In this document: positions 1-64,000 of the stretch, in pieces
How the letters are laid out: each line of letters opens with the position of its first letter
How positions within the stretch are numbered: the first letter of the stretch is position 1
Assembly (NCBI RefSeq): GCF_005160265.1
Contig: NZ_CP039865.1
Coordinates: 696,501-760,500, forward strand
DNA: 64,000 nt
Direction: 5' to 3'
DNA from: Phreatobacter aquaticus
GTDB taxonomy: Bacteria > Pseudomonadota > Alphaproteobacteria > Rhizobiales > Phreatobacteraceae
Position numbers and translations under genes: made by a program
Notes under the pieces: generated by a model
What the model saw: only the letters and a program-made list of their open reading frames with translations
Told to the model about the DNA's origin: nothing
Databases searched by the model: none

Positions 1-437
1 GGCCAGAGCATGCCGGACAGCGCGAGATAATTGATGTCGTGGCCGGGCGCCGAGGCGAGCGGCCCCTCCTGGCCCCAGCCGGTCATGCGGCCATAGACGA
101 GCTTCGGATTGACGGCGAGGCAGGCGTCCGGCCCAAGGCCCAGCCGCTCGGCGACGCCTGGACGATAGCCCTCGATCAGCGCATCCGCGCCGGCGACCAG
201 CCTGAGGACGAGATCGGCGGCGCCCGGTTTCTTGAGATCGACCGCGATCGACTTGCGGCCACGTCCGAGCGAATCCCCCGCGCCCCAGGGTGTGTTGCCC
301 GCCCGGTCGACGCGGATCAGCTCGGCGCCGAGATCGGCCAGCATCATGCCGCAGAATGGTCCTGGCCCGATGCCGGCCAGTTCCACGATCCTCACGCCGG
401 CGAGCGGCCCCTTGCCTGTCACGATCTTCCCCCCCAT
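1..437 (-). CDS. CaiB/BaiF family CoA transferase, N-terminal part (cut by window edge)
   Basis: About 145 N-terminal residues of a family III CoA transferase or alpha-methylacyl-CoA racemase-like enzyme; the rest lies off the left edge. The protein opens [19 protein letters not shown] and continues with the family hallmarks [20 protein letters not shown], then [30 protein letters not shown] and [12 protein letters not shown]. The catalytic Asp of the family would lie beyond the visible part. The ATG is at 437, with AGGAG some distance upstream. Family III enzymes move CoA between acyl-CoA donors and carboxylic acids or epimerise 2-methylacyl-CoA; which applies here cannot be decided from the fragment. 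Confidence 0.88.
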
Positions 438-639
438 GCCGTCTTGTGCGGCTCCTGTCCCATGGTTGGAACGCTAGCATTCCTGTCAAGGCAATCGCCT
501 TCCGTCATCCGGCCGATGCGCCGCGCCGTGGACCCCGCCGGACCGATTTCACGTTGCAATTTTGGCCTGAGCGTCCATCTATGCCTCGAACAACGCGCAA
601 GCGCGGGCCCGTCGAGCGGCACGCCTGGGAGAATGATCG

Positions 640-1668
640 ATGAGCGGCAATGGCGGAGCGAAAATCGGGGCTTCATTCGCGGGCGGCTATGGCGGCGGCA
701 TGGGCTCTGGCCTCGGCAGCGGCATGAGCGGCTTCGGCGCACCTGCCCAGCCCATGGCGGCGCCCGCCCCCGAGCCTGCGGCAGCCGGCGCTGAGGTCGA
801 GGGCCTGATCAAGGACACCACGACCCGCGACTTCGTGAAGGACGTCATCGAGGAATCGAAGAACCAGCCCGTGCTGGTCGATTTCTGGGCGACCTGGTGC
901 GGCCCCTGCAAGCAGCTCACCCCCGTGCTCGAGAAGGTCGTGAAGGCCTTCAAGGGCAAGGTGAAGCTGGTGAAGATGGATATCGACAAATATCCGGAAG
1001 TCGCCGGTCAGCTGGGCATCCAGTCGATCCCCGCCATCGTCGCCTTCGACAAGGGCCAGGGCATTGACGGCTTCATGGGCGCGCTGCCCGAGAGCCAGGT
1101 CACCGCCTTCATCGAGAAGCTCGCGGGCGGCAAGGCAGGCCCTGACATGACCGAAGCGCTGGCCGCCGCTGACGCGGCGCTGGTCGAGGGAGATGCGCCG
1201 GGTGCCGCTGGCATCTATGCGCAGGTTCTCGGCGTCGAGCCGGACAATCTCCATGCGCTGGCCGGCCTTGCCCGCTGCGCCATCGAGACCGGCGAACTGG
1301 AACAGGCCAAGGCGATCCTCGAGCAGGTTCCGGCCGGCAAGGAGAATGACAAGGCCGTGGTCGCGGCGAAAGCCGCCCTTGAGCTGGCCGAACAGGCCGC
1401 CGATCTGGGCCCCATCCATGAGCTGGAGCACAAGCTGGTGGCGAACCCCGCCGACCATCAGGCGCGCTTCGACCTCGCGGTGGCGCTGAACGGCGCCGGA
1501 CGTCGCGACGAGGCCGCCGACCACCTGCTCGACATCTTCAAGCGCGACCGCACCTGGAACGACGACGGCGCGCGCAAGCAGCTGGTCCAGTTCTTCGAGG
1601 CCTGGGGACCGATGGACGAGGCGACCCTCGCCGGCCGCCGCAAGCTGTCGTCGCTTCTGTTCCGGTAA
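640..1668 (+). CDS. cnoX: CnoX-like thioredoxin with C-terminal TPR region
   Basis: A 342-residue protein with a Gly/Ala/Pro-rich N-terminal tail (residues 1-50), a thioredoxin domain (about 55-165) with the active site WCGPC (Cys87 and Cys90), and an alpha-helical TPR-like C-terminal half. This matches the YbbN/CnoX chaperedoxin family, which holds unfolded clients and hands them to folding chaperones. E. coli CnoX has SXXC in place of the full pair, whereas the intact CGPC here suggests real thiol-redox activity, as reported for some alphaproteobacterial members. It stands alone between the divergent CoA transferase and a convergent SDR gene. The glycine-rich tail is longer than usual. Confidence 0.88.
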   Translation: MSGNGGAKIGASFAGGYGGGMGSGLGSGMSGFGAPAQPMAAPAPEPAAAGAEVEGLIKDTTTRDFVKDVIEESKNQPVLVDFWATWCGPCKQLTPVLEKVVKAFKGKVKLVKMDIDKYPEVAGQLGIQSIPAIVAFDKGQGIDGFMGALPESQVTAFIEKLAGGKAGPDMTEALAAADAALVEGDAPGAAGIYAQVLGVEPDNLHALAGLARCAIETGELEQAKAILEQVPAGKENDKAVVAAKAALELAEQAADLGPIHELEHKLVANPADHQARFDLAVALNGAGRRDEAADHLLDIFKRDRTWNDDGARKQLVQFFEAWGPMDEATLAGRRKLSSLLFR

Positions 1669-1725
1669 GAGGCGGGGCGAGCGGCCTGTGCTCGTCACCC
1701 CACCCCGATCTCGCTGACGCTCGAT

Positions 1726-1849
1726 CGACCCTCCCCCTCCAGGGGGGGTGCACCCTGCGGCCGCCTGCCGATAGAAAAATGAAAGCAGTGGGCTCGCATT
1801 CAACCGGCGAGGTCGGGCCCCTTCACCCTCCCCTGGAGGGGGAGGGTCG
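1726..1849. repeat. REPIN-like inverted repeat pair (C-rich type)
   Basis: Two inverted copies of a C/G-rich unit, CGACCCTCCCCCTCCAGGGG followed by GGG(T)G. The left copy is at 1726-1750 and the right copy, on the other strand, at 1822-1849; they differ by one indel and are about 70 bp apart. Each unit is itself nearly palindromic (CCCTCC..GGAGGG). The pair fills the gap between the ends of the convergent cnoX-like and SDR genes. Confidence 0.7.
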
Positions 1850-1883
1850 GCGACTGAAGGTCGCCCCGGGTAGGGTGCCCAGC

Positions 1884-2747
1884 TCAGGGCTTCTGCGTCA
1901 GCCCCAGCCGCTTCGCCGCGATCCGGTCCAGCCAGCGATGCGGCAGGATCAGCGGCAAGAGCCAGTTGGTCAGCGGTGACGCCGTCACCGCATAGCGCAC
2001 CTTGGGCTTGGCTGCGCTCAGCGCCTCGAACACGATAGCGGCGATCGCCTGCGCCGGCAGCGCATCCTTGGCCCGCGCCAGAACTTCCTTCTCGAAGCCC
2101 TCGATGATCGGCCCGTAGATGGTCGCCTTGTAGCGTTCGCGGTCGATGGCCGCCGACGACTTCTCCCAGATCGGCGTTGCCACCGGCCCCGGCCCGACGA
2201 TCACCACGTCGACGCCGAACGGCATCAGCTCGCGGCGGAGCGCATGGCTCACCGCTTCCAGCGCATGTTTCGACGCGGCATAGCCGCCGACAAAGGGCCA
2301 GGCGAGCCGGCCCGACACCGACGACATCATGACGATACGGCCGGGCTTGCCGGCAAAGCCGGGCTCGGCGCCGACCAGTGGCCCGAAGGCCTGCACGGTC
2401 GCCACGACGCCCAGCACATTGACCCGGAGTTGCCGGTCGAGCTCGTCGAGCGGCTGGTTGAGCAGCGGGCCGGGCAGCGAAATCCCGGCATTGCAGACAA
2501 GGCCGTCAAGCGTGCGACCATCCAGTGCTGTCGCCACCTTCGCCGCCGCGTCCGACAGACTGCCAGGGTCGGTGACATCGGCAATCAGCGGCGTGAACAA
2601 CTGGCCGAGGTCATTGTCCAGCCGCTCGGCATCGTCCATGCGCCGGACCGTTCCGAACACGCGCCAACCGCGCTTCACCAGATCGGCGGCAATCGCCTCG
2701 CCAATGCCGGTGGAAACACCGGTGATCAGGCAGGTCGGCGCGCTCAT
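1884..2747 (-). CDS. Classical short-chain dehydrogenase/reductase
   Basis: A 287-residue SDR. The cofactor loop is TGVSTGIG (residues 9-16), the structural NAG motif is in [10 protein letters not shown], and the catalytic Ser..Tyr-x3-Lys set is in [10 protein letters not shown] and GGYAASKHA. There is no acidic residue giving a clear NAD preference, so cofactor choice is open. Its ATG overlaps the ispG stop codon (ATGA), which points to translational coupling with ispG. No isoprenoid role is known for this SDR family, so the substrate is unknown. Confidence 0.85.
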
Positions 2748-4003
2748 TCCGCGGCCTCGGACCGGCCGGGACCGCCAATGCCGTAGCGCTTGTCGATATA
2801 GTCGATGACCATGGCCTTGAAGTCGGCGGCAACCGTCGGACCGCGGAGCGTCGCGACCTTCTGCCCGTCGACGAAGACGGGAGCGGCCGGGTTCTCGCCG
2901 GTGCCGGGCAGCGAAATGCCGATATCGGCATGTTTCGATTCACCGGGGCCGTTGACGATGCAGCCCATCACCGCGACGTTCAGCGCTTCCACGCCGGGAT
3001 AGCGCGTCTTCCACTCGGGCATCGAGGTGTGGATGAAGCCCTGGATGTCCTGGGCAAGCTCCTGGAACAGCGTCGAGGTCGTGCGCCCGCAGCCGGGGCA
3101 GGCGGCAACCAGCGGCACGAAGGTGCGGATGCCCATGGTCTGCAGGATCTCCTGCGCGACCTTGACCTCCAGCGTCCGGTCGCCGTTCGGCTCCGGCGTC
3201 AGCGAGACGCGGATTGTGTCGCCAATGCCGGCCTGCAGCACCACGCCGAGAGCTGCCGACGAAGCGACGATGCCCTTCGAGCCCATGCCGGCCTCGGTCA
3301 GCCCCAGATGCAGCGCATAGTCGGAGCGGCTGGCGAGGATCGAATAGACCGAGATCAGGTCCTGAACCGCCGAGACCTTGGCCGACAGGATGATGCGGTT
3401 CTTCGGCAGGCCGATCTCGACGGCACGCTCGGCGGAGAGCAGGCACGACTGCACCATGGCCTCATGCATCACGGCGCGGGCATCGAGCGGCGCGGCACTC
3501 TTCGCGTTCTCGTCCATCAGATGGGTGAGCAGCTCCTGGTCGAGCGAACCCCAGTTCGCACCGATCCTGACAGCCTTGCCGTGCTGGATCGCCTTTTCGA
3601 CAATCATCGAGAACTGGCGGTCCTTCTTGGCCTTGAAGCCGACATTGCCGGGATTGATCCGGTATTTGTCGAGCGCCTCGGCGCAGGCCGGGTGATCGGT
3701 CAGCAGCGTGTGACCGATATAGTGGAAATCGCCGACGATCGGCACATTGACGCCCATCCGGACCAGCCGGTCGCGGATATGGGGCACGGCCGCCGCGCTC
3801 TCGTCGCGATCCACCGTGATCCGCACCAGTTCCGAGCCGGCGCGGGCCAGCGCCGCCACCTGGCGGACCGTCGCCTCGATATCGGCGGTATCGGTGTTGG
3901 TCATCGACTGGACGACGATGGGGGCACCGCCGCCGACCCGGACGGAACCGACATCGACACCGACAGTGGGGTGGCGCGGCTTGACGCCAAAAGCTTCGAT
4001 CAT
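2744..4003 (-). CDS. ispG: 4-hydroxy-3-methylbut-2-enyl diphosphate synthase (flavodoxin)
   Basis: IspG/GcpE (419 residues) makes HMBPP from methylerythritol cyclodiphosphate in the MEP isoprenoid pathway. The N-terminal TIM barrel starts around [20 protein letters not shown]. The C-terminal domain holds the [4Fe-4S] ligands Cys302 and Cys305 (ACPGCGRTT) and Cys348, with Glu355 nearby in GCIVNGPGE. The ATG at 4003 is preferred over an in-frame start at 4117 because homology begins there and a purine-rich GAGACGGAGA precedes it. The 3' end overlaps the downstream SDR gene by 4 bp. Confidence 0.97.
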
Positions 4004-4238
4004 GGAGCGGTCTCCGTCTCGCTGACCCTGCACATAAACCGCCGGGAAGGCCGACGCCAGCTTGTGCTGCCAGGCGTCGCCATTGGAGCCATCACGTGTG
4101 ACGGCGCGATGCAACACCTCGATGACCTCACAAAATGCAACCTATGGTACCGGCATCTGCCCGCCTCAACACGAACTTAACGGAACATTCACTCTGTCTT
4201 GTTGTCCTTGATCCCAATGAAAACATGAGGGAATGCCG

Positions 4239-6332
4239 ATGCTCGCTCTCAATCTCCGCGGCAAGCTGATCGCCGGCTTTGCCGCGCTGATCGCCATATC
4301 GGCAGCATCGGCTGGCTTTTCGCTGTGGAAGGCCGGCGACATCGCGGCAAGCGTCGACATGGTGGCGACGCAGCGCTCGCCCGCAGCGGTCCTCGGCGCG
4401 CGCATCGTGGCCAGCGTCAACCAGGCGCGCGTGATCGTCGCGGAACAGTTGATCGATCCCCAGCCGCAAAACCTGGCCGTGTGGGAACAGGTCTGGACCG
4501 ACCTCACGCGCTCCCGCGACGAGATGGACCGCTATGCTGCCGGCTTCGTCTCCGCGGAGAACCGCGCGAAATGGCAGGGAATCCGCGCAGTCTTCGACGA
4601 GATGAAGGCGTCCCAGCGCCGCCTGATGAACCTCGTCGGCACCGACGAACAATATCCCGCACAGACCGCCTATGAGCGCGATGTCATGCCAAGGCTCCAG
4701 CCGCTGGAGCAGGCGCTCACCACACTGGTCTCGCGGGAGATCGACAAGGGCGCCGACGCTTCCGAGCAGGTCATGTCGATCCTGGTGACGCTACAGGCCC
4801 GCACGCTCTCGGCCGTGCGCGACCTGGGAAGCTACGTCCATTCCGGCCGCGACCAGGAAAAGACCCAGTACGAACAGTCCTGGTCCAAGGCGCAGGAACG
4901 GCTGAGCGATCTCTCCATTTTTGGCGGCACGCTCAACACGGAACAGAACACGGCGCTCGACAAGGTCCGCGCAGCCATGTCCGCCATCCGCGACGGCGCA
5001 ACCGATGCCGTCGAATTGCGCGGCGAGGCCGGATGGAATGCGCCGCTCGCGCTGATGCGCACCGAGGTGATGCCCCTGGCCGACAAGATCCTCACCGCAC
5101 TGGAAGGGCCGGCCGGATCGAACGGCCTGAGATCCGGCGGACTGATCGACGCCCAGATAGCCCTTCTCAACAGCGATGCCCGCTCGGCGGCGGAGCTCGC
5201 GACCGCCCTCTCGCTGATGCTGACCATCGCCGCGGGCCTGTCGCTGGCGGCCGGTCTTGCCATCGCCCTGGTGCTGGCGCGGATGATCGTCCGCCCGATC
5301 GCCGGCATGACGCTCGCCATGCAGGAGCTCGCATCGGGCCGCCACGAGATCGTCATTCCCGGCGCCGGCCGCAGCGACGAGGTCGGCGCCATGGCGGGCG
5401 CCATGGAGGTGTTCCGCGACACGATGGTGGCAGCCGAGGCCGCCCGCGCCGATCAGGATGCCCGCCAGCTGGCCGAAGCGGAAAGGCTGGCGCGGCGCAA
5501 TCAGGTCGCCGAAGCCTTCGTCGTCAAGATGAGCGATCTCGCCGCCGGCTTCACCGGATCGTCCGGTCGCGTGGCACAGGCCGCGCGCGATCTGTCCGAG
5601 ACCGCCGAACTGACGACCCGTCAGGCAACTGCCGTGTCTGGCGCCGCGGAAGAAGCCTCCAGCAATGTCGAGACGGTGGCCGCGGCCACCGAGCAGCTCG
5701 CCTCCTCCGTACGCGAGATCAATGTCCAGGTGGTGAAGTCGGCCGAGAGCGCCGACGCAGCCGTTGCTGACGCCAGGCGGACGGAAGCCCAGATCCGCGA
5801 ACTCGCCTCTGCCGCCGACCGGATCGGCGACGTCGTCAACCTCATTCGCGCCATTGCCGACCAGACCAACCTTCTGGCGCTCAACGCCACCATCGAGGCG
5901 GCACGCGCCGGCGAAGCGGGTCGCGGCTTTGCGATCGTCGCATCCGAGGTGAAGAGCCTGGCCTCCCAGACGGCCAGGGCGACCGAGGACATTGCGCTCA
6001 AGGTCGCCGAGATCCAGAGCGCGACAGCCGACACCGTCGATTCGATTGCGACCATCGCCAGTTCGATCGATCAGATCCGGGCCATGACCATCGCGGTCGC
6101 CGGTGCGGTCGAGGAGCAGGGCGCGGCAACCTCGGACATTGCCGGCAATTGCCAGCGGACAGCGGCCGCTGCCAGTGGCGTCACCGGCACGATTGCCGAA
6201 GTCGGGCGATCTGCGGAAGCGACGGGCCTTTCGGCGTCAGGGCTGAACACGCTCGCTACCGATCTCTCGGATCACGCGGCCACCCTGCAGCACGAGGTCC
6301 AGTCCTTTGTCGACGCGCTGAAGGCGGCGTGA
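4239..6332 (+). CDS. Methyl-accepting chemotaxis protein
   Basis: A transmembrane chemoreceptor of 697 residues. TM1 is at about 8-30, followed by a large all-helical periplasmic sensor of no named type, TM2 near 325-350 ([20 protein letters not shown]), HAMP ([17 protein letters not shown]), and a cytoplasmic signalling hairpin with the conserved tip [19 protein letters not shown]. An earlier ATG at 4233 touches the ribosome-binding site GAGGGA (4227-4232), while the ATG at 4239 has proper spacing, so I chose 4239. No che genes are nearby; the upstream stretch holds only the divergent ispG start. Confidence 0.94.
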
Positions 6333-6368
6333 AGGCTGAAGCCTCTCCTGGTCATCGGACGCGCCGAG

Positions 6369-7052
6369 CTATGTTTGAGCCGTGATGACATCGCGAAGGA
6401 TCGCATTCACTGCCTCGGGCCTCTCCAGCGGCACATAGTGACCACATTCCGGAACGATGTGCAGCGCCCCGTTCCGTGCCTGACTGGCCTGCACCATATT
6501 GGCATCCCGTCCAGGAGCACGGTCGTCCTCGCCTGTGACGAAGACCAGAGGCTGGCGACACTGCGCCAGCAGCCCATCCCGGCTTGGACGCGAATGGAAG
6601 GCGGTCACGCCCGCTTCGACATCGCGCGCGGTTTGGCGAAGCGCGATGCCCTTGGCCTGGTCGACGACATGATGGGGAGTAGCATCCGAAAACAACGGAG
6701 CCCAGAACGCTCTCCAGGCCGCTTCGAGTCCCTCGTTGCGCAGCAGGGATAGAGCCGCACCATGAAGCGCCGGATCTGGACGATGTTGGGCTTTCGTTCC
6801 GATCAGAACGAGGGCTGCAACCCTCTCGGGCGCGATAGCCGCGACTTCAAGTGCGCAGGAGCCACCGACCGAGCAGCCAACGACGATCATGCGGTCGCCC
6901 TTGACCAGTGACACAGCTGCGCGAGCCCATTGTCCGACGCTATCGCCCATTCCGTAGAGTGTCGGCGCGTAGGAGGGGTTTGGCAGGAATCTGCGCTGCG
7001 CATCCCACATCGAGCCATCGAGGGGAAGCGCATGCAGGAACAGGATGTCCAT
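6369..7052 (-). CDS. Alpha/beta hydrolase
   Basis: A 227-residue alpha/beta-hydrolase fold protein. The nucleophile elbow is GCSVGG (Ser61), the acid is in VFVTGEDDRA and the catalytic His in PECGHYVPLERP. The N-terminal strand MDILFLHALPLDGSMW contains the usual oxyanion-hole HA.PLDGSMW pattern. It lies 22 bp downstream of zur on the same strand and may be co-transcribed. Esterase, lactonase or haloperoxidase-like activity is possible; the substrate is unknown. Confidence 0.85.
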   Translation of the reverse strand: MDILFLHALPLDGSMWDAQRRFLPNPSYAPTLYGMGDSVGQWARAAVSLVKGDRMIVVGCSVGGSCALEVAAIAPERVAALVLIGTKAQHRPDPALHGAALSLLRNEGLEAAWRAFWAPLFSDATPHHVVDQAKGIALRQTARDVEAGVTAFHSRPSRDGLLAQCRQPLVFVTGEDDRAPGRDANMVQASQARNGALHIVPECGHYVPLERPEAVNAILRDVITAQT

Positions 7053-7074
7053 CTCGCTGCCTGATTGATACCGC

Positions 7075-7563
7075 TCAGGCGCAGTGCGCGCAGCGGCCGA
7101 AGATTTCGACGACCTTGGTGGTCGGCTTGAAATTCGCGGCGGCGGCGATCAGGTCGAGGTCGGCCTGCACCTTGGCGGCGGGGGCTTCCGAGACGCAGCC
7201 GCAGGCATCGCAGATCATGAACAGAACCAGGTCGGAATGCTCGTGGCGATGGGCGCAGGCGACATAGGCGTTGCGGCTCTCGATCCGGTGGGCAAGGCCC
7301 GCCTCCAGCAGGAATTCCAGCGCCCGGTAGACGGTGATCGGTGCCGGGCGGCGGCCCTTGGCGCGCTCCATCCGCTCGATCAGGTCATAGGCGCCGACCG
7401 GCGCCGGCGAACCCGCCAGATGTTCCAGCACCTCGCGGCGGATCGGCGTCAGCTTCAGGCGGCGCTCGGCGCAGCGCGCTTCTGCAAAGGTCAGCGCATC
7501 GGTCGGCGGATGGCCGTGCGCGCAGGCCTCGTGGTCATGGGCGTGGTGATGAGCCTTCGACAT
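7075..7563 (-). CDS. zur: Fur-family transcriptional regulator, Zur type
   Basis: A 162-residue Fur superfamily repressor. A His-rich N-terminal tail (HHHAHDHEACAHGH) precedes the winged helix (LKLTPIRREVLEHLAG, PITVYRALEFLLEAGL). The metal-binding region AYVACAHRHEHSDLVLF leads to the structural zinc pair CDACG, with a second pair CAHCA at the very C-terminus. This arrangement fits Zur better than Fur, Mur or Irr, but the zinc role is inferred. No znuABC genes and no AT-rich Zur box are visible around it; it diverges from bdhA. Confidence 0.85.
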   Translation of the reverse strand: MSKAHHHAHDHEACAHGHPPTDALTFAEARCAERRLKLTPIRREVLEHLAGSPAPVGAYDLIERMERAKGRRPAPITVYRALEFLLEAGLAHRIESRNAYVACAHRHEHSDLVLFMICDACGCVSEAPAAKVQADLDLIAAAANFKPTTKVVEIFGRCAHCA

Positions 7564-7645
7564 GTCCCGGTTTCGATTCCTGTTCGCCCTATGCTCTTAT
7601 CACGAGCCCGTGCACGCCCAAAGCCGCGCCGCTTTTCGGCCCATG

Positions 7646-7656
7646 TTGCATTGCAA
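7646..7656. promoter_or_regulatory. TTGCATTGCAA palindrome upstream of bdhA
   Basis: A near-perfect TTGC-N3-GCAA dyad about 70 bp upstream of the bdhA start, in the zur-bdhA intergenic region. It resembles the (C/T)TGC-N3-GCA(G/A) operator of PhaR, the alphaproteobacterial polyhydroxybutyrate regulator. The same core occurs twice upstream of the mcd gene. Binding is inferred. Confidence 0.45.
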
Positions 7657-7724
7657 ACCGCACGGGCTCATCAGATCGTGCCGCCCGCCTCATGCGAACG
7701 GCCCCGAGGCAGGAGATAGGTATC

Positions 7725-8510
7725 ATGAACTTGCAAGGAAAGAGCGCTGTCATCACCGGCTCGACCAGCGGCATTGGCCTCGCCATCGCCAAGGCGCTTG
7801 CGGCCCAGGGCTGCGACATCATGCTGAACGGCCTGGGCGATGCCGGCGAGATCGAGCAGATCCGCTCGGGGCTTGAGAAGGAGAGCGGCCGTAAAGTGCT
7901 CTACAATGGCGCCAACATGATGAAGCCGGACGAGATCGCGGGCCTGGTGAAGGCCGCCGAAACCGGCCTGGGCAAGGTCGACATCCTCGTCTCCAATGCC
8001 GGCATCCAGCATGTCTCGCCGGTCGAGGATTTCCCGATCGACAAGTGGGACGCCATCATCGCCATCAACATGACCGCGACCTTCCATCTGGTGCGCGCGG
8101 CGGTTCCCGGCATGAAGGCGCGCAAGTCCGGCCGCATCATCAACATGGCCTCGGCCCATTCGCTGGTCGCTTCCCCGTTCAAGTCGGCCTATGTCTCGGC
8201 CAAGCACGGCCTGCTCGGCTTCACCAAGACCATCGCGCTGGAACTGGCCACCTTCGGCATCACGGCGAACTGCATTTCGCCAGGCTATGTCTGGACGCCT
8301 CTCGTCGAGAAGCAGATCCCCGACACGATGAAGGCGCGGGGCATGACCAAGGAGCAGGTCATGAACGACGTGCTGCTTGCGGCCCAGCCCACCAAGCAGT
8401 TCGTCCAGACCGAGGAGATCGCCGCCATGGCGCTCTATCTCTGCTCCGACATGGCCAAGAACATCACCGGCGCCAACATGGTGGTGGACGGCGGCTGGAC
8501 CGCCGCATGA
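7725..8510 (+). CDS. bdhA: D-3-hydroxybutyrate dehydrogenase
   Basis: A 261-residue SDR that interconverts D-3-hydroxybutyrate and acetoacetate using NAD during polyhydroxybutyrate breakdown. It has TGSTSGIG (11-18) and the substrate/catalytic set known from bacterial HBDH: Gln95 (AGIQHVSPVE), Ser143, His145, Lys153, Tyr156 and Lys160 in MASAHSLVASPFKSAYVSAK. That residue set makes the assignment much more specific than generic SDR. The start at 7725 has a strong AGGAGATAGG. The stop overlaps the start of the patatin gene (ATGA). Confidence 0.94.
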   Translation: MNLQGKSAVITGSTSGIGLAIAKALAAQGCDIMLNGLGDAGEIEQIRSGLEKESGRKVLYNGANMMKPDEIAGLVKAAETGLGKVDILVSNAGIQHVSPVEDFPIDKWDAIIAINMTATFHLVRAAVPGMKARKSGRIINMASAHSLVASPFKSAYVSAKHGLLGFTKTIALELATFGITANCISPGYVWTPLVEKQIPDTMKARGMTKEQVMNDVLLAAQPTKQFVQTEEIAAMALYLCSDMAKNITGANMVVDGGWTAA

Positions 8511-9556
8511 CCGGGCGACGCGGCGTCAAGCGCATCAATCTGGCCCTGCAGGGCGGAGGCGCCCACGGCGCCTTCACCTGGGGCGTGGTCGATGCGCTGC
8601 TCGCCGATGGACGGCTCGTTATTGACGGAATCACCGGAGCCTCCGCCGGCGCGGTCAATGCCGTTCTGCTGGCCGGCGGGCTCGCCGAGGGCGGGCCCAA
8701 GGTCGCGCAGGACAAGCTCGCCTCGTTCTGGCGGGCCGCCTCGCTCGACGGCAAGATGCCGGAGATCCAGCGCAAGGCACTCGACCGGCTGTTCGCCATC
8801 GTGCCGTTCGAGGGCTCGCCGATGGAGGCCTGGCTCTCCTCCATGCAGCGCTTCTTCTCGCCCTATGACCTCAATCCCTTTGACATCAATCCGCTTGAGG
8901 ACCTGATCCGCGAACACGTGGATTTCGAACAACTGGCCGCCCACAAGGCGCTGCAGGTCTTCATCTCGGCGACCAATGTGCAGACCGGCAAGCTCGCGAT
9001 CTTCCCGCGCGAGAAGATCACGGCCAAAGCCGTGATGGCCTCGGCCTGCCTTCCCGCGCTGTTCAAGGCTGTCGAGATCGACGGCGTGCCCTATTGGGAT
9101 GGCGGCTATATGGGCAATCCGCCGATCTTCCCGCTGTTCCGCACCACCGAGGCCGAGGACGTGATCCTCATCCAGATCAATCCGGTGGTGCGCCAGGAGA
9201 AGCCGACCTCGTCGCGCGAGATCATGAACCGACTGAACGAAATCACCTTCAACTCGCCCTTGCAGGCGGAGCTGCGTGCGGTGGAGTTCGTCGCCCGCCT
9301 CGTGCGCCAGGGCACCCTGCCGCACGGCCGCTCGTCAGGCCAATATCGCGAGGTGAAGATGCACCGGATCGCGCTGAGCGACGCCATGACCGATCTCACC
9401 GCCGGCTCGAAGGCGACGACCGACTATGACTTCCTGCTGCGCCTCGCGGATGCCGGGCGGACCGCCGGCGAGACCTTCCTGAAGGACCATTTCGCCGATC
9501 TCGGCGTGAAGGGCACGCTCAACCTGGAAGCCGAGATCGCGGCGGAATGGATGTGA
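8507..9556 (+). CDS. Patatin-like phospholipase / putative PHB depolymerase-type hydrolase
   Basis: A patatin-family Ser-Asp dyad hydrolase of 349 residues. The oxyanion hole GGGAHG is at 16-21, the nucleophile GASAG at 44-48 (Ser46), and the catalytic Asp in YWDGGYMGN. No signal peptide is present, so it should act in the cytoplasm. It is translationally coupled to bdhA by an ATGA overlap. Together with bdhA, a role in intracellular polyhydroxybutyrate granule or lipid turnover is a reasonable inference; direct phospholipase activity is equally possible. Confidence 0.88.
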   Translation: MTGRRGVKRINLALQGGGAHGAFTWGVVDALLADGRLVIDGITGASAGAVNAVLLAGGLAEGGPKVAQDKLASFWRAASLDGKMPEIQRKALDRLFAIVPFEGSPMEAWLSSMQRFFSPYDLNPFDINPLEDLIREHVDFEQLAAHKALQVFISATNVQTGKLAIFPREKITAKAVMASACLPALFKAVEIDGVPYWDGGYMGNPPIFPLFRTTEAEDVILIQINPVVRQEKPTSSREIMNRLNEITFNSPLQAELRAVEFVARLVRQGTLPHGRSSGQYREVKMHRIALSDAMTDLTAGSKATTDYDFLLRLADAGRTAGETFLKDHFADLGVKGTLNLEAEIAAEWM

Positions 9557-9568
9557 GCGGACGCGGGA

Positions 9569-9982
9569 TCAAGGCCTCGCGCTGACGCCGAGCAGTTCGG
9601 CGGCGCGGGCCACCGTCGCATCCTCCGATTCCACCGCCTGCCCATCTGCCAGCACGAGATCCCACAGCATCGCCACGATCCGCTGGCGTGCCGGCTCGTC
9701 GAGCGCGCGACGCAGCACACCGGTGAAGCGGACCATGTCGACTGTCTCCTGCTCCAGCCCGGTCGCGGCCTCGATCAGCCGGCGGGTGTCAGGCGGGGTC
9801 ATGGCGAAGCCGGCGGACAGGATGGTTTCCAGCTTGGTCTCCTCAGCGGGCGTCACCTTGCCATCGACCGTCATGACATGGATGAGCAGGGCCGCGGCGG
9901 CCAGCCGGTAATCGCCCTCCTCGAAAGCCGGGGGGCTTTCGCCGGCGAGGTTCTGGATCAGGGCGAAGAAACTGTCGAGCAT
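9569..9982 (-). CDS. TerB-family (DjlA N-terminal-like) protein
   Basis: A 137-residue helical acidic protein of the TerB/DUF533-like family. Two repeats of the metal-site-like pattern are visible: HVMTVDGKVTPAEETKLE and LVLADGQAVESEDATVARAAELLGV. No membrane segment is present. It is convergent with the patatin gene (12 bp apart). Start choice between ATG 9982 (MLDSFFALIQ) and ATG 9994 is uncertain. Despite the family name, tellurite resistance is not implied; the function is unknown. Confidence 0.8.
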   Translation of the reverse strand: MLDSFFALIQNLAGESPPAFEEGDYRLAAAALLIHVMTVDGKVTPAEETKLETILSAGFAMTPPDTRRLIEAATGLEQETVDMVRFTGVLRRALDEPARQRIVAMLWDLVLADGQAVESEDATVARAAELLGVSARP

Positions 9983-10155
9983 GGGGGAACTCATCCTTGG
10001 GCGCGTCATCATCGCGTTGCAGCACCGCCTCGCGCAAGCAATCCCTTGAGCCGCGCATAAGACCTCCTCGCCAATTGGACGGGGAACGGGTTGGCCCGCG
10101 GCCTCCGGCGCGCTAGGAGACGGCACCGCCTATCGCGGCTGAACGGAGAATGATC

Positions 10156-10506
10156 ATGGCAATCGAGCGCAAGCACGTCGGCCCCCGCATGAGCGGCGCC
10201 GTCATCCACGGCAACACCGTCTATCTCGCCGGCCAGGTGGCCAAGGAAGCCGCCGGCAAGTCGGTGGGCGAGCAGACCAAGGAAATCCTGTCGATCATCG
10301 ATGGCCTGCTGGCTGAATGCGGCACGTCGAAGCTGAACCTCGTCTCCACCAACATCTGGCTGTCGGACATGTCGACCTTCGCCGAGATGAACAAGGAATG
10401 GGACGCCTGGGTTGCTCCCGGCCACACCCCGGCCCGCGCCACGGTGGAGGCGAAGCTCGCCGCCCCCCAGTTCACCGTCGAGATCATGGTCGTCGCCGCC
10501 AAGTAA
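10156..10506 (+). CDS. Rid family (RidA-like) protein
   Basis: A 116-residue YjgF/YER057c/UK114 protein. The conserved Arg that binds the substrate carboxylate lies in TPARATVEAKLA, followed by the C-terminal strand FTVEIMVVAAK. RidA proteins hydrolyse reactive enamine/imine intermediates from PLP enzymes, though the N-terminal half here (MAIERKHVGPRMSGAVIHG) places it in a divergent Rid subgroup. ATG 10156 is preferred over ATG 10150 because GGAG at about 10145 is then properly spaced. Confidence 0.88.
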   Translation: MAIERKHVGPRMSGAVIHGNTVYLAGQVAKEAAGKSVGEQTKEILSIIDGLLAECGTSKLNLVSTNIWLSDMSTFAEMNKEWDAWVAPGHTPARATVEAKLAAPQFTVEIMVVAAK

Positions 10507-10525
10507 GCGGCTGACAGGCTTCGGG

Positions 10526-10546
10526 CGGGCGGCCTCAGGCCGCCCG
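10526..10546. terminator. GC hairpin between convergent ridA-like and chemoreceptor genes
   Basis: A 9-bp perfect stem, CGGGCGGCC / GGCCGCCCG, with the 3-nt loop TCA. The loop is the stop codon of the minus-strand chemoreceptor gene. No U tract follows on either strand, so it would be at best a weak or Rho-assisted terminator, or an mRNA 3' end protector. Confidence 0.5.
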
Positions 10547-12511
10547 AACGCCCTCGAGGAACGAGCGGATCTCGGTCTCGAGCTTCACCGCTTCCTCGCC
10601 GAGCCGGCCGGACAGCGAGCGCACGTCCTCGGCTGTCTTGCGCGCCGACTGGGCCGTGCCACCGACACGCACCATTGCATCGGCACCGCCATGGGTCTCC
10701 TCGGACGCGCGGTTGACCGCCTCCGCGATCGTCGAGACCGCGGCATTCTGCTCTTCCACAGCGGCCGCGACCGACGCCGCGATCTGGCGCATCTCGCCGA
10801 TCACGGTTCCGACCTTGTCGATGGCATCGACCGCATCGCCCGAGGCTTCCTGGATTGCGCCGATCTGCGAGGCAATCTCCTCGGTCGCCTTGGCCGTCTG
10901 GGCGGCAAGCCCCTTCACTTCCGATGCCACGACCGCGAAGCCCTTGCCGGCCTCGCCGGCGCGTGCCGCCTCGATCGTGGCGTTCAGCGCCAGCAGGTTG
11001 GTCTGGGCGGCGATCGCCTGGATCAGGTTGACGACCTCGCCGATGCGGGTCGCCGCCTGGGCCAGCGATCCCATGGTCTGGGCCGTGCGCTCGGCGGCTT
11101 CCACCGCAGTGCCGGCGACCTCGGTCGATTTCGCGGCCTGCGTGGCGATCTCGGAAATCGAGGCTGACAGCTCCTCTGCCGCGGCGGCAGCCGAAGCCAC
11201 CGAATGCGAGGCCTGTTCCATGGCCGACGAAGCGGTCAGGGTCTCGGAGGTCACGGCGCCGGAGGAAGTCTCCATGGCGTCTGACGCGCCGTCCAGCTGG
11301 CCCGAGGCGCCGCGCAGGGCATGGAGCGACAGGTCGGAGCTTTCCTCGAACGAGCGGATGAGCTGATCAACAGCCGTCGCGCGGCGGTTGCGGGCCTCCA
11401 CTTCGGCGATCTGTTCGGCAGCGAGCCGCTCACGCTCAATGGCATTGTCGCGGAACACCAGAACGGCCCGGGCCATTTCGCCGAGCTCGTCGGTGGCATC
11501 CGTGGCCGGCACGGCAATCGACGTGTCGCCGCTGGCGAGACCGCGCATGGCACCGGTGATGCCGCTGATCTGCCGGGTGATGGACCGTCCGAGCACGAAG
11601 CCGACGAGGCCGCAGAGCAGGATGACCGCGCCGATGATGCCGAGCACCATCACCTGGGTCGATTCCTGCGCGGCGAGCCGCTGCTCGTTTGCCCGCGTCT
11701 TGCCGTCGTCGGCGGCGGAGACCAGCACGTTGGTGGTCTGGTCGAGACCGGCGAGCAGCGATTCCAGCGCCTTGACCGTCGTCTCGACCGTCTTGGAGCC
11801 CTCGACGAAGGCTTCCATGGCAGGCCAGTAGACTTCGCCAGCCTTCATCAGCTCCGTCTTCATTGCGGGCGCAATGACCGAGCGGGACACTTCGTTGATG
11901 AACTTGTTGCGCGCCTGCTTGAACAGTTCGAGATCCTGTTCGTTGCCGCGGATCATGAAATCCTTCTCGTGGCGCCGCATCTGCAGCACCTGCTCGAGAA
12001 TACCGGCACCGTCGTCGAAATTCTGGGCGACCCGGCGCGCCAGAACTTCCAGCTGCTGGACCGATTCGTTCATGCGACCGGTGAGACCCGATGTCTCGTC
12101 GAGGCCGAGCGTTTCAATCGTCGACTTGACGAGATCGAAGGCCTGGCCGGCTTCAGCCAGTTGCTTCAAGGAGCGCTCGATATCTCCCGAGAGAGCGGCG
12201 GCCTGCGGCTTCCGCTGGGCCTCGCGCAGCGCCATCGTGGCGGCGACCCGCGCCTGGGCGAAGGCACCGGTCGCGCTGGTCGAGTAGCGTTCGGCGAAAT
12301 CGACGGCGGTGAACCGCAGGTCGCGCACGCTGGCCCTGACCCGGTTCGCATCGGCCGCGAGGTTCGCGTAGCCGTCATAGGAATTGAACGCCGCGGAAGC
12401 GGCGCGCTCGCCGTACCAGGAGACACCCGCGGCAGCGAGGACGCCGGCGATCGGGAAGATCGCGAGAAGGGCAATGCGGACGCGAATCGAGAGGGCTGGC
12501 AGCAACGACAT
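10535..12511 (-). CDS. Methyl-accepting chemotaxis protein with HBM-type sensor
   Basis: A 658-residue chemoreceptor: TM1 near 5-30 ([20 protein letters not shown]), a large helical periplasmic domain containing [15 protein letters not shown] (typical of the helical bimodular sensor that binds organic acids in McpS-like receptors), then TM2 ([22 protein letters not shown]), HAMP, and the signalling tip [20 protein letters not shown]. An in-frame GTG two codons earlier (12517) is possible; ATG 12511 is preferred. The ligand is unknown, but HBM suggests small carboxylates. Confidence 0.93.
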
Positions 12512-12808
12512 GGACACTCGATCCCAAAACAGATGTCAGAGGTCCGCAAGATTGCCGCGAAAGAGTTAAGGAAGCCCTAGTTCATTGCTATGCTGATTTG
12601 AATTGTACTGCCGGAGCAAAGCGTTAGATTCCGCAACGGAAAGCAGAAATCTGATCACTGGCTTTTCCTCGAGTAGCGACGACAACAGCAGAGGCGGTCG
12701 ATCCGACCGGCGACCTTTTTCCCCGCCACGGCAGTGCCAGCCATCTGGCAGGCCTTCCCCGCGCGCCCAATGCCACCTAGGGTCGCGGCCCCCTGTCAGG
12801 TTGCCTCG
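12512..12808. other. Divergent promoter region, no gene seen
   Basis: About 300 bp separating the divergent chemoreceptor and EamA genes. The part at 12560-12680 is clearly richer in A/T than the surrounding coding DNA, which fits promoters in both directions. I see no RNA gene, no convincing -35/-10 pair and no ORF with a ribosome-binding site. Confidence 0.5.
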
Positions 12809-13687
12809 ATGTCGCGTCTCGTCCAGATCGCCCCGGCCATTTTCGTCTTCCTCTGGTCAACCGGCTGGATTGTCGCCGGCTTCTCCGCACGCCTGGCGGA
12901 TCCGCTCTGGTTCCTGTTGCTGCGCTTTTCCATGGCGGCGATCATTGTCGCGCTGATCGCTTTCGTGATGAAGGCGCCATGGCCCGCCAGCCGCCGCGAT
13001 GCCGCCCATGCCATGGTCTCCGGCGTGCTGCTGCACACGATCTATCTCGCCGGCGTCTGGTGGGCGGTCGCCAACGGCGTGCCCGCGGGCGTCTCGGGGA
13101 TCATGGCGGGACTGCAGCCGGTCCTCACCACCCTGCTCGCGCCGAGCCTTGCCGGCGAATATATCGGAAGGCGGCAGGTGGCGGGCGTGGTGCTCGGCTT
13201 TACCGGGGTCATCCTGGTGCTGATGCCGAAGATCGTCGGTGTCGATCCATCGGCCCTGCGGGCCATTGCCCTGCCGCTCGGGGTCAATCTGTTCGGCATG
13301 GTCGCCGTCACGCTCGGCACCTTCTACCAGAAGCGCTTCGTCTCCGGCGGCGACCTGCGCACCACCACCGCCTGGCAATATGTCGGCGCGGCGCTCACCA
13401 CTTTGCCGCTGTTCCTGCTGTTCGGCGAGGCGCGCGCCGAATGGAATCTGACGCTTGTCCTCACCATGGCCTGGTCGGTGCTGGCCCTGTCGGTGGGCGG
13501 GATTGGCCTCTTCCTGTTCCTCATCGCGCGCGGCGCCGTATCGCGCACAGCGGCCTTCATCTACCTGGTACCAGCGGCCTCCGCCCTGATGGCCTATCTG
13601 ATCTTCGGCGAGACGCTGACGCCTGTTCAGCTCATCGGCATGGCCGTCACCGCCACCGGCGTCTGGCTCGCGACGCGCCCGGCCTGA
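12809..13687 (+). CDS. EamA-family (DMT superfamily) transporter
   Basis: A 292-residue inner-membrane protein with about ten hydrophobic segments in two repeated halves (EamA domains), for example FVFLWSTGWIVAGFSARLA at the N-terminus and LVPAASALMAYLIFGETLTP in the last third, the usual EamA signature. Members export amino acids or other metabolites. ATG 12809 (MSRLVQIAP) with AGG eight bases upstream is chosen over a non-membrane N-terminal extension starting at 12734. The substrate is unknown. Confidence 0.9.
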   Translation: MSRLVQIAPAIFVFLWSTGWIVAGFSARLADPLWFLLLRFSMAAIIVALIAFVMKAPWPASRRDAAHAMVSGVLLHTIYLAGVWWAVANGVPAGVSGIMAGLQPVLTTLLAPSLAGEYIGRRQVAGVVLGFTGVILVLMPKIVGVDPSALRAIALPLGVNLFGMVAVTLGTFYQKRFVSGGDLRTTTAWQYVGAALTTLPLFLLFGEARAEWNLTLVLTMAWSVLALSVGGIGLFLFLIARGAVSRTAAFIYLVPAASALMAYLIFGETLTPVQLIGMAVTATGVWLATRPA

Positions 13688-13716
13688 GCCAAAAGCCGCA
13701 TCGGCCTTTAGCGGCA

Positions 13717-13753
13717 TTGCATCGCAGCAGCACTGCGGTATTTTGCATTGCAG
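13717..13753. promoter_or_regulatory. Two TTGC-N3-GCAG sites upstream of mcd
   Basis: TTGCATCGCAG (13717-13727) and TTGCATTGCAG (13743-13753), centres 26 bp apart, just upstream of the mcd start. Both fit the TGC-N3-GCA core found before bdhA and resemble PhaR operators. Their position close to the gene start suggests a repressor site. Binding is inferred. Confidence 0.45.
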
Positions 13754-13783
13754 CATGAGAAGATCTCGTCACGGAGACGCCCG

Positions 13784-15463
13784 ATGAGCCCCGCCCTTGC
13801 CGTCAAGGACAATGCACCGCCGCTGGCAGACCTCGCCCAGGGCGCCGTGATCGCCGTCGACGCCATTCTCGCCGATGCTACCGCCGCGGTCAGGGCGCTG
13901 GTCACCGAGAACGGCCGCATCTCCAACGCGGCCATGGAACGCGAGCAGCGCGCGACCCACGGCCTGTCCTGGCTGGCGACCTACGTGGAAAGCGTCCGCC
14001 AGCTCGCCTCCTATGCCGAGCGCCTGGGTGCCACTGGCAAGTTCGGCGAGATCGAGGAGCTGATCGTCCGCATCGGCCTTGGCGAATATTGCAGCCAGAT
14101 TCTCGGCGGCATCCCGATGAGCCAGGGCGAGACAGTGCGCCCGGTCGATCTCGGCTTGTCGGCGTCCGACATCGCCCGCCGTTTCGCAGACCCGGTCGAT
14201 GCGCTGATTGCGACCGGCAACACCGCCGCCAATCGCGCAAGGCTGGCCGTCCTCGTCCAGGAACGCGAGACATCCGGCCATTTCGGCGAACCGGCCATCG
14301 ACGAGACGCTGGAGCAGATCCGCGACGAGATGCGCAAGTTCGCGCTCGCCGAGGTCATTCCCTTCGCCCACGAATGGCACCTGAAGAACGAATACATCCC
14401 GATGGATGTCATCGCCAAGCTGTCCGAGCTCGGCGTGTTCGGCCTGACATTGCCGGAAGAATTCGGCGGCATGGGCCTCGGCAAGGAATCCATGTGCGTC
14501 GTCTCCGAGGAGCTGTCGCGCGGCTATATCGGCGTCGGCTCGCTCGGCACCCGCTCGGAGATCGCCTGCGAGCTGATCCTCGCTGGCGGTACCGAGGAGC
14601 AGAAGGAGAAGTGGCTGCCCAGGATCGCCTCCGGCGAGATCTTGCCGACCGCAGTCTTCACCGAGCCCAATACCGGCTCCGACCTTGCGTCCCTCAAGAC
14701 CCGCGCGGTCAGGTCCGGAGACGTCTACAAGGTCTCCGGCAACAAGACCTGGATCACCCATCCCGTCCGCGCCGACGTGATGACGCTGCTCGCCCGCACC
14801 AATCCGGATGAGCCCGGCTACAAGGGCCTCTCGATGTTCCTCGCGGAAAAGCCGCGCGGCAGTGACGAGAACCCCTTCCCCGCTCCCGGCATGACCGGCG
14901 GCGAGATCGAGGTGCTCGGCTATCGCGGCATGAAGGAATACGAGATCGGCTTCGACGGCTTCGAGGTGAAGGCGGAGAACCTGCTCGGCGGCGTCGAGGG
15001 CCAGGGCTTCAAGCAGCTGATGCAGACCTTCGAGGCAGCCCGCATCCAGACGGCCGCCCGCGCCGTCGGCGTGGCGCAGGCCGCCATGGACCTGGGCCTT
15101 CGCTATGCCCAGGAGCGCATCCAGTTCGGCAAGCCGCTGATCGCCTTCCCGCGTGTTGCCGACAAGATCGCCATGATGGCGGTCGAGGTGATGATCGCGC
15201 GCCAACTGACCTATTACGCCGCACGCCAGAAGGACCACGACCGGCGCTGCGATCTGGAAGCCGGCATGGCCAAGCTGCTCGGCGCCCGCGTCGCCTGGGC
15301 CGCCGCCGACAACGCTCTGCAGATTCACGGCGGCAACGGTTTCGCGCTGGAATATCCGGTCAGCCGCGTGCTCTGCGACGCGCGCATCCTCAACATCTTC
15401 GAGGGCGCGGCCGAAATCCAGGCGCAGGTGATCGCCAGGCGCCTGCTCGACGGCAGCAACTGA
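13784..15463 (+). CDS. mcd: Acyl-CoA dehydrogenase, probable (2S)-methylsuccinyl-CoA dehydrogenase
   Basis: A 559-residue FAD enzyme. Its C-terminal 380 residues are a standard acyl-CoA dehydrogenase (FTEPNTGSDLASL, GNKTWITHP, RIQFGKPLIAF, and the catalytic Glu in ILNIFEGAAEIQAQ). Ahead of it is an N-terminal extension of roughly 170 residues (GEYCSQILGGIPMSQGE). That extension and length are typical of Mcd, which oxidises methylsuccinyl-CoA to mesaconyl-CoA in the ethylmalonyl-CoA pathway. No other pathway genes are in the window. The ATG at 13784 follows ACGGAG; an in-frame start at 13748 is less likely. Confidence 0.82.
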   Translation: MSPALAVKDNAPPLADLAQGAVIAVDAILADATAAVRALVTENGRISNAAMEREQRATHGLSWLATYVESVRQLASYAERLGATGKFGEIEELIVRIGLGEYCSQILGGIPMSQGETVRPVDLGLSASDIARRFADPVDALIATGNTAANRARLAVLVQERETSGHFGEPAIDETLEQIRDEMRKFALAEVIPFAHEWHLKNEYIPMDVIAKLSELGVFGLTLPEEFGGMGLGKESMCVVSEELSRGYIGVGSLGTRSEIACELILAGGTEEQKEKWLPRIASGEILPTAVFTEPNTGSDLASLKTRAVRSGDVYKVSGNKTWITHPVRADVMTLLARTNPDEPGYKGLSMFLAEKPRGSDENPFPAPGMTGGEIEVLGYRGMKEYEIGFDGFEVKAENLLGGVEGQGFKQLMQTFEAARIQTAARAVGVAQAAMDLGLRYAQERIQFGKPLIAFPRVADKIAMMAVEVMIARQLTYYAARQKDHDRRCDLEAGMAKLLGARVAWAAADNALQIHGGNGFALEYPVSRVLCDARILNIFEGAAEIQAQVIARRLLDGSN

Positions 15464-15476
15464 GCAAGCGCTGACG

Positions 15477-15498
15477 CGGCCGGTAATGATGCCGGCCG
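15477..15498 (+). terminator. Hairpin downstream of mcd
   Basis: A 7-bp stem CGGCCGG / CCGGCCG with an 8-nt loop, 13 bp after the mcd stop. There is no T-run, so its terminator role is uncertain. Confidence 0.35.
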
Positions 15499-15580
15499 AT
15501 CGCCGCAACAATCCAGCAATGCTGGAGATCCAACCTTGCCAAGGGGCGGGCCTGAGGGCACCGGCCCATGGGGGCACATC

Positions 15581-15967
15581 ATGTTGCGCTATGCCGCGGC
15601 CGGATCGATTTCGGCCTATCAGAAATGGCTGTCGCCCCGTAAGGGCTATTGCTGCGCCTATGGTGTTGCCACCGGACGCTGGACCTGTTCGTCCTACGCC
15701 AAGAAGGTCGTGACGGAGCGTGGGACGCTGGCGCTCGCGAAGGCGCTGCCCCGCCAGTTCGCCCGCTGCCGGAAGGCTCACACCGCCCTGCTGGCCATGG
15801 CGGCGGCCGGCATTGCGGGCATCACTACACTCGGGTCGGAAGAGGCAGGCGATGCCGAGGCCGGGGAGAAAAAGCCCGAAACCAAGAAGGCCGAATCCAG
15901 CTGGTGGGGGGACGGCGCCTGCGCCGTCCTGGAAATCGCGTCCTGCCTGCCCTGCGACGGCCTGTAA
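15581..15967 (+). CDS. yidD: Membrane protein insertion efficiency factor, YidD-like
   Basis: A 128-residue variant of the YidD/DUF37 family. The family core is visible in YQKWLSPRKGYCCAYGVA and WTCSSYAKKVV, corresponding to the SPLxG..C..PTCSxYA core of standard YidD. YidD is a small amphipathic membrane-associated protein that helps YidC/Sec insertion. Here the protein also has a hydrophobic segment (LLAMAAAGIAGITTLG) and a Cys-containing C-terminus (SCLPCDGL). It is not next to rnpA/yidC, unlike the classical gene. The ATG at 15581 is chosen because homology starts there. Confidence 0.78.
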   Translation: MLRYAAAGSISAYQKWLSPRKGYCCAYGVATGRWTCSSYAKKVVTERGTLALAKALPRQFARCRKAHTALLAMAAAGIAGITTLGSEEAGDAEAGEKKPETKKAESSWWGDGACAVLEIASCLPCDGL

Positions 15968-15972
15968 GGCCC

Positions 15973-16185
15973 TTAGGCCTTCTTGACGAATTCGGTCCTG
16001 AGCACGAGGCCCTTCACCTTCTCGTAGCGGCAGTCGATCTCATCCTCGTTGTCGGTGAGCTGGATCGACTTGATCAGCGTGCCCCGCTTCAGCGTGACAT
16101 TGGCGCCCTTGACCTTGAGGTCCTTGATGAGCGTGACGGAATCGCCGTCCTTCAGCTCGGTGCCGTTGGAATCCTTGACCTTCAT
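15973..16185 (-). CDS. PhnA-domain protein (YjdM C-terminal domain)
   Basis: A 70-residue beta-rich domain (VKDSNGTELKDGDSVTLIKD, LKVKGANVTLKRGTLIKSI) that matches the C-terminal SH3-like part of PhnA/YjdM. The N-terminal zinc-ribbon of full-length PhnA is absent; single-domain versions are common in alphaproteobacteria. Despite the name there is no evidence for a phosphonate role. It converges on yidD with 5 bp between stop codons. Confidence 0.85.
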   Translation of the reverse strand: MKVKDSNGTELKDGDSVTLIKDLKVKGANVTLKRGTLIKSIQLTDNEDEIDCRYEKVKGLVLRTEFVKKA

Positions 16186-16248
16186 GGCGCGTTGTCCTTC
16201 TTCGTCCGGTGGTGCCGAACCCTCCGGGGGAGCAGGGCTTGCGAATCG

Positions 16249-17247
16249 TCATTTCGCTGGCTGGCCGCTCCTATAGCGCTGAATGATCTCGCGGTCTTCC
16301 GGACTGGCCTTCTCCGCCCAGGCGGCGATGGCGGGAGCCGCCGCTGCCTGCAACGCCGCGACCAGGTCCGGCGCGATCGGTGACGTGATGGTCATGCCAT
16401 TTTCGCGCATGGTGGCATAGTTCGCCTCGACGCGGCCGGTCATCGCGGCCCATTGCCGCTCGGAAACCTCGCGGCCGATCTGCTCAAGTGCCGAGCGCGT
16501 CTCGGGATCGAGCCTGTTCCAGGCATCGAGGTTGATCGTGCCGAAGGACAGCGGGATCGCGTAATTGATGGCGGCGAAATGCGGCAGGAAGCGCCACAGC
16601 TTGCGGCCGGCACCGCCATCGCCCGACGACAGAACCGCATCGATGGAGCCCGCGGTCAGCCGCGGCTCGACATCGGCAAAGGAGATCACCTCGGCCGATG
16701 TGGCGATGGAGCGGAACAGCGCCGTGCCGGTCGTGTCATAGGTGCGCACCCGCAGCGCCTTCAGGGCGGCAAGCCCATCGACCGGGCGCACCGTCCAGAG
16801 CCCCGAGGCCGGCCAGGGCGAGACGAAGAGGAGCTTCTGGTTGCGCCTGGCGAAGGCCGTCTGATAGCGCGCCTCTGCCAGTTCCAGCAGCCGCCGGGCA
16901 TCGGCGATGGTGGGGGTCAGGAACGGCAGCGAGGGAATGGCCAGCGCCGGGTCGAGATCACCGATCGCGCCGCCGAACGTATTGGCCATGGCGACCCGCC
17001 CCTCGGCGACCGCCGCGACCTGGTCACGCGAGCGCAGGCCCGAGGCGGCGTTCGGAACGGGCCGGACGACCAGCCTGGCTGACAGCCGCGCCGCCACCAG
17101 ATCGGCAAAGGCCTTGTCGGCCTCGCCCGGCAGCGAGCTGGCGGGGTACTCGTTGACCAGGTCGAAGGTGGCCGGCTGGGCCGCGGCGGCAACAAGGCCA
17201 CCAAGGATCAGGACAAGGGTGGCGGTGAACCGGCGCAGCATCGACAT
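16249..17247 (-). CDS. TRAP transporter substrate-binding protein, DctP family
   Basis: A 332-residue periplasmic protein with a Sec signal peptide (about 1-23, LVLILGGLVAAAAQ). It has the DctP pattern: AMANTFGGAIGDLDPALAI, LPFLTPTIADARRL, then the helix-strand motif LRVRTYDTTGTALF with the conserved Arg that clamps carboxylate ligands. No DctQ/DctM membrane genes are next to it, so it is an orphan binding protein here. GAGGAG sits just before the start; ATG 17241, two codons in, is also possible. Confidence 0.88.
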   Translation of the reverse strand: MSMLRRFTATLVLILGGLVAAAAQPATFDLVNEYPASSLPGEADKAFADLVAARLSARLVVRPVPNAASGLRSRDQVAAVAEGRVAMANTFGGAIGDLDPALAIPSLPFLTPTIADARRLLELAEARYQTAFARRNQKLLFVSPWPASGLWTVRPVDGLAALKALRVRTYDTTGTALFRSIATSAEVISFADVEPRLTAGSIDAVLSSGDGGAGRKLWRFLPHFAAINYAIPLSFGTINLDAWNRLDPETRSALEQIGREVSERQWAAMTGRVEANYATMRENGMTITSPIAPDLVAALQAAAAPAIAAWAEKASPEDREIIQRYRSGQPAK

Positions 17248-17328
17248 GCACTCCTCAAGACATTGCCCGAAGAGTGATGCATGCGCCGGGCCAAACTCAA
17301 TACGCGTTGCCGCGCACGGCCGCCTCTA

Positions 17329-18489
17329 TCAGTCGTTCGCGCCGCGCAGCGCCCGGTCGATGTCGGCGTAAAGGTCATCCACCGCCTCGATGCCGACCGA
17401 CAGGCGCAGCAGATCGGTCGGGCAGGGCGAGCCCGCGCCCTCGATGGAGGCGCGATGCTCGATCAGGCTCTCGACGCCGCCGAGCGAGGTCGCCCGCTTC
17501 CACACGGCCACGCGCGCCGCCGTCGACACCGCCGCCTGTTCGCCGGCCTTCACCCGGATCGACAGCATGCCGGAGAAGCCGCCCTGCATCTGGCGCACGG
17601 CCAGCGCATGCTGCGGATGCGTCGTCAGACCGGGATAGAGCACGTCGGCGACCAGCGGATGCGCCTTCAGCTTCTCGGCGAGCGACAGCGCGGCCTTGGC
17701 CTGCGCCTCGGCGCGCACATGCAGGGTGCGCATGCCGCGCATCAGCAGGAAGGCCTCGAACGGGCCCAGGATCTGCCCGTGCATAGACCGCACGCGCCGG
17801 ACCTTCGCCCAGAAATCGTTGGCTTCGCGGGTGACCAGCGCACCGGCCACCACGTCCGAATGGCCGTTGAGATACTTGGTCGCCGCATGCATGACGATAT
17901 CGGCGCCAAGTGTCAGCGGGCGCGTGAAGACCGGCGTGGCGACGGTCGAATCGACCGCGCAGATCGCGCCGGCGGCATGGGCGATCTCCGAGATCGCGGC
18001 GATGTCGGCGAGCGTCCACAAGGGATTGGACGGCGTCTCCAGCCAGATGAGCTTGGTCTTGCCCGGCTGGACCGCGGCCTTCACCGCAGCAAGATCGGCG
18101 GTGTCGACGAAACTCGTCGTATAGCCATAGGTCGGCGCATCGTTCATCAGCCAGTTGCGCAATGCCCAATACATGATCGTCGGCGCGATGATATGGGCGC
18201 CAGCCGGCAGCGCCATGATGACGGCGGTCGCGGCCGACATGCCGGAGCCGAGCACCATCGCCTCCTTGCCCTCTTCCAGCATGGCCAGCACAGCTTCCGC
18301 CTGCTTGACGGTCTGGTTGTCCGGCCGGCCGTAGACGAAGCCGTTGCGATACTGATTGTCGGGATCGCGGATATAGGTCGTCGCCACGTGGATGGGCGTC
18401 ACCACACCATGGGTTTCCGGTTCCTCCCAGCCGAGCGCCTGGGCGGCGAGCGTGCGGGGCTGGAGGCCCGAAGGCTTGGACTGGGTCAT
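17329..18489 (-). CDS. Cys/Met metabolism PLP-dependent enzyme (cystathionine beta-lyase/gamma-synthase type)
   Basis: A 386-residue fold-type I PLP enzyme of the trans-sulfuration family. The PLP lysine is Lys205 in HAATKYLNGHSD, preceded by the pyridine-ring Asp180 in CAVDSTVATPVF. The phosphate-binding YGRPDNQT and GSGMSA segments are also present. The long insertions of gamma-synthases are absent, and the family cannot be split reliably by eye; beta-lyase (MetC) is slightly favoured. The start at 18489 (MTQSKPSGL) is chosen over an unconserved 28-residue extension. A repeat element upstream (18534-18563) may be its operator. Confidence 0.88.
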   Translation of the reverse strand: MTQSKPSGLQPRTLAAQALGWEEPETHGVVTPIHVATTYIRDPDNQYRNGFVYGRPDNQTVKQAEAVLAMLEEGKEAMVLGSGMSAATAVIMALPAGAHIIAPTIMYWALRNWLMNDAPTYGYTTSFVDTADLAAVKAAVQPGKTKLIWLETPSNPLWTLADIAAISEIAHAAGAICAVDSTVATPVFTRPLTLGADIVMHAATKYLNGHSDVVAGALVTREANDFWAKVRRVRSMHGQILGPFEAFLLMRGMRTLHVRAEAQAKAALSLAEKLKAHPLVADVLYPGLTTHPQHALAVRQMQGGFSGMLSIRVKAGEQAAVSTAARVAVWKRATSLGGVESLIEHRASIEGAGSPCPTDLLRLSVGIEAVDDLYADIDRALRGAND

Positions 18490-18533
18490 GGTTCTGGTTC
18501 CCGAAGGTCTGGGCGGCGCGCGCGGCGCTCCAC

Positions 18534-18563
18534 TCTCACATCTGAGACTACAAATCTCACATC
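18534..18563. promoter_or_regulatory. Direct repeat TCTCACATC, 21-bp period, upstream of the PLP enzyme
   Basis: TCTCACATC occurs at 18534-18542 and again at 18555-18563, exactly two helical turns apart. The interval also contains the dyad TGAGA-N7-TCTCA (18543-18559). It lies between the divergent PLP-enzyme and rhomboid genes, 45 bp upstream of the former. A transcription factor site is inferred; no known motif is recognised. Confidence 0.4.
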
Positions 18564-18626
18564 GTGGAATCAAGCCGCAACGAGGAGGATGACAGTTCCG
18601 GGGCGGAGCGGCTAATCTTTCCGCCC

Positions 18627-19367
18627 ATGTTCCTCCCCCTCGCCGACGACAATCCCCACCGCCGCATCACGGCTCCCTATGTCACCTACGCGCTGATCGC
18701 GGCCAATATCACGGTCTTCCTGACGACCACGGCGCTGGTCCCGGGCGCGACAGCCAATGCCAATGCGCTGGGCCTTGGATTGATCCCCGCTGTCATCACC
18801 GGCAAGGCATCGCTGGCGGTCGACCTGGCTCTTGTCTCGCCCTGGCAGACCTGGCTCACCTACATGTTCATGCATGGCGGCTGGATGCATCTCATCGGCA
18901 ACATGCTGTTTCTCTGGGTCTTCGCCGACAATGTCGAGGACGCCATGGGCCATGTGCGGTTCCTGGCCTTCTACCTGATCTGCGGGTTTGCCGGGGCCGC
19001 GGCCCATCTCCTGATGAACACTGCCTCGCAGGCCCCGCTGGTCGGCGCATCCGGCGCCATATCCGGCGTGCTGGCGGCCTATCTCCTGCTGTTTCCCCAT
19101 GTCCGTGTGTTTGGACTGGCGCTCAACATTGTCCCGGTCTCGATCCCCGTCTGGCTGGCGCTTGGCGCCTGGATCTGCCTCCAGATCGTGCATCTCGTGA
19201 CCTCGGTCGGCGGCGACACGGCCTGGTGGGCCCATGTCGGCGGCCTGATCGCAGGTGCCGCCCTGGTCGCCCTGTTCAAGGCGCCCGATGTCCGATTGTT
19301 CAATCCCCGAAGGACGCTCATTGTCACGACGCCGAGGCTGCCGCTCCGACGCAACCCATTGCGCTGA
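18627..19367 (+). CDS. Rhomboid-family intramembrane serine protease
   Basis: A 246-residue polytopic membrane protein. The rhomboid hallmarks are HGGWMHLIGNMLFLWVF (first loop and TM2), the catalytic GASGAISG (Ser) and the catalytic His in WWAHVGGLIAG, with the GxxxG-like small residue spacing of the last helix. Rhomboids cleave transmembrane substrates within the bilayer. The ATG at 18627 (MFLPLADDNP) fits the family start. The substrate is unknown. Confidence 0.94.
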   Translation: MFLPLADDNPHRRITAPYVTYALIAANITVFLTTTALVPGATANANALGLGLIPAVITGKASLAVDLALVSPWQTWLTYMFMHGGWMHLIGNMLFLWVFADNVEDAMGHVRFLAFYLICGFAGAAAHLLMNTASQAPLVGASGAISGVLAAYLLLFPHVRVFGLALNIVPVSIPVWLALGAWICLQIVHLVTSVGGDTAWWAHVGGLIAGAALVALFKAPDVRLFNPRRTLIVTTPRLPLRRNPLR

Positions 19368-19611
19368 GCGGCGTTGCAAACCATAACCATTTACCGGTCG
19401 CCAAATCTGCAGGACCATGTCCGCTCTTTTTGCACGCCTTTTTGCCACGGTTTCGCCCGAAGCTGGCCAATCCCTGGCCCCAGGGCTGACGCTTCCATGC
19501 CGGTCTGGTCTGGATGTCAGCGCGCCGGTTGGAGACGACGGCGCCGATATGCCAGGCGGCTTCGCCCGCCTGACTGGCCTATACTGACCAACTGAACGTC
19601 AAGGACCGCTT

Positions 19612-20532
19612 GTGGACGTCGCACCGCTCGTCTCCGCCTTCCGCTACCGCTACCATGTGCTGGATGCCTATGGGACGCGGCTCGGCGGACTTGCGCGACC
19701 TGCAGCCTCCATCGAGGAAGCGTTGCGGAAGGCCGCGGCCGATCTGAAGCTGACGGCCGACCCACCGTCTGAACTGCGCCGGCGTGCCGCCGAGATCAAC
19801 AGCGAGACCCGGTCAGCACTGCGCGACGCCATCGCCCGTGCCGAGAACGACCTCGCCATCGCGATCACCCGCTACGGCACCGATATCGGCGCACCGGATG
19901 TCGGGCCGCATATCGAGATGCGCACCACGCTCGACGGCATCGACCGCTCCTACCGGGCGATGGATCCCGAGCCCCATGATTTCGATGGCTGGTACGACCA
20001 GCTCGATGCCCAGATCGGCCATATGGCCTCGCTGGAGACGCTTGAGCGGGAACTTGAGACAACGCGCAATGGCGGCCAGAAGGCGGTCAAGCTGCCGGAT
20101 GCCTCGCCCGGCCGGCTGAAATGGTTCCTGGTCGCCATGGTTCTGGCGGCACTTGCGGCGCTCGGCATTGCCGTCTTCACAACGATGAACCTGGGCAATG
20201 TCGCAGCGACCCTGCCGCAGCCGGGCCCCGAAGCCCCGCGCGTGGTTCGCACGGTGCCGATCATCGTCACGCCGCCGCCGGAAGCCGTCGTCACCCAGCC
20301 TTGCCGGACGCTGGAGGTGGAGATTGCGGCCGAGGGCGCGAGCCTGCTCGATGCGCCGCTCGGCGGCCAGCCGATCGTGCGGCTGGAGCCCGGCGAGAAG
20401 GTTCAGGTGAAGCAGGTCATCGACATGCCGAGCGGCCGCCTGATCGAAGTCGACGTGCCGGCGCGGACCGCGCATGGCTTCATCGGCGAACGCGAGGCGC
20501 GCCTGCCGGTGATGACCTGGAGCTGCAACTAG
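19612..20532 (+). CDS. Single-pass membrane protein with C-terminal SH3-like domain
   Basis: A 306-residue protein I cannot assign to a named family. Residues 1-165 are charged and largely helical, residues 171-191 form one transmembrane segment (WFLVAMVLAALAALGIAVF), and a Pro-rich linker leads to a C-terminal bacterial-SH3-like part (EGASLLDAPLGGQPIVRLEPG) ending in a Cys pair (PCRTLE and TWSCN) likely to form a disulfide. The topology would place the SH3-like domain in the periplasm. The start is GTG at 19612, supported by AAGGA at 19601-19605. Confidence 0.72.
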   Translation: MDVAPLVSAFRYRYHVLDAYGTRLGGLARPAASIEEALRKAAADLKLTADPPSELRRRAAEINSETRSALRDAIARAENDLAIAITRYGTDIGAPDVGPHIEMRTTLDGIDRSYRAMDPEPHDFDGWYDQLDAQIGHMASLETLERELETTRNGGQKAVKLPDASPGRLKWFLVAMVLAALAALGIAVFTTMNLGNVAATLPQPGPEAPRVVRTVPIIVTPPPEAVVTQPCRTLEVEIAAEGASLLDAPLGGQPIVRLEPGEKVQVKQVIDMPSGRLIEVDVPARTAHGFIGEREARLPVMTWSCN

Positions 20533-20541
20533 GTCGTCGAA

Positions 20542-20832
20542 CTAGGCCGCGATCTCGTCCATGGCGCGGGCAAGCTTGATGTCGAGCTCGGTCACGCCGC
20601 CCGCATCATGGGTGGAGAGCGTCACCTCAACCTTGCTGTAGACATTGGTCCATTCGGGATGGTGATCCATTCCCTCGGCCACCAGCGCGGCGCGGCTCAT
20701 GAAGCCCCAGGCTTCCGAGAAATTGCGGAACTTGAAGACCCGCGTGATCGCGTCGCGGCCATCGACCTCGACCCAGCCATGAAGCGAGGCGAGAGCGGCG
20801 GAACGCTTGTCGGGTGTCAGCTTGGCAGCCAT
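20542..20832 (-). CDS. phhB: 4a-hydroxytetrahydrobiopterin dehydratase (pterin-4a-carbinolamine dehydratase)
   Basis: A 96-residue PCD/DCoH-family enzyme that dehydrates the pterin carbinolamine formed by aromatic amino acid hydroxylases. The signature is intact: [21 protein letters not shown], then [17 protein letters not shown] with the active-site His pair and [12 protein letters not shown]. No phenylalanine hydroxylase gene is next to it. The start [11 protein letters not shown] at 20832 fits the family length; a longer reading frame upstream is unrelated. Confidence 0.95.
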
Positions 20833-20888
20833 GGCGTCTGGTCCCTCTTTCGGCCGCGGATCATGCCACAGACCTTGATGAATGAAGA

Positions 20889-20916
20889 GCGGGCCGGCGC
20901 GGGAGCGCCGACCCGC
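20889..20916. terminator. Strong GC hairpin upstream of phhB
   Basis: An outer stem GCGGG/CCCGC and inner stem CGGCGC/GCGCCG with a GGGA tetraloop. On the minus strand it is followed by a moderately U-rich TCTTCATTCATC, so it could stop transcription arriving from the tlpA-proX unit before phhB, or be a 5' UTR structure of phhB. Confidence 0.45.
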
Positions 20917-21164
20917 CACGTTCGCGTCGGAGGGGATGACCGAACGTATGACCACGAACCAACAAGTCCGTGGCGCTCGTTGTCGACCGAATGACGCGCC
21001 CCGGGGGGCTGGGGGGCTGAAGAGTCCGGAGCGGACACCGGCCAGACGACGAGACAACGAGGGGAAGGGTCGCGCCGCGTCTTGGCCCCACGGGGGCCGA
21101 AATGGGGCCGGACCATGGCGTCGATGACGCTCCCGTGAAGGCTGCTTCCTGCTGCCTGCAAGGC
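20917..21164. other. Intergenic stretch without recognised gene
   Basis: About 250 bp between the phhB upstream hairpin and the end of the prolyl-tRNA editing gene. It contains G-runs (GGGGGGCTGGGGGGC near 21003) and short inverted repeats but no ORF with a ribosome-binding site and no RNA family I can recognise. An untranslated 3' region or small RNA is possible. Confidence 0.4.
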
Positions 21165-21680
21165 TCAGGCAGGCGGCTGGCTCACCGGCAGGATGAGCGG
21201 GTCATGCCCCGTCGCCTTGAGGAAGGTCACCAGATCGGCGCGGGCGATGCTCGTGGTCGCCGTGTTCTCGAGCGGATGATAGTTGAGAACCTCGTGTTCC
21301 ATCATCGCCTGATCGAGCACCACCGTGACCCGGCCACCAGGATCGGCGATGGCGCCGAACGGCGTCACAGATCCGGGCTTCACGCCCCAGACCTCTTCCA
21401 GCAATTCGCCGGAGCCGAACGACAGCCGGCCATTGGCACCGATCACCTCATGAAGGCGCTTCAGGTCGATGACCGCCGACCCCAGGGCGACGACCAGGAA
21501 CAGCCGGCTCTTCTTGTCCTTGAGGAACAGGTTCTTGGTGTGCCCGCCAGGTATCGTGTCCTTGACGTGCTGGCTCTCCGCCACCGTGAACACCGCCACA
21601 TGCTCGTGGGTGGTGGTGGCGATGCCGAGGCGGTCAAACGTGGCGAACAGGTCGGCGCGGCGGGCTGCGATATCGGTCAT
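21165..21680 (-). CDS. Prolyl-tRNA editing protein (YbaK/ProXp-ala family)
   Basis: A 171-residue trans-editing domain that deacylates mischarged tRNA-Pro. Family features are [32 protein letters not shown] at the N-terminus (split here: the GGHTKNLFL segment holds the catalytic Lys) and [11 protein letters not shown] and [17 protein letters not shown] at the C-terminus. This is the ProXp-ala type (PrdX), which removes Ala from tRNA-Pro. It starts 16 bp after the tlpA stop on the same strand, so co-transcription with tlpA is likely. Confidence 0.9.
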
Positions 21681-21696
21681 GACAGAGGCAATGCGG

Positions 21697-22329
21697 TTAG
21701 CGGGCAAGCGCGGTGCGGATCAGCTTCAGGGCATCGTCGCTCGCCCATTCGGCCGGGCCGGAAATATGGCCGAGTTCGCAGCCATTGCCGTCGATCAGAA
21801 GGGTCGTCGGCATGCCGAAGGCCCGCCCGACAGCCTTCAGATCCTGGAACACCTTGCCGGACACATCGGAATAATGCGCCATGTTGCGGATGCCGGTGTC
21901 GCGCAGCCAGGTTTCGGCGCGCTCGGGATTGCGCGTGTCGATATTGATGGCCACCACCTCGAACTTCTCGCCGCCGAGCGTTGCCTGCAGCTTGTCGAGC
22001 GCCGGCATCTCGTGTCGGCAGGGCGCACACCAGGTCGCCCAGAGGTTCAGGAGGATCGTCCGGCCGCGGAAATCAGCCAGGGTCAGGTCGCGGCCATCCG
22101 GCGCCTTGAAGCGCAGATTGGTGGCAAGCGCCGGCGTTTCCGTCACCCGGAAGGCGGCAACTTCGCCATGGGCGAGCGGCGACATGGCGGTCGCCACCGG
22201 CTTTGCCGCCGCGCAGGCCGCAACAGCCGGATTGCTTGAGAGGCCTCCCGTCCAGTAGAAGGCCGCAAAGCCCGCGCCAAGGCCGATGAGGCCGGTCACC
22301 AGGACGATCGCTTTGGCACGGGACAACAC
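21697..22329 (-). CDS. tlpA: TlpA-family thiol:disulfide oxidoreductase
   Basis: A 210-residue membrane-anchored thioredoxin-like protein. An N-terminal signal anchor ([20 protein letters not shown]) precedes a periplasmic AhpC/TSA-type domain with the active site [13 protein letters not shown]. TlpA proteins reduce disulfides in the periplasm, for example in cytochrome oxidase assembly. A GTG start at 22329 is chosen because AAGG lies seven bases upstream; an ATG at 22356 would overlap the divergent argH start. The two starts are then only 25 bp apart, so the promoters must overlap coding DNA. Confidence 0.88.
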
Positions 22330-22354
22330 GGCACAACCTTTCGAGGACGAGACC

Positions 22355-23752
22355 ATGACCAGCGGCAGTTCAGACGGCAATGCCATGTGGGGTGGCCGCT
22401 ACGCCACCGGACCTGCCGCCGTGATGGAAGACATCAACGTCTCCATCGAATTCGACAAGCGTCTGTATAGGCAGGACATCGCCGGCTCGAAAGCCCATGC
22501 CCGCATGCTGGCCGCTCAAGGCATCGTGAGCGCCGCTGACGAATCCGCGATCCAGAAGGGTCTGGACCAGGTTCTGGCCGAGATCGAGGGCGGCACGTTC
22601 ACGTTCAAGCGGAGCCTCGAGGACATCCACATGAATGTGGAGGCGAGGCTTGCCGAGATCATCGGAGCGCCCGCCGGCCGGCTGCACACCGCCCGTTCGC
22701 GCAATGATCAGGTCGCAACCGACTTCAAGCTCTGGGTGCGCGACGCCGCCGACGGGCTCGATGCCCAGTTGAAGGACCTACAGAAGGCACTGGCCGAGAA
22801 GGCGCTGGCGGAAGCCGCCACCGTCATGCCCGGCTTCACCCATCTCCAGGTCGCCCAGCCCACCACCTTCGGCCATCACCTCATGGCCTATGTCGAGATG
22901 ATCGGCCGCGATCGCGGCCGGCTCGCCGATGCCCGCAAGCGGCTGAACGAAAGCCCGCTCGGTGCCGCGGCGCTGTGCGGCACGTCCTTCCCGATCGACC
23001 GCCACATGACCGCCAAGGCGCTGGGCTTTGACCGCCCGACCGCCAATTCGCTGGATTCGGTCGCCGACCGCGACTTCGTCATGGAAGTGCTCTCGACTGC
23101 CACGATCACCGCCGTCCATCTGTCCCGCCTCGCGGAAGAGATCGTGATCTGGTGCTCCTCGCCCTTCTCCTTCGTGAAGCTGTCGGATGCCTTCTCCACC
23201 GGCTCGTCCATCATGCCGCAGAAGCGCAATCCCGACGCTGCCGAACTGGTGCGCGCCAAGGTCGGCCGGATCCTCGGCGGTTTCACCGCCATCGTCGTGG
23301 TGCTGAAGGGCCTGCCGCTGACCTACCAGAAGGACATGCAGGAAGATAAGGAGCCCGCCATGGACGCGCTGGCCTCCCTGTCGCTGGCGATCGCGGCCGC
23401 CGCCGGCATGGTCCGCGACATGACGGCCCAGAGCGCCAACATGAAGAAGGCGGCGGGCCAGGGCTATTCGACCGCCACCGACCTTGCCGACTGGTGCGTG
23501 CGCAGCCTCAACATCCCGTTCCGCGACAGCCACCACATTGCGGCGCGCAGCGTGGGCCTCGCATCCGAGAAGGGCGTGCCGCTGCACAAGCTGTCGCTCG
23601 CCGATTTCCAGAGCGTCGAGCCGCGGATCACCGAGGGCGTCTATTCGGTCCTGTCGGTGACGAAGTCGGTGGCGAGCCGCCTGAGCTACGGCGGCACGGC
23701 GCCGAAGAACGTCCGCGCCCAGGCCAAACGCTGGTTGAAGAAGCTCGGCTGA
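22355..23752 (+). CDS. argH: Argininosuccinate lyase
   Basis: ArgH (465 residues) splits argininosuccinate into arginine and fumarate, the last step of arginine synthesis. The fumarase/aspartase signature [12 protein letters not shown] holds the catalytic Ser loop; [14 protein letters not shown] and the His of [15 protein letters not shown] are also present. The start at 22355 follows GAGGACGAG. argG, the preceding enzyme of the pathway, lies about 1.3 kb downstream on the other strand. In related genomes a small lipoprotein gene and lysA often follow argH; here a GFA-family gene does. Confidence 0.97.
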
Positions 23753-23758
23753 CGCTAA

Positions 23759-24139
23759 TCAGGCCGGCGGCACTTCCGCCGGCAGCTCGTACCAGTCGCC
23801 TTTCGACTGGGTCCAGATGTTCTTCATGACATGCAGGCCGGTGGGCGGATCGATCACGCCCATCGACACCATCAGCCGGTCCGACCCGAGATTGTCCTTG
23901 AACAGGCGGCTGGCGCAGGTGGTGCAGAAGCCACGGCGCGCCTTGTCGGACGAGGCGTACCAGGCAAGCGTCTCGTCGGCGTCGAACACCACGGCGTCGC
24001 GGGGAGCGGCTGCCATGGCGTTGTAATTGCCGTGCATCTGCTGGCAGTCGCGGCAATGGCACAGGATCGCGCCGGCAACCGGTTGGGTGATCCGGAAGCG
24101 CACGCCCCCGCAATGGCATCGGCCGGTCATCTCGGTCAT
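23759..24139 (-). CDS. GFA/CENP-V domain protein
   Basis: A 126-residue zinc-binding protein of the glutathione-dependent formaldehyde-activating (GFA) family. The Cys ligands are in GRCHCGGVRF, ILCHCRDCQQMHG and GFCTTCASRLF. Most members have no proven enzyme activity, so the formaldehyde link is only a family name. ATG 24139 has a good GGGAGG six bases upstream. It converges on argH with 6 bp between the genes. Confidence 0.9.
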   Translation of the reverse strand: MTEMTGRCHCGGVRFRITQPVAGAILCHCRDCQQMHGNYNAMAAAPRDAVVFDADETLAWYASSDKARRGFCTTCASRLFKDNLGSDRLMVSMGVIDPPTGLHVMKNIWTQSKGDWYELPAEVPPA

Positions 24140-24238
24140 GTCTTGCCTCCCTGGGAACAGTGCGGTCATTGTTCCGGTGAACTGACCCAAGGGCAAGAAC
24201 GGTCCTACGCGTCAGATACTGACACCGGTGTGAGCACC

Positions 24239-24571
24239 ATGGCCGAATTCGCCTTCGCCGACGAACGCCATTCCTGTCCGCTGCAGCTCGGCCTCGCGCT
24301 GCTGGGCGGCCGCTGGCGAACCCTCATCCTTCACCATGTCGGCCTTGGTCAGCACCGGTTCGGCGAGCTTGGCCGGGCCATCGACGGCATTTCCGAGCGG
24401 ATGCTGGCGCGCGAACTGAAGGCGCTGGTGCGCCTCGGCTTCCTCGAGCGCGAGGCCTTTGCCGAGATCCCGCCACGCACCGAATATCGCCTGACCGAGC
24501 TCGGCCGCGAGGCGCGCAGCGCGCTTGAACCGCTGCGGCGCTGGGGGCTGCGCTTCAAGGTCGAGGATTAA
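24239..24571 (+). CDS. HxlR-family winged-helix regulator
   Basis: A 110-residue MarR/HxlR-type transcription factor. Core motifs are CPLQLGLALLGGRWRTLILHHV, HRFGELGRAIDGISERML and the wing EIPPRTEYRLTELGREA. The N-terminal Cys (HSCPLQ), used as a redox or electrophile sensor in some HxlR proteins, is present. It diverges from the GFA gene with about 100 bp between them, so it may regulate that gene. GTG at 24230 is an alternative start. Confidence 0.88.
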   Translation: MAEFAFADERHSCPLQLGLALLGGRWRTLILHHVGLGQHRFGELGRAIDGISERMLARELKALVRLGFLEREAFAEIPPRTEYRLTELGREARSALEPLRRWGLRFKVED

Positions 24572-24671
24572 GCGGAAATATGCCGCAACCGATCGAACCT
24601 TATCCGTCGCCAACACCACCCATGGTCACTTCGCAGCACATCGCTGCGGGGCTTGAACCGGGGAGGCGACC

Positions 24672-24938
24672 ATGTTTGCGATCATCGACATTCGAAAGTC
24701 GGCTCTCACCTTGCTTGGCGCCGCAGCTTTGTCCCTTGCCGGCATGGTCGCCTCCTCGGTTCACGCCTCGCCGCTGGCTGCCGGAATGCGCACCGCAGCT
24801 GAGACGAGCCTCGATCTGTCCGGCTATGGCGCGGCGCAGGATGGCCAGAACCACCACCGCCTGACCCGCCCCGCCAATCGCTTCCAGGGCTTTGTCGGTT
24901 CGGCCGATCAGCGCCCGGCGATCGTCCAGGGCCGCTAA
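24672..24938 (+). CDS. Small exported protein of unknown function
   Basis: An 88-residue protein with a clear Sec signal peptide (LTLLGAAALSLAGMVASSVHA, cleavage likely after HAS or HA near residue 32), leaving a mature peptide of about 55 residues rich in Gln, Asn and Arg. A strong GGGGAGG precedes the start. No domain or homologue is recognised. A terminator follows directly. Confidence 0.65.
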   Translation: MFAIIDIRKSALTLLGAAALSLAGMVASSVHASPLAAGMRTAAETSLDLSGYGAAQDGQNHHRLTRPANRFQGFVGSADQRPAIVQGR

Positions 24939-24958
24939 GATCCAAGCCCTCAACGCAA

Positions 24959-24982
24959 AAGGCCGGGCATGAGCCCGGCCTT
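24959..24982. terminator. Bidirectional intrinsic terminator
   Basis: A 10-bp perfect stem AAGGCCGGGC / GCCCGGCCTT with the tetraloop ATGA. On the minus strand it is followed by TTTTG, making it a good terminator for argG; on the plus strand it closes the small exported protein gene. Confidence 0.85.
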
Positions 24983-25005
24983 GCGTGTTCCATCCGAAAC
25001 CAGGC

Positions 25006-26241
25006 TCAGAGGCCGAGCTTCTTCTTCCGCTGGCCGAGCGTGCGCAGGCGCAGCGCATTCAGCTTGATGAAGCCCGCGGCATCGCGGTGGTCGTAGGCAA
25101 CCGCGCCTTCCTCGAAGGTCACCAGGTCCTGATCGTAGAGCGAATAGACGCTCTCGCGGCCAATGGTGATGACATTGCCCTTGTAGAGCTTCAGCCGCAC
25201 CGTGCCGGTGACGAATTCCTGGCTCTTGTCGATCAGCGCCTGCAGCATCTCGCGCTCGGGCGAGAACCAGAAGCCATTGTAGATCAGCTCGGCATATTTC
25301 GGCATGATCTCGTCCTTGAGATGCGCCGCGCCGCGGTCGAGCGTGATGCTCTCGATGGCACGATGCGCCATGGCGAGGATCGTGCCGCCCGGCGTCTCGT
25401 ACATGCCGCGCGACTTCATGCCGACGAAGCGGTTCTCGACGAGGTCGAGGCGGCCGATGCCGTTGATCTTGCCAAGCTCGTTGAGCTTGGTGAGGAGCGT
25501 CGCCGGCGACATGGCCTGGCCGTTGATGCCGACGGGATCGCCTTCCTTGAAGTCGATCGTGATGACCGTCGCCTTGTCCGGCGCGCTCTCCGGGCCATCA
25601 GTGCGCGAATAGACGTAATCCGGCACTTCCTGCGCCGGATCCTCCAGCACCTTGCCCTCGGACGAGGCGTGCAGGAGGTTGGCGTCGACCGAGAACGGCG
25701 CTTCACCGCGCTTGTCCTTGGCGATCGGGATCTGGTGCTGCTCGGCAAACGCGATCAGCTGCTCGCGCGAACGCAGGTCCCACTCGCGCCAGGGCGCGAT
25801 GATCGTGATGTCGGGCTTCAGCGCGTAGTAGGACAGCTCGAAGCGAACCTGGTCATTGCCCTTGCCGGTGGCGCCATGGGAGACGGCATCGGCGCCGACC
25901 TGCTCGGCGATCTCGATCTGGCGCTTGGCGATCAGGGGACGGGCAATCGAGGTGCCCAGCAGATAGAGGCCCTCATACATCGCATTGGCGCGGAACATCG
26001 GGAAGACGTAGTCCTTCACGAAGGTCTCGCGCAGGTCGTCCATGAAGATGTTCTCGGGCTTGATGCCGAGCAGCAGCGCCTTGTCGCGCGCCGGTCCCAG
26101 CTCCTCGCCCTGGCCGAGATCGGCCGTGAAGGTCACGACCTCGCAGCCATAGGTGGTCTGCAGCCACTTCAGGATGATCGAGGTGTCGAGGCCGCCCGAA
26201 TAGGCGAGGACGACCTTCTTGACGGCTTTCTGCGGGGCCAT
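25006..26241 (-). CDS. argG: Argininosuccinate synthase
   Basis: ArgG (411 residues) joins citrulline and aspartate with ATP to argininosuccinate. The N-terminal ATP-PPase P-loop [15 protein letters not shown], the [18 protein letters not shown] segment, the citrulline/Asp motif [16 protein letters not shown] and the [10 protein letters not shown] region are all intact. It ends at an intrinsic terminator. It lies on the strand opposite argH, so the two arginine genes are not one operon. Confidence 0.98.
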
Positions 26242-26313
26242 GGCTTGATATCCAGCACGAAGAACGAATGAGGAAGCGACGACTTACGGGAGAGCGCGAA
26301 ACCGCGCAAGCGT

Positions 26314-27060
26314 TCAGGCCTTGCGGCGGATCAAGCCGGTCAGCCGGGAGCCCAGTGCCGCGAGCCCGGCGGCGGCCCGCTGCTCGTCCGGATGACCGGG
26401 CCGGCGATAGATCCGGTAGTGCACCAGCGCGATCAGGAGCAGCGTCACGAGAGCGCCGAGCATGACGTCTGAGAGGAAATGGCCGCCGAAGGCGATGCGC
26501 AGCGCGCTGACCGCCGCGGTATAGGCGCCAGCCGCCAGCAGCGCCGGAATCCGCCAGGGTGGCGGTGCCAGCAGCGCAGGCGCCGCGAGCCACGCTGCGC
26601 CAGACGCCTCGCCCGACACGAAGGAGCAGTTCGTCGTGCACTGGCCGCCGACGCCGAATTGCCACCAGGGCGTGAAGGTCCAGGCGCCGCCGAATTCGGT
26701 CACCTGAACCGGCCGCGCGCGCTCCCAATGTTCCTTGAATCCGCCATTGACCACCAGAAGCGGCGCCACGATTACGGTGGCGAGCAGGAACATGGCCGCG
26801 CGTGCCCGCATGAACTGGCGGGTCGCCGGCCAGAACATGTGCTGGATCAACGAGACCAGCGCCGCGATGCCCAGAATGGCTGTCGGCCACATGCTGAGCT
26901 TGCGCACCACCTGCGCCCATCCCTGCCGCGATAGGGCAAAGCCCGCTTCGGGCGTCCAGAACAGCCGCGACACCGCGAGATCGAGGCTCGGGTACACCGC
27001 CAGGACAAGGGCGATCAGCGCGGTTGCGGCGGTCAGCCACAGGAGCAGTCGACGGGCCAA
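26314..27060 (-). CDS. PAP2-family membrane phosphatase (LpxE/LpxF-like)
   Basis: A polytopic membrane phosphatase of about 248 residues. The three PAP2 motifs are present: KEHWERARP, CSFVSGEASGA and SALRIAFGGHFLSDVMLG. In the second motif the usual PSGH is VSGE: the catalytic helper His is replaced by Glu, as seen in LpxE/F-like lipid A phosphatases. A lipid A or phospholipid phosphatase is therefore possible. The start is ambiguous: TTG 27060 has AGGGA upstream, GTG 27129 has no clear ribosome-binding site. yciB lies directly upstream on the same strand. Confidence 0.84.
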   Translation of the reverse strand: MARRLLLWLTAATALIALVLAVYPSLDLAVSRLFWTPEAGFALSRQGWAQVVRKLSMWPTAILGIAALVSLIQHMFWPATRQFMRARAAMFLLATVIVAPLLVVNGGFKEHWERARPVQVTEFGGAWTFTPWWQFGVGGQCTTNCSFVSGEASGAAWLAAPALLAPPPWRIPALLAAGAYTAAVSALRIAFGGHFLSDVMLGALVTLLLIALVHYRIYRRPGHPDEQRAAAGLAALGSRLTGLIRRKA

Positions 27061-27138
27061 ACCGGGATCCCTGGTTAAGTTGGTCTGCGGCTTTCTACAG
27101 GAGCCGCCGCAAGGCCGGAAGACCGGCACATCGCCGCG

Positions 27139-27750
27139 TCAGATGGCATCCTCGCCGCCTTCGGGGGCTTCGTGGCGCATGATCAGCGGCATCTGGGCCA
27201 GGGCGAAGATCATGGTGAGCGGCATGATGCCCCAGACCTTGAAGGCGACCCAGAAATCGGTCGTCTGGGTACGCCAGACCACCTCATTCAAGCCCGCCAG
27301 CAGGAAGAAGAAGAAGGCCCAGCGCCAGGTGAGCTGGCGCCAGCCCTCATCGGTGATGGAGAAGACGGAATCGAGCACCACCTTCAACAGGTTGCGCCCC
27401 GTCGCCGCGGCCCAGATCAGGATCGTGCCGAACAGCGAATTGACGATGGTTGGCTTGAGCTTGATGAACAATTCGTCGTGCAGGATCAGCGTCAGCCCGC
27501 CGAAGACCAGGACCACGACCGCCGAGACCAGCGGCATGATCGGCAGCTTGCCGACCAGCGAATAGGTCACGCCGAGTGACACCAACACGGCCACCATGAA
27601 CACGCCGGTCGCCACAAAGAGCCGCGAACTGCTGGCGAGATCGAACAGCCGCTCGCCATAGGCATTGGTCAGGAAGAACAGGACCAGCGGCCCCATCTCG
27701 AGGGCAAGCTTCAGGAGCGGCGGCAGGCTGTGCTTTTCGGTATGTGTCAT
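27139..27750 (-). CDS. yciB: Inner membrane septation protein, YciB/IspZ family
   Basis: A 203-residue protein with about five or six transmembrane segments. YciB family features are LALEMGPLVLFFLTN near the N-terminus, PTIVNSLFGTILI and WRWAFFFFLLAGLNEVVWRT in the centre. YciB is linked to cell envelope and division (septation protein A). ATG 27750 with AAGG close upstream is chosen; ATG 27765 is an alternative. Confidence 0.92.
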   Translation of the reverse strand: MTHTEKHSLPPLLKLALEMGPLVLFFLTNAYGERLFDLASSSRLFVATGVFMVAVLVSLGVTYSLVGKLPIMPLVSAVVVLVFGGLTLILHDELFIKLKPTIVNSLFGTILIWAAATGRNLLKVVLDSVFSITDEGWRQLTWRWAFFFFLLAGLNEVVWRTQTTDFWVAFKVWGIMPLTMIFALAQMPLIMRHEAPEGGEDAI

Positions 27751-27843
27751 CAGCCTTGAAGCCATGGACAAATCGGTCTGGCAGTTTAGCGTGCGCGCGT
27801 CATCAAGACCACCTCCCTCACGCCATCCGTTCCGGAGCGCCCC

Positions 27844-28542
27844 TTGTCTTTCGTGTTCGACCCCGTTGCCCGCCCTGCCCTTCCCGTTGTCGGTTCCGAC
27901 AAGCTGTTTCCGGTTCGCCGCGTCTATTGCGTCGGCCGCAACTACGCGGCCCATGCCCGCGAGATGGGTCACGATCCGAACCGCGAGCCGCCCTTCTTCT
28001 TCCAGAAGCCGGCTGACGCGCTGCAGGTGATCCCGACCGGCCAGACCGTCGATCATCCCTATCCGCCGAAGACCTCGAACTATCATTTCGAGATCGAGAT
28101 GGTCGTGGCGCTGTCCAAGGGCGGCAAGGACATTCCCGTCGAGAAGGCGCTGGACTGCGTGTTCGGCTACGGCATCGGCCTCGACATGACCCGCCGCGAC
28201 CTGCAGGACGAGGCCAAGCAGCTGAAGCGCCCGTGGGAGCCCGGCAAGGCTTCCGACCTCTCCGGTCCCTGCAGCCCGATCTATCCGGTGGCCCAGGTCG
28301 GTCACCGCGAGAAGGGCGCGATCTCGCTGTCGGTCGACGGCGTGGTCAAGCAGACCTCCGACCTCTCGGCCATGATCTGGTCGGTGGCCGAGCAGATCTC
28401 CTACCTCTCGTCCTATTTCGAGGTGTTCCCTGGCGACGTCATCTTCTCCGGCACGCCGGAAGGCGTGGGCGCGGTCGTCCGCGGCCAGACCATGGTCGGC
28501 GCGGTCGAGGGTCTTGGCGAGATCAAGCTGAAGGTGGTGTGA
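27844..28542 (+). CDS. Fumarylacetoacetate hydrolase family protein
   Basis: A 232-residue FAH-fold hydrolase or isomerase. The Mg2+ ligands are Glu-x-Glu in NYHFEIEMVVAL and Asp in GIGLDMTRRDLQ. The substrate helix and loop are VYCVGRNYAAHA and FFFQKPADAL, which resemble fumarylpyruvate hydrolase (gentisate pathway). The start is TTG at 27844, supported by GGAG six bases upstream and by homology starting there. No gentisate genes are nearby, so the physiological substrate is unsure. It overlaps the convergent YcxB-like gene by 20 bp. Confidence 0.9.
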   Translation: MSFVFDPVARPALPVVGSDKLFPVRRVYCVGRNYAAHAREMGHDPNREPPFFFQKPADALQVIPTGQTVDHPYPPKTSNYHFEIEMVVALSKGGKDIPVEKALDCVFGYGIGLDMTRRDLQDEAKQLKRPWEPGKASDLSGPCSPIYPVAQVGHREKGAISLSVDGVVKQTSDLSAMIWSVAEQISYLSSYFEVFPGDVIFSGTPEGVGAVVRGQTMVGAVEGLGEIKLKVV

Positions 28543-29068
28543 CCCCGCGCGCGGACATCCGCGCGTCGACGAAATCCAGGAAGGCGGCAAAGTCGCCTTC
28601 CTGAAGGCCCCGCGATGGCAGGGTGATCCCCTCGATCTTGCTGAGGAACAGGAAGGCGTGGCTGTCGGTATGGACAGTCGCGGTGACGCTTGCCCAGGGC
28701 GCAGCGCCGGTGATCGGTCCGAGAGTCCAGTTCACGCCTGACTGATCGACCTCCACGACCGCCTCGCGGTTGGCGATCGCATAGCGCGAGAACACCCAGC
28801 GATAGACGACATGGCGGAAGAACAGGTCGATCGCGAAGATCATGATCGGGATGACCAGCAGCCAGACCAGAACGTCTGCCTCCCGAAGGACCTGAAGATC
28901 CATGCCACTGCTCAACCAGAGCGTGGCGAGGAAGACTGCAATCCAGACAGGATAGCGCAGGGGCCGTCCCCAGCCGCGTAACGGCCCGAGGCTCTCCCGC
29001 GCGCGGGAGAGCGCAATGTAGTCGGCAAAAGTCATCACGAAGGTGAAGCGGTAGGTCGTCTGGGCCAT
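28523..29068 (-). CDS. YcxB-like membrane protein
   Basis: A 181-residue protein with an N-terminal soluble strand (MAQTTYRFTFVMTFADY), two central transmembrane segments (YPVWIAVFLATLWL and VLVWLLVIPIMIFAIDLF) and a C-terminal beta-rich domain (VVEVDQSGVNWTLGP, FLFLSKIEGITLPSRG) typical of the YcxB/DUF family. The function is unknown. GGAG is well placed upstream of the start. It sits where rbfA is expected downstream of infB. Confidence 0.68.
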   Translation of the reverse strand: MAQTTYRFTFVMTFADYIALSRARESLGPLRGWGRPLRYPVWIAVFLATLWLSSGMDLQVLREADVLVWLLVIPIMIFAIDLFFRHVVYRWVFSRYAIANREAVVEVDQSGVNWTLGPITGAAPWASVTATVHTDSHAFLFLSKIEGITLPSRGLQEGDFAAFLDFVDARMSARGVTPPSA

Positions 29069-29174
29069 TGTCCGCTCCGCTGGTGACTGCGGCCCCTCCT
29101 CATGGCGAGCCGGTTCGAGGGATCACTTGACCATGGGTCGCGTGCACCCCCTGCCGGGTTCAATGCTGCGCACG

Positions 29175-29203
29175 AAAAAGGCGGCCTCGAGGGCCGCCTT
29201 TTC
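29175..29203 (-). terminator. Intrinsic terminator of the rimP-nusA-ylxR-infB operon
   Basis: A 12-bp perfect stem: AAAAAGGCGGCC paired with GGCCGCCTTTTT, loop TCGAG. It stands 24 bp after the infB stop and has T-runs on both strands. It shows that this operon ends at infB here. Confidence 0.92.
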
Positions 29204-29227
29204 CAGATCGTCTTCGTCGAGACCCGC

Positions 29228-32200
29228 TCAGAGCGAGCGCTTGATCTCTTCGACGCGGAAGCACTCGATGACATCGCCTGCGCGCATGTCCTGGTAGCTC
29301 TCGAAGGCCATGCCGCATTCCTGGCCGACCTGGACTTCCTTGACCTCGTCCTTGAAGCGCTTGAGCGTCGAGAGCTTGCCCTCGTGCACAACCACGTTGT
29401 CGCGGATGAGGCGGACATTGGCACCACGTTCGACGCGGCCCTCGACCACCCGGCAACCGGCGACCTTGCCGACCTTGGTGATGTTGAACACCTCCATGAT
29501 CTCGGCATTGCCGAGCATGGTTTCGCGCAGTTCCGGCGTGAGCAGTCCGGACATGGCGGCTTTGATGTCGTCCACCAGGTCGTAGATGATCGCGTAGTAG
29601 CGGATCTCGATGCCGCCACGGTCGGCGGCCTCGCGCGCTTCCTTGTGCGCACGGGTGTTGAAGCCGATGACGGCCGCACCCGAGGCTTCCGCCAGCGTGA
29701 TGTCGCTCTCGGTGATGCCGCCGACACCCGACAGGATGACGCGGGCCGAAACCTCGTCATTGCCGACCTTGGCCAGTGCACCGACGATCGCTTCCACCGA
29801 ACCCTGCACGTCGCCCTTGATGATCAGCGGGAATTCCTTCTTCCCCGCACCAGCCTTGAGCTGGCTCATCATGTCCACCAGCGAACCGCGGCCGGCACCC
29901 ACGCGGGCTGCCTGCTTCTCGCGCTTCTGATGCTGGCGATAGGCCGTGATCTCACGGGCACGGGCTTCGCTCTCGACCACCGCGACGCGGTCGCCCGCCT
30001 CCGGTGTGCCGTTGAAGCCGAGCACCTCGACCGGGGTCGAGGGGCCAGCCTCTGCGAGCTGGTCGCCCTTGTCGGACACCAGCGCGCGGACACGGCCCCA
30101 TTCGGCGCCGGCCACCACGATGTCGCCGACCTGCAGCGTGCCGCGCTGGATCAGCACGGTTGCCACCGGACCGCGGCCGCGATCGAGCTTGGCCTCGATG
30201 ACAGTACCCTCGGCCAGACGGTCGGGGTTCGCCTTGAGATCAAGCACTTCGGCCTGCAGCTGGATCAGTTCCAGCAGCTTGTCGAGGTTCTGGCCGGTCT
30301 TGGCCGACAGCTCGACCTCGAGCACGTCGCCGCCCAGGGTTTCGACCTGAACTTCGTACTGCAGGAGATCGGTCTTGACCCGCTCGGGGCGGGCGTCGGG
30401 CAGGTCGACCTTGTTGATCGCCACGATCAGCGGAACCTTGGCGGCCTTGGCGTGATTGATCGCCTCGATCGTCTGCGGCATGACCGAGTCGTTCGCAGCA
30501 ACCACCAGCACCACGATATCCGTCACCTTGGCGCCGCGGGCGCGCATGGCAGTGAAGGCGGCGTGGCCCGGCGTATCGATGAAGGTGATCTTGCCGCCGA
30601 GCGGTGACACCACCTGATAGGCGCCGATATGCTGGGTGATGCCACCGGCTTCGCCGGAGACAACATTGGTCTTGCGCAGGGCGTCGAGCAGCGAGGTCTT
30701 GCCGTGGTCGACGTGGCCCATGATGGTCACGACCGGTGCACGCGATTCCAGGCTCTCGTCGGCGTCGGGCACATCGAACAGGCCCTCTTCCACGTCGGAC
30801 TCGGCAACACGCTTGACCGTGTGGCCCAGTTCCTCGGCGATCAGCTGGGCGGTGTCGGCATCGATCACGTCGGTGATCTTGTGCATCGCGCCCTGCTTCA
30901 TCAGCATGCGGATGATGTCGACGCCGCGCTCCGACATGCGGTTGGCGAGATCCGCGATCGTGATCGTCTCGGGGATCGTCACTTCGCGCATGATCTTTTC
31001 TTTTTGCTCGGTCACGCGACGACCGGTCATGCGCTGCACGCGGCGGCGGAACGAGGCTTCCGAGCGCATGCGCTCCGAGGCATCTTCCAGTGCGTTGGTC
31101 AGCGTCAGGCGCGTACGGCTGGGGGCAGCCGGCGTCTGGGTCGGGCGCGGCGGCGGAACGGCAGCCTTGCCCGGAGCGCCCCGGCGCGGTGCGCCGCGCG
31201 GCGCGTCATCGTCATCGCCCGCGGACCGCGGACGGCCGAGCGACGGCGGACCCGAACGCATCGGGCCGGCACCTTCGGGACGGGTCGGAATGGCGCTGGC
31301 AGCCGGCGCGCCGGCATTGAACGGGCGCGGCGGACGCGGGCTGTCGAGGCGCGGCGGACGGCCGTCGCGCATCGGCGGACGCTCACCGAAGCCACCTTCA
31401 CGCGGCGGACGATCACCGAACGGACGGTCACCCGGCGGACGCGGCGGACGATCACCGAACGGGCGGTCGCCCGGCGGACGCGGCGGACGATCGCCAAACG
31501 GACGGTCACCCGGCGGACGCGGCGGACGATCGCCGAACGGACGGTCGCCCGGCGGGCGCGGCGGACGGTCGCCATAGGCAGGGCGTTCACCCTGGGGGCG
31601 CTCGCCATAGGGGCGGGCCGGCGGGCGGTCGCCATAGGGACGGGCGGGCGGACGGTCACCCTGCGGGCGATCGCCACCGGCGGGCGCCGACGGAGCGCGC
31701 GCCTCGACGGGCGCGGCGGCAGCCGGTGCCTCGGCCGGTTCGGCAACGCGCGCCGGACGGCCAATGTCATCCAGGCTCTGCGGACGGCCATCGCCGGAGA
31801 AGCGGCGGCGAGCCTCGAACTCGGCGCGGCGGCGCGTCTCGTCCTCGCGCCGATGACGCTCTTCTTCCTCGGCCTTGCGGCGATCCTGCTCGGCGCGCTC
31901 GGCCGCACGGCGGGCATCCTCTTCGGCGCGACGGCCGGCCTGGTCGGCGGCCACCTTGCGCTCATCAGCTTCGCGCGAGCGGGCGTCGGCGAGCGCGCGG
32001 TCCCGCGCATCGCGCTCCTCGTCGGAGAGCGTCTTGAGGATCAGGCCGGGAGCGGGAGCCTTCGGCGGAGCCGGAGGAGCAACCGGACGCGGAGCCTCTG
32101 CCACCGGCGCCGGGGGCGCTGGCGTCGGGGCGACGGGCGCGGCAGCCGGACGCTGCGGCGGCGCGAACGCGCGCGGTTTGGCCGAGACCTTCTCCACCAC

Positions 32201-32332
32201 CACAGTCTTGCTGCGGCCATGGCTGAAGCTCTGGCGAACCATGCTCTGTTCGTGTCCGGCGGGTTTCTTCAGACTGAGCGTTTTGCCGGTCAGGCTGAGG
32301 GTCTTGTCGCCGGGGGTCTTCTCATCGGTCAT
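29228..32332 (-). CDS. infB: Translation initiation factor IF-2
   Basis: IF-2 (1034 residues) is the GTPase that places fMet-tRNA on the 30S subunit. The N-terminal half is long and low in complexity: a charged coiled-coil-like helix (about 100-180), Pro/Arg/Asp repeats (about 222-318; four copies of a 13-residue unit at 254-305) and a basic linker. IF2-N follows near 450-500. The GTPase domain has G1 GHVDHGKT (539-546), then DTPGH and NKVD, and the C-terminal domains bind tRNA. It ends at a strong terminator with no rbfA behind it. Confidence 0.98.
31418..31573 (-). repeat. 39-bp tandem repeat inside infB
   Basis: Four in-frame copies of a 13-codon unit (protein [13 protein letters not shown]), with looser versions on both sides ([18 protein letters not shown]). 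The repeat encodes a Pro/Arg/Asp-rich disordered segment of the IF-2 N-terminal region. DNA identity between copies is high, so slippage could change copy number. Confidence 0.9.
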
Positions 32333-32370
32333 TCGGTTCGGTCCTGCGCCCTACGGCTGGTCCTGAAAAG

Positions 32371-33063
32371 TCAGTGTTTCGGCTCGTTAACGGAAGCCGG
32401 AGATGGTCCGCCGGTCAGGGCACCGGAGCGGAAAACCTCGAGGGCAGCGCAGCGCGCGAGAAAATGAGCGCTCGGCCCGCCGGCGAGCAGCGCTGCATGT
32501 ACCACATTCATGCGGCCCAATGCCAAATCCAATTGTGAGGAGTCGAACAGCGTTACCCGCGCGACTTGTCCCTCGTCGTCCCCATGGCGGCGGCGGACCG
32601 CCTGGGCCTGTTTCTTCACCCCATCCTCACCGGCATCGCTGGCATGGATGAGGCCTGCAATATCCTGGTTGGAGGCCGCGGCCTCTACCTTGGAAAAGCC
32701 TGTGATGATGGCGCCCGCCTTGTTGGCAAGCGACAGGGCGGACAGCGCCTGCCCCTCCAGCAAGGCATCCACCCTGTCGGCAATGTCGGCCGGCACGGTG
32801 ACCTCACTCTTGAAGGCGCGGGCAAAAGCCTTGCGGCGGACCGCCTCGGTCAGCGCGGCCCGGGTGGCGGTCACCCAGGCACCGCGGCCCGGCAGCTTGG
32901 CCTTGAGGTCGGCGATGACGACGCCTTCGGGATCGATGACGAAACGGATCAGACCGTCCGGTGAGCCGGCGGTGCGATTGACGATACAGGTCCGCTCAGC
33001 CTCGCCACGCCGGACGCGCGGTCCGGCATCGAGGTTGAGATCGGGACCCTCTTCGATCGTCAT
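32371..33063 (-). CDS. YlxR-family RNA-binding protein with L7Ae-like C-terminal domain
   Basis: A 230-residue protein in the usual place between nusA and infB. The N-terminal YlxR/DUF448 domain contains GEAERTCIVNRTAGSPDGLIRFV and LPGRGAWVTATRAAL. The C-terminal part (LSLANKAGAIITGFSKVEAA, GLIHASDAGEDGV) looks like the YlxQ/L7Ae ribosomal protein fold. So the two proteins that are separate in Bacillus (ylxR, ylxQ) are fused here, which is common in alphaproteobacteria. YlxR (RnpM) binds RNase P RNA in Bacillus. Three ATGs lie in a row; the last has the best spacing to AAGGG. Confidence 0.88.
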   Translation of the reverse strand: MTIEEGPDLNLDAGPRVRRGEAERTCIVNRTAGSPDGLIRFVIDPEGVVIADLKAKLPGRGAWVTATRAALTEAVRRKAFARAFKSEVTVPADIADRVDALLEGQALSALSLANKAGAIITGFSKVEAAASNQDIAGLIHASDAGEDGVKKQAQAVRRRHGDDEGQVARVTLFDSSQLDLALGRMNVVHAALLAGGPSAHFLARCAALEVFRSGALTGGPSPASVNEPKH

Positions 33064-33089
33064 CATCATCCCTTGGGGTCATCCGAGGC

Positions 33090-34682
33090 TCACGCCCCGG
33101 CCTCCTCGTGAACGGCTTCGGCTTCCGCCTCGGCCGGAGCCTCGATCCAGCCGGCCTTGACGCGGGCCGCCATGATCATGGCTTCGGCCTCTTCCTTCGA
33201 CAGGTCGAACCCGTCGAGATAGCCGGCATGCTTGGTGGTCTGGCCTTCCTTGCGCTCCGACCAGCCGACGAGGTCGTCTGGCACGCAGCCGGCGAAGTCC
33301 TCGAGCGACTTCACGTCGTTCTCGCCGAGCTTGACCATCATGGCGGTGGTGATGCCCTCGACCTCGCGGAGGTCGTCGGCGACACCGAGCGCCTTGCGCT
33401 TCTCGTCGTGCTCGGCCTCGATCCGGCCGAGATAATCCAGCGCGCGGCGCTGCAGTTCCTGCGCCGTCTCCTCGTCAAAGCCCTCGATGCCCGCGAGATC
33501 GACGAGATCGACATAGGCGACCTCCTCGACGGTGCGGAAGCCTTCCGAGGTGAGCAACTGGCCGACAACCTCGTCAACATCCAGGGCGCCCATGAACAGC
33601 TTGGTGCGGGCCTCGAACTCGGCCTGGCGGCGCTCGCTCTCCTCGGCCTCGGTCAGGATGTCGATGTCCCAGCCGGTCAGCTGCGAGGCCAGGCGGACGT
33701 TCTGGCCGCGACGGCCGATCGCCAGCGACAGCTGCGCATCGGGAACCACAACCTCGATACGCTCGCGGTCCTCGTCGAGCACCACCTTGGCGACTTCGGC
33801 GGGCGCCAGCGCATTCACCACGAAGGTGGCGATGTCACCGTTCCACGGAATGATGTCGACCTTCTCGCCCTGCAGTTCGGCGACGACCGCCTGAACGCGC
33901 GAGCCGCGCATGCCGACGCAGGCGCCGACCGGGTCGATGGACGAGTCGCGCGACACGACGGCGATCTTGGCGCGCGAGCCGGGGTCGCGGGCGACCGCCT
34001 TGATCTCGACGATGCCGTCGTAGATTTCCGGCACTTCCTGGGCGAACAGCTTCGCCATGAACTGCGGATGGGTGCGCGACAGGAAGATCTGCGGCCCGCG
34101 CTGCTCGCGGCGGACGTCGAAGAGATAGGCGCGGACGCGATCGCCGTTGCGGAACAATTCGCGCGGGATCAGCTCGTCGCGGCGGATGATCGCCTCGCCG
34201 CGGCCGAGATCGACCACCACGTTGCCGTATTCCACGCGCTTGACCAGACCCGAGACGATCTCGCCGACACGATCCTTGTATTCGTCGAACTGGCGGTCGC
34301 GCTCGGCCTCGCGGACCTTCTGCACGATGACCTGCTTGGCCGACTGTGCGGCGATGCGGCCGAAATCGAAGGGCGGCAGTGTCTCGGCGATCCAGTCACC
34401 CGGCTGCGCCGCCGGGTTCTTGCGGCGGGCCTCGTCGGTCGCGATCTGGGTCGCGAGATTGTCGATCGCATCCACCACCTGCAGCAGGCGGGACAGGCGG
34501 ATCTCGCCGGACTTCGGATTGATCTCGGCGCGGACCTCGGTCTCCTGGCCATAGCGCGAGCGCGCGGCCTTCTGGATCGCGTCCTCCATCGCCTCAAGCA
34601 CGATCTGCCGGTCGATCTGTTTCTCGCGTGCGACCGCGTCAGCGATCTGCAGCAATTCGAGGCGGTTGGCTGAAACGGCCAT
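33090..34682 (-). CDS. nusA: Transcription termination/antitermination factor NusA
   Basis: NusA (530 residues) binds RNA polymerase and nascent RNA. The order is an N-terminal RNAP-binding domain ([19 protein letters not shown]), S1 ([19 protein letters not shown]), KH1 and KH2 ([39 protein letters not shown]), then two C-terminal acidic helix-hairpin-helix repeats as in proteobacteria. The start MAVSANRLE at 34682 has GGGGGAA upstream. It lies 16 bp after rimP and 26 bp before ylxR on the same transcript. Confidence 0.97.
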
Positions 34683-34698
34683 GGCTCGGTTTCCCCCT

Positions 34699-35517
34699 TC
34701 AGCGGGTCGGTTTTGGTTTGGCAAATCGGCCCGGCCCCTTGGGCTTCGGACCACGCGGCCCGTCGCTGTGCGGAACGGGCTTCGATTGGGGTGACTTCTT
34801 CGGCGCCTGCGCGGCCTTGACCGGCCGTGGCGTCGCGGGCCGCACGACGATCATGTCGGGGCTCTCGTCATTCTCGTTGTCGGCATCCGGCGGCAGGAAG
34901 TCGTCGTCCTCGTCGTCGAGGTCGTCGGCATCCTCGTCGTCGTCTTCCATCGAGCGTCCCGCCTGCTTGGCACGCCGCAGCGCCTCGCGGATCAGCTCGT
35001 CCGTGAGAACCAGGCGTGCCTCGCCGATTTCCTCGATCGGCAACAGCGCATCGACCTCCTCGCCCGGATTGGCGTCGGTCCGCCGGAGCTTCGCCGACGC
35101 ACCGGATGTGCCGAGCAGGATGCCGCGATAGCGCTTGCGACCTGCCTGGGCGACGGCCATCTCGACGCGCATCTCGTGGCCCGACCAGCGATCGAAATCG
35201 CCGACGCGCACCAGCGGGCGATCGATGCCCGGCGATGACATTTCCAGGCTGTAGGCTTCGGTGATCGGATCCTCGACGTCCAGCACCGGTGACAGGGCGC
35301 GGCTCGCGGCCTCGCAATCCTCGATGGTGAAGGTGCCGTCCGGCCGCTCGGCCATGATCTGCAAGGTGACGCCGCTGTTGCCGCCGCCAGAGACGCGGAC
35401 ACGCACCAGCCGGAAGCCCATGCCCTCGAGCACAGGTTCGACAATGGCGGCCACGCGGGCTGCCATTCCGGTTTCAACGATCAGGCGCGGATCTTCCGCC
35501 GACAAGCGCTTCTCCAC
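34699..35517 (-). CDS. rimP: Ribosome maturation factor RimP with long C-terminal tail
   Basis: RimP (272 residues) helps 30S assembly. The conserved part spans residues 1-170: [53 protein letters not shown]. After it comes an unusual tail: an acidic block ([19 protein letters not shown]) followed by a Lys/Pro-rich basic end. Standard RimP has about 150-200 residues, so the tail adds roughly 80. The start is GTG. The gene leads the rimP-nusA-ylxR-infB operon. Confidence 0.95.
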
Positions 35518-35540
35518 TCGGGTGCTTCAGGGCCCTTCCG

Positions 35541-35575
35541 AAACGAAAAGAGCGGGCCCCGGACGGAACCCACTC
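35541..35575 (-). terminator. Terminator-like hairpin just upstream of rimP
   Basis: On the minus strand GAGTGGG pairs with CCCGCTC and is followed by TTTTCGTTT. It lies between the TIGR02300 gene and rimP, only 24 bp before the rimP start. It either ends the TIGR02300 transcript or acts as a leader attenuator of the rimP operon. Nothing in the sequence decides between the two. Confidence 0.6.
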
Positions 35576-35715
35576 TCACGATCGGATCGATGAGGGCGAT
35601 AGGCGCTTCACATACGCCCAACCCGGCGGTTTCGCAAGGCCCTGACTGCGCAGCGCCCGGCTATCGGCCAAGTTTCGCGCCGGCAGGGCCCAAAGGGACC
35701 CCGGCCGGCTCGAGA

Positions 35716-36123
35716 TCAGACCTCGTCGTCGGTCTCGATGGCGTCGCCGATCAGGTCGGTGACGTCGTCACCGGCATCGTCCTCGTCTTCCTCGAGGAAG
35801 GTGTCGGCATCGTCGGCCGCGTCGTCCTCGACCTCGATGTCGTCATCGACGACAACCACCTTGGCGGCGCCCGTGGCCTCGTCATCGGCCTCTTCAAGGC
35901 TGATGAGCTCGGCGTCCGGCACTTCGAGCTCGACTTCCTCGTCGGCGACCACCGGAGCAGCCTTGGCGGCGGCAGCGGCCGAACCACGGCGCACGGGCTC
36001 GAAGATGGCGCGGGGCAGCACCTCGCCCGTGTAGGGCGACACGATCGGATCGCGGTTGAGATCGTAGAACTTCTTGCCCGTCGTCGGGTCGATGCGCTTC
36101 ACGCCAAGTTCGGGTCTCGCCAC
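35716..36123 (-). CDS. TIGR02300 family (FYDLN acid) protein
   Basis: A 135-residue alphaproteobacterial protein. The conserved N-terminal zinc-less motif reads MARPELGVKRIDPTTGKKF then YDLNRDPIVSPYTGE; the rest is a highly acidic, low-complexity tail (about 40 Asp/Glu). The function is not known. It sits divergent from aroA, its usual neighbour in this group. In several relatives a tRNA-Ala gene lies between them; here none is seen. Confidence 0.92.
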   Translation of the reverse strand: MARPELGVKRIDPTTGKKFYDLNRDPIVSPYTGEVLPRAIFEPVRRGSAAAAAKAAPVVADEEVELEVPDAELISLEEADDEATGAAKVVVVDDDIEVEDDAADDADTFLEEDEDDAGDDVTDLIGDAIETDDEV

Positions 36124-36216
36124 GGCGGACTCCTTGTTAGATACGGAACATCTCTTGAAGGGGCGTCAGTTGGCCTTGCGAACTCCTATTGTCAAGAGGC
36201 TTCAGGCGCGGGATAG

Positions 36217-38218
<2,002 letters not shown>

Positions 38219-38222
<4 letters not shown>

Positions 38223-38584
38223 CGCCGTTCGGCGCCCGGGTCCGCTCGCTCCGCGAGGCCAAGGGCACCACCCTGACCGCCATGGCGGAAGCAATCGGCG
38301 TCTCGGCCGCCTATCTCTCGGCGCTCGAGCACGGCAAGCGCGGCCGTCCCAGCTGGTATCTGGTCCAGCGGATCATCGCCTATTTCGGCATCATCTGGGA
38401 CGAGGCGGAGGAGCTGGCTAAGCTCGCCGAGATCTCGCACCCGCGCATCGTCATTGATACGTCGGGCCTGTCGCCGCAGGCGACCGAACTTGCCAACCTG
38501 CTGGCGCGCCGCATCGGCCTGCTGGCCGATGAGGAGATCGCCGACCTGCTCTTCGTGCTGAAGTCGAAGCTACCGGGGCGCTAG
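38219..38584 (+). CDS. XRE-family helix-turn-helix protein
   Basis: A 121-residue protein with an N-terminal Cro/C1-type HTH (FGARVRSLREAKGTTLTAMA, IGVSAAYLSALEHGKRGRP) and a helical C-terminal part. The start overlaps the cmk stop (ATGA), so it is translated with cmk. It might regulate cell-cycle or nucleotide genes, but no target is evident. Its stop codon shares bases with the stop of the convergent small membrane protein. Confidence 0.85.
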
Positions 38585-38772
38585 CGAGCGTTCATCATCT
38601 TGACGAGGGCGCCGATCAGCGCGAACAGCGCAAGCGCCAGCAGGCCATACTGCATCACCTTGAGCGCCGTGCTGGGAGCCTCGGTCGCACCAAAGATCTG
38701 GTAGAGGAGCAGCGCCGAGGTCGCCCCGCTCATCAGGGCAAGCCGGATCCATTTTCCGCGGCCTTCGTCCAT
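38581..38772 (-). CDS. Small two-helix membrane protein
   Basis: A 63-residue protein starting MDEGRGKWIRLAL, with two hydrophobic segments (LALMSGATSALLLYQIFGA; YGLLALALFALIGALVKM). It has an ideal ribosome-binding site, GGAGG seven bases before the ATG. No family is recognised. It lies 13 bp downstream of the methyltransferase gene on the same strand and may be co-transcribed with it. Longer frames upstream are not supported. Confidence 0.7.
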   Translation of the reverse strand: MDEGRGKWIRLALMSGATSALLLYQIFGATEAPSTALKVMQYGLLALALFALIGALVKMMNAR

Positions 38773-38785
38773 CGTGCAGCCTCCG

Positions 38786-39526
38786 TCAGGTGTCCTGCGC
38801 AATCCGCGTGGCCGGGCTCGGAGCCAGCGAAGGCCGGAAGATCTCGACCGCGCGCTCGCGCCTGACCGCCGCCGGCTTGTAGACCTGCTTGGTGGCTTCC
38901 ACGAGATGGACGCCGGCAAAGGGCAGCGACAGCGCCGAGCCCACCCGCTCCCAGGCGGCGGCCGAACGCAGCACCACCGATTCCCGGATAGGCGGCACCC
39001 ACAGCGCCTGGCTCCAGGCGACGGGTGTGAACGAGGATTGCCGCATCAGTTCGGTCAGCTGCCGCGACGAATAGGGCCGCCCCTGGCCGAACGGCGTCGT
39101 GTCGCGCTGCGCCCACAGGCCGCGGCGGTTCGGCACGACGGCCAGCACGCGCCCGCCGGCTGCCAGCACCCGCCAGACCTCGCCGAGCAGCGAACCGACA
39201 TCATCCGACATCTCCAGCGCATGGACGATCAGCATGCGGTCGACTGCCGCGTCGGGCAGCGGCAGCATGTCGTCCTCCACCAGCGCCGAGCGGCCCGGCC
39301 TTGCCGTCGGCCAATGGATGACGCCCTGGCGGGCCGGCATGAAGGCGAGCGACCGGTCGGCATCCTCGCGAAACAGGCCGAGATAGGGCGTGCAATAGCC
39401 AAGCCCCACCACGGTCATGCCGCGCGCGCCCGCCCAGTGGGCGCGGATCGCACGGTTGACCATGCGCCGTGCCACCATGCCGAGCGAGGACGTATAGAAG
39501 GCGCGCAGATCGACGACGTCGGACAT
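38786..39526 (-). CDS. Class I SAM-dependent methyltransferase
   Basis: A 246-residue protein. The SAM-binding motif I is a variant, MTVVGLGYCTPYLGLF, followed by LVEDDMLPLPDAAVDRMLIVHALEM (motifs II-III) and LRESVVLRSAA-like late helices. It sits divergent to gloB, a constant neighbour in Hyphomicrobiales, but the methyl acceptor is unknown. Confidence 0.85.
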   Translation of the reverse strand: MSDVVDLRAFYTSSLGMVARRMVNRAIRAHWAGARGMTVVGLGYCTPYLGLFREDADRSLAFMPARQGVIHWPTARPGRSALVEDDMLPLPDAAVDRMLIVHALEMSDDVGSLLGEVWRVLAAGGRVLAVVPNRRGLWAQRDTTPFGQGRPYSSRQLTELMRQSSFTPVAWSQALWVPPIRESVVLRSAAAWERVGSALSLPFAGVHLVEATKQVYKPAAVRRERAVEIFRPSLAPSPATRIAQDT

Positions 39527-39627
39527 GGGCCGGCAGGTTCACTTTCAGGTCAGAGATCTGCAGAATGGATTGGCGGAGCACGGTGAGCAATGAGATAAGC
39601 GCGCCAGTTCATTGCCGGGAGACCCTG

Positions 39628-40395
39628 ATGGCCGCCGAGATCGCTCTCTTCACCTGCCTGTCCGACAATTTTGGCCTGCTGATCCACGATCCCGCGACGG
39701 GAGCGACCGCCGCCGTCGACGTGCCCGAGGCCGAGCCGGTCCTGGCCGCCGCCAAGGCGAAGGGCTGGACCATCAGCCACATCCTGGTGACCCACCATCA
39801 CCCGGACCACGTGCAGGGCATTGCCGCGGTGAAGGCCACCACCGGCGCCCATGTCATCGCGAATGCCGCCGACAAGCATCGCATCCCCGAGGTCGACGAG
39901 TGGGTGAGCCCCGGGGGCACCGCCAGCTTCGGCAGCCTCACCGCCGATGTCATCGACACGCCCGGCCATACCGTCGGCCACATCGTCTATCACTTCGCCG
40001 CCGAGAAGCTGCTCGCCTCCGGCGACACGCTGTTCTCCATGGGCTGCGGGCGTCTCTTCGAGGGCACGCCGGCCCAGATGTGGGGCGCGCTGCAGGTGCT
40101 GCGCAAACTGCCGGCAGACACCAAGGTCTATTGCGGCCACGAATACACTCTGTCGAATGCCCGGTTCGCACTGACCGTCGATCCCGCCAATGCGGCCCTC
40201 AAGGTGCGCGCCGCCGAGGTCGAGACCCTGCGCGAGAAGGGGCTGTCGACGCTGCCGACCACGATCGGTCAGGAACTCGCGACCAACCCGTTCCTGCGCG
40301 CCGACGATCCGGCCATCGCCGCCCATCTCGGCCTGGCCGGCTCGGATTCGGTCGCCGTCTTCACCGAACTGCGCGAACGCAAGAACCGCAGCTGA
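39628..40395 (+). CDS. gloB: Hydroxyacylglutathione hydrolase (glyoxalase II)
   Basis: GloB (255 residues) hydrolyses S-lactoylglutathione in methylglyoxal detoxification. The metallo-beta-lactamase motif THHHPDHVQGI binds the binuclear metal site, with further ligands in DTPGHTVGHI, ASGDTLFSMGCGRLFEG and the C-terminal glutathione-binding GHEYTLSNARFAL. GGGAG stands seven bases ahead of the ATG. A longer upstream reading frame has no support. Confidence 0.96.
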   Translation: MAAEIALFTCLSDNFGLLIHDPATGATAAVDVPEAEPVLAAAKAKGWTISHILVTHHHPDHVQGIAAVKATTGAHVIANAADKHRIPEVDEWVSPGGTASFGSLTADVIDTPGHTVGHIVYHFAAEKLLASGDTLFSMGCGRLFEGTPAQMWGALQVLRKLPADTKVYCGHEYTLSNARFALTVDPANAALKVRAAEVETLREKGLSTLPTTIGQELATNPFLRADDPAIAAHLGLAGSDSVAVFTELRERKNRS

Positions 40396-40428
40396 CGGGA
40401 AGTCAGCCGGGTCAGATCAGCCGCTGAA

Positions 40429-40674
40429 CTAGAAATCGACGGCGATGCCGCCGATTTCCCAATCGTCGTAGCGCACCGGATCGGCGCCGCCACGGCCATT
40501 GAGCTCGGCATCCTTGGCCAGCTCGGCCGCCTTGGCATCCAGCGCCGCGCGCCGCTCGGCGGCCTCTGCCAGCGCGCGCTGGGCAGCAGCCGAAAGCTCC
40601 CGCTTCGGCGCTTCAACGGCTGCAGTCGGCTTGTCGATGGCCACGGCGGTTGTGAAAGAGGGCTGGTCGCTCAT
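40429..40674 (-). CDS. DUF1674/SDHAF4-like succinate dehydrogenase assembly factor
   Basis: An 81-residue protein. Its C-terminus carries the family signature GRGGADPVRYDDWEIGGIAVDF (shown here in two halves: RGGADPVRYDDWE and GGIAVDF), the same motif as in mitochondrial SDHAF4/Sdh8, which binds flavinated SdhA before assembly of complex II. The N-terminal part is helical and Ala-rich. It converges on gloB. Succinate dehydrogenase genes are not in the window. Confidence 0.85.
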   Translation of the reverse strand: MSDQPSFTTAVAIDKPTAAVEAPKRELSAAAQRALAEAAERRAALDAKAAELAKDAELNGRGGADPVRYDDWEIGGIAVDF

Positions 40675-40760
40675 GCTCGTCTCAAACTCCCACACCCGCC
40701 TGTTGTCAACAGGAGGCCTTCGTTTGTCCTACGGCCGGCGCGCAAAGCTGGATCGCCGGA

Positions 40761-40788
40761 TTGACCCCGGACCTTCCGTGGCTATAGT
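40761..40788 (+). promoter_or_regulatory. Sigma-70-type promoter of tRNA-Leu
   Basis: -35 TTGACC (40761-40766) and -10 TATAGT (40783-40788) with a 16-bp spacer, ending 12 bp before the mature tRNA 5' end. This is the best promoter match in the window. Confidence 0.8.
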
Positions 40789-40800
40789 CCGCCGCGCGTT

Positions 40801-40882
40801 GCCCCTATGGCGGAATTGGTAGACGCGCTCGACTCAAAATCGAGTTCCGCAAGGAGTGCTGGTTCGATCCCGGCTAGGGGCA
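40801..40882 (+). tRNA. tRNA-Leu (anticodon CAA)
   Basis: An 82-nt class II tRNA. The acceptor stem is GCCCCTA/TAGGGGC with discriminator A; the anticodon stem CTCGA/TCGAG encloses the loop CTCAAAA (anticodon CAA, reads UUG); the variable arm is a TCC-GCAA-GGA hairpin; the T arm is GCTGG TTCGATC CCGGC. The CCA end is not encoded. An ORF can be drawn through this region on the opposite strand but is not real. Confidence 0.96.
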
Positions 40883-41004
40883 CGTCTTCGTTTTTGCAGC
40901 TCCGGACCTTCGGCGGGGTCGCAGGCCCCGACCACCCCGGCCAAGGACGGCTTTGGGGGTGATCTGTCTCCCCACCCCCATAGGCCGAGCCGGATGGACC
41001 AGGC

Positions 41005-43434
41005 TTAAGCGGCCATGCCGACCGACCGCATCGTCGGAATACGGCCCAGCCTCTGCATGAACTGCAGACCCGCGCCCTCCGCATCGACGCGGACGACCTC
41101 GGCCGACACGTCGCGACCATCCAGTAGGACGCTGACCTTGTGTCCCATCGCGAGGTCTGCCGCCGGTTCCACACGACAGCCGATGAGGCTGATGTCGGCG
41201 AGACGAACGTCGCGAGAGCTATTGCCGGACGTCAACGGCACAACGACATCGGCGGGCCGGCGGATCGCCTTTCGCCGCTCGTTCACGTCGGCTTCCACGC
41301 CCTTCAGGAAGGTCTCGACAGCCTGGGCAAGTCGCGACTGCGCTTCGCCAAGCAGCCGCGCGCCATCGGACACCAGGGCTGCCTCACGCCCCGTCTCGCC
41401 TGCGGCGGCGGTCACGGCCCGGACATTGTCCGACACGACCATGCTGCCATCCGCCGCGATCGCCACATTGGCAGCGATGTCGCGGGTCGCGGCCTCCTGC
41501 TCCTCCACGGCCGATGCAATCGACGAGGTGAACATGTTGATCTCGCCGATCCGGCCAATGATGCCGCGGATCGAGGAGACGGCGCTTTGCGTCGACGACT
41601 GGATGCCGGCGACCTGGGTCGCGATCTCTTCTGTTGCCCGCGCCGTCTGTGTCGCGAGGGCCTTGACCTCGGATGCGACAACGGCAAAGCCCTTGCCGGC
41701 CTCGCCGGCGCGCGCGGCCTCGATCGTGGCGTTGAGGGCGAGCAGGTTGGTCTGCTCGGCAATGTTGCGGATCAGGCCGATGATGGCTCCGATCCTTTCG
41801 GCCAGCGCCACGAGGCCTGACACTTCCTGGTCTGTCTGCTGGCCCTGCACGGTGGTCTCGCCGACCACGACGCTGGCGCGCTGCGCCTGCTGGGCGATCT
41901 CCCGCACGCAGGAGCCGAGCTCCTCGGTCGCGGCAGCGACGGCCTGGGCACTCGCGGCCGCATTGTCGGCCGCCCTTGCGGCGGACCCTGCCTCGCTGGT
42001 GGTTGTGGTGGCAGCCCCCAGAAGGGTATCGGCCGACCGGCCCATCGAGCCGATCTGGGAGGTCAGTTCGGTCATGACGACCGTGACGACCGATTGGAAA
42101 TCGACGATCAGCTTCTCGACATGCCGTTGGCGTGCCACCTCGGTGGACTGCGCCTGCAGGGCCTCACCCTCGAGCTTCTGCCGCTCCACCGCATTGTCGC
42201 GGAACACGGCAACCGCCCTGTTCATGGCGCCGATTTCGTCGCCGCGAGCGACATCGGCAAGCGCAATATCGTTGTCGCCATCGGCCAGCGAGCGCATCTC
42301 GCCGACGAGGGACACGATGGGCCGGGTCAGGCTTCGCGCAACCACATAGCCAAGCAAGCCGATGACGGCCAGAATGAGCAGCGACGCAAGCGCCACATTG
42401 TTGCGCAGCGCGACGACCGGAGCCATGTCCTCGGCCTCGCCGCGGGTGGCGACGACTGCCCAGGTGAGATCGCCGAAGCGGAAAGGCACAGCCGTTGCCA
42501 GCGCGGACTCGCCCCGATAGCTCATGGCCGACTGGCCATTGCGCCCCTGGATCGCCTGCGTCACGGCCTCCGACTCGATGCGCGTCTTCAGGATCGTGCT
42601 GTCACCGGTCGCCGAGAAGCGGGAATTCGACCGCATCAGCCCATCGGAACCGACGATGAAGGCATCGCCCGTCTGTCCGAGACCATGCGTGGCGTTCATG
42701 ACCGCATTGATGCGGTCAACCGGCATCTGGAAGGCAAAGACCCCCATCGGCTTGCCGTCAGGGCCCATGATCGGCGTCGCGATGAAGCTCGCCGGAACGT
42801 TTTCGGATGGGGCATAGGGCCGGAAGTCCGAGACATGAACCGAGCCGGCGGTGCCGCTCGCCATGGCCGCGCGATAGACCGCGCCGAGATCGGTGTCCTT
42901 CCACTGGCCGGTGAGCACATTGGTGCCGAAATCCAGCTCCTTGAACACCGTGTAGATCACGTTGCCCTCGCGGTCGAAAACGAAGACGTCGTAATAGCCG
43001 CGCTCGCGCTGGAGACGATGAAACCAGGGATGCAGCCGGGCATGCTCGCGCGAGAAGCGCGAACCGTCGCCGGCATCGTCGAGCTCGTCCTTCTTCCCGT
43101 TGGGGTTAGGATTGGCCTCGATGTAGAGTTGCTGCAGACGCGGACCAGAATTGGCACCCATCTCGCGCCAGGCCGCCGAGAAGCTGGCCAGCGCATCCGC
43201 TGCGATCGCACTGCCCCCGATCAGCGACGTGTCTTCCTTGATCGCGTTGAAATAGCTTTCCAGTGCCTTCTGCCGGTCGGTCGCAACCGACGACAGCGCA
43301 ACCGTCAGCATGTTCACCGTATTGGACCGTGCCGTGACGAAGGCTGAAACCCCCAGGATGATGGCTGTCAGCGCAGCGCACACCACGACCAGCGCGGGAA
43401 TCTTGATCGACATGCGAATGTCTGCGACGCGCAT
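41005..43434 (-). CDS. Chemoreceptor with Cache-type sensor and C-terminal PilZ domain
   Basis: A methyl-accepting chemotaxis protein of 809 residues. TM1 is near 11-35 ([19 protein letters not shown]). A long periplasmic region looks like a double Cache sensor ([40 protein letters not shown]). TM2 ([18 protein letters not shown]) is followed by HAMP and the signalling tip [20 protein letters not shown]. The last ~100 residues form a PilZ domain with the c-di-GMP motif RRKAIRR and DISLIGC. The receptor could therefore join ligand sensing to c-di-GMP. ATG 43434 has AGG close by; 43467 is less likely. Confidence 0.92.
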
Positions 43435-43780
43435 GGGCCTGTCTTTCTGCAACCGGGGACACTTCATAACGTAACGCCAATTCGTCTACGTTGAATGAAT
43501 GCCAGGCGTGGCGCTGCGCGGACACGCTCATCGTCCGGCCAGCGCCCGCCAACAGATGTGCAGCAGATAACCTTTTCCAAACAACACTTTGATCCAGCGT
43601 GACGCCGGGGGCTGCTGGCTGCGGTGCCTGCTCGTTGATCAACACGCGGCGAGATTTGCCGGCGAACAAGACCTGCGGCGCACAACCCTGCTGCGGTTGA
43701 GGCAGGCCGCAAGGCTGGAACAGGTGGCGGGAACAAGTGCCACGCTCCCGCGTTGTTGGGCCACCTGACCGGAGACAAGC
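43435..43780. other. Upstream region of chemoreceptor and small gene, with a hairpin
   Basis: About 345 bp without a confident gene. It should hold the promoter of the minus-strand chemoreceptor and that of the small plus-strand gene at 43781. The visible structure is an 8-bp inverted repeat, CAGGTGGC (43721-43728) and GCCACCTG (43760-43767), enclosing a second possible stem (GGGA/TCCC). It ends 3 nt before the ribosome-binding GGAG of the small gene. Confidence 0.55.
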
Positions 43781-43933
43781 ATGACCCTCTCGCGCCCTAT
43801 GCTTCTTGCCATCATCGCAATCCTTGGCGTGGTGGCTGTTGGCGCCGTCGCCGCTTACATGCAGGAGCGCAATCGCAGCCCAGGCGTTGAAATCCGCATG
43901 GACGAGCGCGGGCTGCGCATCGAGAACCGCTGA
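43781..43933 (+). CDS. Small membrane-anchored protein of unknown function (50 residues)
   Basis: Open frame MTLSRPMLLAIIAILGVVAV... ending RIENR. One transmembrane segment (about residues 7-26) is followed by a short charged tail (VEIRMDERGLRIENR). The ribosome-binding site GGAG is ideally spaced. Although short, the start signal, codon use and membrane pattern make it credible. The tail after the helix, with its alternating Glu/Arg, is the most likely functional part. No family is recognised. It converges on the cytochrome-like gene. Confidence 0.65.
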   Translation: MTLSRPMLLAIIAILGVVAVGAVAAYMQERNRSPGVEIRMDERGLRIENR

Positions 43934-43941
43934 GATCGGGT

Positions 43942-44580
43942 TCAGGCGCGGCGCGACCTCTGCCGCAGCCGCAAGGGCCTGAGCACATTGACCTCGATCA
44001 CGGCGCCGGTTGTCGCCGTCAGCGCCGCGATGCAGATGGCGATCTTGGACATGTCCTCCATCGCGCCCTCGATCTGGATCGCATGGACGGCTCCCGCGCC
44101 AACGACCGCGACCGCCAGGACGCTGTGAAGGATGCTCCACAGCTGCTGGTCGAAGTTCAGCGCGCGCCGCGTGGCCGCCAGAACGGCCGTCAGCACGAGG
44201 CACCACAGGCTGATCACGCCATAGACCGAGAACGGCGTCGGCGCCGTCAGGAGCAGCGCATCCGTGATGTCATCGGGGCTGTAGGCATAGAGCGCGCCGA
44301 CATGCAGGGCCACCAGCCCCACGATCGCCATGCCGCCGAGGCGGTGCCACCGCACGCCGTCCCGCGGTGCGAGCAGGGGCGGCGCGGCCGCCTTCAGAAG
44401 CGGCTGAACGAACAGAAGGCTCAGCGCAACGACGCCGGCCATGCCGCCGACAAACCACAGGAATTCCCGCCCCCGCTGCAACGGGCTGGCGGCAGCGAAG
44501 ATCACCGGGACGACCGCTAGAACAAGCACTACGATCCAGGCTGCGATACGCAGGGTTCGCCCTGGTCTGCCGCCCTTCAT
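43942..44580 (-). CDS. Ferric reductase-like/cytochrome b-type membrane protein
   Basis: A 212-residue protein with about six transmembrane segments. Histidines that could bind heme lie in pairs inside helices: RWHRLGGMAIVGLVALHVGALY and WSILHSVLAVAVVGAGAVHAIQ. This resembles the ferric-reductase-like transmembrane domain of YedZ/MsrQ and NOX-type proteins. There is no flavin or NAD domain. Its start is 2 bp after the stop of the Tat-exported dioxygenase-like gene, so the two are surely co-transcribed and may work together at the membrane. Confidence 0.8.
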   Translation of the reverse strand: MKGGRPGRTLRIAAWIVVLVLAVVPVIFAAASPLQRGREFLWFVGGMAGVVALSLLFVQPLLKAAAPPLLAPRDGVRWHRLGGMAIVGLVALHVGALYAYSPDDITDALLLTAPTPFSVYGVISLWCLVLTAVLAATRRALNFDQQLWSILHSVLAVAVVGAGAVHAIQIEGAMEDMSKIAICIAALTATTGAVIEVNVLRPLRLRQRSRRA

Positions 44581-44582
44581 CC

Positions 44583-45089
44583 TCAAACGGCGGGGGCAAG
44601 CACGAAATCGGCACTCATGGTCTTGTCGTGCCGGCTGCCGAGAACCGGGCGCAGGAACAGCGTGGCAAAGCCTGGATCGTCATAGGCGATGTGAATGTGC
44701 GGCTGGCCGAACTGGGGCACGATCGGCGAGATGTCGAGGCTGTAGCGGCCATCCGGACCGGTCATCACGCTGCCCCGATTGCTCGGCACCCGCTCGCCGC
44801 CGCGCTCGGTGGCCGCCCAGATCTGGACGCGCAGATTGGGCAGCGGTTGACCGTCGCCGGCCCTGCGCACCACCCCCGACACGGTGAAGCCCGTGCCGAG
44901 ATTCTGCACGAGCGGTGCATTGGGAAAGTAATTGTTGGCGCCGCCCGGCATGGTCGCCGTCGCTGCCAGCGCTCCGGCGGCCTGCGCAACGCCCGATACC
45001 CCGACCCCGGGCATTAAGCCTGCGGCGGCCAGTGCCGCGGAACCACCGAGAAAAACTCTGCGATCGAGAACGATGATCTTGCCGGTCAT
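44583..45089 (-). CDS. Tat-exported intradiol-dioxygenase-like protein
   Basis: A 168-residue exported protein. The twin-arginine signal DRRVFLGGSAALAAAGLMPG lies at about residues 9-28. The mature part has the intradiol ring-cleavage fold: VSGVVRRAGDGQPLPNLRVQIWAA, MTGPDGRYSLDIS and the metal-binding pair PHIHIAY. The two Tyr ligands of catechol and protocatechuate dioxygenases are not evident. The ribosome-binding site AGGAG is well placed at ATG 45089. It forms an operon with the cytochrome-like gene. Confidence 0.82.
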   Translation of the reverse strand: MTGKIIVLDRRVFLGGSAALAAAGLMPGVGVSGVAQAAGALAATATMPGGANNYFPNAPLVQNLGTGFTVSGVVRRAGDGQPLPNLRVQIWAATERGGERVPSNRGSVMTGPDGRYSLDISPIVPQFGQPHIHIAYDDPGFATLFLRPVLGSRHDKTMSADFVLAPAV

Positions 45090-45360
45090 TGTCTGCTCCT
45101 TCGCTAGGACGCCGCTGGCCTTCAACCACCGCGCAAAGCGGCTGATCGCGGCCGGGCGGGCTTGATGACCCTTCAAGGCTAGCGGCTCAGCGCCGCGCAA
45201 GTCCACTGGCGGCGGCTGAACCCTGCGCGAGGCGCGATCACCTTCGCGTCATGGCCGGCGGTTGCCGCCCACAGCCGGGCATGATCCAGTCTGCCCATTG
45301 GTCAGCCGTGCATGAGGCCCAACCCTGCCAACCATCCGCTTTGTCTGCTGACCTGACCGC
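45090..45360. other. Promoter region between divergent genes
   Basis: About 270 bp between the Tat dioxygenase-like gene (minus) and the acyl-CoA dehydrogenase operon (plus). No ORF with ribosome-binding site, no RNA gene and no clear -35/-10 pair is seen; the TTGTCTTAT repeats lie immediately to its right. Confidence 0.45.
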
Positions 45361-45386
45361 TTGTCTTATCTTGTCTTATTGATCAG
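45361..45386 (+). promoter_or_regulatory. TTGTCTTAT direct repeat, possible operator
   Basis: TTGTCTTAT occurs at 45361-45369 and 45371-45379, followed by TGATCAG, 35 bp before the acyl-CoA dehydrogenase start. The half-site resembles GntR/FadR-subfamily sites. A very similar element, TTGTCTTAT-G-TTGTCT-GATC, overlaps the start of the ABC ATPase gene (52538-52557, minus strand). Confidence 0.4.
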
Positions 45387-45420
45387 GCTGATCCACCAGC
45401 CGTTGCGAGGTATGCAGTCG

Positions 45421-46581
45421 ATGGATGCCCTGCTGACCGAGGACCAGCGCCGGATTGTGGCGAGCGTCGACCGCTTTGCGGAGCGCCACCTGCCGCCGGA
45501 CGAGGTGCGGCGGCGCGACCGCGAGCATATCCCGCCCTACGACCTGCTGCCGGCCATGGGTGAAGCCGGCTTCTTCGCGCTTGGCGTGCCGGCCGATATG
45601 GGCGGCCTTGGCCTCGACTGGACCCATGTCGCTCTCGTGCAGGACCGGCTCGGCCGCCACGGCTATATGGCCGCCTCCATCTTCAATCGCGTCGTCGGCT
45701 TCGGCCTGAGCTCGGTGCTGACCTATGGCTCGCCCGCGCAGAAGGCGGCGTTCCTGCCCGGCCTGATGACCGGCACCTTCTTCATCGCGCTGGCCCTGAC
45801 CGAGCCCGGCGCCGGCAGCGATGCCGCCGCCATCCGCACCCGTGCACGGCGCACCGCCAACGGCTACGCGATCTCCGGCAACAAGATCTGGATCAGCGAT
45901 GCGAAGGGCGCGCGCTATCTCCTGACCGCCGCCCGCACCGGCCCCGAGCCGACAGGCGCCAACGGCATAACCCTGTTCCTCGTGCCGAGCGATGCGAAGG
46001 GCATTGCGCTCAATCCGCTCGCCAAGATCGGCAACAATTGCATGCCGAGTTTCGATGTTGGGTTCGACGAGGTCGAAGTCGGCGAGGATGCCGTCATCGG
46101 CGAGGTCGGCAACGGCTTCCGGCACCTCATGTCGACGCTGCATTTCTCGCGCGCCAGCATGGCGGCCACTGTCACCGGGGCGGCCCAGGCAGCGCTTGGC
46201 GGCGTCGTAGCCCACGCCACCACCCGCGAGCAATTCGGTCGCCCCATCGCCTCGTTCCAGGTGATCGCCCACCGGCTCGCCGACCTGCAGATCCGCATCG
46301 ATCTTTCCCGCCTGATGGTCGGCCATCTTGCAACTCTGATCGCCCGCGGCCTGCCCTGCCGACGCGAATCCGCCCAGGCCAAGATCGTCGCCACCGAGAC
46401 GCTGCGCGACGTCGCCGATCAGGGCATGCAGATCATGGCGAGCGCCGGCTATTCGGCCGAGAGCGACATCCAGCGCTTCTGGCGCGACTCGCGCCTCTAC
46501 ACATTCGGCGAGGGCGCCAACGAAGTGCTCCGCGATTCCATTGCCCGCGACCTCGGGCTCCATGCGAAGGGAAGACCATGA
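45421..46581 (+). CDS. Acyl-CoA dehydrogenase
   Basis: A 386-residue FAD-dependent acyl-CoA dehydrogenase of the normal length. Landmarks are LALTEPGAGSDAAAIRTRA (FAD/substrate), SGNKIWISDAKGARY, REQFGRPIASFQVI and the catalytic Glu segment LYTFGEGANEVLRDSIARDL. ATG 45421 is chosen over ATG 45412, which touches the GAGG. Its stop overlaps the amidohydrolase start (ATGA), placing it first in a three-gene operon with a CoA ligase. The acyl chain is unknown. Confidence 0.92.
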   Translation: MDALLTEDQRRIVASVDRFAERHLPPDEVRRRDREHIPPYDLLPAMGEAGFFALGVPADMGGLGLDWTHVALVQDRLGRHGYMAASIFNRVVGFGLSSVLTYGSPAQKAAFLPGLMTGTFFIALALTEPGAGSDAAAIRTRARRTANGYAISGNKIWISDAKGARYLLTAARTGPEPTGANGITLFLVPSDAKGIALNPLAKIGNNCMPSFDVGFDEVEVGEDAVIGEVGNGFRHLMSTLHFSRASMAATVTGAAQAALGGVVAHATTREQFGRPIASFQVIAHRLADLQIRIDLSRLMVGHLATLIARGLPCRRESAQAKIVATETLRDVADQGMQIMASAGYSAESDIQRFWRDSRLYTFGEGANEVLRDSIARDLGLHAKGRP

Positions 46582-47441
46582 CCGGCGTGAAGGCGATCGA
46601 CACCGTCGTCAATATCTGGACGCCCGAGGCGCTGGCCGGCCGGCCCGACCGTACGGGCTTCTACACCGAGAAGATGAAGGTCAACGCCAAGACCTTTGCC
46701 GGCACAACACACAAGGAAATGCTCGAGCGCATGGACCGCGCCGGCATCGAGAAGAGCTTCCTGATTGCCGCCAAGGTTGGCCAGCTCGGCCATCCCGCCT
46801 GCTATCACGTGCCCTACAAACTGGTGGCCGAAGCGGTGCAGGCCCATCCCGACCGCTTCTACGGGCTTGCCGGCCTCGATCCGACGGAGGGCATGCGCGG
46901 CGTGCGCGAGCTGGAGCACGCGGTGAAGGAATACGGCTTCATCGGCGCGCATTTCTATCCGCACTGGTTCGAACTCGCGCCCGACCATGCCAAATGGTAC
47001 CCATTCTACGCCAAATGCGTGGAGCTCGACGTGCCGATCCAGCTCCAGGTCGGCCAGTCCATGGTCTATGACCCGACCTATCCGCGCCGCTCGGTCGGCC
47101 GTCCGATCTCCCTCGACGCGGTCGCCTGCGACTTCCCGGAACTGAAGATCGTCGGCATCCATGTCGGCATTCCCTGGACCGACGAGATGATCGCCATGTC
47201 ATGGAAGCACAAGAATGTCTATATCGGTTCGGACGCGCACAGCCCGAAATACTGGCCGCAATCCTTCGTCCATTTCATCAAGTCGTTCGGCAAGACCAAG
47301 GTGATCTTCGGCACGGATTTCCCGGTGCTGGATTTCGAGCGCACCATGGCCGAGATCGACGCGCTCGGCTTTTCCGACGAGGTCCGCGCCCTGTTCCTGC
47401 GCGACAATGCCATCAAGCTCTACAAGCTCGACCAGCGATGA
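46578..47441 (+). CDS. Amidohydrolase-2 family TIM-barrel protein
   Basis: A 287-residue metal-dependent hydrolase/decarboxylase-like protein. It shows GIEKSFLIAAKVG, GFIGAHFYPHWFELAP, VGIHVGIPWTDEM and the C-terminal FGTDFPVLDFERTM with the metal-binding Asp and then RDNAIKLYKL. The usual N-terminal HxH is replaced by TVVNIW, so only part of the metal site is obvious. Family members hydrolyse rings or amides or decarboxylate aromatic acids. Overlaps of 4 bp at both ends tie it to the dehydrogenase and ligase. Confidence 0.88.
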   Translation: MTGVKAIDTVVNIWTPEALAGRPDRTGFYTEKMKVNAKTFAGTTHKEMLERMDRAGIEKSFLIAAKVGQLGHPACYHVPYKLVAEAVQAHPDRFYGLAGLDPTEGMRGVRELEHAVKEYGFIGAHFYPHWFELAPDHAKWYPFYAKCVELDVPIQLQVGQSMVYDPTYPRRSVGRPISLDAVACDFPELKIVGIHVGIPWTDEMIAMSWKHKNVYIGSDAHSPKYWPQSFVHFIKSFGKTKVIFGTDFPVLDFERTMAEIDALGFSDEVRALFLRDNAIKLYKLDQR

Positions 47442-48901
47442 TGAACCTCGCCGATGCTCTCGACATCCACGCGGTCGCGCGGCCCGACCATCCGGCGATC
47501 GTGGAAGACGGCGCGATCATCACCTATGCCGAACTACGCGACCGTGTCAGGCGGCTCGCGTCGCTCATCACCGCCCGGGTGCCGGATGAGACCGCTATCG
47601 TCGGCCTCTGCCTGGCGGATACGGCGCGCTATGTGATCGCGCTCTATGCGCTGGCGCGTGCCGGACGCGCCATCCTGCCCATGGACCTCCGCTGGACCGA
47701 GACCGAGCGCGCCAATGTCGCGGTCCATTTCGGCGCGACGCTGGTGCTCGGCGAGCCCGGCCAACCGGATGTCGCGGGCGTGCCGACGCTTGTCTGGGAC
47801 GACCATCTCGACAGCGCAATCGACCGCGCCGACCCCGCCATCGCCTTTCCGAAGGATGGCGAGACGCCCTTCGTCCTGTCGCTCTCGTCGGGCACGACAG
47901 GCCGGCCCAAGGGACCGCTGATCGCTCACCGGCACTTCTTTCGCCGGTTCATGACCCACTGGATCAATCTCGGTCTCAATGGCCGGGACCGCTTCGTCAT
48001 GGCAACGCCGCTCTATTTCGGCGGAGGGCGCACCTTCGCCATGTCGGTGCTGTTCTCCGGCGGCACCGTCATCATGAAGCCGCCGCCCTGCTCGCCGGAA
48101 GAGCTGATCCGCACCATCGATACCGAACAGGGCACCAGCCTGTTCCTGGTGCCAACCCAGTTCCGCCGGCTGCTGGAACTCTCCGATGAGGCGCTCGCGC
48201 CCCTGAAGCGGCTGAACCTCCTGTTCTCATCAGGAGCCCCCCTCTCGTCCGATGAGCGCCGTGCGATCCGCTCCCGCATGTGCGAGCGCTTCTTCGAATA
48301 TTACGCCTCGACCGAAGGCGGCGGCATCACCTTGCTGGGCCCGGCTGACATCGACGACCATGGCGAGAGCGTCGGACGGCCGGTCTTCGCGGTGGAGGTC
48401 GAGGTTGTCGATGACGAGGATCGCCCGCTATCGGCTGGCACCATCGGCAAACTGCGCTATCGCGGCCCTGGTGTCGCCACCGCCTATTACCGCGATCCCG
48501 AGGCCTCGGTCGAAGCCTTCCGGCACGGCTGGTTCTATCCCGGCGACCTCGCCGAGATCGATGCGGCGGGCTTCGTCACGCTTAAGGGCCGCGCCAAGGA
48601 CATGATCATCCGCGGCGGCATCAACATCTATCCCGCCGATGTCGAGGCCGCGCTGACGGCCCATCCGGCGGTGGCCGAAGCAGCTGTCGTCGGCTGGCCG
48701 TCGCAGGAGTTTGGCGAGGAGATCGCCGCCTTTGTCCGGCTCGCGGCACCGGCGGACGAGGCGGCGCTGATCGCGTTTGCGAAGGAGCGGCTGGCCCGCG
48801 CCAAATGGCCGAAGGCGGTGTTCGTGGTCGAGGATCTGCCGAAGAACGGTGCCGGCAAGGTTCTGAAGCGGGAGCTGGTGGAGCGGCTGCCGAAGGGGTG
48901 A
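47438..48901 (+). CDS. AMP-dependent acyl-CoA synthetase/ligase
   Basis: An ANL-superfamily adenylating enzyme of 487 residues. The P-loop is LSLSSGTTGRPKGPLIAHRH, the ATP/AMP motifs are YYASTEGGGITLLG and WFYPGDLAEIDAAG, and the C-terminal domain has the hinge GRAKDMIIRGGINIYPADVE and the catalytic Lys in LPKNGAGKVLKREL. It should activate a carboxylic acid to its CoA thioester, feeding the dehydrogenase encoded two genes upstream. Its start overlaps the amidohydrolase stop. Confidence 0.93.
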   Translation: MMNLADALDIHAVARPDHPAIVEDGAIITYAELRDRVRRLASLITARVPDETAIVGLCLADTARYVIALYALARAGRAILPMDLRWTETERANVAVHFGATLVLGEPGQPDVAGVPTLVWDDHLDSAIDRADPAIAFPKDGETPFVLSLSSGTTGRPKGPLIAHRHFFRRFMTHWINLGLNGRDRFVMATPLYFGGGRTFAMSVLFSGGTVIMKPPPCSPEELIRTIDTEQGTSLFLVPTQFRRLLELSDEALAPLKRLNLLFSSGAPLSSDERRAIRSRMCERFFEYYASTEGGGITLLGPADIDDHGESVGRPVFAVEVEVVDDEDRPLSAGTIGKLRYRGPGVATAYYRDPEASVEAFRHGWFYPGDLAEIDAAGFVTLKGRAKDMIIRGGINIYPADVEAALTAHPAVAEAAVVGWPSQEFGEEIAAFVRLAAPADEAALIAFAKERLARAKWPKAVFVVEDLPKNGAGKVLKRELVERLPKG

Positions 48902-48954
48902 GGCCTGGCTGCGGCGTTTCATTCGGTCAGGCCGCTGACCGACATTCCGCGTGA

Positions 48955-49133
48955 CACCCCAACCCAACCCTCCCCGCAAGCGGGGAGGGGGTTCTAGTGC
49001 GCCTTCTCTGAGTGCGCGCAGCGCAGGCCGCTGCAGCTCTTCAATCGGGAAGAACGAACCCTGAAGGTACGAACGAACTCTGAGCTGACACGTCAGAGCC
49101 CCCTCACCGCTTGCGGGGAGGGTTGGGGTGGGG
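48955..49133. repeat. REPIN-like inverted repeat pair (CCCCAACC type)
   Basis: Left unit ACCCCAACCCAACCCTCCCC then GCAAGCGGGGAGGGGG (about 48955-48992); right unit, inverted, at about 49096-49133. Each unit contains a small hairpin (CCCC-GCAAGC-GGGG). The intervening ~100 bp carries no gene. It separates the convergent ligase and isochorismatase genes. Confidence 0.75.
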
Positions 49134-49152
49134 CCTCTACAACAGCCCAACC

Positions 49153-49782
49153 TCACCCGATCGGAAAATCCGCGGTCCCGCCGGCCATCGCCGCCGTCAT
49201 CGCATCCAGTCCCACCACCCGCCCGAAGCCGAAGGCAATGGCCGAGAGCGATGCCTGGTGGCGCGCCTCGTCGAAATCGGCCACCGCCTCGCGCACCACG
49301 AAGGTGCGGATGTCGCGCTGCGCGGCATCGCGCGCCGTCGTCTCCACGCACATCGATGTGGTGACCCCGCCGAGCACCAGGCTGCGGATGCCGTTGGCCG
49401 CCAGCAGCATGTCGAGATCGGTGCTGAAGAAGGCGGAATAGCGCGGCTTGTCGATGATCCAGTCGGAGGGATCGACCTCGGCGCCCTCATAGAGCTCGAT
49501 ATCCGGCGTGCCGCGCTTCAGCGCGCCGAGCTCGCCGAGCCGGGGACGTATCTCGGTCACCAGCAATCCGCCATCGGCATAATCGGCGCGCAGCACGTGA
49601 CGGGTCCAGATGACCTTCATGCCGGCGGCACGCGCCGCGCGGGCTAGCGCCACGCCCCGATCCGCCGCGCGCTTGCTGGCCGACACGTCGCGGCCCTGCC
49701 GGGCGACGAAGCCGTCCTCGTCGACAAAGCCGCGCTGCAGGTCGATCAGAACGAGGGCTGCCTCGCGCCGGTCGAAGCGCAT
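49153..49782 (-). CDS. Isochorismatase-family cysteine hydrolase
   Basis: A 209-residue hydrolase with the complete Asp-Lys-Cys triad: Asp14 in VLIDLQRGF, Lys112 in IIDKPRYSAFF and Cys145 in TTSMCVETTARDA. The cis-peptide GGVTTSMC is typical. Family members hydrolyse N-carbamoyl compounds, nicotinamide, ureas or biuret, so an amide or carbamoyl bond is a likely target. Its ATG overlaps the stop of the ABC binding-protein gene (TGATG); it is the last gene of this transport operon. Confidence 0.92.
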   Translation of the reverse strand: MRFDRREAALVLIDLQRGFVDEDGFVARQGRDVSASKRAADRGVALARAARAAGMKVIWTRHVLRADYADGGLLVTEIRPRLGELGALKRGTPDIELYEGAEVDPSDWIIDKPRYSAFFSTDLDMLLAANGIRSLVLGGVTTSMCVETTARDAAQRDIRTFVVREAVADFDEARHQASLSAIAFGFGRVVGLDAMTAAMAGGTADFPIG

Positions 49783-50804
49783 CACTTCAACGCCTGCTCG
49801 ACATATTCATTGGTGTAGAGCCCGTCGGCCTTGCCCGGCGGCGTGAAACCTGCGGCGACCATCAGGTCATAGCCCTTCTGCCAGCGCTCCGGCACGTTGC
49901 GCAGCATGTTCTCGCGGCCTGCGGTGAGCCAGTATTTCATCTCGTTCTTCAGGATGAGGGGCGCGACGGCCTTGTTGCGCATCTCGGCGATCTCGAAGCC
50001 TTCGAGCCGCTTCATCGTGGTGGTGAGATCGGTGTCGGCCAGCATGTCGTCGAGCGAGCGCTTCACCGCGCGCAGGAACCGCACGACCAGATCGCCATTG
50101 GCGCGCAGGCTGTCACGCTTGGCGATGTAGCACTGGGCCGGGATCGGCGCGTACTCGTCGGTGTTCCACGACAGGAAACGCTCATTGGTCGCCCGCAGCG
50201 CCACCGGCACGCCGGCACTGACGATATAGGCGTCGATCCGCCCCTGGGCGATCAGCGCCATGCCGGCCGGCGTGTTGGGCGCCTGCACGCGCTGGACCTT
50301 GGTCTTGTCGACGCCGGTTGCGACCAGCATGCAGTCGAGCAGGATTTCGGTGGCACCGCCGACCGACAGGATGCCGATCGTCTTGCCTTCCATGTCCTTC
50401 GGGTTTCGGATCGGCTTGTCGGCCGAGGAGATCACGTAGAAGGGCGAACCCTGGCTGATCGTGCCGACCGCGATCAGCGCATCGCCGCCGGGGCGCGACG
50501 CCGCGCGGATCTGGTCCATGCCGCCGGTGCGCGACAGCAATCCGCCGCCGCCCAGGACCTGCTGCACCGCCATGGCGGAGCCGCGGCCCTGCTCGATGGA
50601 AACATCCAGACCCTCGCGCTCGAAATAGCCGCCGCCCTTGGCATGCAGGATGTCGACGAAGGCCAGGATATAAGCGAAGGGCGTGATGAAGGTCAGCGGC
50701 TTGGCCGTCTGTGCGCCCGCCGCCCGGATCGTGATGGCGGTGAAGGCGCCAACGCCGAGTGCCAGCGCCGAACGGCGGGACACGGAACCATCTGAGGTCG
50801 TCAT
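49782..50804 (-). CDS. ABC transporter substrate-binding protein (SsuA/TauA/NMT1 type)
   Basis: A 340-residue periplasmic binding protein with a twin-arginine-like signal (VSRRSALALGVGAFTAI). It has the NMT1/THI5-like pattern GYFEREGLDVSIEQG, MEGKTIGILSVGGATEI and GMALIAQGRIDAYIVSAG. It supplies the importer formed with the permease (50906-51745) and ATPase (51747-52550). The amidase and isochorismatase neighbours suggest a nitrogen-containing or carbamoylated organic acid as ligand, by inference. Confidence 0.9.
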   Translation of the reverse strand: MTTSDGSVSRRSALALGVGAFTAITIRAAGAQTAKPLTFITPFAYILAFVDILHAKGGGYFEREGLDVSIEQGRGSAMAVQQVLGGGGLLSRTGGMDQIRAASRPGGDALIAVGTISQGSPFYVISSADKPIRNPKDMEGKTIGILSVGGATEILLDCMLVATGVDKTKVQRVQAPNTPAGMALIAQGRIDAYIVSAGVPVALRATNERFLSWNTDEYAPIPAQCYIAKRDSLRANGDLVVRFLRAVKRSLDDMLADTDLTTTMKRLEGFEIAEMRNKAVAPLILKNEMKYWLTAGRENMLRNVPERWQKGYDLMVAAGFTPPGKADGLYTNEYVEQALK

Positions 50805-50905
50805 GGTGCTCTCCGTTATCTTGGGGGTGTCAGCGGTCGGTCGAGATTACGAGGCTGGTGCGCGGGGGCAATCGGATCGCCCATGGAACATTTGGACGCG
50901 GCGGA

Positions 50906-51745
50906 TCATTTCGCCGCCCCCGTGGCGTGCCACGGGATCAGCAGGCGCTTGAGGAAGCCGATGGCGAAATAGAAGGCGAAGCCGATCAGCGACATCTGGA
51001 TCAGCACGGCGAACATCTGGCTGGTCTCGAAGCCGTTCATGCTCTGGATCAGCAGATGGCCGAGGCCCTGGCTGCCGCCGAGATATTCGCCCACCACCGC
51101 GCCGATGATGGCAAGCACGATGCCCACCTCGAAGCCGGTGAGGATATAGGGCAGCGCCGAGGGCAGCTCGAGCCGCTTGAACACCTGCCAGCGGCTGGCA
51201 TTGAGCGCCGTCATCACGTCGCGATGGCCCTCGTCGATCGACTTCACGCCCAGCACCGTGTTGGTCAGGATCGGGAAGAAGGCGAGCACGCCGGCAACGA
51301 TCACCTTGGACGTGATGCCGAAGCCGAACCAGACGACGAACAGCGGCACCAGCGCCACTTTCGGGATCACCTGGGTCGCCACGATGAAGGGATTGAGCGT
51401 CAGCTCGAGCCAGCGGATGCGGGCGATCAGCACGCCCAGCACGACGCCGATCAGCGCTGCCCAGAAGAAGCCGACCAGCGTCGCATAGACGGTCATTCCG
51501 GCATGGAACCAGGCGCGCCGGTTTGTCAGCATCTCGATCCAATCGGAGACCACGGCACCGGGCGCCGGCAGGATGAAGGGCGAGATGCCGGTCATGCGCA
51601 CATAGACGTGCCAGATCAGCACCAGGATCCCCAGAAGGAGCGGGGTCGTGATCCAGGGGATCGTCGCCTCGCGGCCGGCGATGAAGCTGCGGCGCACCGG
51701 CAGCGGCATGGTGGGTGTGGAGATGTCCTTGGTCGGCTCGGCCAT
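50906..51745 (-). CDS. ABC transporter permease (SsuC/TauC type)
   Basis: A 279-residue membrane protein with about six transmembrane helices. The EAA-like coupling loop appears in LNASRWQVFKRLELPSALPY followed by ILTGFEVGIVLAIIGAVVGE, the standard BPD_transp_1 signature. Its ATG lies 1 bp after the ATPase stop codon, so the two are translated together. Confidence 0.93.
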   Translation of the reverse strand: MAEPTKDISTPTMPLPVRRSFIAGREATIPWITTPLLLGILVLIWHVYVRMTGISPFILPAPGAVVSDWIEMLTNRRAWFHAGMTVYATLVGFFWAALIGVVLGVLIARIRWLELTLNPFIVATQVIPKVALVPLFVVWFGFGITSKVIVAGVLAFFPILTNTVLGVKSIDEGHRDVMTALNASRWQVFKRLELPSALPYILTGFEVGIVLAIIGAVVGEYLGGSQGLGHLLIQSMNGFETSQMFAVLIQMSLIGFAFYFAIGFLKRLLIPWHATGAAK

Positions 51746-51746
51746 G

Positions 51747-52550
51747 TCAGGAAATCTCCGCCAGCCGTTCGCGCAAGCTCAGCACGATATCCTGGAACGC
51801 TGCCGTCGCCTGCAATTCCAGCGTGCGCGGCCGGGCGAAGGGCACGGTCACGATGCGGTCGATCTTGCCGGGGCGCGGCGACAGGAGAACGATGCGGTCG
51901 GCAAGGAACACGGCTTCCGCGATGGAGTGCGTGACGAGGACGATCGACTTCTCGGTGGCGAGAAACAGCCGCTGCAATTCCATGTTCATCGCGTCACGCG
52001 TCATGGCGTCGAGCGCGCCGAACGGCTCGTCCATCAGCAGGATCTTCGGATTATAGGAGAGCGCCCGGGCAATGGCCGCGCGCTGGCGCATGCCACCGGA
52101 GAGCTCGCGCGGCCAACGCTTCTCAAAACCGGCAATGCCGACGAGCTTCATCAGCTCGCGCGCCTTGGCCCGGCGATCGGCAACACCCATGCCCTTCAAT
52201 TCCAGCGGCAGGGCAATGTTGTCCTCGATGGTGAGCCAGGGAAACAGGTTGGCGTCCTGGAACACCATGCCGAGATCGGCCAGCGCCTCGCTCTGCCGCC
52301 CACCCTTCTCCCACAGGCTGCGCCCGACGATGGAGAGCGAGCCCGCTGTCGGTTCGATCAGCCCGCCGATCATACGCAGCAGCGTCGTCTTGCCGCAGCC
52401 TGACGGCCCAAGAAGGACCAGCAATTCGCCCGCGCCGACATCGAGATCGGTAGCCGACAGCGCGTGAACAGGCTCGTCGCGCGTTCCGTACCACTTCTCG
52501 ATGGCACGAAGGGCGATGACCGGGGCCGTTACGGGGCGATCAGACAACAT
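51747..52550 (-). CDS. ABC transporter ATPase (SsuB/TauB type)
   Basis: A 267-residue ATPase. Walker A LGPSGCGKTTLL, the signature LSGGMRQRAAIARAL, Walker B ILLMDEPFGALD, and the H-loop VLVTHSIAEAV are all present. The ATG at 52550 has no obvious ribosome-binding site; a TTG at 52562 is possible. The start codon is embedded in a TTGTCTTAT-type repeat, so a regulator bound there would directly block translation or transcription. Confidence 0.93.
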   Translation of the reverse strand: MLSDRPVTAPVIALRAIEKWYGTRDEPVHALSATDLDVGAGELLVLLGPSGCGKTTLLRMIGGLIEPTAGSLSIVGRSLWEKGGRQSEALADLGMVFQDANLFPWLTIEDNIALPLELKGMGVADRRAKARELMKLVGIAGFEKRWPRELSGGMRQRAAIARALSYNPKILLMDEPFGALDAMTRDAMNMELQRLFLATEKSIVLVTHSIAEAVFLADRIVLLSPRPGKIDRIVTVPFARPRTLELQATAAFQDIVLSLRERLAEIS

Positions 52551-52557
52551 AAGACAA
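52538..52557 (-). promoter_or_regulatory. TTGTCTTAT-type element over the ABC ATPase start
   Basis: On the minus strand TTGTCTTAT is followed by G, TTGTCT and GATC, spanning the ATG at 52550. It matches the element upstream of the acyl-CoA dehydrogenase (45361-45386) in the first 9-mer, spacing and second hexamer. A shared regulator is inferred. Confidence 0.38.
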
Positions 52558-52608
52558 ATCAATCACGATGCGCTGAAGACCACAACCTCCACTCTGTCAC
52601 GCAGGGCT

Positions 52609-52628
52609 GTGCTGCTGCAATGCAGCAC
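52609..52628. terminator. Palindromic hairpin after the amidase gene
   Basis: GTGCTGC / GCAGCAC form a perfect 7-bp stem around TGCAAT, 10 bp after the amidase stop and 58 bp before the ABC ATPase start. Its core CTGCAATGCAG also fits CTGC-N3-GCAG. It has no T-run, so it may be an operator rather than a terminator. Confidence 0.45.
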
Positions 52629-52638
52629 GCTCAATGCG

Positions 52639-54051
52639 CTAGTACGGCGGCCGCCGGTTGGCCCAGGGACGCGCCTGCTCGAGCTGCGCCGCCAGCCGGT
52701 AGAGCAGCCCTTCCTCACCCGTCCGCGCGGCGAAGTGGACGCCGATCGGCAGGCCCTCATCCGACCAGTGCAGCGGCACCGACATGGCCGGTTGTCCCGT
52801 GACGTTGCACAGCACGGTGAAGGGGATGAAGGCCATCACCTTGGCCATCCAGGCCTCGGCATCGGTAGCATGGGTATCGAACGCCCCAATCGGCTGCGGC
52901 GGCAGGGCCAGGGTCGGCGTCAGCCAGAGATCGACGCGCTCGTAGAAGGCCATGATGCGCCGTGCCTGCCGGTGCAGGCTCTGCAGCGCGGCGATGTAGT
53001 CGGTCGCCGGGACGCGCAGGCCAGCAATCGCGAAGGCGCGCGTCACAGGTTCGATCGCATCGCCCTCCGGCAAGCGCCCGCCATTGAAGCGGGTCACATT
53101 CAGCGCCGTATTGGCGAAGAAGATGATGGTGGTCGCGCGCCGCACTTCCGCTGCATCGAAATCCGGTGCGCCATGCTCCACATGGTGGCCAAGCTCCTCG
53201 CAGAGGCGCGCGGCCTCTTCCACCGCCGTGACGCAGGCCGGATCGACCGGCACGCCGGTGGGCGCGCGGGTTGAGACGGCGATGCGCAGACGACCGGGCG
53301 GCTGCTGGGCCTCCGACAGGAAGCTGCGCGCCGGCGGCGGGGCCGTATAGGGATCGCCCGGCATGGGCCCACAGGTCGCGTCGAGCAGCGCCGCGCTGTC
53401 GCGCACCGAGCGCGTGACCGCGTGCTGCGCGGCAAGTCCGCCAAGTCCCTCGCCACCTTCGGGACCTGCCGTGATGCGCGCCCGCGTCGGCTTCAGCCCG
53501 AACAGGCCGCAGGCGGAGGCCGGAATGCGGATCGAGCCGCCGCCATCGGTCGCGTGGCCCATCGGCAGGATGCGGGCGGCAACCGCAGCCGCGGAACCGC
53601 CGGACGAGCCGCCGGGCGACAGGGCGAGATTCCAGGGGTTGCGGGTCTCGCCGAACAGATGGGATTCGGTTGCCGGCGCCAGGCCGAATTCGGACGAATT
53701 GGTCTTGGCGAGGATCACCAGTCCCGCCCGCTTGTAGCGCGCGACGAGTTCGCTGTCGGCCGCCGGCATGTTGCCGGCGAGCATCCGCGAGGCCGAGGTC
53801 GTCGGCGCCCCGACGATCGAGACGAGCAGTTCCTTCAGCGCGAAGGGCACGCCCTCGAAGGGCCCCTTCGGCAGGCCGCCAGCAATGGCCTGTCGCGCCA
53901 GATCGTCGAGCCGCGTGACGATGGCGTTGAGCCGGGGATTTTCCGCTTCGATGCGGGCCAACGCCGCGTCCAGCAGTTCGGACGCCGTCACCTCGCCCTT
54001 CCGCACAAGGGCCGCCAGCGCCAGTCCGTCAAAATCCTCGTAGGGGAACAT
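52639..54051 (-). CDS. Amidase (amidase signature family)
   Basis: A 470-residue amide hydrolase with the Ser-cisSer-Lys triad: Lys73 (VPFALKELL), cis-Ser in [16 protein letters not shown] and the nucleophile Ser173 in [13 protein letters not shown]. No signal peptide is present, so it is cytoplasmic. GGGAG is perfectly placed ahead of the ATG at 54051. Position between two ABC importers on the same strand suggests that it acts on an imported amide. Confidence 0.93.
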
Positions 54052-54097
54052 CGAATTCTCCCGGTCTTGAATCACGAATGCCGCCGAAAGGCTCCCA

Positions 54098-54215
54098 CGT
54101 CATCCCCGGCGAGCGCAGCGAGGGAAGGGGATCCAGAGAAGCTCGTCGAAATGCGGACGCCTTCCAACAGTCCTGGACCCCCGTCCCTCGCCCTTCGGGC
54201 TCGCCGGGGGTGACG
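54098..54215. repeat. REPIN-like inverted repeat pair (GTCATCCCCGGCGAGC type)
   Basis: Left unit CGTCATCCCCGGCGAGCGCA then GCGAGGGAAGGGGATCCAG (54098-54136); right unit, inverted, at 54173-54215 with the same GTCA(C/T)CCCCGGCGAGC start and GTCCAG end. About 36 bp separate them. The element fills the gap between the enolase-superfamily gene and the amidase. Confidence 0.8.
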
Positions 54216-54250
54216 AACACGTTGACGAGGTTCCTCAGCGGGCACCTGAC

Positions 54251-55684
54251 CTACCCATCCCAACCCGACTTCCGCATCGGCGCCAGCACCGAGACATCCG
54301 GCGGCGGCGAGGCGGCAAAGCCCGGCCGATCCAGCGAGCCGATGGCCAGCCGCCCCTCGACGATGGCCAGCCTCACCCGGCCGTGGTCGTCGCGGTAGAG
54401 GTCAGGATGGGCGGCGAGATGGGCGCGCGCCTCCGTCTCCGGGCGCTCGTCGAACCCGTCGATGAAATGATGCGCATTGCGCTCGACATGGGTGATGCCG
54501 AGCAGGCTGACCAGCGCCAGATCCTGCTGGATCGAGGCGCCCATCTGCGTCGTCAGATCCTCGCCCGACATGAAATAGGGACCATCGGCGCCACCGTTCC
54601 ACATCCGGCAGCGCGCCAGATTGAGGATCGACTTGTAGAGCCCCTTGCAGACCTTCGACGACACGCCGTGATAGCCGAGCGCTCTTGCCCGCGGGAACGC
54701 GTCGAGATCGCCATCGGATTCATCGATGATCACCGGCTTCGGCGGGGCCGCAGCGCCCAGCGGCTGGCTCAGCGCAGCGTGGCGCGCGATCGGCTGTTCG
54801 ATCAGCACGATGGCCTCCCAGAGTTTCGCCAGCGACGGCCTCGCCTGAATGGCCTGCCAGAGCGGCGCGAAGGCCTCCGCGGTCTCATATTGCTCATTGC
54901 CATCGAGTGTCGCGCGATAGCCGCCGGGAATGCGGTCGAGCACGGCGGCGATCTTCTCCAGCCGCGCGATGTCGGAGGGCACGTCGCCCGCCACCTTCAG
55001 CTTGTACCAGCGGCAGCCATAGAAGGAGACGACCTCTTCCAGCGTTTCCGGCAGGCCGTCATCAACCCGCGTGCCGGGCGCCTGATCGGCGGCAACGATC
55101 GGGTCGACCAGTCCCACCGTGTGGCGCACATCGATGCCGGCCTGCGGGCTGAGACCTGCGAGGAAACCCGCAAGATCGAAACCATCGAGATCCGCAATGA
55201 TCGGATGGTGACCGATACCCGGCAGATTGGTGCGGATCGCCTCATAGAAGCTGACGTTCTCGAGCCGGCAAAGTGCATCCAGAACGGCGCGATCAAGGAG
55301 TGCCGGGCCGTAGCTTGCCACCAGCGGATTCAGCCGTTCCTGCGCGCCCGCCGCGATCTGCCCGCGATAGCCATCGGCAAACAGGCCAAACGCCGTCGAG
55401 GGCGCCGCCACGAGATAGGCAGCCGTGGCAATCTCCAGCGCCCGGCGCAGCTGATCGAGATTCTGGTCATCCGACAGGGTCTTGTCCTTGTCGAACCATT
55501 TGGCGCCCAGCGCTTCCGCCGCATGACCGAACTCCTCCCGGCCATCCTGATGGCGGATGCGCACGCGGGTGACCGCCTGGATGCCGTGGGTCACCGTAAT
55601 GACGCCGAAGCGGAACGGCATCCGCAGCTTGTAAGGGCGCTCGAACAGCTCGACCGACAGGACCTTGACCTTGGGCGCCGTCAT
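54251..55684 (-). CDS. Enolase-superfamily (mandelate racemase/muconate lactonizing) enzyme
   Basis: A 477-residue protein. The TIM-barrel ligands and acid/base residues are visible in order: KxK-type YKLK (Lys228, Lys230), Asp261 (ATLDGNEQY), Glu296 (VLIEQPI), Asp321/Glu322 (IIDESDGD) and Lys344 (VSSKVCKGLY). A Lys on both sides of the barrel points to MLE/racemase-type chemistry (1,1-proton transfer or syn-elimination). It is about 100 residues longer than typical members. It overlaps the TIM-barrel isomerase gene by 4 bp. Confidence 0.88.
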   Translation of the reverse strand: MTAPKVKVLSVELFERPYKLRMPFRFGVITVTHGIQAVTRVRIRHQDGREEFGHAAEALGAKWFDKDKTLSDDQNLDQLRRALEIATAAYLVAAPSTAFGLFADGYRGQIAAGAQERLNPLVASYGPALLDRAVLDALCRLENVSFYEAIRTNLPGIGHHPIIADLDGFDLAGFLAGLSPQAGIDVRHTVGLVDPIVAADQAPGTRVDDGLPETLEEVVSFYGCRWYKLKVAGDVPSDIARLEKIAAVLDRIPGGYRATLDGNEQYETAEAFAPLWQAIQARPSLAKLWEAIVLIEQPIARHAALSQPLGAAAPPKPVIIDESDGDLDAFPRARALGYHGVSSKVCKGLYKSILNLARCRMWNGGADGPYFMSGEDLTTQMGASIQQDLALVSLLGITHVERNAHHFIDGFDERPETEARAHLAAHPDLYRDDHGRVRLAIVEGRLAIGSLDRPGFAASPPPDVSVLAPMRKSGWDG

Positions 55685-56523
55685 GACAGGGCCTCCTCGA
55701 TACCGCGGAGATAGCCGATCGCGCGGGCGGCAGAGCCCGGTCCGTCCGGCACATAGTCGAAGGGTTCGACGCCGGTCCAGCCGGCAAAGGCCTGACGTCG
55801 GAGGGCATCAAGGACTGGCGCCAGCGCAAGTGCGCCCTGCCCCGGCCCGCGCCGGTTCGGATCGTTGAAATGGATATGGCTGATCAGCCCGGTCGGCAGG
55901 TAGCGGTCAATCAGATCCGGTACACTCAAGCTCTCGGTGCGCGCCGCCGAGCAGTCGATCATTGTCTTGAGACCCGGAAGGTTGATGGCGCGGACGATGC
56001 CGACAGCCTCCTCCACCGTCGTCACGAACTGCGTGTCGGTCGAAGCCAGCGGCTCGATGCAATAGGTCAGGCCGGTCCTGGTCGCGACCTCACCGATGGC
56101 AGCAAACATGTCGGTGCCCCGCTGGCGCGCTTGGACGGCGCCCGCGCCATCCGGCAACTCCCGCTGTCCCGGTGACCCATGAACCAGCACGCCCGCGCCG
56201 AGATCGGCGGCGAGATCGACGAGCCCGCGCATGACGTCGAGCGACCGCGCGCGGATCGCAACATCGTCCGTCGTGATCGACAGGCCGGCCGGTGCTACCA
56301 GGAGCCAGTGCAGACCGCAAATCGCGATCCCCGCATCCGCGGCTGCACGGCGCGCCGCCGCTCGATCAGAAGCCGGCAAAAGATGCGGTTCCGTTCCCAG
56401 CGTGAACGGCGCGATTTCCAGCCCGTCATAGCCAAGGCTTGCTGCCAGTTCGCATTGCTGCGCGAAGGGCAGATCGCGCACGACCTCATTGCAGAGCGCA
56501 ATGCGCATGCGCTGTCCGCTCAT
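55681..56523 (-). CDS. Sugar phosphate isomerase/epimerase-like TIM-barrel protein
   Basis: A 280-residue protein of the xylose-isomerase-like TIM-barrel (AP_endonuc_2) fold. Metal-binding acidic and His residues appear in TYCIEPLASTDTQF, LKTMIDCSAARTES, ISHIHFNDPNRRGPG and GVEPFDYVPDG. It is locked between the enolase-superfamily gene and the ABC ATPase by 4-bp ATGA overlaps on both sides. Members epimerise or isomerise sugars and sugar acids; the substrate is unknown. Confidence 0.87.
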   Translation of the reverse strand: MSGQRMRIALCNEVVRDLPFAQQCELAASLGYDGLEIAPFTLGTEPHLLPASDRAAARRAAADAGIAICGLHWLLVAPAGLSITTDDVAIRARSLDVMRGLVDLAADLGAGVLVHGSPGQRELPDGAGAVQARQRGTDMFAAIGEVATRTGLTYCIEPLASTDTQFVTTVEEAVGIVRAINLPGLKTMIDCSAARTESLSVPDLIDRYLPTGLISHIHFNDPNRRGPGQGALALAPVLDALRRQAFAGWTGVEPFDYVPDGPGSAARAIGYLRGIEEALS

Positions 56524-57293
56524 GCCGGCACCCGGCCATGAAGCCGGTGATAGATCGCCATGGACAGCTCTCCGAACTCGGGCCTGATCCGCGTCTCCAC
56601 TGTGCGCGGCCGCGCCAAGTGGATCGGCGTCACCTCGGCAATGCGGCCGGGCCGCGGCGACATGACGACCGCGCGATCGGCAAGGAACACCGCCTCGGGG
56701 ATGGAGTGGGTGACGAACAGGATGGTCTTTCGTTTGCCGGCTTCGGACGTCTCGCCCCAGACGCGCAGCAGTTCGATATTCATCTCGTCGCGTGTCATGG
56801 CGTCGAGCGCGCCGAACGGCTCATCCATCAGTAGGAGCGGCGGATCGAGCAGCAGCGCGCGCACGATCGAGGCGCGCTGCTGCATGCCGCCGGAGAGCTC
56901 ACGCGGCAGTTTGGATGCGAAATCGCTTAAACCCACAATGCCGAGAAGATCCATCGCCCGGTCGCGATATTTGCGGGCGTCGTGGCCGGCAAGTTCGGCC
57001 GGCAGCAGGACATTGTCGAGAATGGTCCGCCATTTCAGCAGGACGGGCGCCTGGAACACCATTCCCACCGACGTGAGCGGCCGCGTGACCGGTTCGCCGG
57101 CCACCCGCACCGCGCCCGATGTCATCGGACGAAGCCCCGCGATGATGCGCAGAAGAGTAGACTTGCCGCAGCCGGACGGTCCGACCAGCGCGATGAACTC
57201 GCCATCGGCAATGGTCAGCGAAATGTCGCGCAACGCCTCTACCGGACCGCTACCGGTCTCGTAGACCATGCCGACGTGGTCGATCTCGATCAT
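56520..57293 (-). CDS. ABC transporter ATPase (SsuB/TauB type), second system
   Basis: A 257-residue ATPase with Walker A VGPSGCGKSTLLRIIAG, signature LSGGMQQRASIVRALL, Walker B LLLMDEPFGALDAM and switch His FVTHSIPEAV. Its partners are the permease at 58605-59378 and the binding protein at 57556-58572, on the other side of a 262-bp gap that holds a repeat pair. The gene order (ATPase downstream of the binding protein, followed by two metabolic enzymes) links import and metabolism. Confidence 0.93.
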   Translation of the reverse strand: MIEIDHVGMVYETGSGPVEALRDISLTIADGEFIALVGPSGCGKSTLLRIIAGLRPMTSGAVRVAGEPVTRPLTSVGMVFQAPVLLKWRTILDNVLLPAELAGHDARKYRDRAMDLLGIVGLSDFASKLPRELSGGMQQRASIVRALLLDPPLLLMDEPFGALDAMTRDEMNIELLRVWGETSEAGKRKTILFVTHSIPEAVFLADRAVVMSPRPGRIAEVTPIHLARPRTVETRIRPEFGELSMAIYHRLHGRVPA

Positions 57294-57356
57294 GGAAGGT
57301 GGGTGTCCGCTCTGGTCATGCGCATGGGTCGAAGTCGTGGATCACGTGGCGAGAAG

Positions 57357-57508
57357 GTCCTTCGAGGCTCGGCTTTGCCTCGCACCTCAGGATGAGGAAT
57401 GGAGAGATCGCATATGACGATGGCGCTACGTCTGTCGTGTGGCCCTGTCGAGGTCCGCCTCCTCCTCACCTCATCCTGAGGTGCGAGCGAAGCGAGCCTC
57501 GAAGGATC
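57357..57508. repeat. REPIN-like inverted repeat pair (CCTTCGAGGCTC type)
   Basis: Left unit GTCCTTCGAGGCTCGGCTTT then GCCTCGCACCTCAGGATGAGGA (57357-57398); right unit, inverted, at 57469-57508 (CCTCATCCTGAGGTGCGAG..AGCCTCGAAGGATC). About 70 bp lie between. It splits the binding protein from the ATPase of the same importer. Confidence 0.85.
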
Positions 57509-57555
57509 ACCGTGTCGTCAAGCGGGGCCTCTCAATGAAGGCCCCGCTCGTCCAA

Positions 57556-58572
57556 TCACCGCGCTGGCGGCATGTCCACCCGCGTGTAGAAGCTCGCATT
57601 GAACGTCTCGTCGCAGGTCACCTGCCGGGGCAAGCCCATATTCGCATTGATGATGTCGACGGAGGCGCACATCTTGGCCCGGTCGATCGCGCCAATGCCA
57701 TTTGCCCGGAAGCGGTCGGTCCGCATCAGGCCAAGACCCAGCATCATGTTCGGCTGCATCACCGAGACATCGACCTCCGGCACCCGGCGCTTGAAGATCG
57801 CCATCGAGCCCTCCGGATCCGCCATCACGTCGCGCCAGCCAAGATAGGCCGCCTCGAGGAACTTCCTCAGAACCTCGGGCCGCTCGCGGATGGTCTTGTC
57901 GCTCGCCATGATCGACATGGAATACATGTCGAGGCCGAAATCGGCCCATTGCATCATCACCACATTGCCCTGGCCCATGGCCTTCTCGTAGAGCGGCAGG
58001 CCGGTGGAATAGTCGGCGATCGTGTCGACGCGGCCGGTGGCGAGCGCCGCGATCTTGGCGGCCGGCTCGACATTCACCCATTCGACCCTGGAACCGTCGA
58101 TGCCGGTGGCGCGCACGAAGGCCGGCCAGATCTGCCGCTGGCTGTCGCCGGGAGGCGCGCCAATGGTCCGGCCCAGAAGATCGGCCGGCGTCCGGGCAGG
58201 CTTCGAGGCCGGCGAGAAGATGTTGAGCGGCGTCTTGTCGAAGACGATGCCGATGATGCGCGCGGTCGACCCGCGCGACAGGGCCGAGACGATCACGGCA
58301 GCATCGGCAAGGCCGGCATCGGCGCGGCCGGTATCGACCTTGGCGATGGAATCGCCCGATCCGCGCGAATTCTCCAGCGTCACGTCGAGGCCGCGGTCGC
58401 GGAAATAGCCCTTCTCCAGCGCCACCCAATAAGCCGCGTGGTCGCCCACCGCGAACCAGTTGAGCGCGAAGGTGAACTTCTCAAGCTGCTGTGCCTGCGC
58501 GCCCACCGCCCCCGCGACAGCGAGGACCATGGCGGCTGCGAAGGATATCCAGGTCGATCTGCACGTCGTCAT
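57556..58572 (-). CDS. ABC transporter substrate-binding protein (NMT1/THI5-like), second system
   Basis: A 338-residue periplasmic binding protein with a Sec signal (ISFAAAMVLAVAGAVGAQAQ). The NMT1 pattern is visible: FTFALNWFAVGDHAAYWVALEKGYF (first 20 residues of the domain), DRGLDVTLENSRGSGDSI and VDTGRADAGLADAAV. The start ATG 58572 has AGGGAGAG upstream. It follows the permease gene by 32 bp. Confidence 0.9.
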   Translation of the reverse strand: MTTCRSTWISFAAAMVLAVAGAVGAQAQQLEKFTFALNWFAVGDHAAYWVALEKGYFRDRGLDVTLENSRGSGDSIAKVDTGRADAGLADAAVIVSALSRGSTARIIGIVFDKTPLNIFSPASKPARTPADLLGRTIGAPPGDSQRQIWPAFVRATGIDGSRVEWVNVEPAAKIAALATGRVDTIADYSTGLPLYEKAMGQGNVVMMQWADFGLDMYSMSIMASDKTIRERPEVLRKFLEAAYLGWRDVMADPEGSMAIFKRRVPEVDVSVMQPNMMLGLGLMRTDRFRANGIGAIDRAKMCASVDIINANMGLPRQVTCDETFNASFYTRVDMPPAR

Positions 58573-58604
58573 GACACTCTCCCTTGAGGTCGGCGGTTCG
58601 GACT

Positions 58605-59378
58605 TCAGCGATCGGACCCCTGCGCCCAGGGCGCGGCGATGGCGGCAATGCCGCTCACCGCGCCATAGAGCAGGAGGCCGATGATCGAGATCCAGGCAAG
58701 CGCAGCAAACGCCACCGGCGTGTTCATGCTCGACTGGGTGGTGACGATGACAAAACCGAGGCCCGCCTGCGAGGCGACAAACTCGCCCACCACGGCACCG
58801 ACCACGGCGGCGGTCGCGGTCACCTTCAGCGCGCTCAGGATATAGGGCAGCGCATTGGGCATGCGGATCTTGAGGAAGATCTTCCAGGTCGGCGCGTTGA
58901 ACACCCGCCCGAGGTCGAGCATGTCGTCCTCGATCTGGGTGAGGCCGACCGCCGTGTTGATGACCACCGGAAAGAAGCCGATCAGCGCGCCGATCAGCAT
59001 GTTCGGCCAGATGCCATAGCCGAGCCAGAGCATGAATAGCGGCGCGATCGCCACCTTGGGCAGCACGTTGACGAAGACGAGAAAGGGCGTCAGCGAGCGC
59101 GCCACCGGCTGCGACCAGGCGATGGCGGTGCCGAGCAGCACGCCGGCACTGGCTGCCAGCGCGAAGGCGCCGAGGATCGCGGCACCCGTGAACAGGATAT
59201 GGCGGGTCCAGGGAATGTCGCCGCCGGCCATGGCCTGCACCACCTTCCAGGGGCCGGGCAGCAGGAACTCGCGCACCTGGAAGAAGTCGACCGAGAATTG
59301 CCACAGCGCGATGAGAACGACGAAAGGCGCGACCACCGGCACCAGCGACAGGATCTGGCGGCCCCCCTTCGGCATCAT
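58605..59378 (-). CDS. ABC transporter permease (SsuC/TauC type), second system
   Basis: A 257-residue membrane protein with about six transmembrane helices. The EAA-type loop is FNAPTWKIFLKIRMPNALPY followed by ILSALKVTATAAVVGAVVGE. GGAGG is well spaced before the ATG at 59378. It lies 33 bp after the NAD-dependent epimerase-like gene in the same direction. Confidence 0.93.
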   Translation of the reverse strand: MMPKGGRQILSLVPVVAPFVVLIALWQFSVDFFQVREFLLPGPWKVVQAMAGGDIPWTRHILFTGAAILGAFALAASAGVLLGTAIAWSQPVARSLTPFLVFVNVLPKVAIAPLFMLWLGYGIWPNMLIGALIGFFPVVINTAVGLTQIEDDMLDLGRVFNAPTWKIFLKIRMPNALPYILSALKVTATAAVVGAVVGEFVASQAGLGFVIVTTQSSMNTPVAFAALAWISIIGLLLYGAVSGIAAIAAPWAQGSDR

Positions 59379-59411
59379 CCGCGTCCTCCGGAACGACAGC
59401 GCGCAATCATG

Positions 59412-60446
59412 TCAGAACCGGCCATCACGCGCCTCGAACTTGGTCGGCTTGCCGTGGCTCGGCATGGAGCGGGCGACCCAGTCAGCCGTCCAGTCGAGCA
59501 TCCGGTCAAGCGGCACGTGCGGATAGCCGAAAAGCCCGGAGGCCCGCGACGTGTCGGTCAAGAGCGCCGTCGGGCTCTCCTCGCCGATGATGATGGCGGG
59601 CCTGCCGAGCCTGGCGCCGAAGGCCTGGGCCAGCCGGCGCACCGACAGCGTCTCCGGACCCGAGACATTGAGGATCAGCGGCGGGTTCGCCGCATGTTTG
59701 AGCGCTCTCAGCGCCTGGGCATTGGCATCGCCCTGCCAGATCACATTGACATGGCCCATCGTGACATCCACCGGCTGCCCCGCCGCCACTTTCGAGGCGA
59801 TGTCGAACAGCACGCCGTAGCGCATGTCGATCGCGTAATTGAGCCGGAACAGCACCGTCTTCGTGCCATGGACCGAGGCGCCATATTCGAACACCCGCTC
59901 CCGGCCGAGACACGACTGGGCATATTCGCCGACCGGACCGGGCATGGCGGTCTCGTCCGGCGCGGCGCCGGCAACCGCTGCCAGCGGATAGACGTTACCG
60001 GTGGAGAAGGCGACGATCCGCGAGGCGTGAAAGGTCTCGGCGACGGCGGCCGGCACCAGGCAGTTCATCGCCCAGGTCAGGCCCAGCGCGCCGCTCGCGC
60101 CGAACTTGCGTCCCGCCATGAAGATGACATTCGGCGCCTTCGGCAGCGCCTCGATCGCCTTGCGGTCGAGCAGGTCGGCCTTGATCGTCTCGATGCCGTG
60201 GCGCTGCAGACCGGCCTCGAGCCCGGGCTCGGAAAAGCGTGCGACGCCGATGATCCGCCGTCCCGGCGAGGCCGCCCGCGCCATCCTCGCCAGTGTCGGC
60301 CCCATCTTGCCGGCAACGCCCAGGATCAGGATATCGCCGTCGACCGCGGCCAGGTCGGCAGCGACCCCGGCCGAGTGGCTGCTCAGAAAGGCTTCCAGAT
60401 CCTCGATCGAGGCGAAGCGATCAGGCAGAGACGTCACGTCCGGCAT
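59412..60446 (-). CDS. Extended SDR (NAD-dependent epimerase/dehydratase-like) with YxxxC in place of YxxxK
   Basis: A 344-residue extended SDR. The nucleotide loop is [16 protein letters not shown] (GxxGxxG) and the Ser/Thr site is [10 protein letters not shown] (Ser148). The usual catalytic Tyr-x3-Lys reads [15 protein letters not shown], that is Tyr175 and Cys179 where Lys is expected. So it may use another chemistry or be a binding protein. It leads the minus-strand transport operon; GAGGG precedes the ATG at 60446. The upstream region has the TTRGATCGRTCTAA operator. Confidence 0.85.
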
Positions 60447-60604
60447 CAATCCCTCGACGGGCAGCGCCCGAATTCCGGCGGGCCTTGAGCGAGCCTGCCT
60501 CTGTTCAACCGGACAGGCAATGCCCGCCACAGACCCTGAGCCTGCATGACCGGACCGCAAGTGTCAAACAACCAGTTGGATGCTTCGCGCCTGTTGAAAT
60601 CCTG

Positions 60605-60622
60605 ATTTAGATCGGTCTAAAT
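60605..60622. promoter_or_regulatory. Palindromic operator in the divergent SDR promoter region
   Basis: ATTTAGA-TCGG-TCTAAAT, 7-bp perfect arms, about 60 bp upstream of the plus-strand SDR (60685) and 160 bp upstream of the minus-strand epimerase-like gene. The inner 14 bp follow TTRGATCGRTCTAA, also present before the family-5 binding protein gene (62057). The form is typical of TetR-family operators; no TetR gene is in the window. Confidence 0.6.
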
Positions 60623-60684
60623 GGCCCACATGGACGCGAGTGCCGACAAGCGCCTCGAAAAGATCCGGATGACAGGGACGGGAC

Positions 60685-61458
60685 ATGACAGGCAGCGGTG
60701 GCAGGACGGCCTTCGTCACGGGCGCGGGGCGCGGCATCGGGCGGGGCATCGCGCTGGCGCTTGCGGCCGAGCGGTTCCGCCTGGTCCTGAACGACCTCAC
60801 CCTCTCCATCGATCTCGAGGAGACGCTGGCCGCTGTCCGCGCCATGGGCTGCGAGGCGCTCGCCGCGCCAGGCGACATCAGCGACCTCTCCCGTCACGAA
60901 GCACTGGTGGATCAGGTATGGTCGGCCTTTGGCGGGCTCGACTGCCTGGTCAACAATGCCGGCATCTCGGTGGCGGTGCGCGGTGACCTGTTCGAGGTGA
61001 CGCCGGAGAGCTTCGACCGGCAGATCCACGTCAATCTGCGCGGGCCCTTCTTTCTCACCCAGGCTGTCGCAAAGCGCATGGCGGCGGCGCCGGCATCCGG
61101 CTTCCGCTCCATCGTCACCATCTCCTCGTTCAATGCCGAGGCGGCTTCCCCCGACCGCGCGGAATATTGCATCGCCAAGACCGGGCTTGCCATGATGACC
61201 CGCGTCTTCGCGCTCCGCCTCGCCGAGCTTGGCATCATGACCTACGAGGTGCGCCCGGGCGTCATCCGCACCGCCATGACGGCGGTGGCGAAGGAGAAAT
61301 ACGACCGGCTCTTCGCCTCCGGCTTCGCGCCCATCGCCCGCTGGGGCGAACCGGAGGATGTCGGCCGCGCGGTGGCGACCCTTGCCTCCGGCGGATTGCC
61401 CTATGCCACCGGCGAGACCGTCCATATCGACGGCGGCCTGTCGATCACCCGGCTTTGA
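60685..61458 (+). CDS. Classical SDR (3-oxoacyl-ACP reductase-like)
   Basis: A 257-residue SDR with TGAGRGIGRGIAL (cofactor loop), VNNAGIS, and the catalytic set ISSFNAEAASPDRAEYCIAK (Ser, Tyr, Lys). The C-terminal ATGETVHIDGGLSITRL is typical of FabG-like proteins. The next gene, a MaoC hydratase, starts 10 bp later. Together they could catalyse a hydratase/3-hydroxyacyl dehydrogenase pair of reactions, by inference. Confidence 0.9.
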   Translation: MTGSGGRTAFVTGAGRGIGRGIALALAAERFRLVLNDLTLSIDLEETLAAVRAMGCEALAAPGDISDLSRHEALVDQVWSAFGGLDCLVNNAGISVAVRGDLFEVTPESFDRQIHVNLRGPFFLTQAVAKRMAAAPASGFRSIVTISSFNAEAASPDRAEYCIAKTGLAMMTRVFALRLAELGIMTYEVRPGVIRTAMTAVAKEKYDRLFASGFAPIARWGEPEDVGRAVATLASGGLPYATGETVHIDGGLSITRL

Positions 61459-61468
61459 GGAACGCGCC

Positions 61469-61972
61469 ATGGTGACATCCACCTCCGGCCGCCTGCTCGA
61501 ACCTGGCGAATACTGGTTCGAGGACCTGCGCGATGGCGACCACTACAGCACCGGCCATATCGTCATCACCGATGCCCACATCATCGGCTTCGCCGGGCTC
61601 TCCGGCGACTTCTTCGACCTGCACATGGACGACGAATTCGCCCGCGAGCAGGGCTTTCCCGGCCGGGTGGCGCATGGCCTGCTCGGCCTTGCCATGGCGG
61701 ACGGGCTGAAGAACCGATCCTCCGTCCGCATCATGGCGGTGGCATCGCTCGGCTGGACCTGGGCCTTCAAGGGCCCGATCCTGGTCGGCGACCGCATCGG
61801 TGTCACCGTGACGGTGAAGGGCAAGCGCCTGACGTCCAAGGGGGATCGCGGCATCACCAACCTCGGCTTCGCCGTGTCCAACCAGGACGGCCGCGTCGTG
61901 CAGGACGGCGAGACGGCGCTGCTGACCAGGCTCAGACCGGCGGCCTTGCCGGCAAGTTCTTCAACGGATTGA
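61469..61972 (+). CDS. MaoC-like (R)-specific enoyl-CoA hydratase domain protein
   Basis: A 167-residue hot-dog fold protein. The hydratase-2 catalytic motif is GLSGDFFDLHMDDEFARE (Asp and His at the expected spacing). The C-terminal helix-strand portion (FPGRVAHGLLGLAMADGL) is also conserved. GAGG lies before the ATG, 10 bp after the SDR stop. Substrate is likely a CoA thioester. Confidence 0.9.
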   Translation: MVTSTSGRLLEPGEYWFEDLRDGDHYSTGHIVITDAHIIGFAGLSGDFFDLHMDDEFAREQGFPGRVAHGLLGLAMADGLKNRSSVRIMAVASLGWTWAFKGPILVGDRIGVTVTVKGKRLTSKGDRGITNLGFAVSNQDGRVVQDGETALLTRLRPAALPASSSTD

Positions 61973-62056
61973 CGTTCCCGAGGCGCCGACGCAGAGTTGG
62001 CCCTCATTCCGAAAGGCCCGATCGGCGCTCCCCCGCTATTCCGGACTGACGCTGAA

Positions 62057-62070
62057 TTGGATCGATCTAA
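62057..62070. promoter_or_regulatory. Second copy of the TTRGATCGRTCTAA operator
   Basis: TTGGATCGATCTAA, about 54 bp before the family-5 binding protein start. It differs from the 60605 copy only at the two purine positions of the consensus. A common regulator for both promoters is inferred. Confidence 0.55.
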
Positions 62071-62123
62071 CAACAAGCCAAGCCGGGACAATCGGCCAGA
62101 TTTCCGTTTCAGGGAGAAACACC

Positions 62124-63761
62124 ATGACGACCAAGAAGGATATGAAGCAGGGCTGGATGAGCCGGCGCGACCTCGCCAAGCTCCTCGGCATCGGTGGCGC
62201 GGCGATCGCCGCCGGCCTGCCGGAGAAGGTCTTCGCCCAGACCCGGCGCAACACGCTGGTCATCGGCATCGACATTTCCGATTGCGTGACGCTCGATCCG
62301 GCCCGCCAGGCGCAATATTCGACGCCGATGTCGCTGCTCGCCGCCTATGACATGCTCGTCACGATGTCGCCGGGCGACTACATCACCATCCGCCCGTCGC
62401 TTGCCACCTCCTGGGCACGCACGCCCGACGGCAAGGGCTGGCGCTTCACGCTGCGCGAGAACGTCAAGTTCGCCAGCGGCAATGTGATGACCGCCGAGGA
62501 CGTGAAGTGGTCGATGGAGCGCGTGCTGCGGCTCGGCGACCAGACCTCGCAATATATCAGCCACGTCGAGCGCACCGAGGTGGTGGACGCCAAGACCGTC
62601 GACATCATCCTGAAGGATCCGACCCAGCCGCTGCTCACCATCATCGCGGCGCCGGGCTTCCCGGTCTATGACCGCAAGGTGGTCGAGGCCCAGGGCGGCG
62701 ACGCCAGCATGGATGCCAAGACCAAGGACAAGGCGACCACCTGGCTGAACGAGAATTCCGCAGGCACCGGCGCCTACCGGATCACCCGCTGGGAGCGCAA
62801 CCAGCAGATCCAGTTCGTCCGCAACGACAATCACTGGCGGGGCAAGCCGCCCTTCGAGCGGATCATCATCCGCCACATCGGCGACAGCGCGGCGCAGCTC
62901 CTGTCGATCCGCCGCGGCGACATCGACATCGCCTTCAACCTGATCCCGGAACAGGTCTCCACCATCAAGGCCGATCCGAACCTCCGGCTCGAGGCCCTGA
63001 CCAGCCTCGACTTCGTCTACATGGCGCTGACCGAGAACCCCGAGTTCAACAAGGCTCTGGCGGTGAAGGAAGCCCGCCAGGCCATCGGCCAGGCCATCGA
63101 CTATGACGGCATCATCAAGAACCTGCTCGGCGGGGCCGCGGTGCGCTGCGCCAACTTCCTGCCGATCGGCGTGTCGGGTTCGACCGAGGCCATCGCCAAG
63201 GAGGTCGGCTACAGCCAGAACCTCGACAAGGCCAAGCAGCTTCTGCAGAAGGCGGGCCTTGCAGACGGGTTCGAGTTCGACATCGCCTATGGCAATGCCG
63301 CGATCGCCGGCGTGACCTACCAGACGCTGGCGCAGAAGATCCAGGCCGACCTTGCCCGGGTCAATATCCGCGCCAAGCTGACACCCATGGATCAGGTCAA
63401 CCTGCGCACCACCTTCACCGGCAACCGGGCTCAGGGCGGCGTGCTGACCTTCTGGAACCCGCCGGCGGTGGAGAACCTGCTCTGGGCGGCCGCCTCGGTG
63501 GAACGCGTCGCACGGCGCGTCCATTGGAAGGTGACGCCGGATGTCCTGAAACTGGTGCGCGATGCCGCCGCCGAAACGGATGCCAAGAAGCAGGCCGATC
63601 TCTGGGTGGAGTACCAGAAGCGGGTGGTGGACCAGGCGAACTACTTCATCCTGTTCCAGCCGATCTATCAGGTCGCAGCCCGCAGCCATCTCGGCAAGCT
63701 GCCGCTGACGGCGGCCGGCTGGATGCTCGATATGCACGACGTGAAGCCCGCCTCGGCCTGA
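62124..63761 (+). CDS. ABC transporter family-5 solute-binding protein (DppA/OppA-like), Tat-exported
   Basis: A 545-residue periplasmic protein. The twin-arginine signal is MSRRDLAKLLGIGGAAIAAG (residues 12-31). The mature part is SBP_bac_5: VTLDPARQAQYSTPMSLLAA, WRFTLRENVKFASGNVMTAE, VRNDNHWRGKPPFERIIIR, and GFEFDIAYGNAAIAG in the second lobe. Such proteins bind oligopeptides, nickel or other small organics. A strong AGGGAGA precedes the start. Permease and ATPase genes are not adjacent: a terminator and a minus-strand gene follow. Confidence 0.92.
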   Translation: MTTKKDMKQGWMSRRDLAKLLGIGGAAIAAGLPEKVFAQTRRNTLVIGIDISDCVTLDPARQAQYSTPMSLLAAYDMLVTMSPGDYITIRPSLATSWARTPDGKGWRFTLRENVKFASGNVMTAEDVKWSMERVLRLGDQTSQYISHVERTEVVDAKTVDIILKDPTQPLLTIIAAPGFPVYDRKVVEAQGGDASMDAKTKDKATTWLNENSAGTGAYRITRWERNQQIQFVRNDNHWRGKPPFERIIIRHIGDSAAQLLSIRRGDIDIAFNLIPEQVSTIKADPNLRLEALTSLDFVYMALTENPEFNKALAVKEARQAIGQAIDYDGIIKNLLGGAAVRCANFLPIGVSGSTEAIAKEVGYSQNLDKAKQLLQKAGLADGFEFDIAYGNAAIAGVTYQTLAQKIQADLARVNIRAKLTPMDQVNLRTTFTGNRAQGGVLTFWNPPAVENLLWAAASVERVARRVHWKVTPDVLKLVRDAAAETDAKKQADLWVEYQKRVVDQANYFILFQPIYQVAARSHLGKLPLTAAGWMLDMHDVKPASA

Positions 63762-63785
63762 GGCTTGGTCTCTTGAGGTGCGTGG

Positions 63786-63815
63786 AACCGGCGGGTCGCA
63801 AGGCCCGCCGGTTTT
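63786..63815 (+). terminator. Intrinsic terminator after the family-5 binding protein gene
   Basis: A 10-bp perfect stem AACCGGCGGG / CCCGCCGGTT followed by TTTT, 25 bp after the stop. It marks the end of the transcript, so no permease genes can be on it. Confidence 0.9.
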
Positions 63816-63870
63816 GCATTCAGAAAGAGGGCTGCGGCGAGCGCCGTTGTGAGACGTGAGCCCCGCTCCC

Positions 63871-64000
63871 TCAGAACCCGTAAACCTCCGCCGGGTTGTC
63901 GACCAGGATCCGCTGCCTGACCGCCTCGTCCGGCGCCCAGTCGGCGAGAATATCCAGCAGAGCTGCATCGTCGGGCCGCGGATTCTGGCCGGGATGCGGC
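63871..64000 (-). CDS. Amidohydrolase-2 family protein, C-terminal end (cut by window edge)
   Basis: The last 42 residues of a TIM-barrel metal-dependent hydrolase. The end LLDILADWAPDEAVRQRILV then DNPAEVYGF is the typical C-terminus of amidohydrolase-2 proteins (NPAxLYGF). The metal site lies beyond the right edge. It is convergent with the family-5 binding protein and probably part of the same catabolic region. Confidence 0.8.
   Translation of the reverse strand, partial: PHPGQNPRPDDAALLDILADWAPDEAVRQRILVDNPAEVYGF

Follow-up and report, generated by a model that had tools for sequence, protein, structure and literature searches.

Gene Content and Layout of the Region

The window analysed here is a stretch of 64,000 nucleotides from the genome of Phreatobacter aquaticus. 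From position 45412 on it carries eighteen genes, mostly assigned to transport or catabolism by Pfam: seventeen complete genes between 45412 and 63761, as delimited by gene calling and inspection of start codons, and one Amidohydro_2 gene truncated at the edge of the window. They are grouped into unit A (45412-52550), unit B (52639-60446), which is the middle cassette of seven genes, and unit C (60685 onward).

Unit A
45412..46581, plus strand: acyl-CoA dehydrogenase (ACAD; PF00441/02770/02771), in a conserved 7-gene block
46578..47441, plus strand: Amidohydro_2 protein (AH2; PF04909, 159 bits)
47438..48901, plus strand: acyl-CoA ligase (PF00501/PF13193)
49153..49785, minus strand: isochorismatase-fold hydrolase (ISO; PF00857)
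49782..50804, minus strand: NMT1-type binding protein (SBP1; PF09084)
50906..51745, minus strand: permease 1 (PF00528)
51747..52550, minus strand: ATPase 1 (PF00005), end of the conserved block

Unit B
52639..54051, minus strand: amidase-signature hydrolase (AMID; PF01425, 325 bits, cut-off 27)
54251..55684, minus strand: enolase-superfamily protein of 477 amino acids (ENO; weak PF13378)
55681..56523, minus strand: ketose-epimerase-type TIM barrel (TIM; PF01261)
56520..57293, minus strand: ATPase 2 (PF00005)
57556..58572, minus strand: NMT1-type binding protein (SBP2; PF09084, 137 bits)
58605..59378, minus strand: permease 2 (PERM2; PF00528)
59412..60446, minus strand: extended SDR with a conserved YxxxC (SDRe; PF01370, 34.7 bits)

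Unit C
60685..61458, plus strand: classical SDR (PRK12745, 351 bits, cut-off 250)
61469..61972, plus strand: MaoC-type hydratase (PF01575)
62124..63761, plus strand: family-5 solute-binding protein (SBP5; PF00496)

Beside unit C
63871-64000, minus strand: 3′ end of the edge-cut Amidohydro_2 gene (PF04909, 157 bits), adjoining unit C; whole gene to ~64701 (L199:3871-4701)

A sequence-only reading of this DNA had described eighteen almost exclusively catabolic or transport genes in an accessory region with two importers, and in this it was right. Its argument that start/stop overlaps (ATGA) mark operons holds for five of the sixteen junctions, where a 4-base overlap is present (ACAD/AH2, AH2/CoA ligase, ISO/SBP1, ENO/TIM, and TIM/ATPase 2); the minus-strand series also contains gaps of 88, 101, 199, and 262 bp, which leave a single 11-kb transcript in doubt. 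The importers, which had been named SsuABC/TauABC-type, are no more than Ssu/Tau-like, each NMT1 binding protein being accompanied by a permease and an ATPase. Membership of SBP1 and SBP2 in the SsuA family was ruled out by scores of 49.0 and 58.6 bits against a curated NCBIfam cut-off of 163.5. Matches to NMT1 abound in this genome (n = 31). For ISO, the best NCBIfam models are biuret hydrolase (107 versus 370 bits) and RutB (105 versus 378 bits).

Three Separately Inherited Units

Unit A is kept as one block in five of the eleven other same-genus genomes (L189-L193), with AH2 at 92-93% and SBP1 at 80-84%. Unit C, that is, SDR, MaoC, and SBP5 together with genes past the window edge, occurs in four of the eleven (L213-L216), with SBP5 at 86-87%; SBP1 and AH2 have no match in these four genomes. 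Neither in the unit A stretches nor in the unit C stretches is there a match to ENO, TIM, AMID, or SDRe, and unit B adjoins neither A nor C in same-genus genomes carrying one of them. The region is composed of three separately inherited units lying side by side.

These neighbourhoods contradict the strong form of the interpretation originally put forward, according to which the whole 18-gene region would encode one pathway for the uptake of an amide- or ring-containing acid and its degradation via CoA-thioesters in a beta-oxidation-like manner. The adjacency of the genes, their almost uniform catabolic or transport character, and several 4-base overlaps speak for it; A and C, however, reside in disjoint sets of same-genus genomes, and no homologue of ISO, SBP1, ACAD, AH2, the CoA ligase, SDR, MaoC, or SBP5 with at least 40% identity is found in 80 loci of the unit B type, an absence which is uncertain because 31 of the 80 loci span at most 20 kb. 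Independent scattering of the genes among relatives, which had been named in advance as evidence against a common pathway, is thus what is encountered, and the single pathway has become very improbable. Catabolic genes that follow one another in an accessory region do not necessarily form one pathway. The idea of uptake and amide opening survives for the middle cassette with its importer, amidase, and isomerase, and not for the region as a whole.

Predicted Enzymes of Unit B

For ENO, residue conservation was followed in alignments of the window plus 17 of 30 loci (A1) and plus 31 of 80 (A2), and for SDRe in one of the window plus 27 of 44 (A3). AMID belongs to the amidase signature family; K73, S149, and S173, which we take to be the Ser-Ser-Lys triad, are conserved in 16 sequences, and the nearest solved relative is 6-aminohexanoate-cyclic-dimer hydrolase (E 1e-86). 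Among solved structures, SBP2 is related to PDB 4nmy (E 1e-20), for which no ligand is given, and to the N-formyl-aminopyrimidine-binding protein 3ix1 (E 3e-16).

ENO scores 24.6 bits against PF13378, below the cut-off of 29.4, and is contained in no NCBIfam model in a profile search. Its AlphaFold model (pLDDT 90.8) retrieves mandelate racemase/MLE-type folds with Foldseek (E 3e-16, probability 1.00, TMt 0.66-0.78 among the 50 rows shown), and the modelled structure, with a capping domain and a TIM-like barrel, places the protein in the enolase superfamily. K228xK230, D261, E296, D321, and K344 are invariant in alignments of 18 and 32 sequences. Judged from sequence, D261, E296, and D321 presumably bind the metal as its three acidic ligands, following strands 3-5, and K228/K230 (K-x-K, strand 2) together with K344 (strand 6) presumably form an MLE-type subgroup site. 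The neighbouring TIM is a xylose-isomerase-like, sugar-epimerase-type barrel (E 2e-13 against D-psicose 3-epimerase), whose E157, D190, H216, and E253 are retained by 95% or more of 67 sequences; it stays under the curated equivalog cut-offs for D-psicose epimerase (55.1/300 bits) and IolO.

SDRe had been singled out early on as unusual, and rightly so. A Rossmann fold is indicated by the invariant GxxGxxG glycines (G43-G46-G49, 28 sequences) and by Foldseek, where the model (pLDDT 92.4) leads to TerB and NDP-sugar epimerases, and the YxxxK motif is replaced by YAxSC. Y175 and C179 are present in 28 of 28 sequences, are shared by 95% or more of 46 proteins, and occur in all six of a smaller set including Paenibacillus, Streptomyces, and Natronosalvus; SDRs with YxxxC were encountered in Proteobacteria, Paenibacillus, Streptomyces, and one haloarchaeon. 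Among 61 genomes searched for SDRe, the protein is present in 10 of 19 ENO genomes and absent from nine, so that it is an add-on and not obligate; seven of the eleven other same-genus ENO genomes are without it.

Unit B-Type Operons in Other Bacteria

Operons of the unit B type recur across Alpha- and Betaproteobacteria, with about 50-75% identity in the same-importer layout; at least 577 of at least 595 candidate stretches were confirmed as belonging to the ENO group. In the best 80 of these loci, homologues with at least 40% identity were counted. The counts are TIM (69), DHDPS (48), SDRe (47), TctC (33), and TetR (30), followed by the ATPase 2 homologue (28), MocA (26), DUF993 (25), PERM2 (25), TIMc13 (24), GNAT (20), SBP2 (19), and AMID (15); sugar-type ABC genes are found in some relatives' loci. 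What recurs with the cassette are genes for aldolase-type, MocA, and DUF993 proteins; those of beta-oxidation do not. One neighbour cluster ("c2") was discarded, because the matches of its L089 copy lie on MocA genes in reverse and the copy was judged to be a MocA gene read antisense. Unit B is a member of a widespread and apparently undescribed family of operons whose basis is the ENO-TIM pair. In open-licence PMC papers no description of the operon, of DUF993, or of PDB 4dnh and 3oqb was found, and the earlier statement that no characterised pathway has this exact set agrees with this.

The importers of the family differ between loci. SBP2 (≥55%) is found in 14 of the 15 loci with AMID (≥45%) versus 5 of the 65 others (p 1e-10), and never together with TctC (≥45%; 0/19 versus 33/61, p 7e-6), both values being from Fisher tests that ignore phylogeny; the split is not clean, distant NMT1/ABC relatives accompanying TctC in L042, L043, L046, L123, and L126. 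This distribution bears on the reading that unit B is an importer plus amidase for an N-heterocyclic or pyrimidine/thiamine-type amide serving mainly as nitrogen source, with ENO, TIM, and SDRe processing the remainder. Such a role would fit with 3ix1 as the best ligand-defined solved relative of SBP2, with the relatedness of AMID to a cyclic-amide hydrolase, and with RutR as the best model (55.8 of 368 bits) of the TetR protein in fuller operons. It is considered unlikely, however, since the TIM, MocA, DHDPS-type, and sugar-ABC genes of relatives point to carbohydrate chemistry, and this amidase is found in none of the 33 TctC loci, with none annotated in L161, L164, L165, and L167.

DHDPS is linked to SDRe, accompanying it in 46 of 47 SDRe loci versus 2 of 33 other loci; the DHDPS of fuller operons keeps an "IK" lysine, presumably the Schiff-base residue. 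In L081-L083, L087, and L092, DHDPS and GNAT sit between SDRe and PERM2. Their absence here would agree with unit B having lost them from a fuller operon and having no coherent role in this genome, but all seven reading frames are intact, the conserved residues of the family are kept, a DHDPS (73%) and DUF993/MocA are encoded elsewhere in the genome, and ENO and the close TIM nowhere else; decay of this kind has a low probability, lower than that of the nitrogen-source role. In four same-genus genomes an SDRe-DHDPS-GNAT-ABC locus lies apart from ENO (L061-L063, L066). Because of these separate loci and the non-obligate occurrence of SDRe with ENO, SDRe and DHDPS may serve a different pathway than ENO.

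Link to DUF993 and MocA

Within the order, 115 of the 397 genomes carry DUF993: 49 of 50 ENO genomes versus 66 of 347 others (Fisher 2e-29, phylogeny ignored); 50 of 52 ENO genomes entered the count, the weak cases G193 and G272 (E 7e-4 and 8e-4) having been left out beforehand. All eleven other same-genus ENO genes lie beside DUF993 and MocA. Full-length relatives of these partner genes are the PDB entries 4dnh (DUF993; E 2e-177) and 3oqb (MocA-type oxidoreductase; E 5e-186), both of which are structures solved without a stated function; 4dnh presumably corresponds to S. meliloti SMc04132. In one study, SMc04132 and SMc04133 appear in a table of changed genes (PMC12542648).

The genome under study has its DUF993 and MocA genes, together with TIMc13 and TetR genes, at ~4.50 Mb (L198) and, unlike the relatives' loci, this locus is devoid of ENO and TIM; a further locus at ~1.70 Mb contains genes for TetR, a DHDPS-type aldolase, GNAT, a second SDRe, and ABC components, the remaining genes of fuller unit B-type operons. 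Outside unit B, the genome has neither an ENO nor a close TIM. Unit B supplies these two proteins of a pathway with its DUF993, MocA, TIMc13, and TetR genes at ~4.50 Mb, a link of genome content and not of co-regulation. In a tree of the window and 117 of 131 loci (loci without a 400-amino acid ENO match or with stops inside the match being dropped), the window ENO falls into a clade of 15 rows, 13 of the 14 others having an ABC or ABC plus AMID layout (SH-aLRT 95, quick method), and stands outside the clade of the eleven same-genus ENO proteins (SH-aLRT 100); long branches are flagged in this tree. By this phylogeny, unit B is an acquired copy from another clade than that of the same-genus ENO proteins, the displacement being a single event seen in one genome.

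Proposed Function of Unit B

In the scenario we favour, SBP2, permease, and ATPase would import a small amide-bearing polyhydroxy acid, sugar- or cyclitol-like in nature, the amide of which would be hydrolyzed by AMID. Oxidation would be catalyzed by the MocA dehydrogenase, and the resulting keto intermediate would be epimerized or isomerized by TIM. ENO would take the proton alpha to the carboxylate, leading to dehydration or cycloisomerization, and the product would be cleaved by DUF993 and/or the Lys-type DHDPS proteins; SDRe, DHDPS, and GNAT would constitute a detachable side module. The free acid would be imported by the TctABC operons of the family, the amide conjugate by the ABC-plus-amidase operons, and the pathway would be encoded partly at loci outside unit B. 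For the architecture of the units and this pathway, taken together, we estimate a probability of roughly 55%.

More tentatively, and with the odds against it, the operon family may represent a widespread proteobacterial pathway in which a new ENO family and a TIM epimerase nearly always occur with DUF993 and MocA, importers are swapped (TctABC, sugar ABC, Tau-like), an amidase is added for an amide substrate, and often an SDR with its catalytic lysine changed to a conserved cysteine would carry out a non-standard reaction. The analysis gives three families of no assigned function, the ENO group, DUF993, and the YxxxC SDR, a shared context; co-occurrence of ENO with DUF993 and coupling of amidase and importer provide a direct, testable substrate hypothesis.

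Comparison with Known Systems

Oxidative uronate/hexarate pathways comprise uronate dehydrogenase, galactarolactone cycloisomerase, and KdgD. The fuller operons of the unit B family contain the same kinds of enzymes, that is, an Epimerase-type SDR, an enolase-superfamily enzyme, and a DHDPS-family protein, but the likeness is by enzyme class only; SDRe is without the YxxxK lysine, and TIM, MocA, DUF993, GNAT, and amidase genes are additional. ENO has its best profile matches in the muconate-lactonising-enzyme/dipeptide-epimerase branch (3jva, 1jpm; E ~1e-3), with which it shares the superfamily fold, albeit at a length of 477 versus about 360 amino acids; its Foldseek list is at 11-20% identity, and the top rows mix mandelate racemases with MLE-type proteins. 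TIM shares the PF01261 barrel and the E, D, H, and E positions with D-psicose/D-tagatose 3-epimerases and IolO, but remains below the IolO cut-off (75.6 versus 300 bits). The nearest solved structure to SDRe in both sequence and fold is the TerB oxidoreductase (6nd7, 6d2v), though at 20-22% identity and with an entry title referring to terfestatin biosynthesis, not to catabolism. With the Ssu/Tau/ThiY-type ABC importers, finally, the region shares the combination of an NMT1 binding protein, one permease, and one ATPase, whereas its binding proteins fall short of the curated cut-offs listed for SsuA and TauA.

Gene Content and Setting of the Region

The region comprises 17 complete genes between positions 45412 and 63761 of the window, and an 18th is represented by its end at the window edge. 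The domain content agrees with the gene list of the sequence-only reading, which is thereby borne out. The genes fall into three units:

45412-52550, unit A: ACAD (acyl-CoA dehydrogenase), AH2 (Amidohydro_2), CoA ligase, ISO (isochorismatase-fold hydrolase), SBP1 (NMT1-type binding protein), PERM1, ATP1
52639-60446, minus strand, unit B: AMID (amidase), ENO (enolase superfamily), TIM (TIM barrel), ATP2, SBP2 (NMT1-type), PERM2, SDRe (extended SDR)
60685 onward, unit C: SDR, MaoC, SBP5 (family-5 solute-binding protein), and genes beyond the window edge

Four-base overlaps are found at 5 of the 16 gene junctions; elsewhere in the minus-strand series, gaps reach 262 bp. The host genome is a single contig of 4.97 Mb, and GC content does not distinguish the region from the rest of the window. 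A tRNA-Leu gene (anticodon CAA; 40801-40883, plus strand), about 4.5 kb ahead of the region, is a possible insertion landmark. Ahead of unit A, the stretch 43942-45206 (minus strand) is judged by eye to encode one membrane protein and one dioxygenase-like protein that is secreted.

Separate Inheritance of Units A and C

SBP1 and AH2 were searched in 397 genomes of the order, 11 of them from other members of the genus. SBP1 is matched in seven genomes (its own, five of the same genus at 80-84% identity, and one distant), and AH2 in twelve (its own, the identical five at 92-93%, and six others). In all five same-genus stretches (L189-L193), the seven unit A genes are clustered at 79-93% identity; past ATP1, the next recognised gene among the query genes is TctC-like (TctABC importer) in 5/5 and a unit B gene in 0/5. 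SBP5 occurs in four of the 11 genomes (86-87%), none of which has an SBP1 or AH2 match. In these four, SDR, MaoC, and SBP5 are clustered. Alongside them, all four have homologues of the LacI and permease genes that lie past the window edge, and two of the four also have homologues of the CoA-transferase and shikimate-dehydrogenase-like genes located there. Two further genomes (G019, G227) have neither a unit A nor a unit C match. The two sets are disjoint, so that within the genus sample the window genome alone has both A and C, with B between them. The ENO of the other 11 genomes belongs to a different clade from that of the window.

The interpretation of the region as a single pathway is thus not borne out: A and C travel as separate blocks in relatives, without B genes following A. 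Each resembles an unremarkable accessory catabolic cluster of the genus. AH2 (46578-47441) starts with IDTVVNIW, apparently without the N-terminal HxH that is the usual metal motif of amidohydrolases, yet it is conserved at 92-93% in the five genomes. The interesting part of the region is the seven-gene unit B cassette, together with the family to which it belongs.

The Unit B Cassette across Relatives

When genome_contigs was scanned with the ENO alignment, at least 577 of 595 candidate stretches were confirmed, the best 80 of which (52-65% identity; 49 exceeding 20 kb) were kept. Alpha- and Betaproteobacteria account for most of these 80, and one is a Rokuibacteriota bin.

Homologues at ≥40% identity in the best 80 of at least 577 ENO loci
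TIM 69; DHDPS (aldolase type) 48; SDRe 47; TctC 33; TetR 30
ATP2 28; MocA (dehydrogenase) 26; DUF993 25; PERM2 25; TIMc13 24
GNAT 20 (41 at 35%); SBP2 19; AMID 15
ISO, SBP1, ACAD, AH2, CoA ligase, SDR, MaoC, SBP5: 0
PERM1 0 (17 at 35%)

The zero counts speak against the A and C genes as part of the B pathway; ATP1 also scores 28, owing to the similarity between the two ATPases. One example of a full operon is L083 (Mesorhizobium sp. L-8-3): TIM, TetR, second TIM, SDRe, GNAT, DHDPS, PERM2, SBP2, ATP2, ENO, AMID. GNAT and DHDPS are absent from the window cassette, where SDRe is the immediate upstream neighbour of PERM2; TIM separates ATP2 from ENO, an arrangement shared with L085, L087, and L091. 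The last of these (Comamonadaceae) also shares with the window SDRe, importer, TIM, ENO, and AMID and the absence of a DHDPS/GNAT match. In some fuller operons (L082 at 6244-7374, L091, L098, L112, and L140), the permease is preceded by another protein, cluster c28, which was named by eye from its MLE-like motifs of the enolase superfamily. ENO relatives are found in 128 plasmid records, 92 of them Rhizobium; on R. leguminosarum pRL22b1 (L162), the relative adjoins an IolB-type isomerase, a glycosyl hydrolase, a TIM barrel, and a hydroxyacid dehydrogenase. Searches of an open-licence library listed no description of the cassette family.

The ENO model (pLDDT 90.8) matches mandelate-racemase/MLE-type folds at 11-20% identity, and its invariant residues K228xK230, D261, E296, D321, and K344 are taken by us to be an MLE-type site. 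The E-D-H-E residues of ketose 3-epimerases are retained in TIM.

Probable Displacement of the Native ENO

DUF993 is present in 115 of the 397 genomes and ENO in 52, or 50 with two marginal matches set aside. DUF993 occurs in 49/50 ENO genomes versus 66/347 others (Fisher 2e-29, phylogeny ignored), the lone exception being G245. All 11 other same-genus ENOs (43-45% identity to that of the window) adjoin DUF993 and MocA; TIMc13 and TetR adjoin in 10/11 and TIM in 9/11, L202 being a short contig. The DUF993 locus of the window's own genome (L198, 20 kb) contains TetR, TIMc13, DUF993, and MocA, with no ENO or TIM in those 20 kb. The window ENO is the only one in its genome, where the next-best TIM match reaches 26% identity. 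A quick tree with 118 rows, which carries a long-branch warning, places the window ENO with 14 loci (SH-aLRT 95) and the 11 same-genus ENOs in a separate group (SH-aLRT 100). Thirteen of the 14 have an ABC or ABC-plus-AMID layout; the other, L086, lacks SBP2 in an 11.8-kb contig. The most economical explanation would be replacement of the native ENO and TIM by an acquired cassette, and it also suggests the same job for both ENO lineages. Five same-genus ENO/DUF993 loci (L076, L201, L204, L205, L207) have their own, more distant NMT1-type importer (28-51% identity to the window genes), so that such importers may have been recruited repeatedly.

SDRe as a Side Module

Classical SDR members carry YxxxK. 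SDRe has YAxSC instead, conserved across relatives in the alignments, and the description of this SDR as unusual is upheld. Of 46 proteins, at least 95% keep the tyrosine and cysteine, which are invariant in the 28 of the SDRe alignment and are also present in Paenibacillus, Streptomyces, and the haloarchaeon Natronosalvus. Plasmid-borne relatives occur in Proteobacteria, Firmicutes, Actinobacteria, Aquisphaera, and haloarchaea, with YxxxC in 5/5 examined (L163-L167); on the Natronosalvus amylolyticus plasmid (L166), the neighbours of SDRe are sulfatases, aminotransferases, and an amidohydrolase, a setting that differs from those observed in bacteria. SDRe is modelled with confidence as an SDR fold (pLDDT 92.4), nearest to TerB at 20-22% identity. 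It departs from the classical SDR pattern in lacking the catalytic lysine, but may still be a redox enzyme.

In the window's own genome, a third locus (L064) combines TetR, DHDPS (73%), and GNAT with ABC genes and a second SDRe. A locus of this kind (L061-L063, L066; SDRe 63-64%) stands apart from the ENO locus in four of the 11 other same-genus genomes; the remaining seven show no SDRe match and have ENO and DUF993. Among 61 genomes, SDRe occurs in 10/19 with ENO versus 2/42 others, one of the two weak. With the separate loci, this makes the SDRe-ENO association frequent, not constant, and SDRe may be part of a neighbouring step or of a separate pathway. It is accompanied by a DHDPS-type protein in 46 of the 47 SDRe loci among the best 80 of at least 577, a pairing also found in Paenibacillus and Streptomyces records.

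Amidase, Importer Type, and Substrate

In the same best 80 of at least 577 loci, AMID (≥45%) is tied to SBP2 (≥55%), which is present in 14/15 AMID loci versus 5/65 others, and TctC is found in 0/15 versus 33/65. From this distribution, the substrate would be handled in amide form by the ABC-plus-amidase layout and as the free acid by the TctABC layout. Distant NMT1/ABC relatives share loci with TctC (L042, L043, L046, L123, L126), so the importer split is limited to close relatives of SBP2. What some relatives encode (ABC genes of sugar type, MocA enzymes, an IolB-type isomerase, or hydroxyacid dehydrogenases) favours a carbohydrate-like acid as the putative substrate. The nearest solved relative of AMID is 6-aminohexanoate-cyclic-dimer hydrolase, and the best ligand-defined match of SBP2 binds N-formyl aminopyrimidine.
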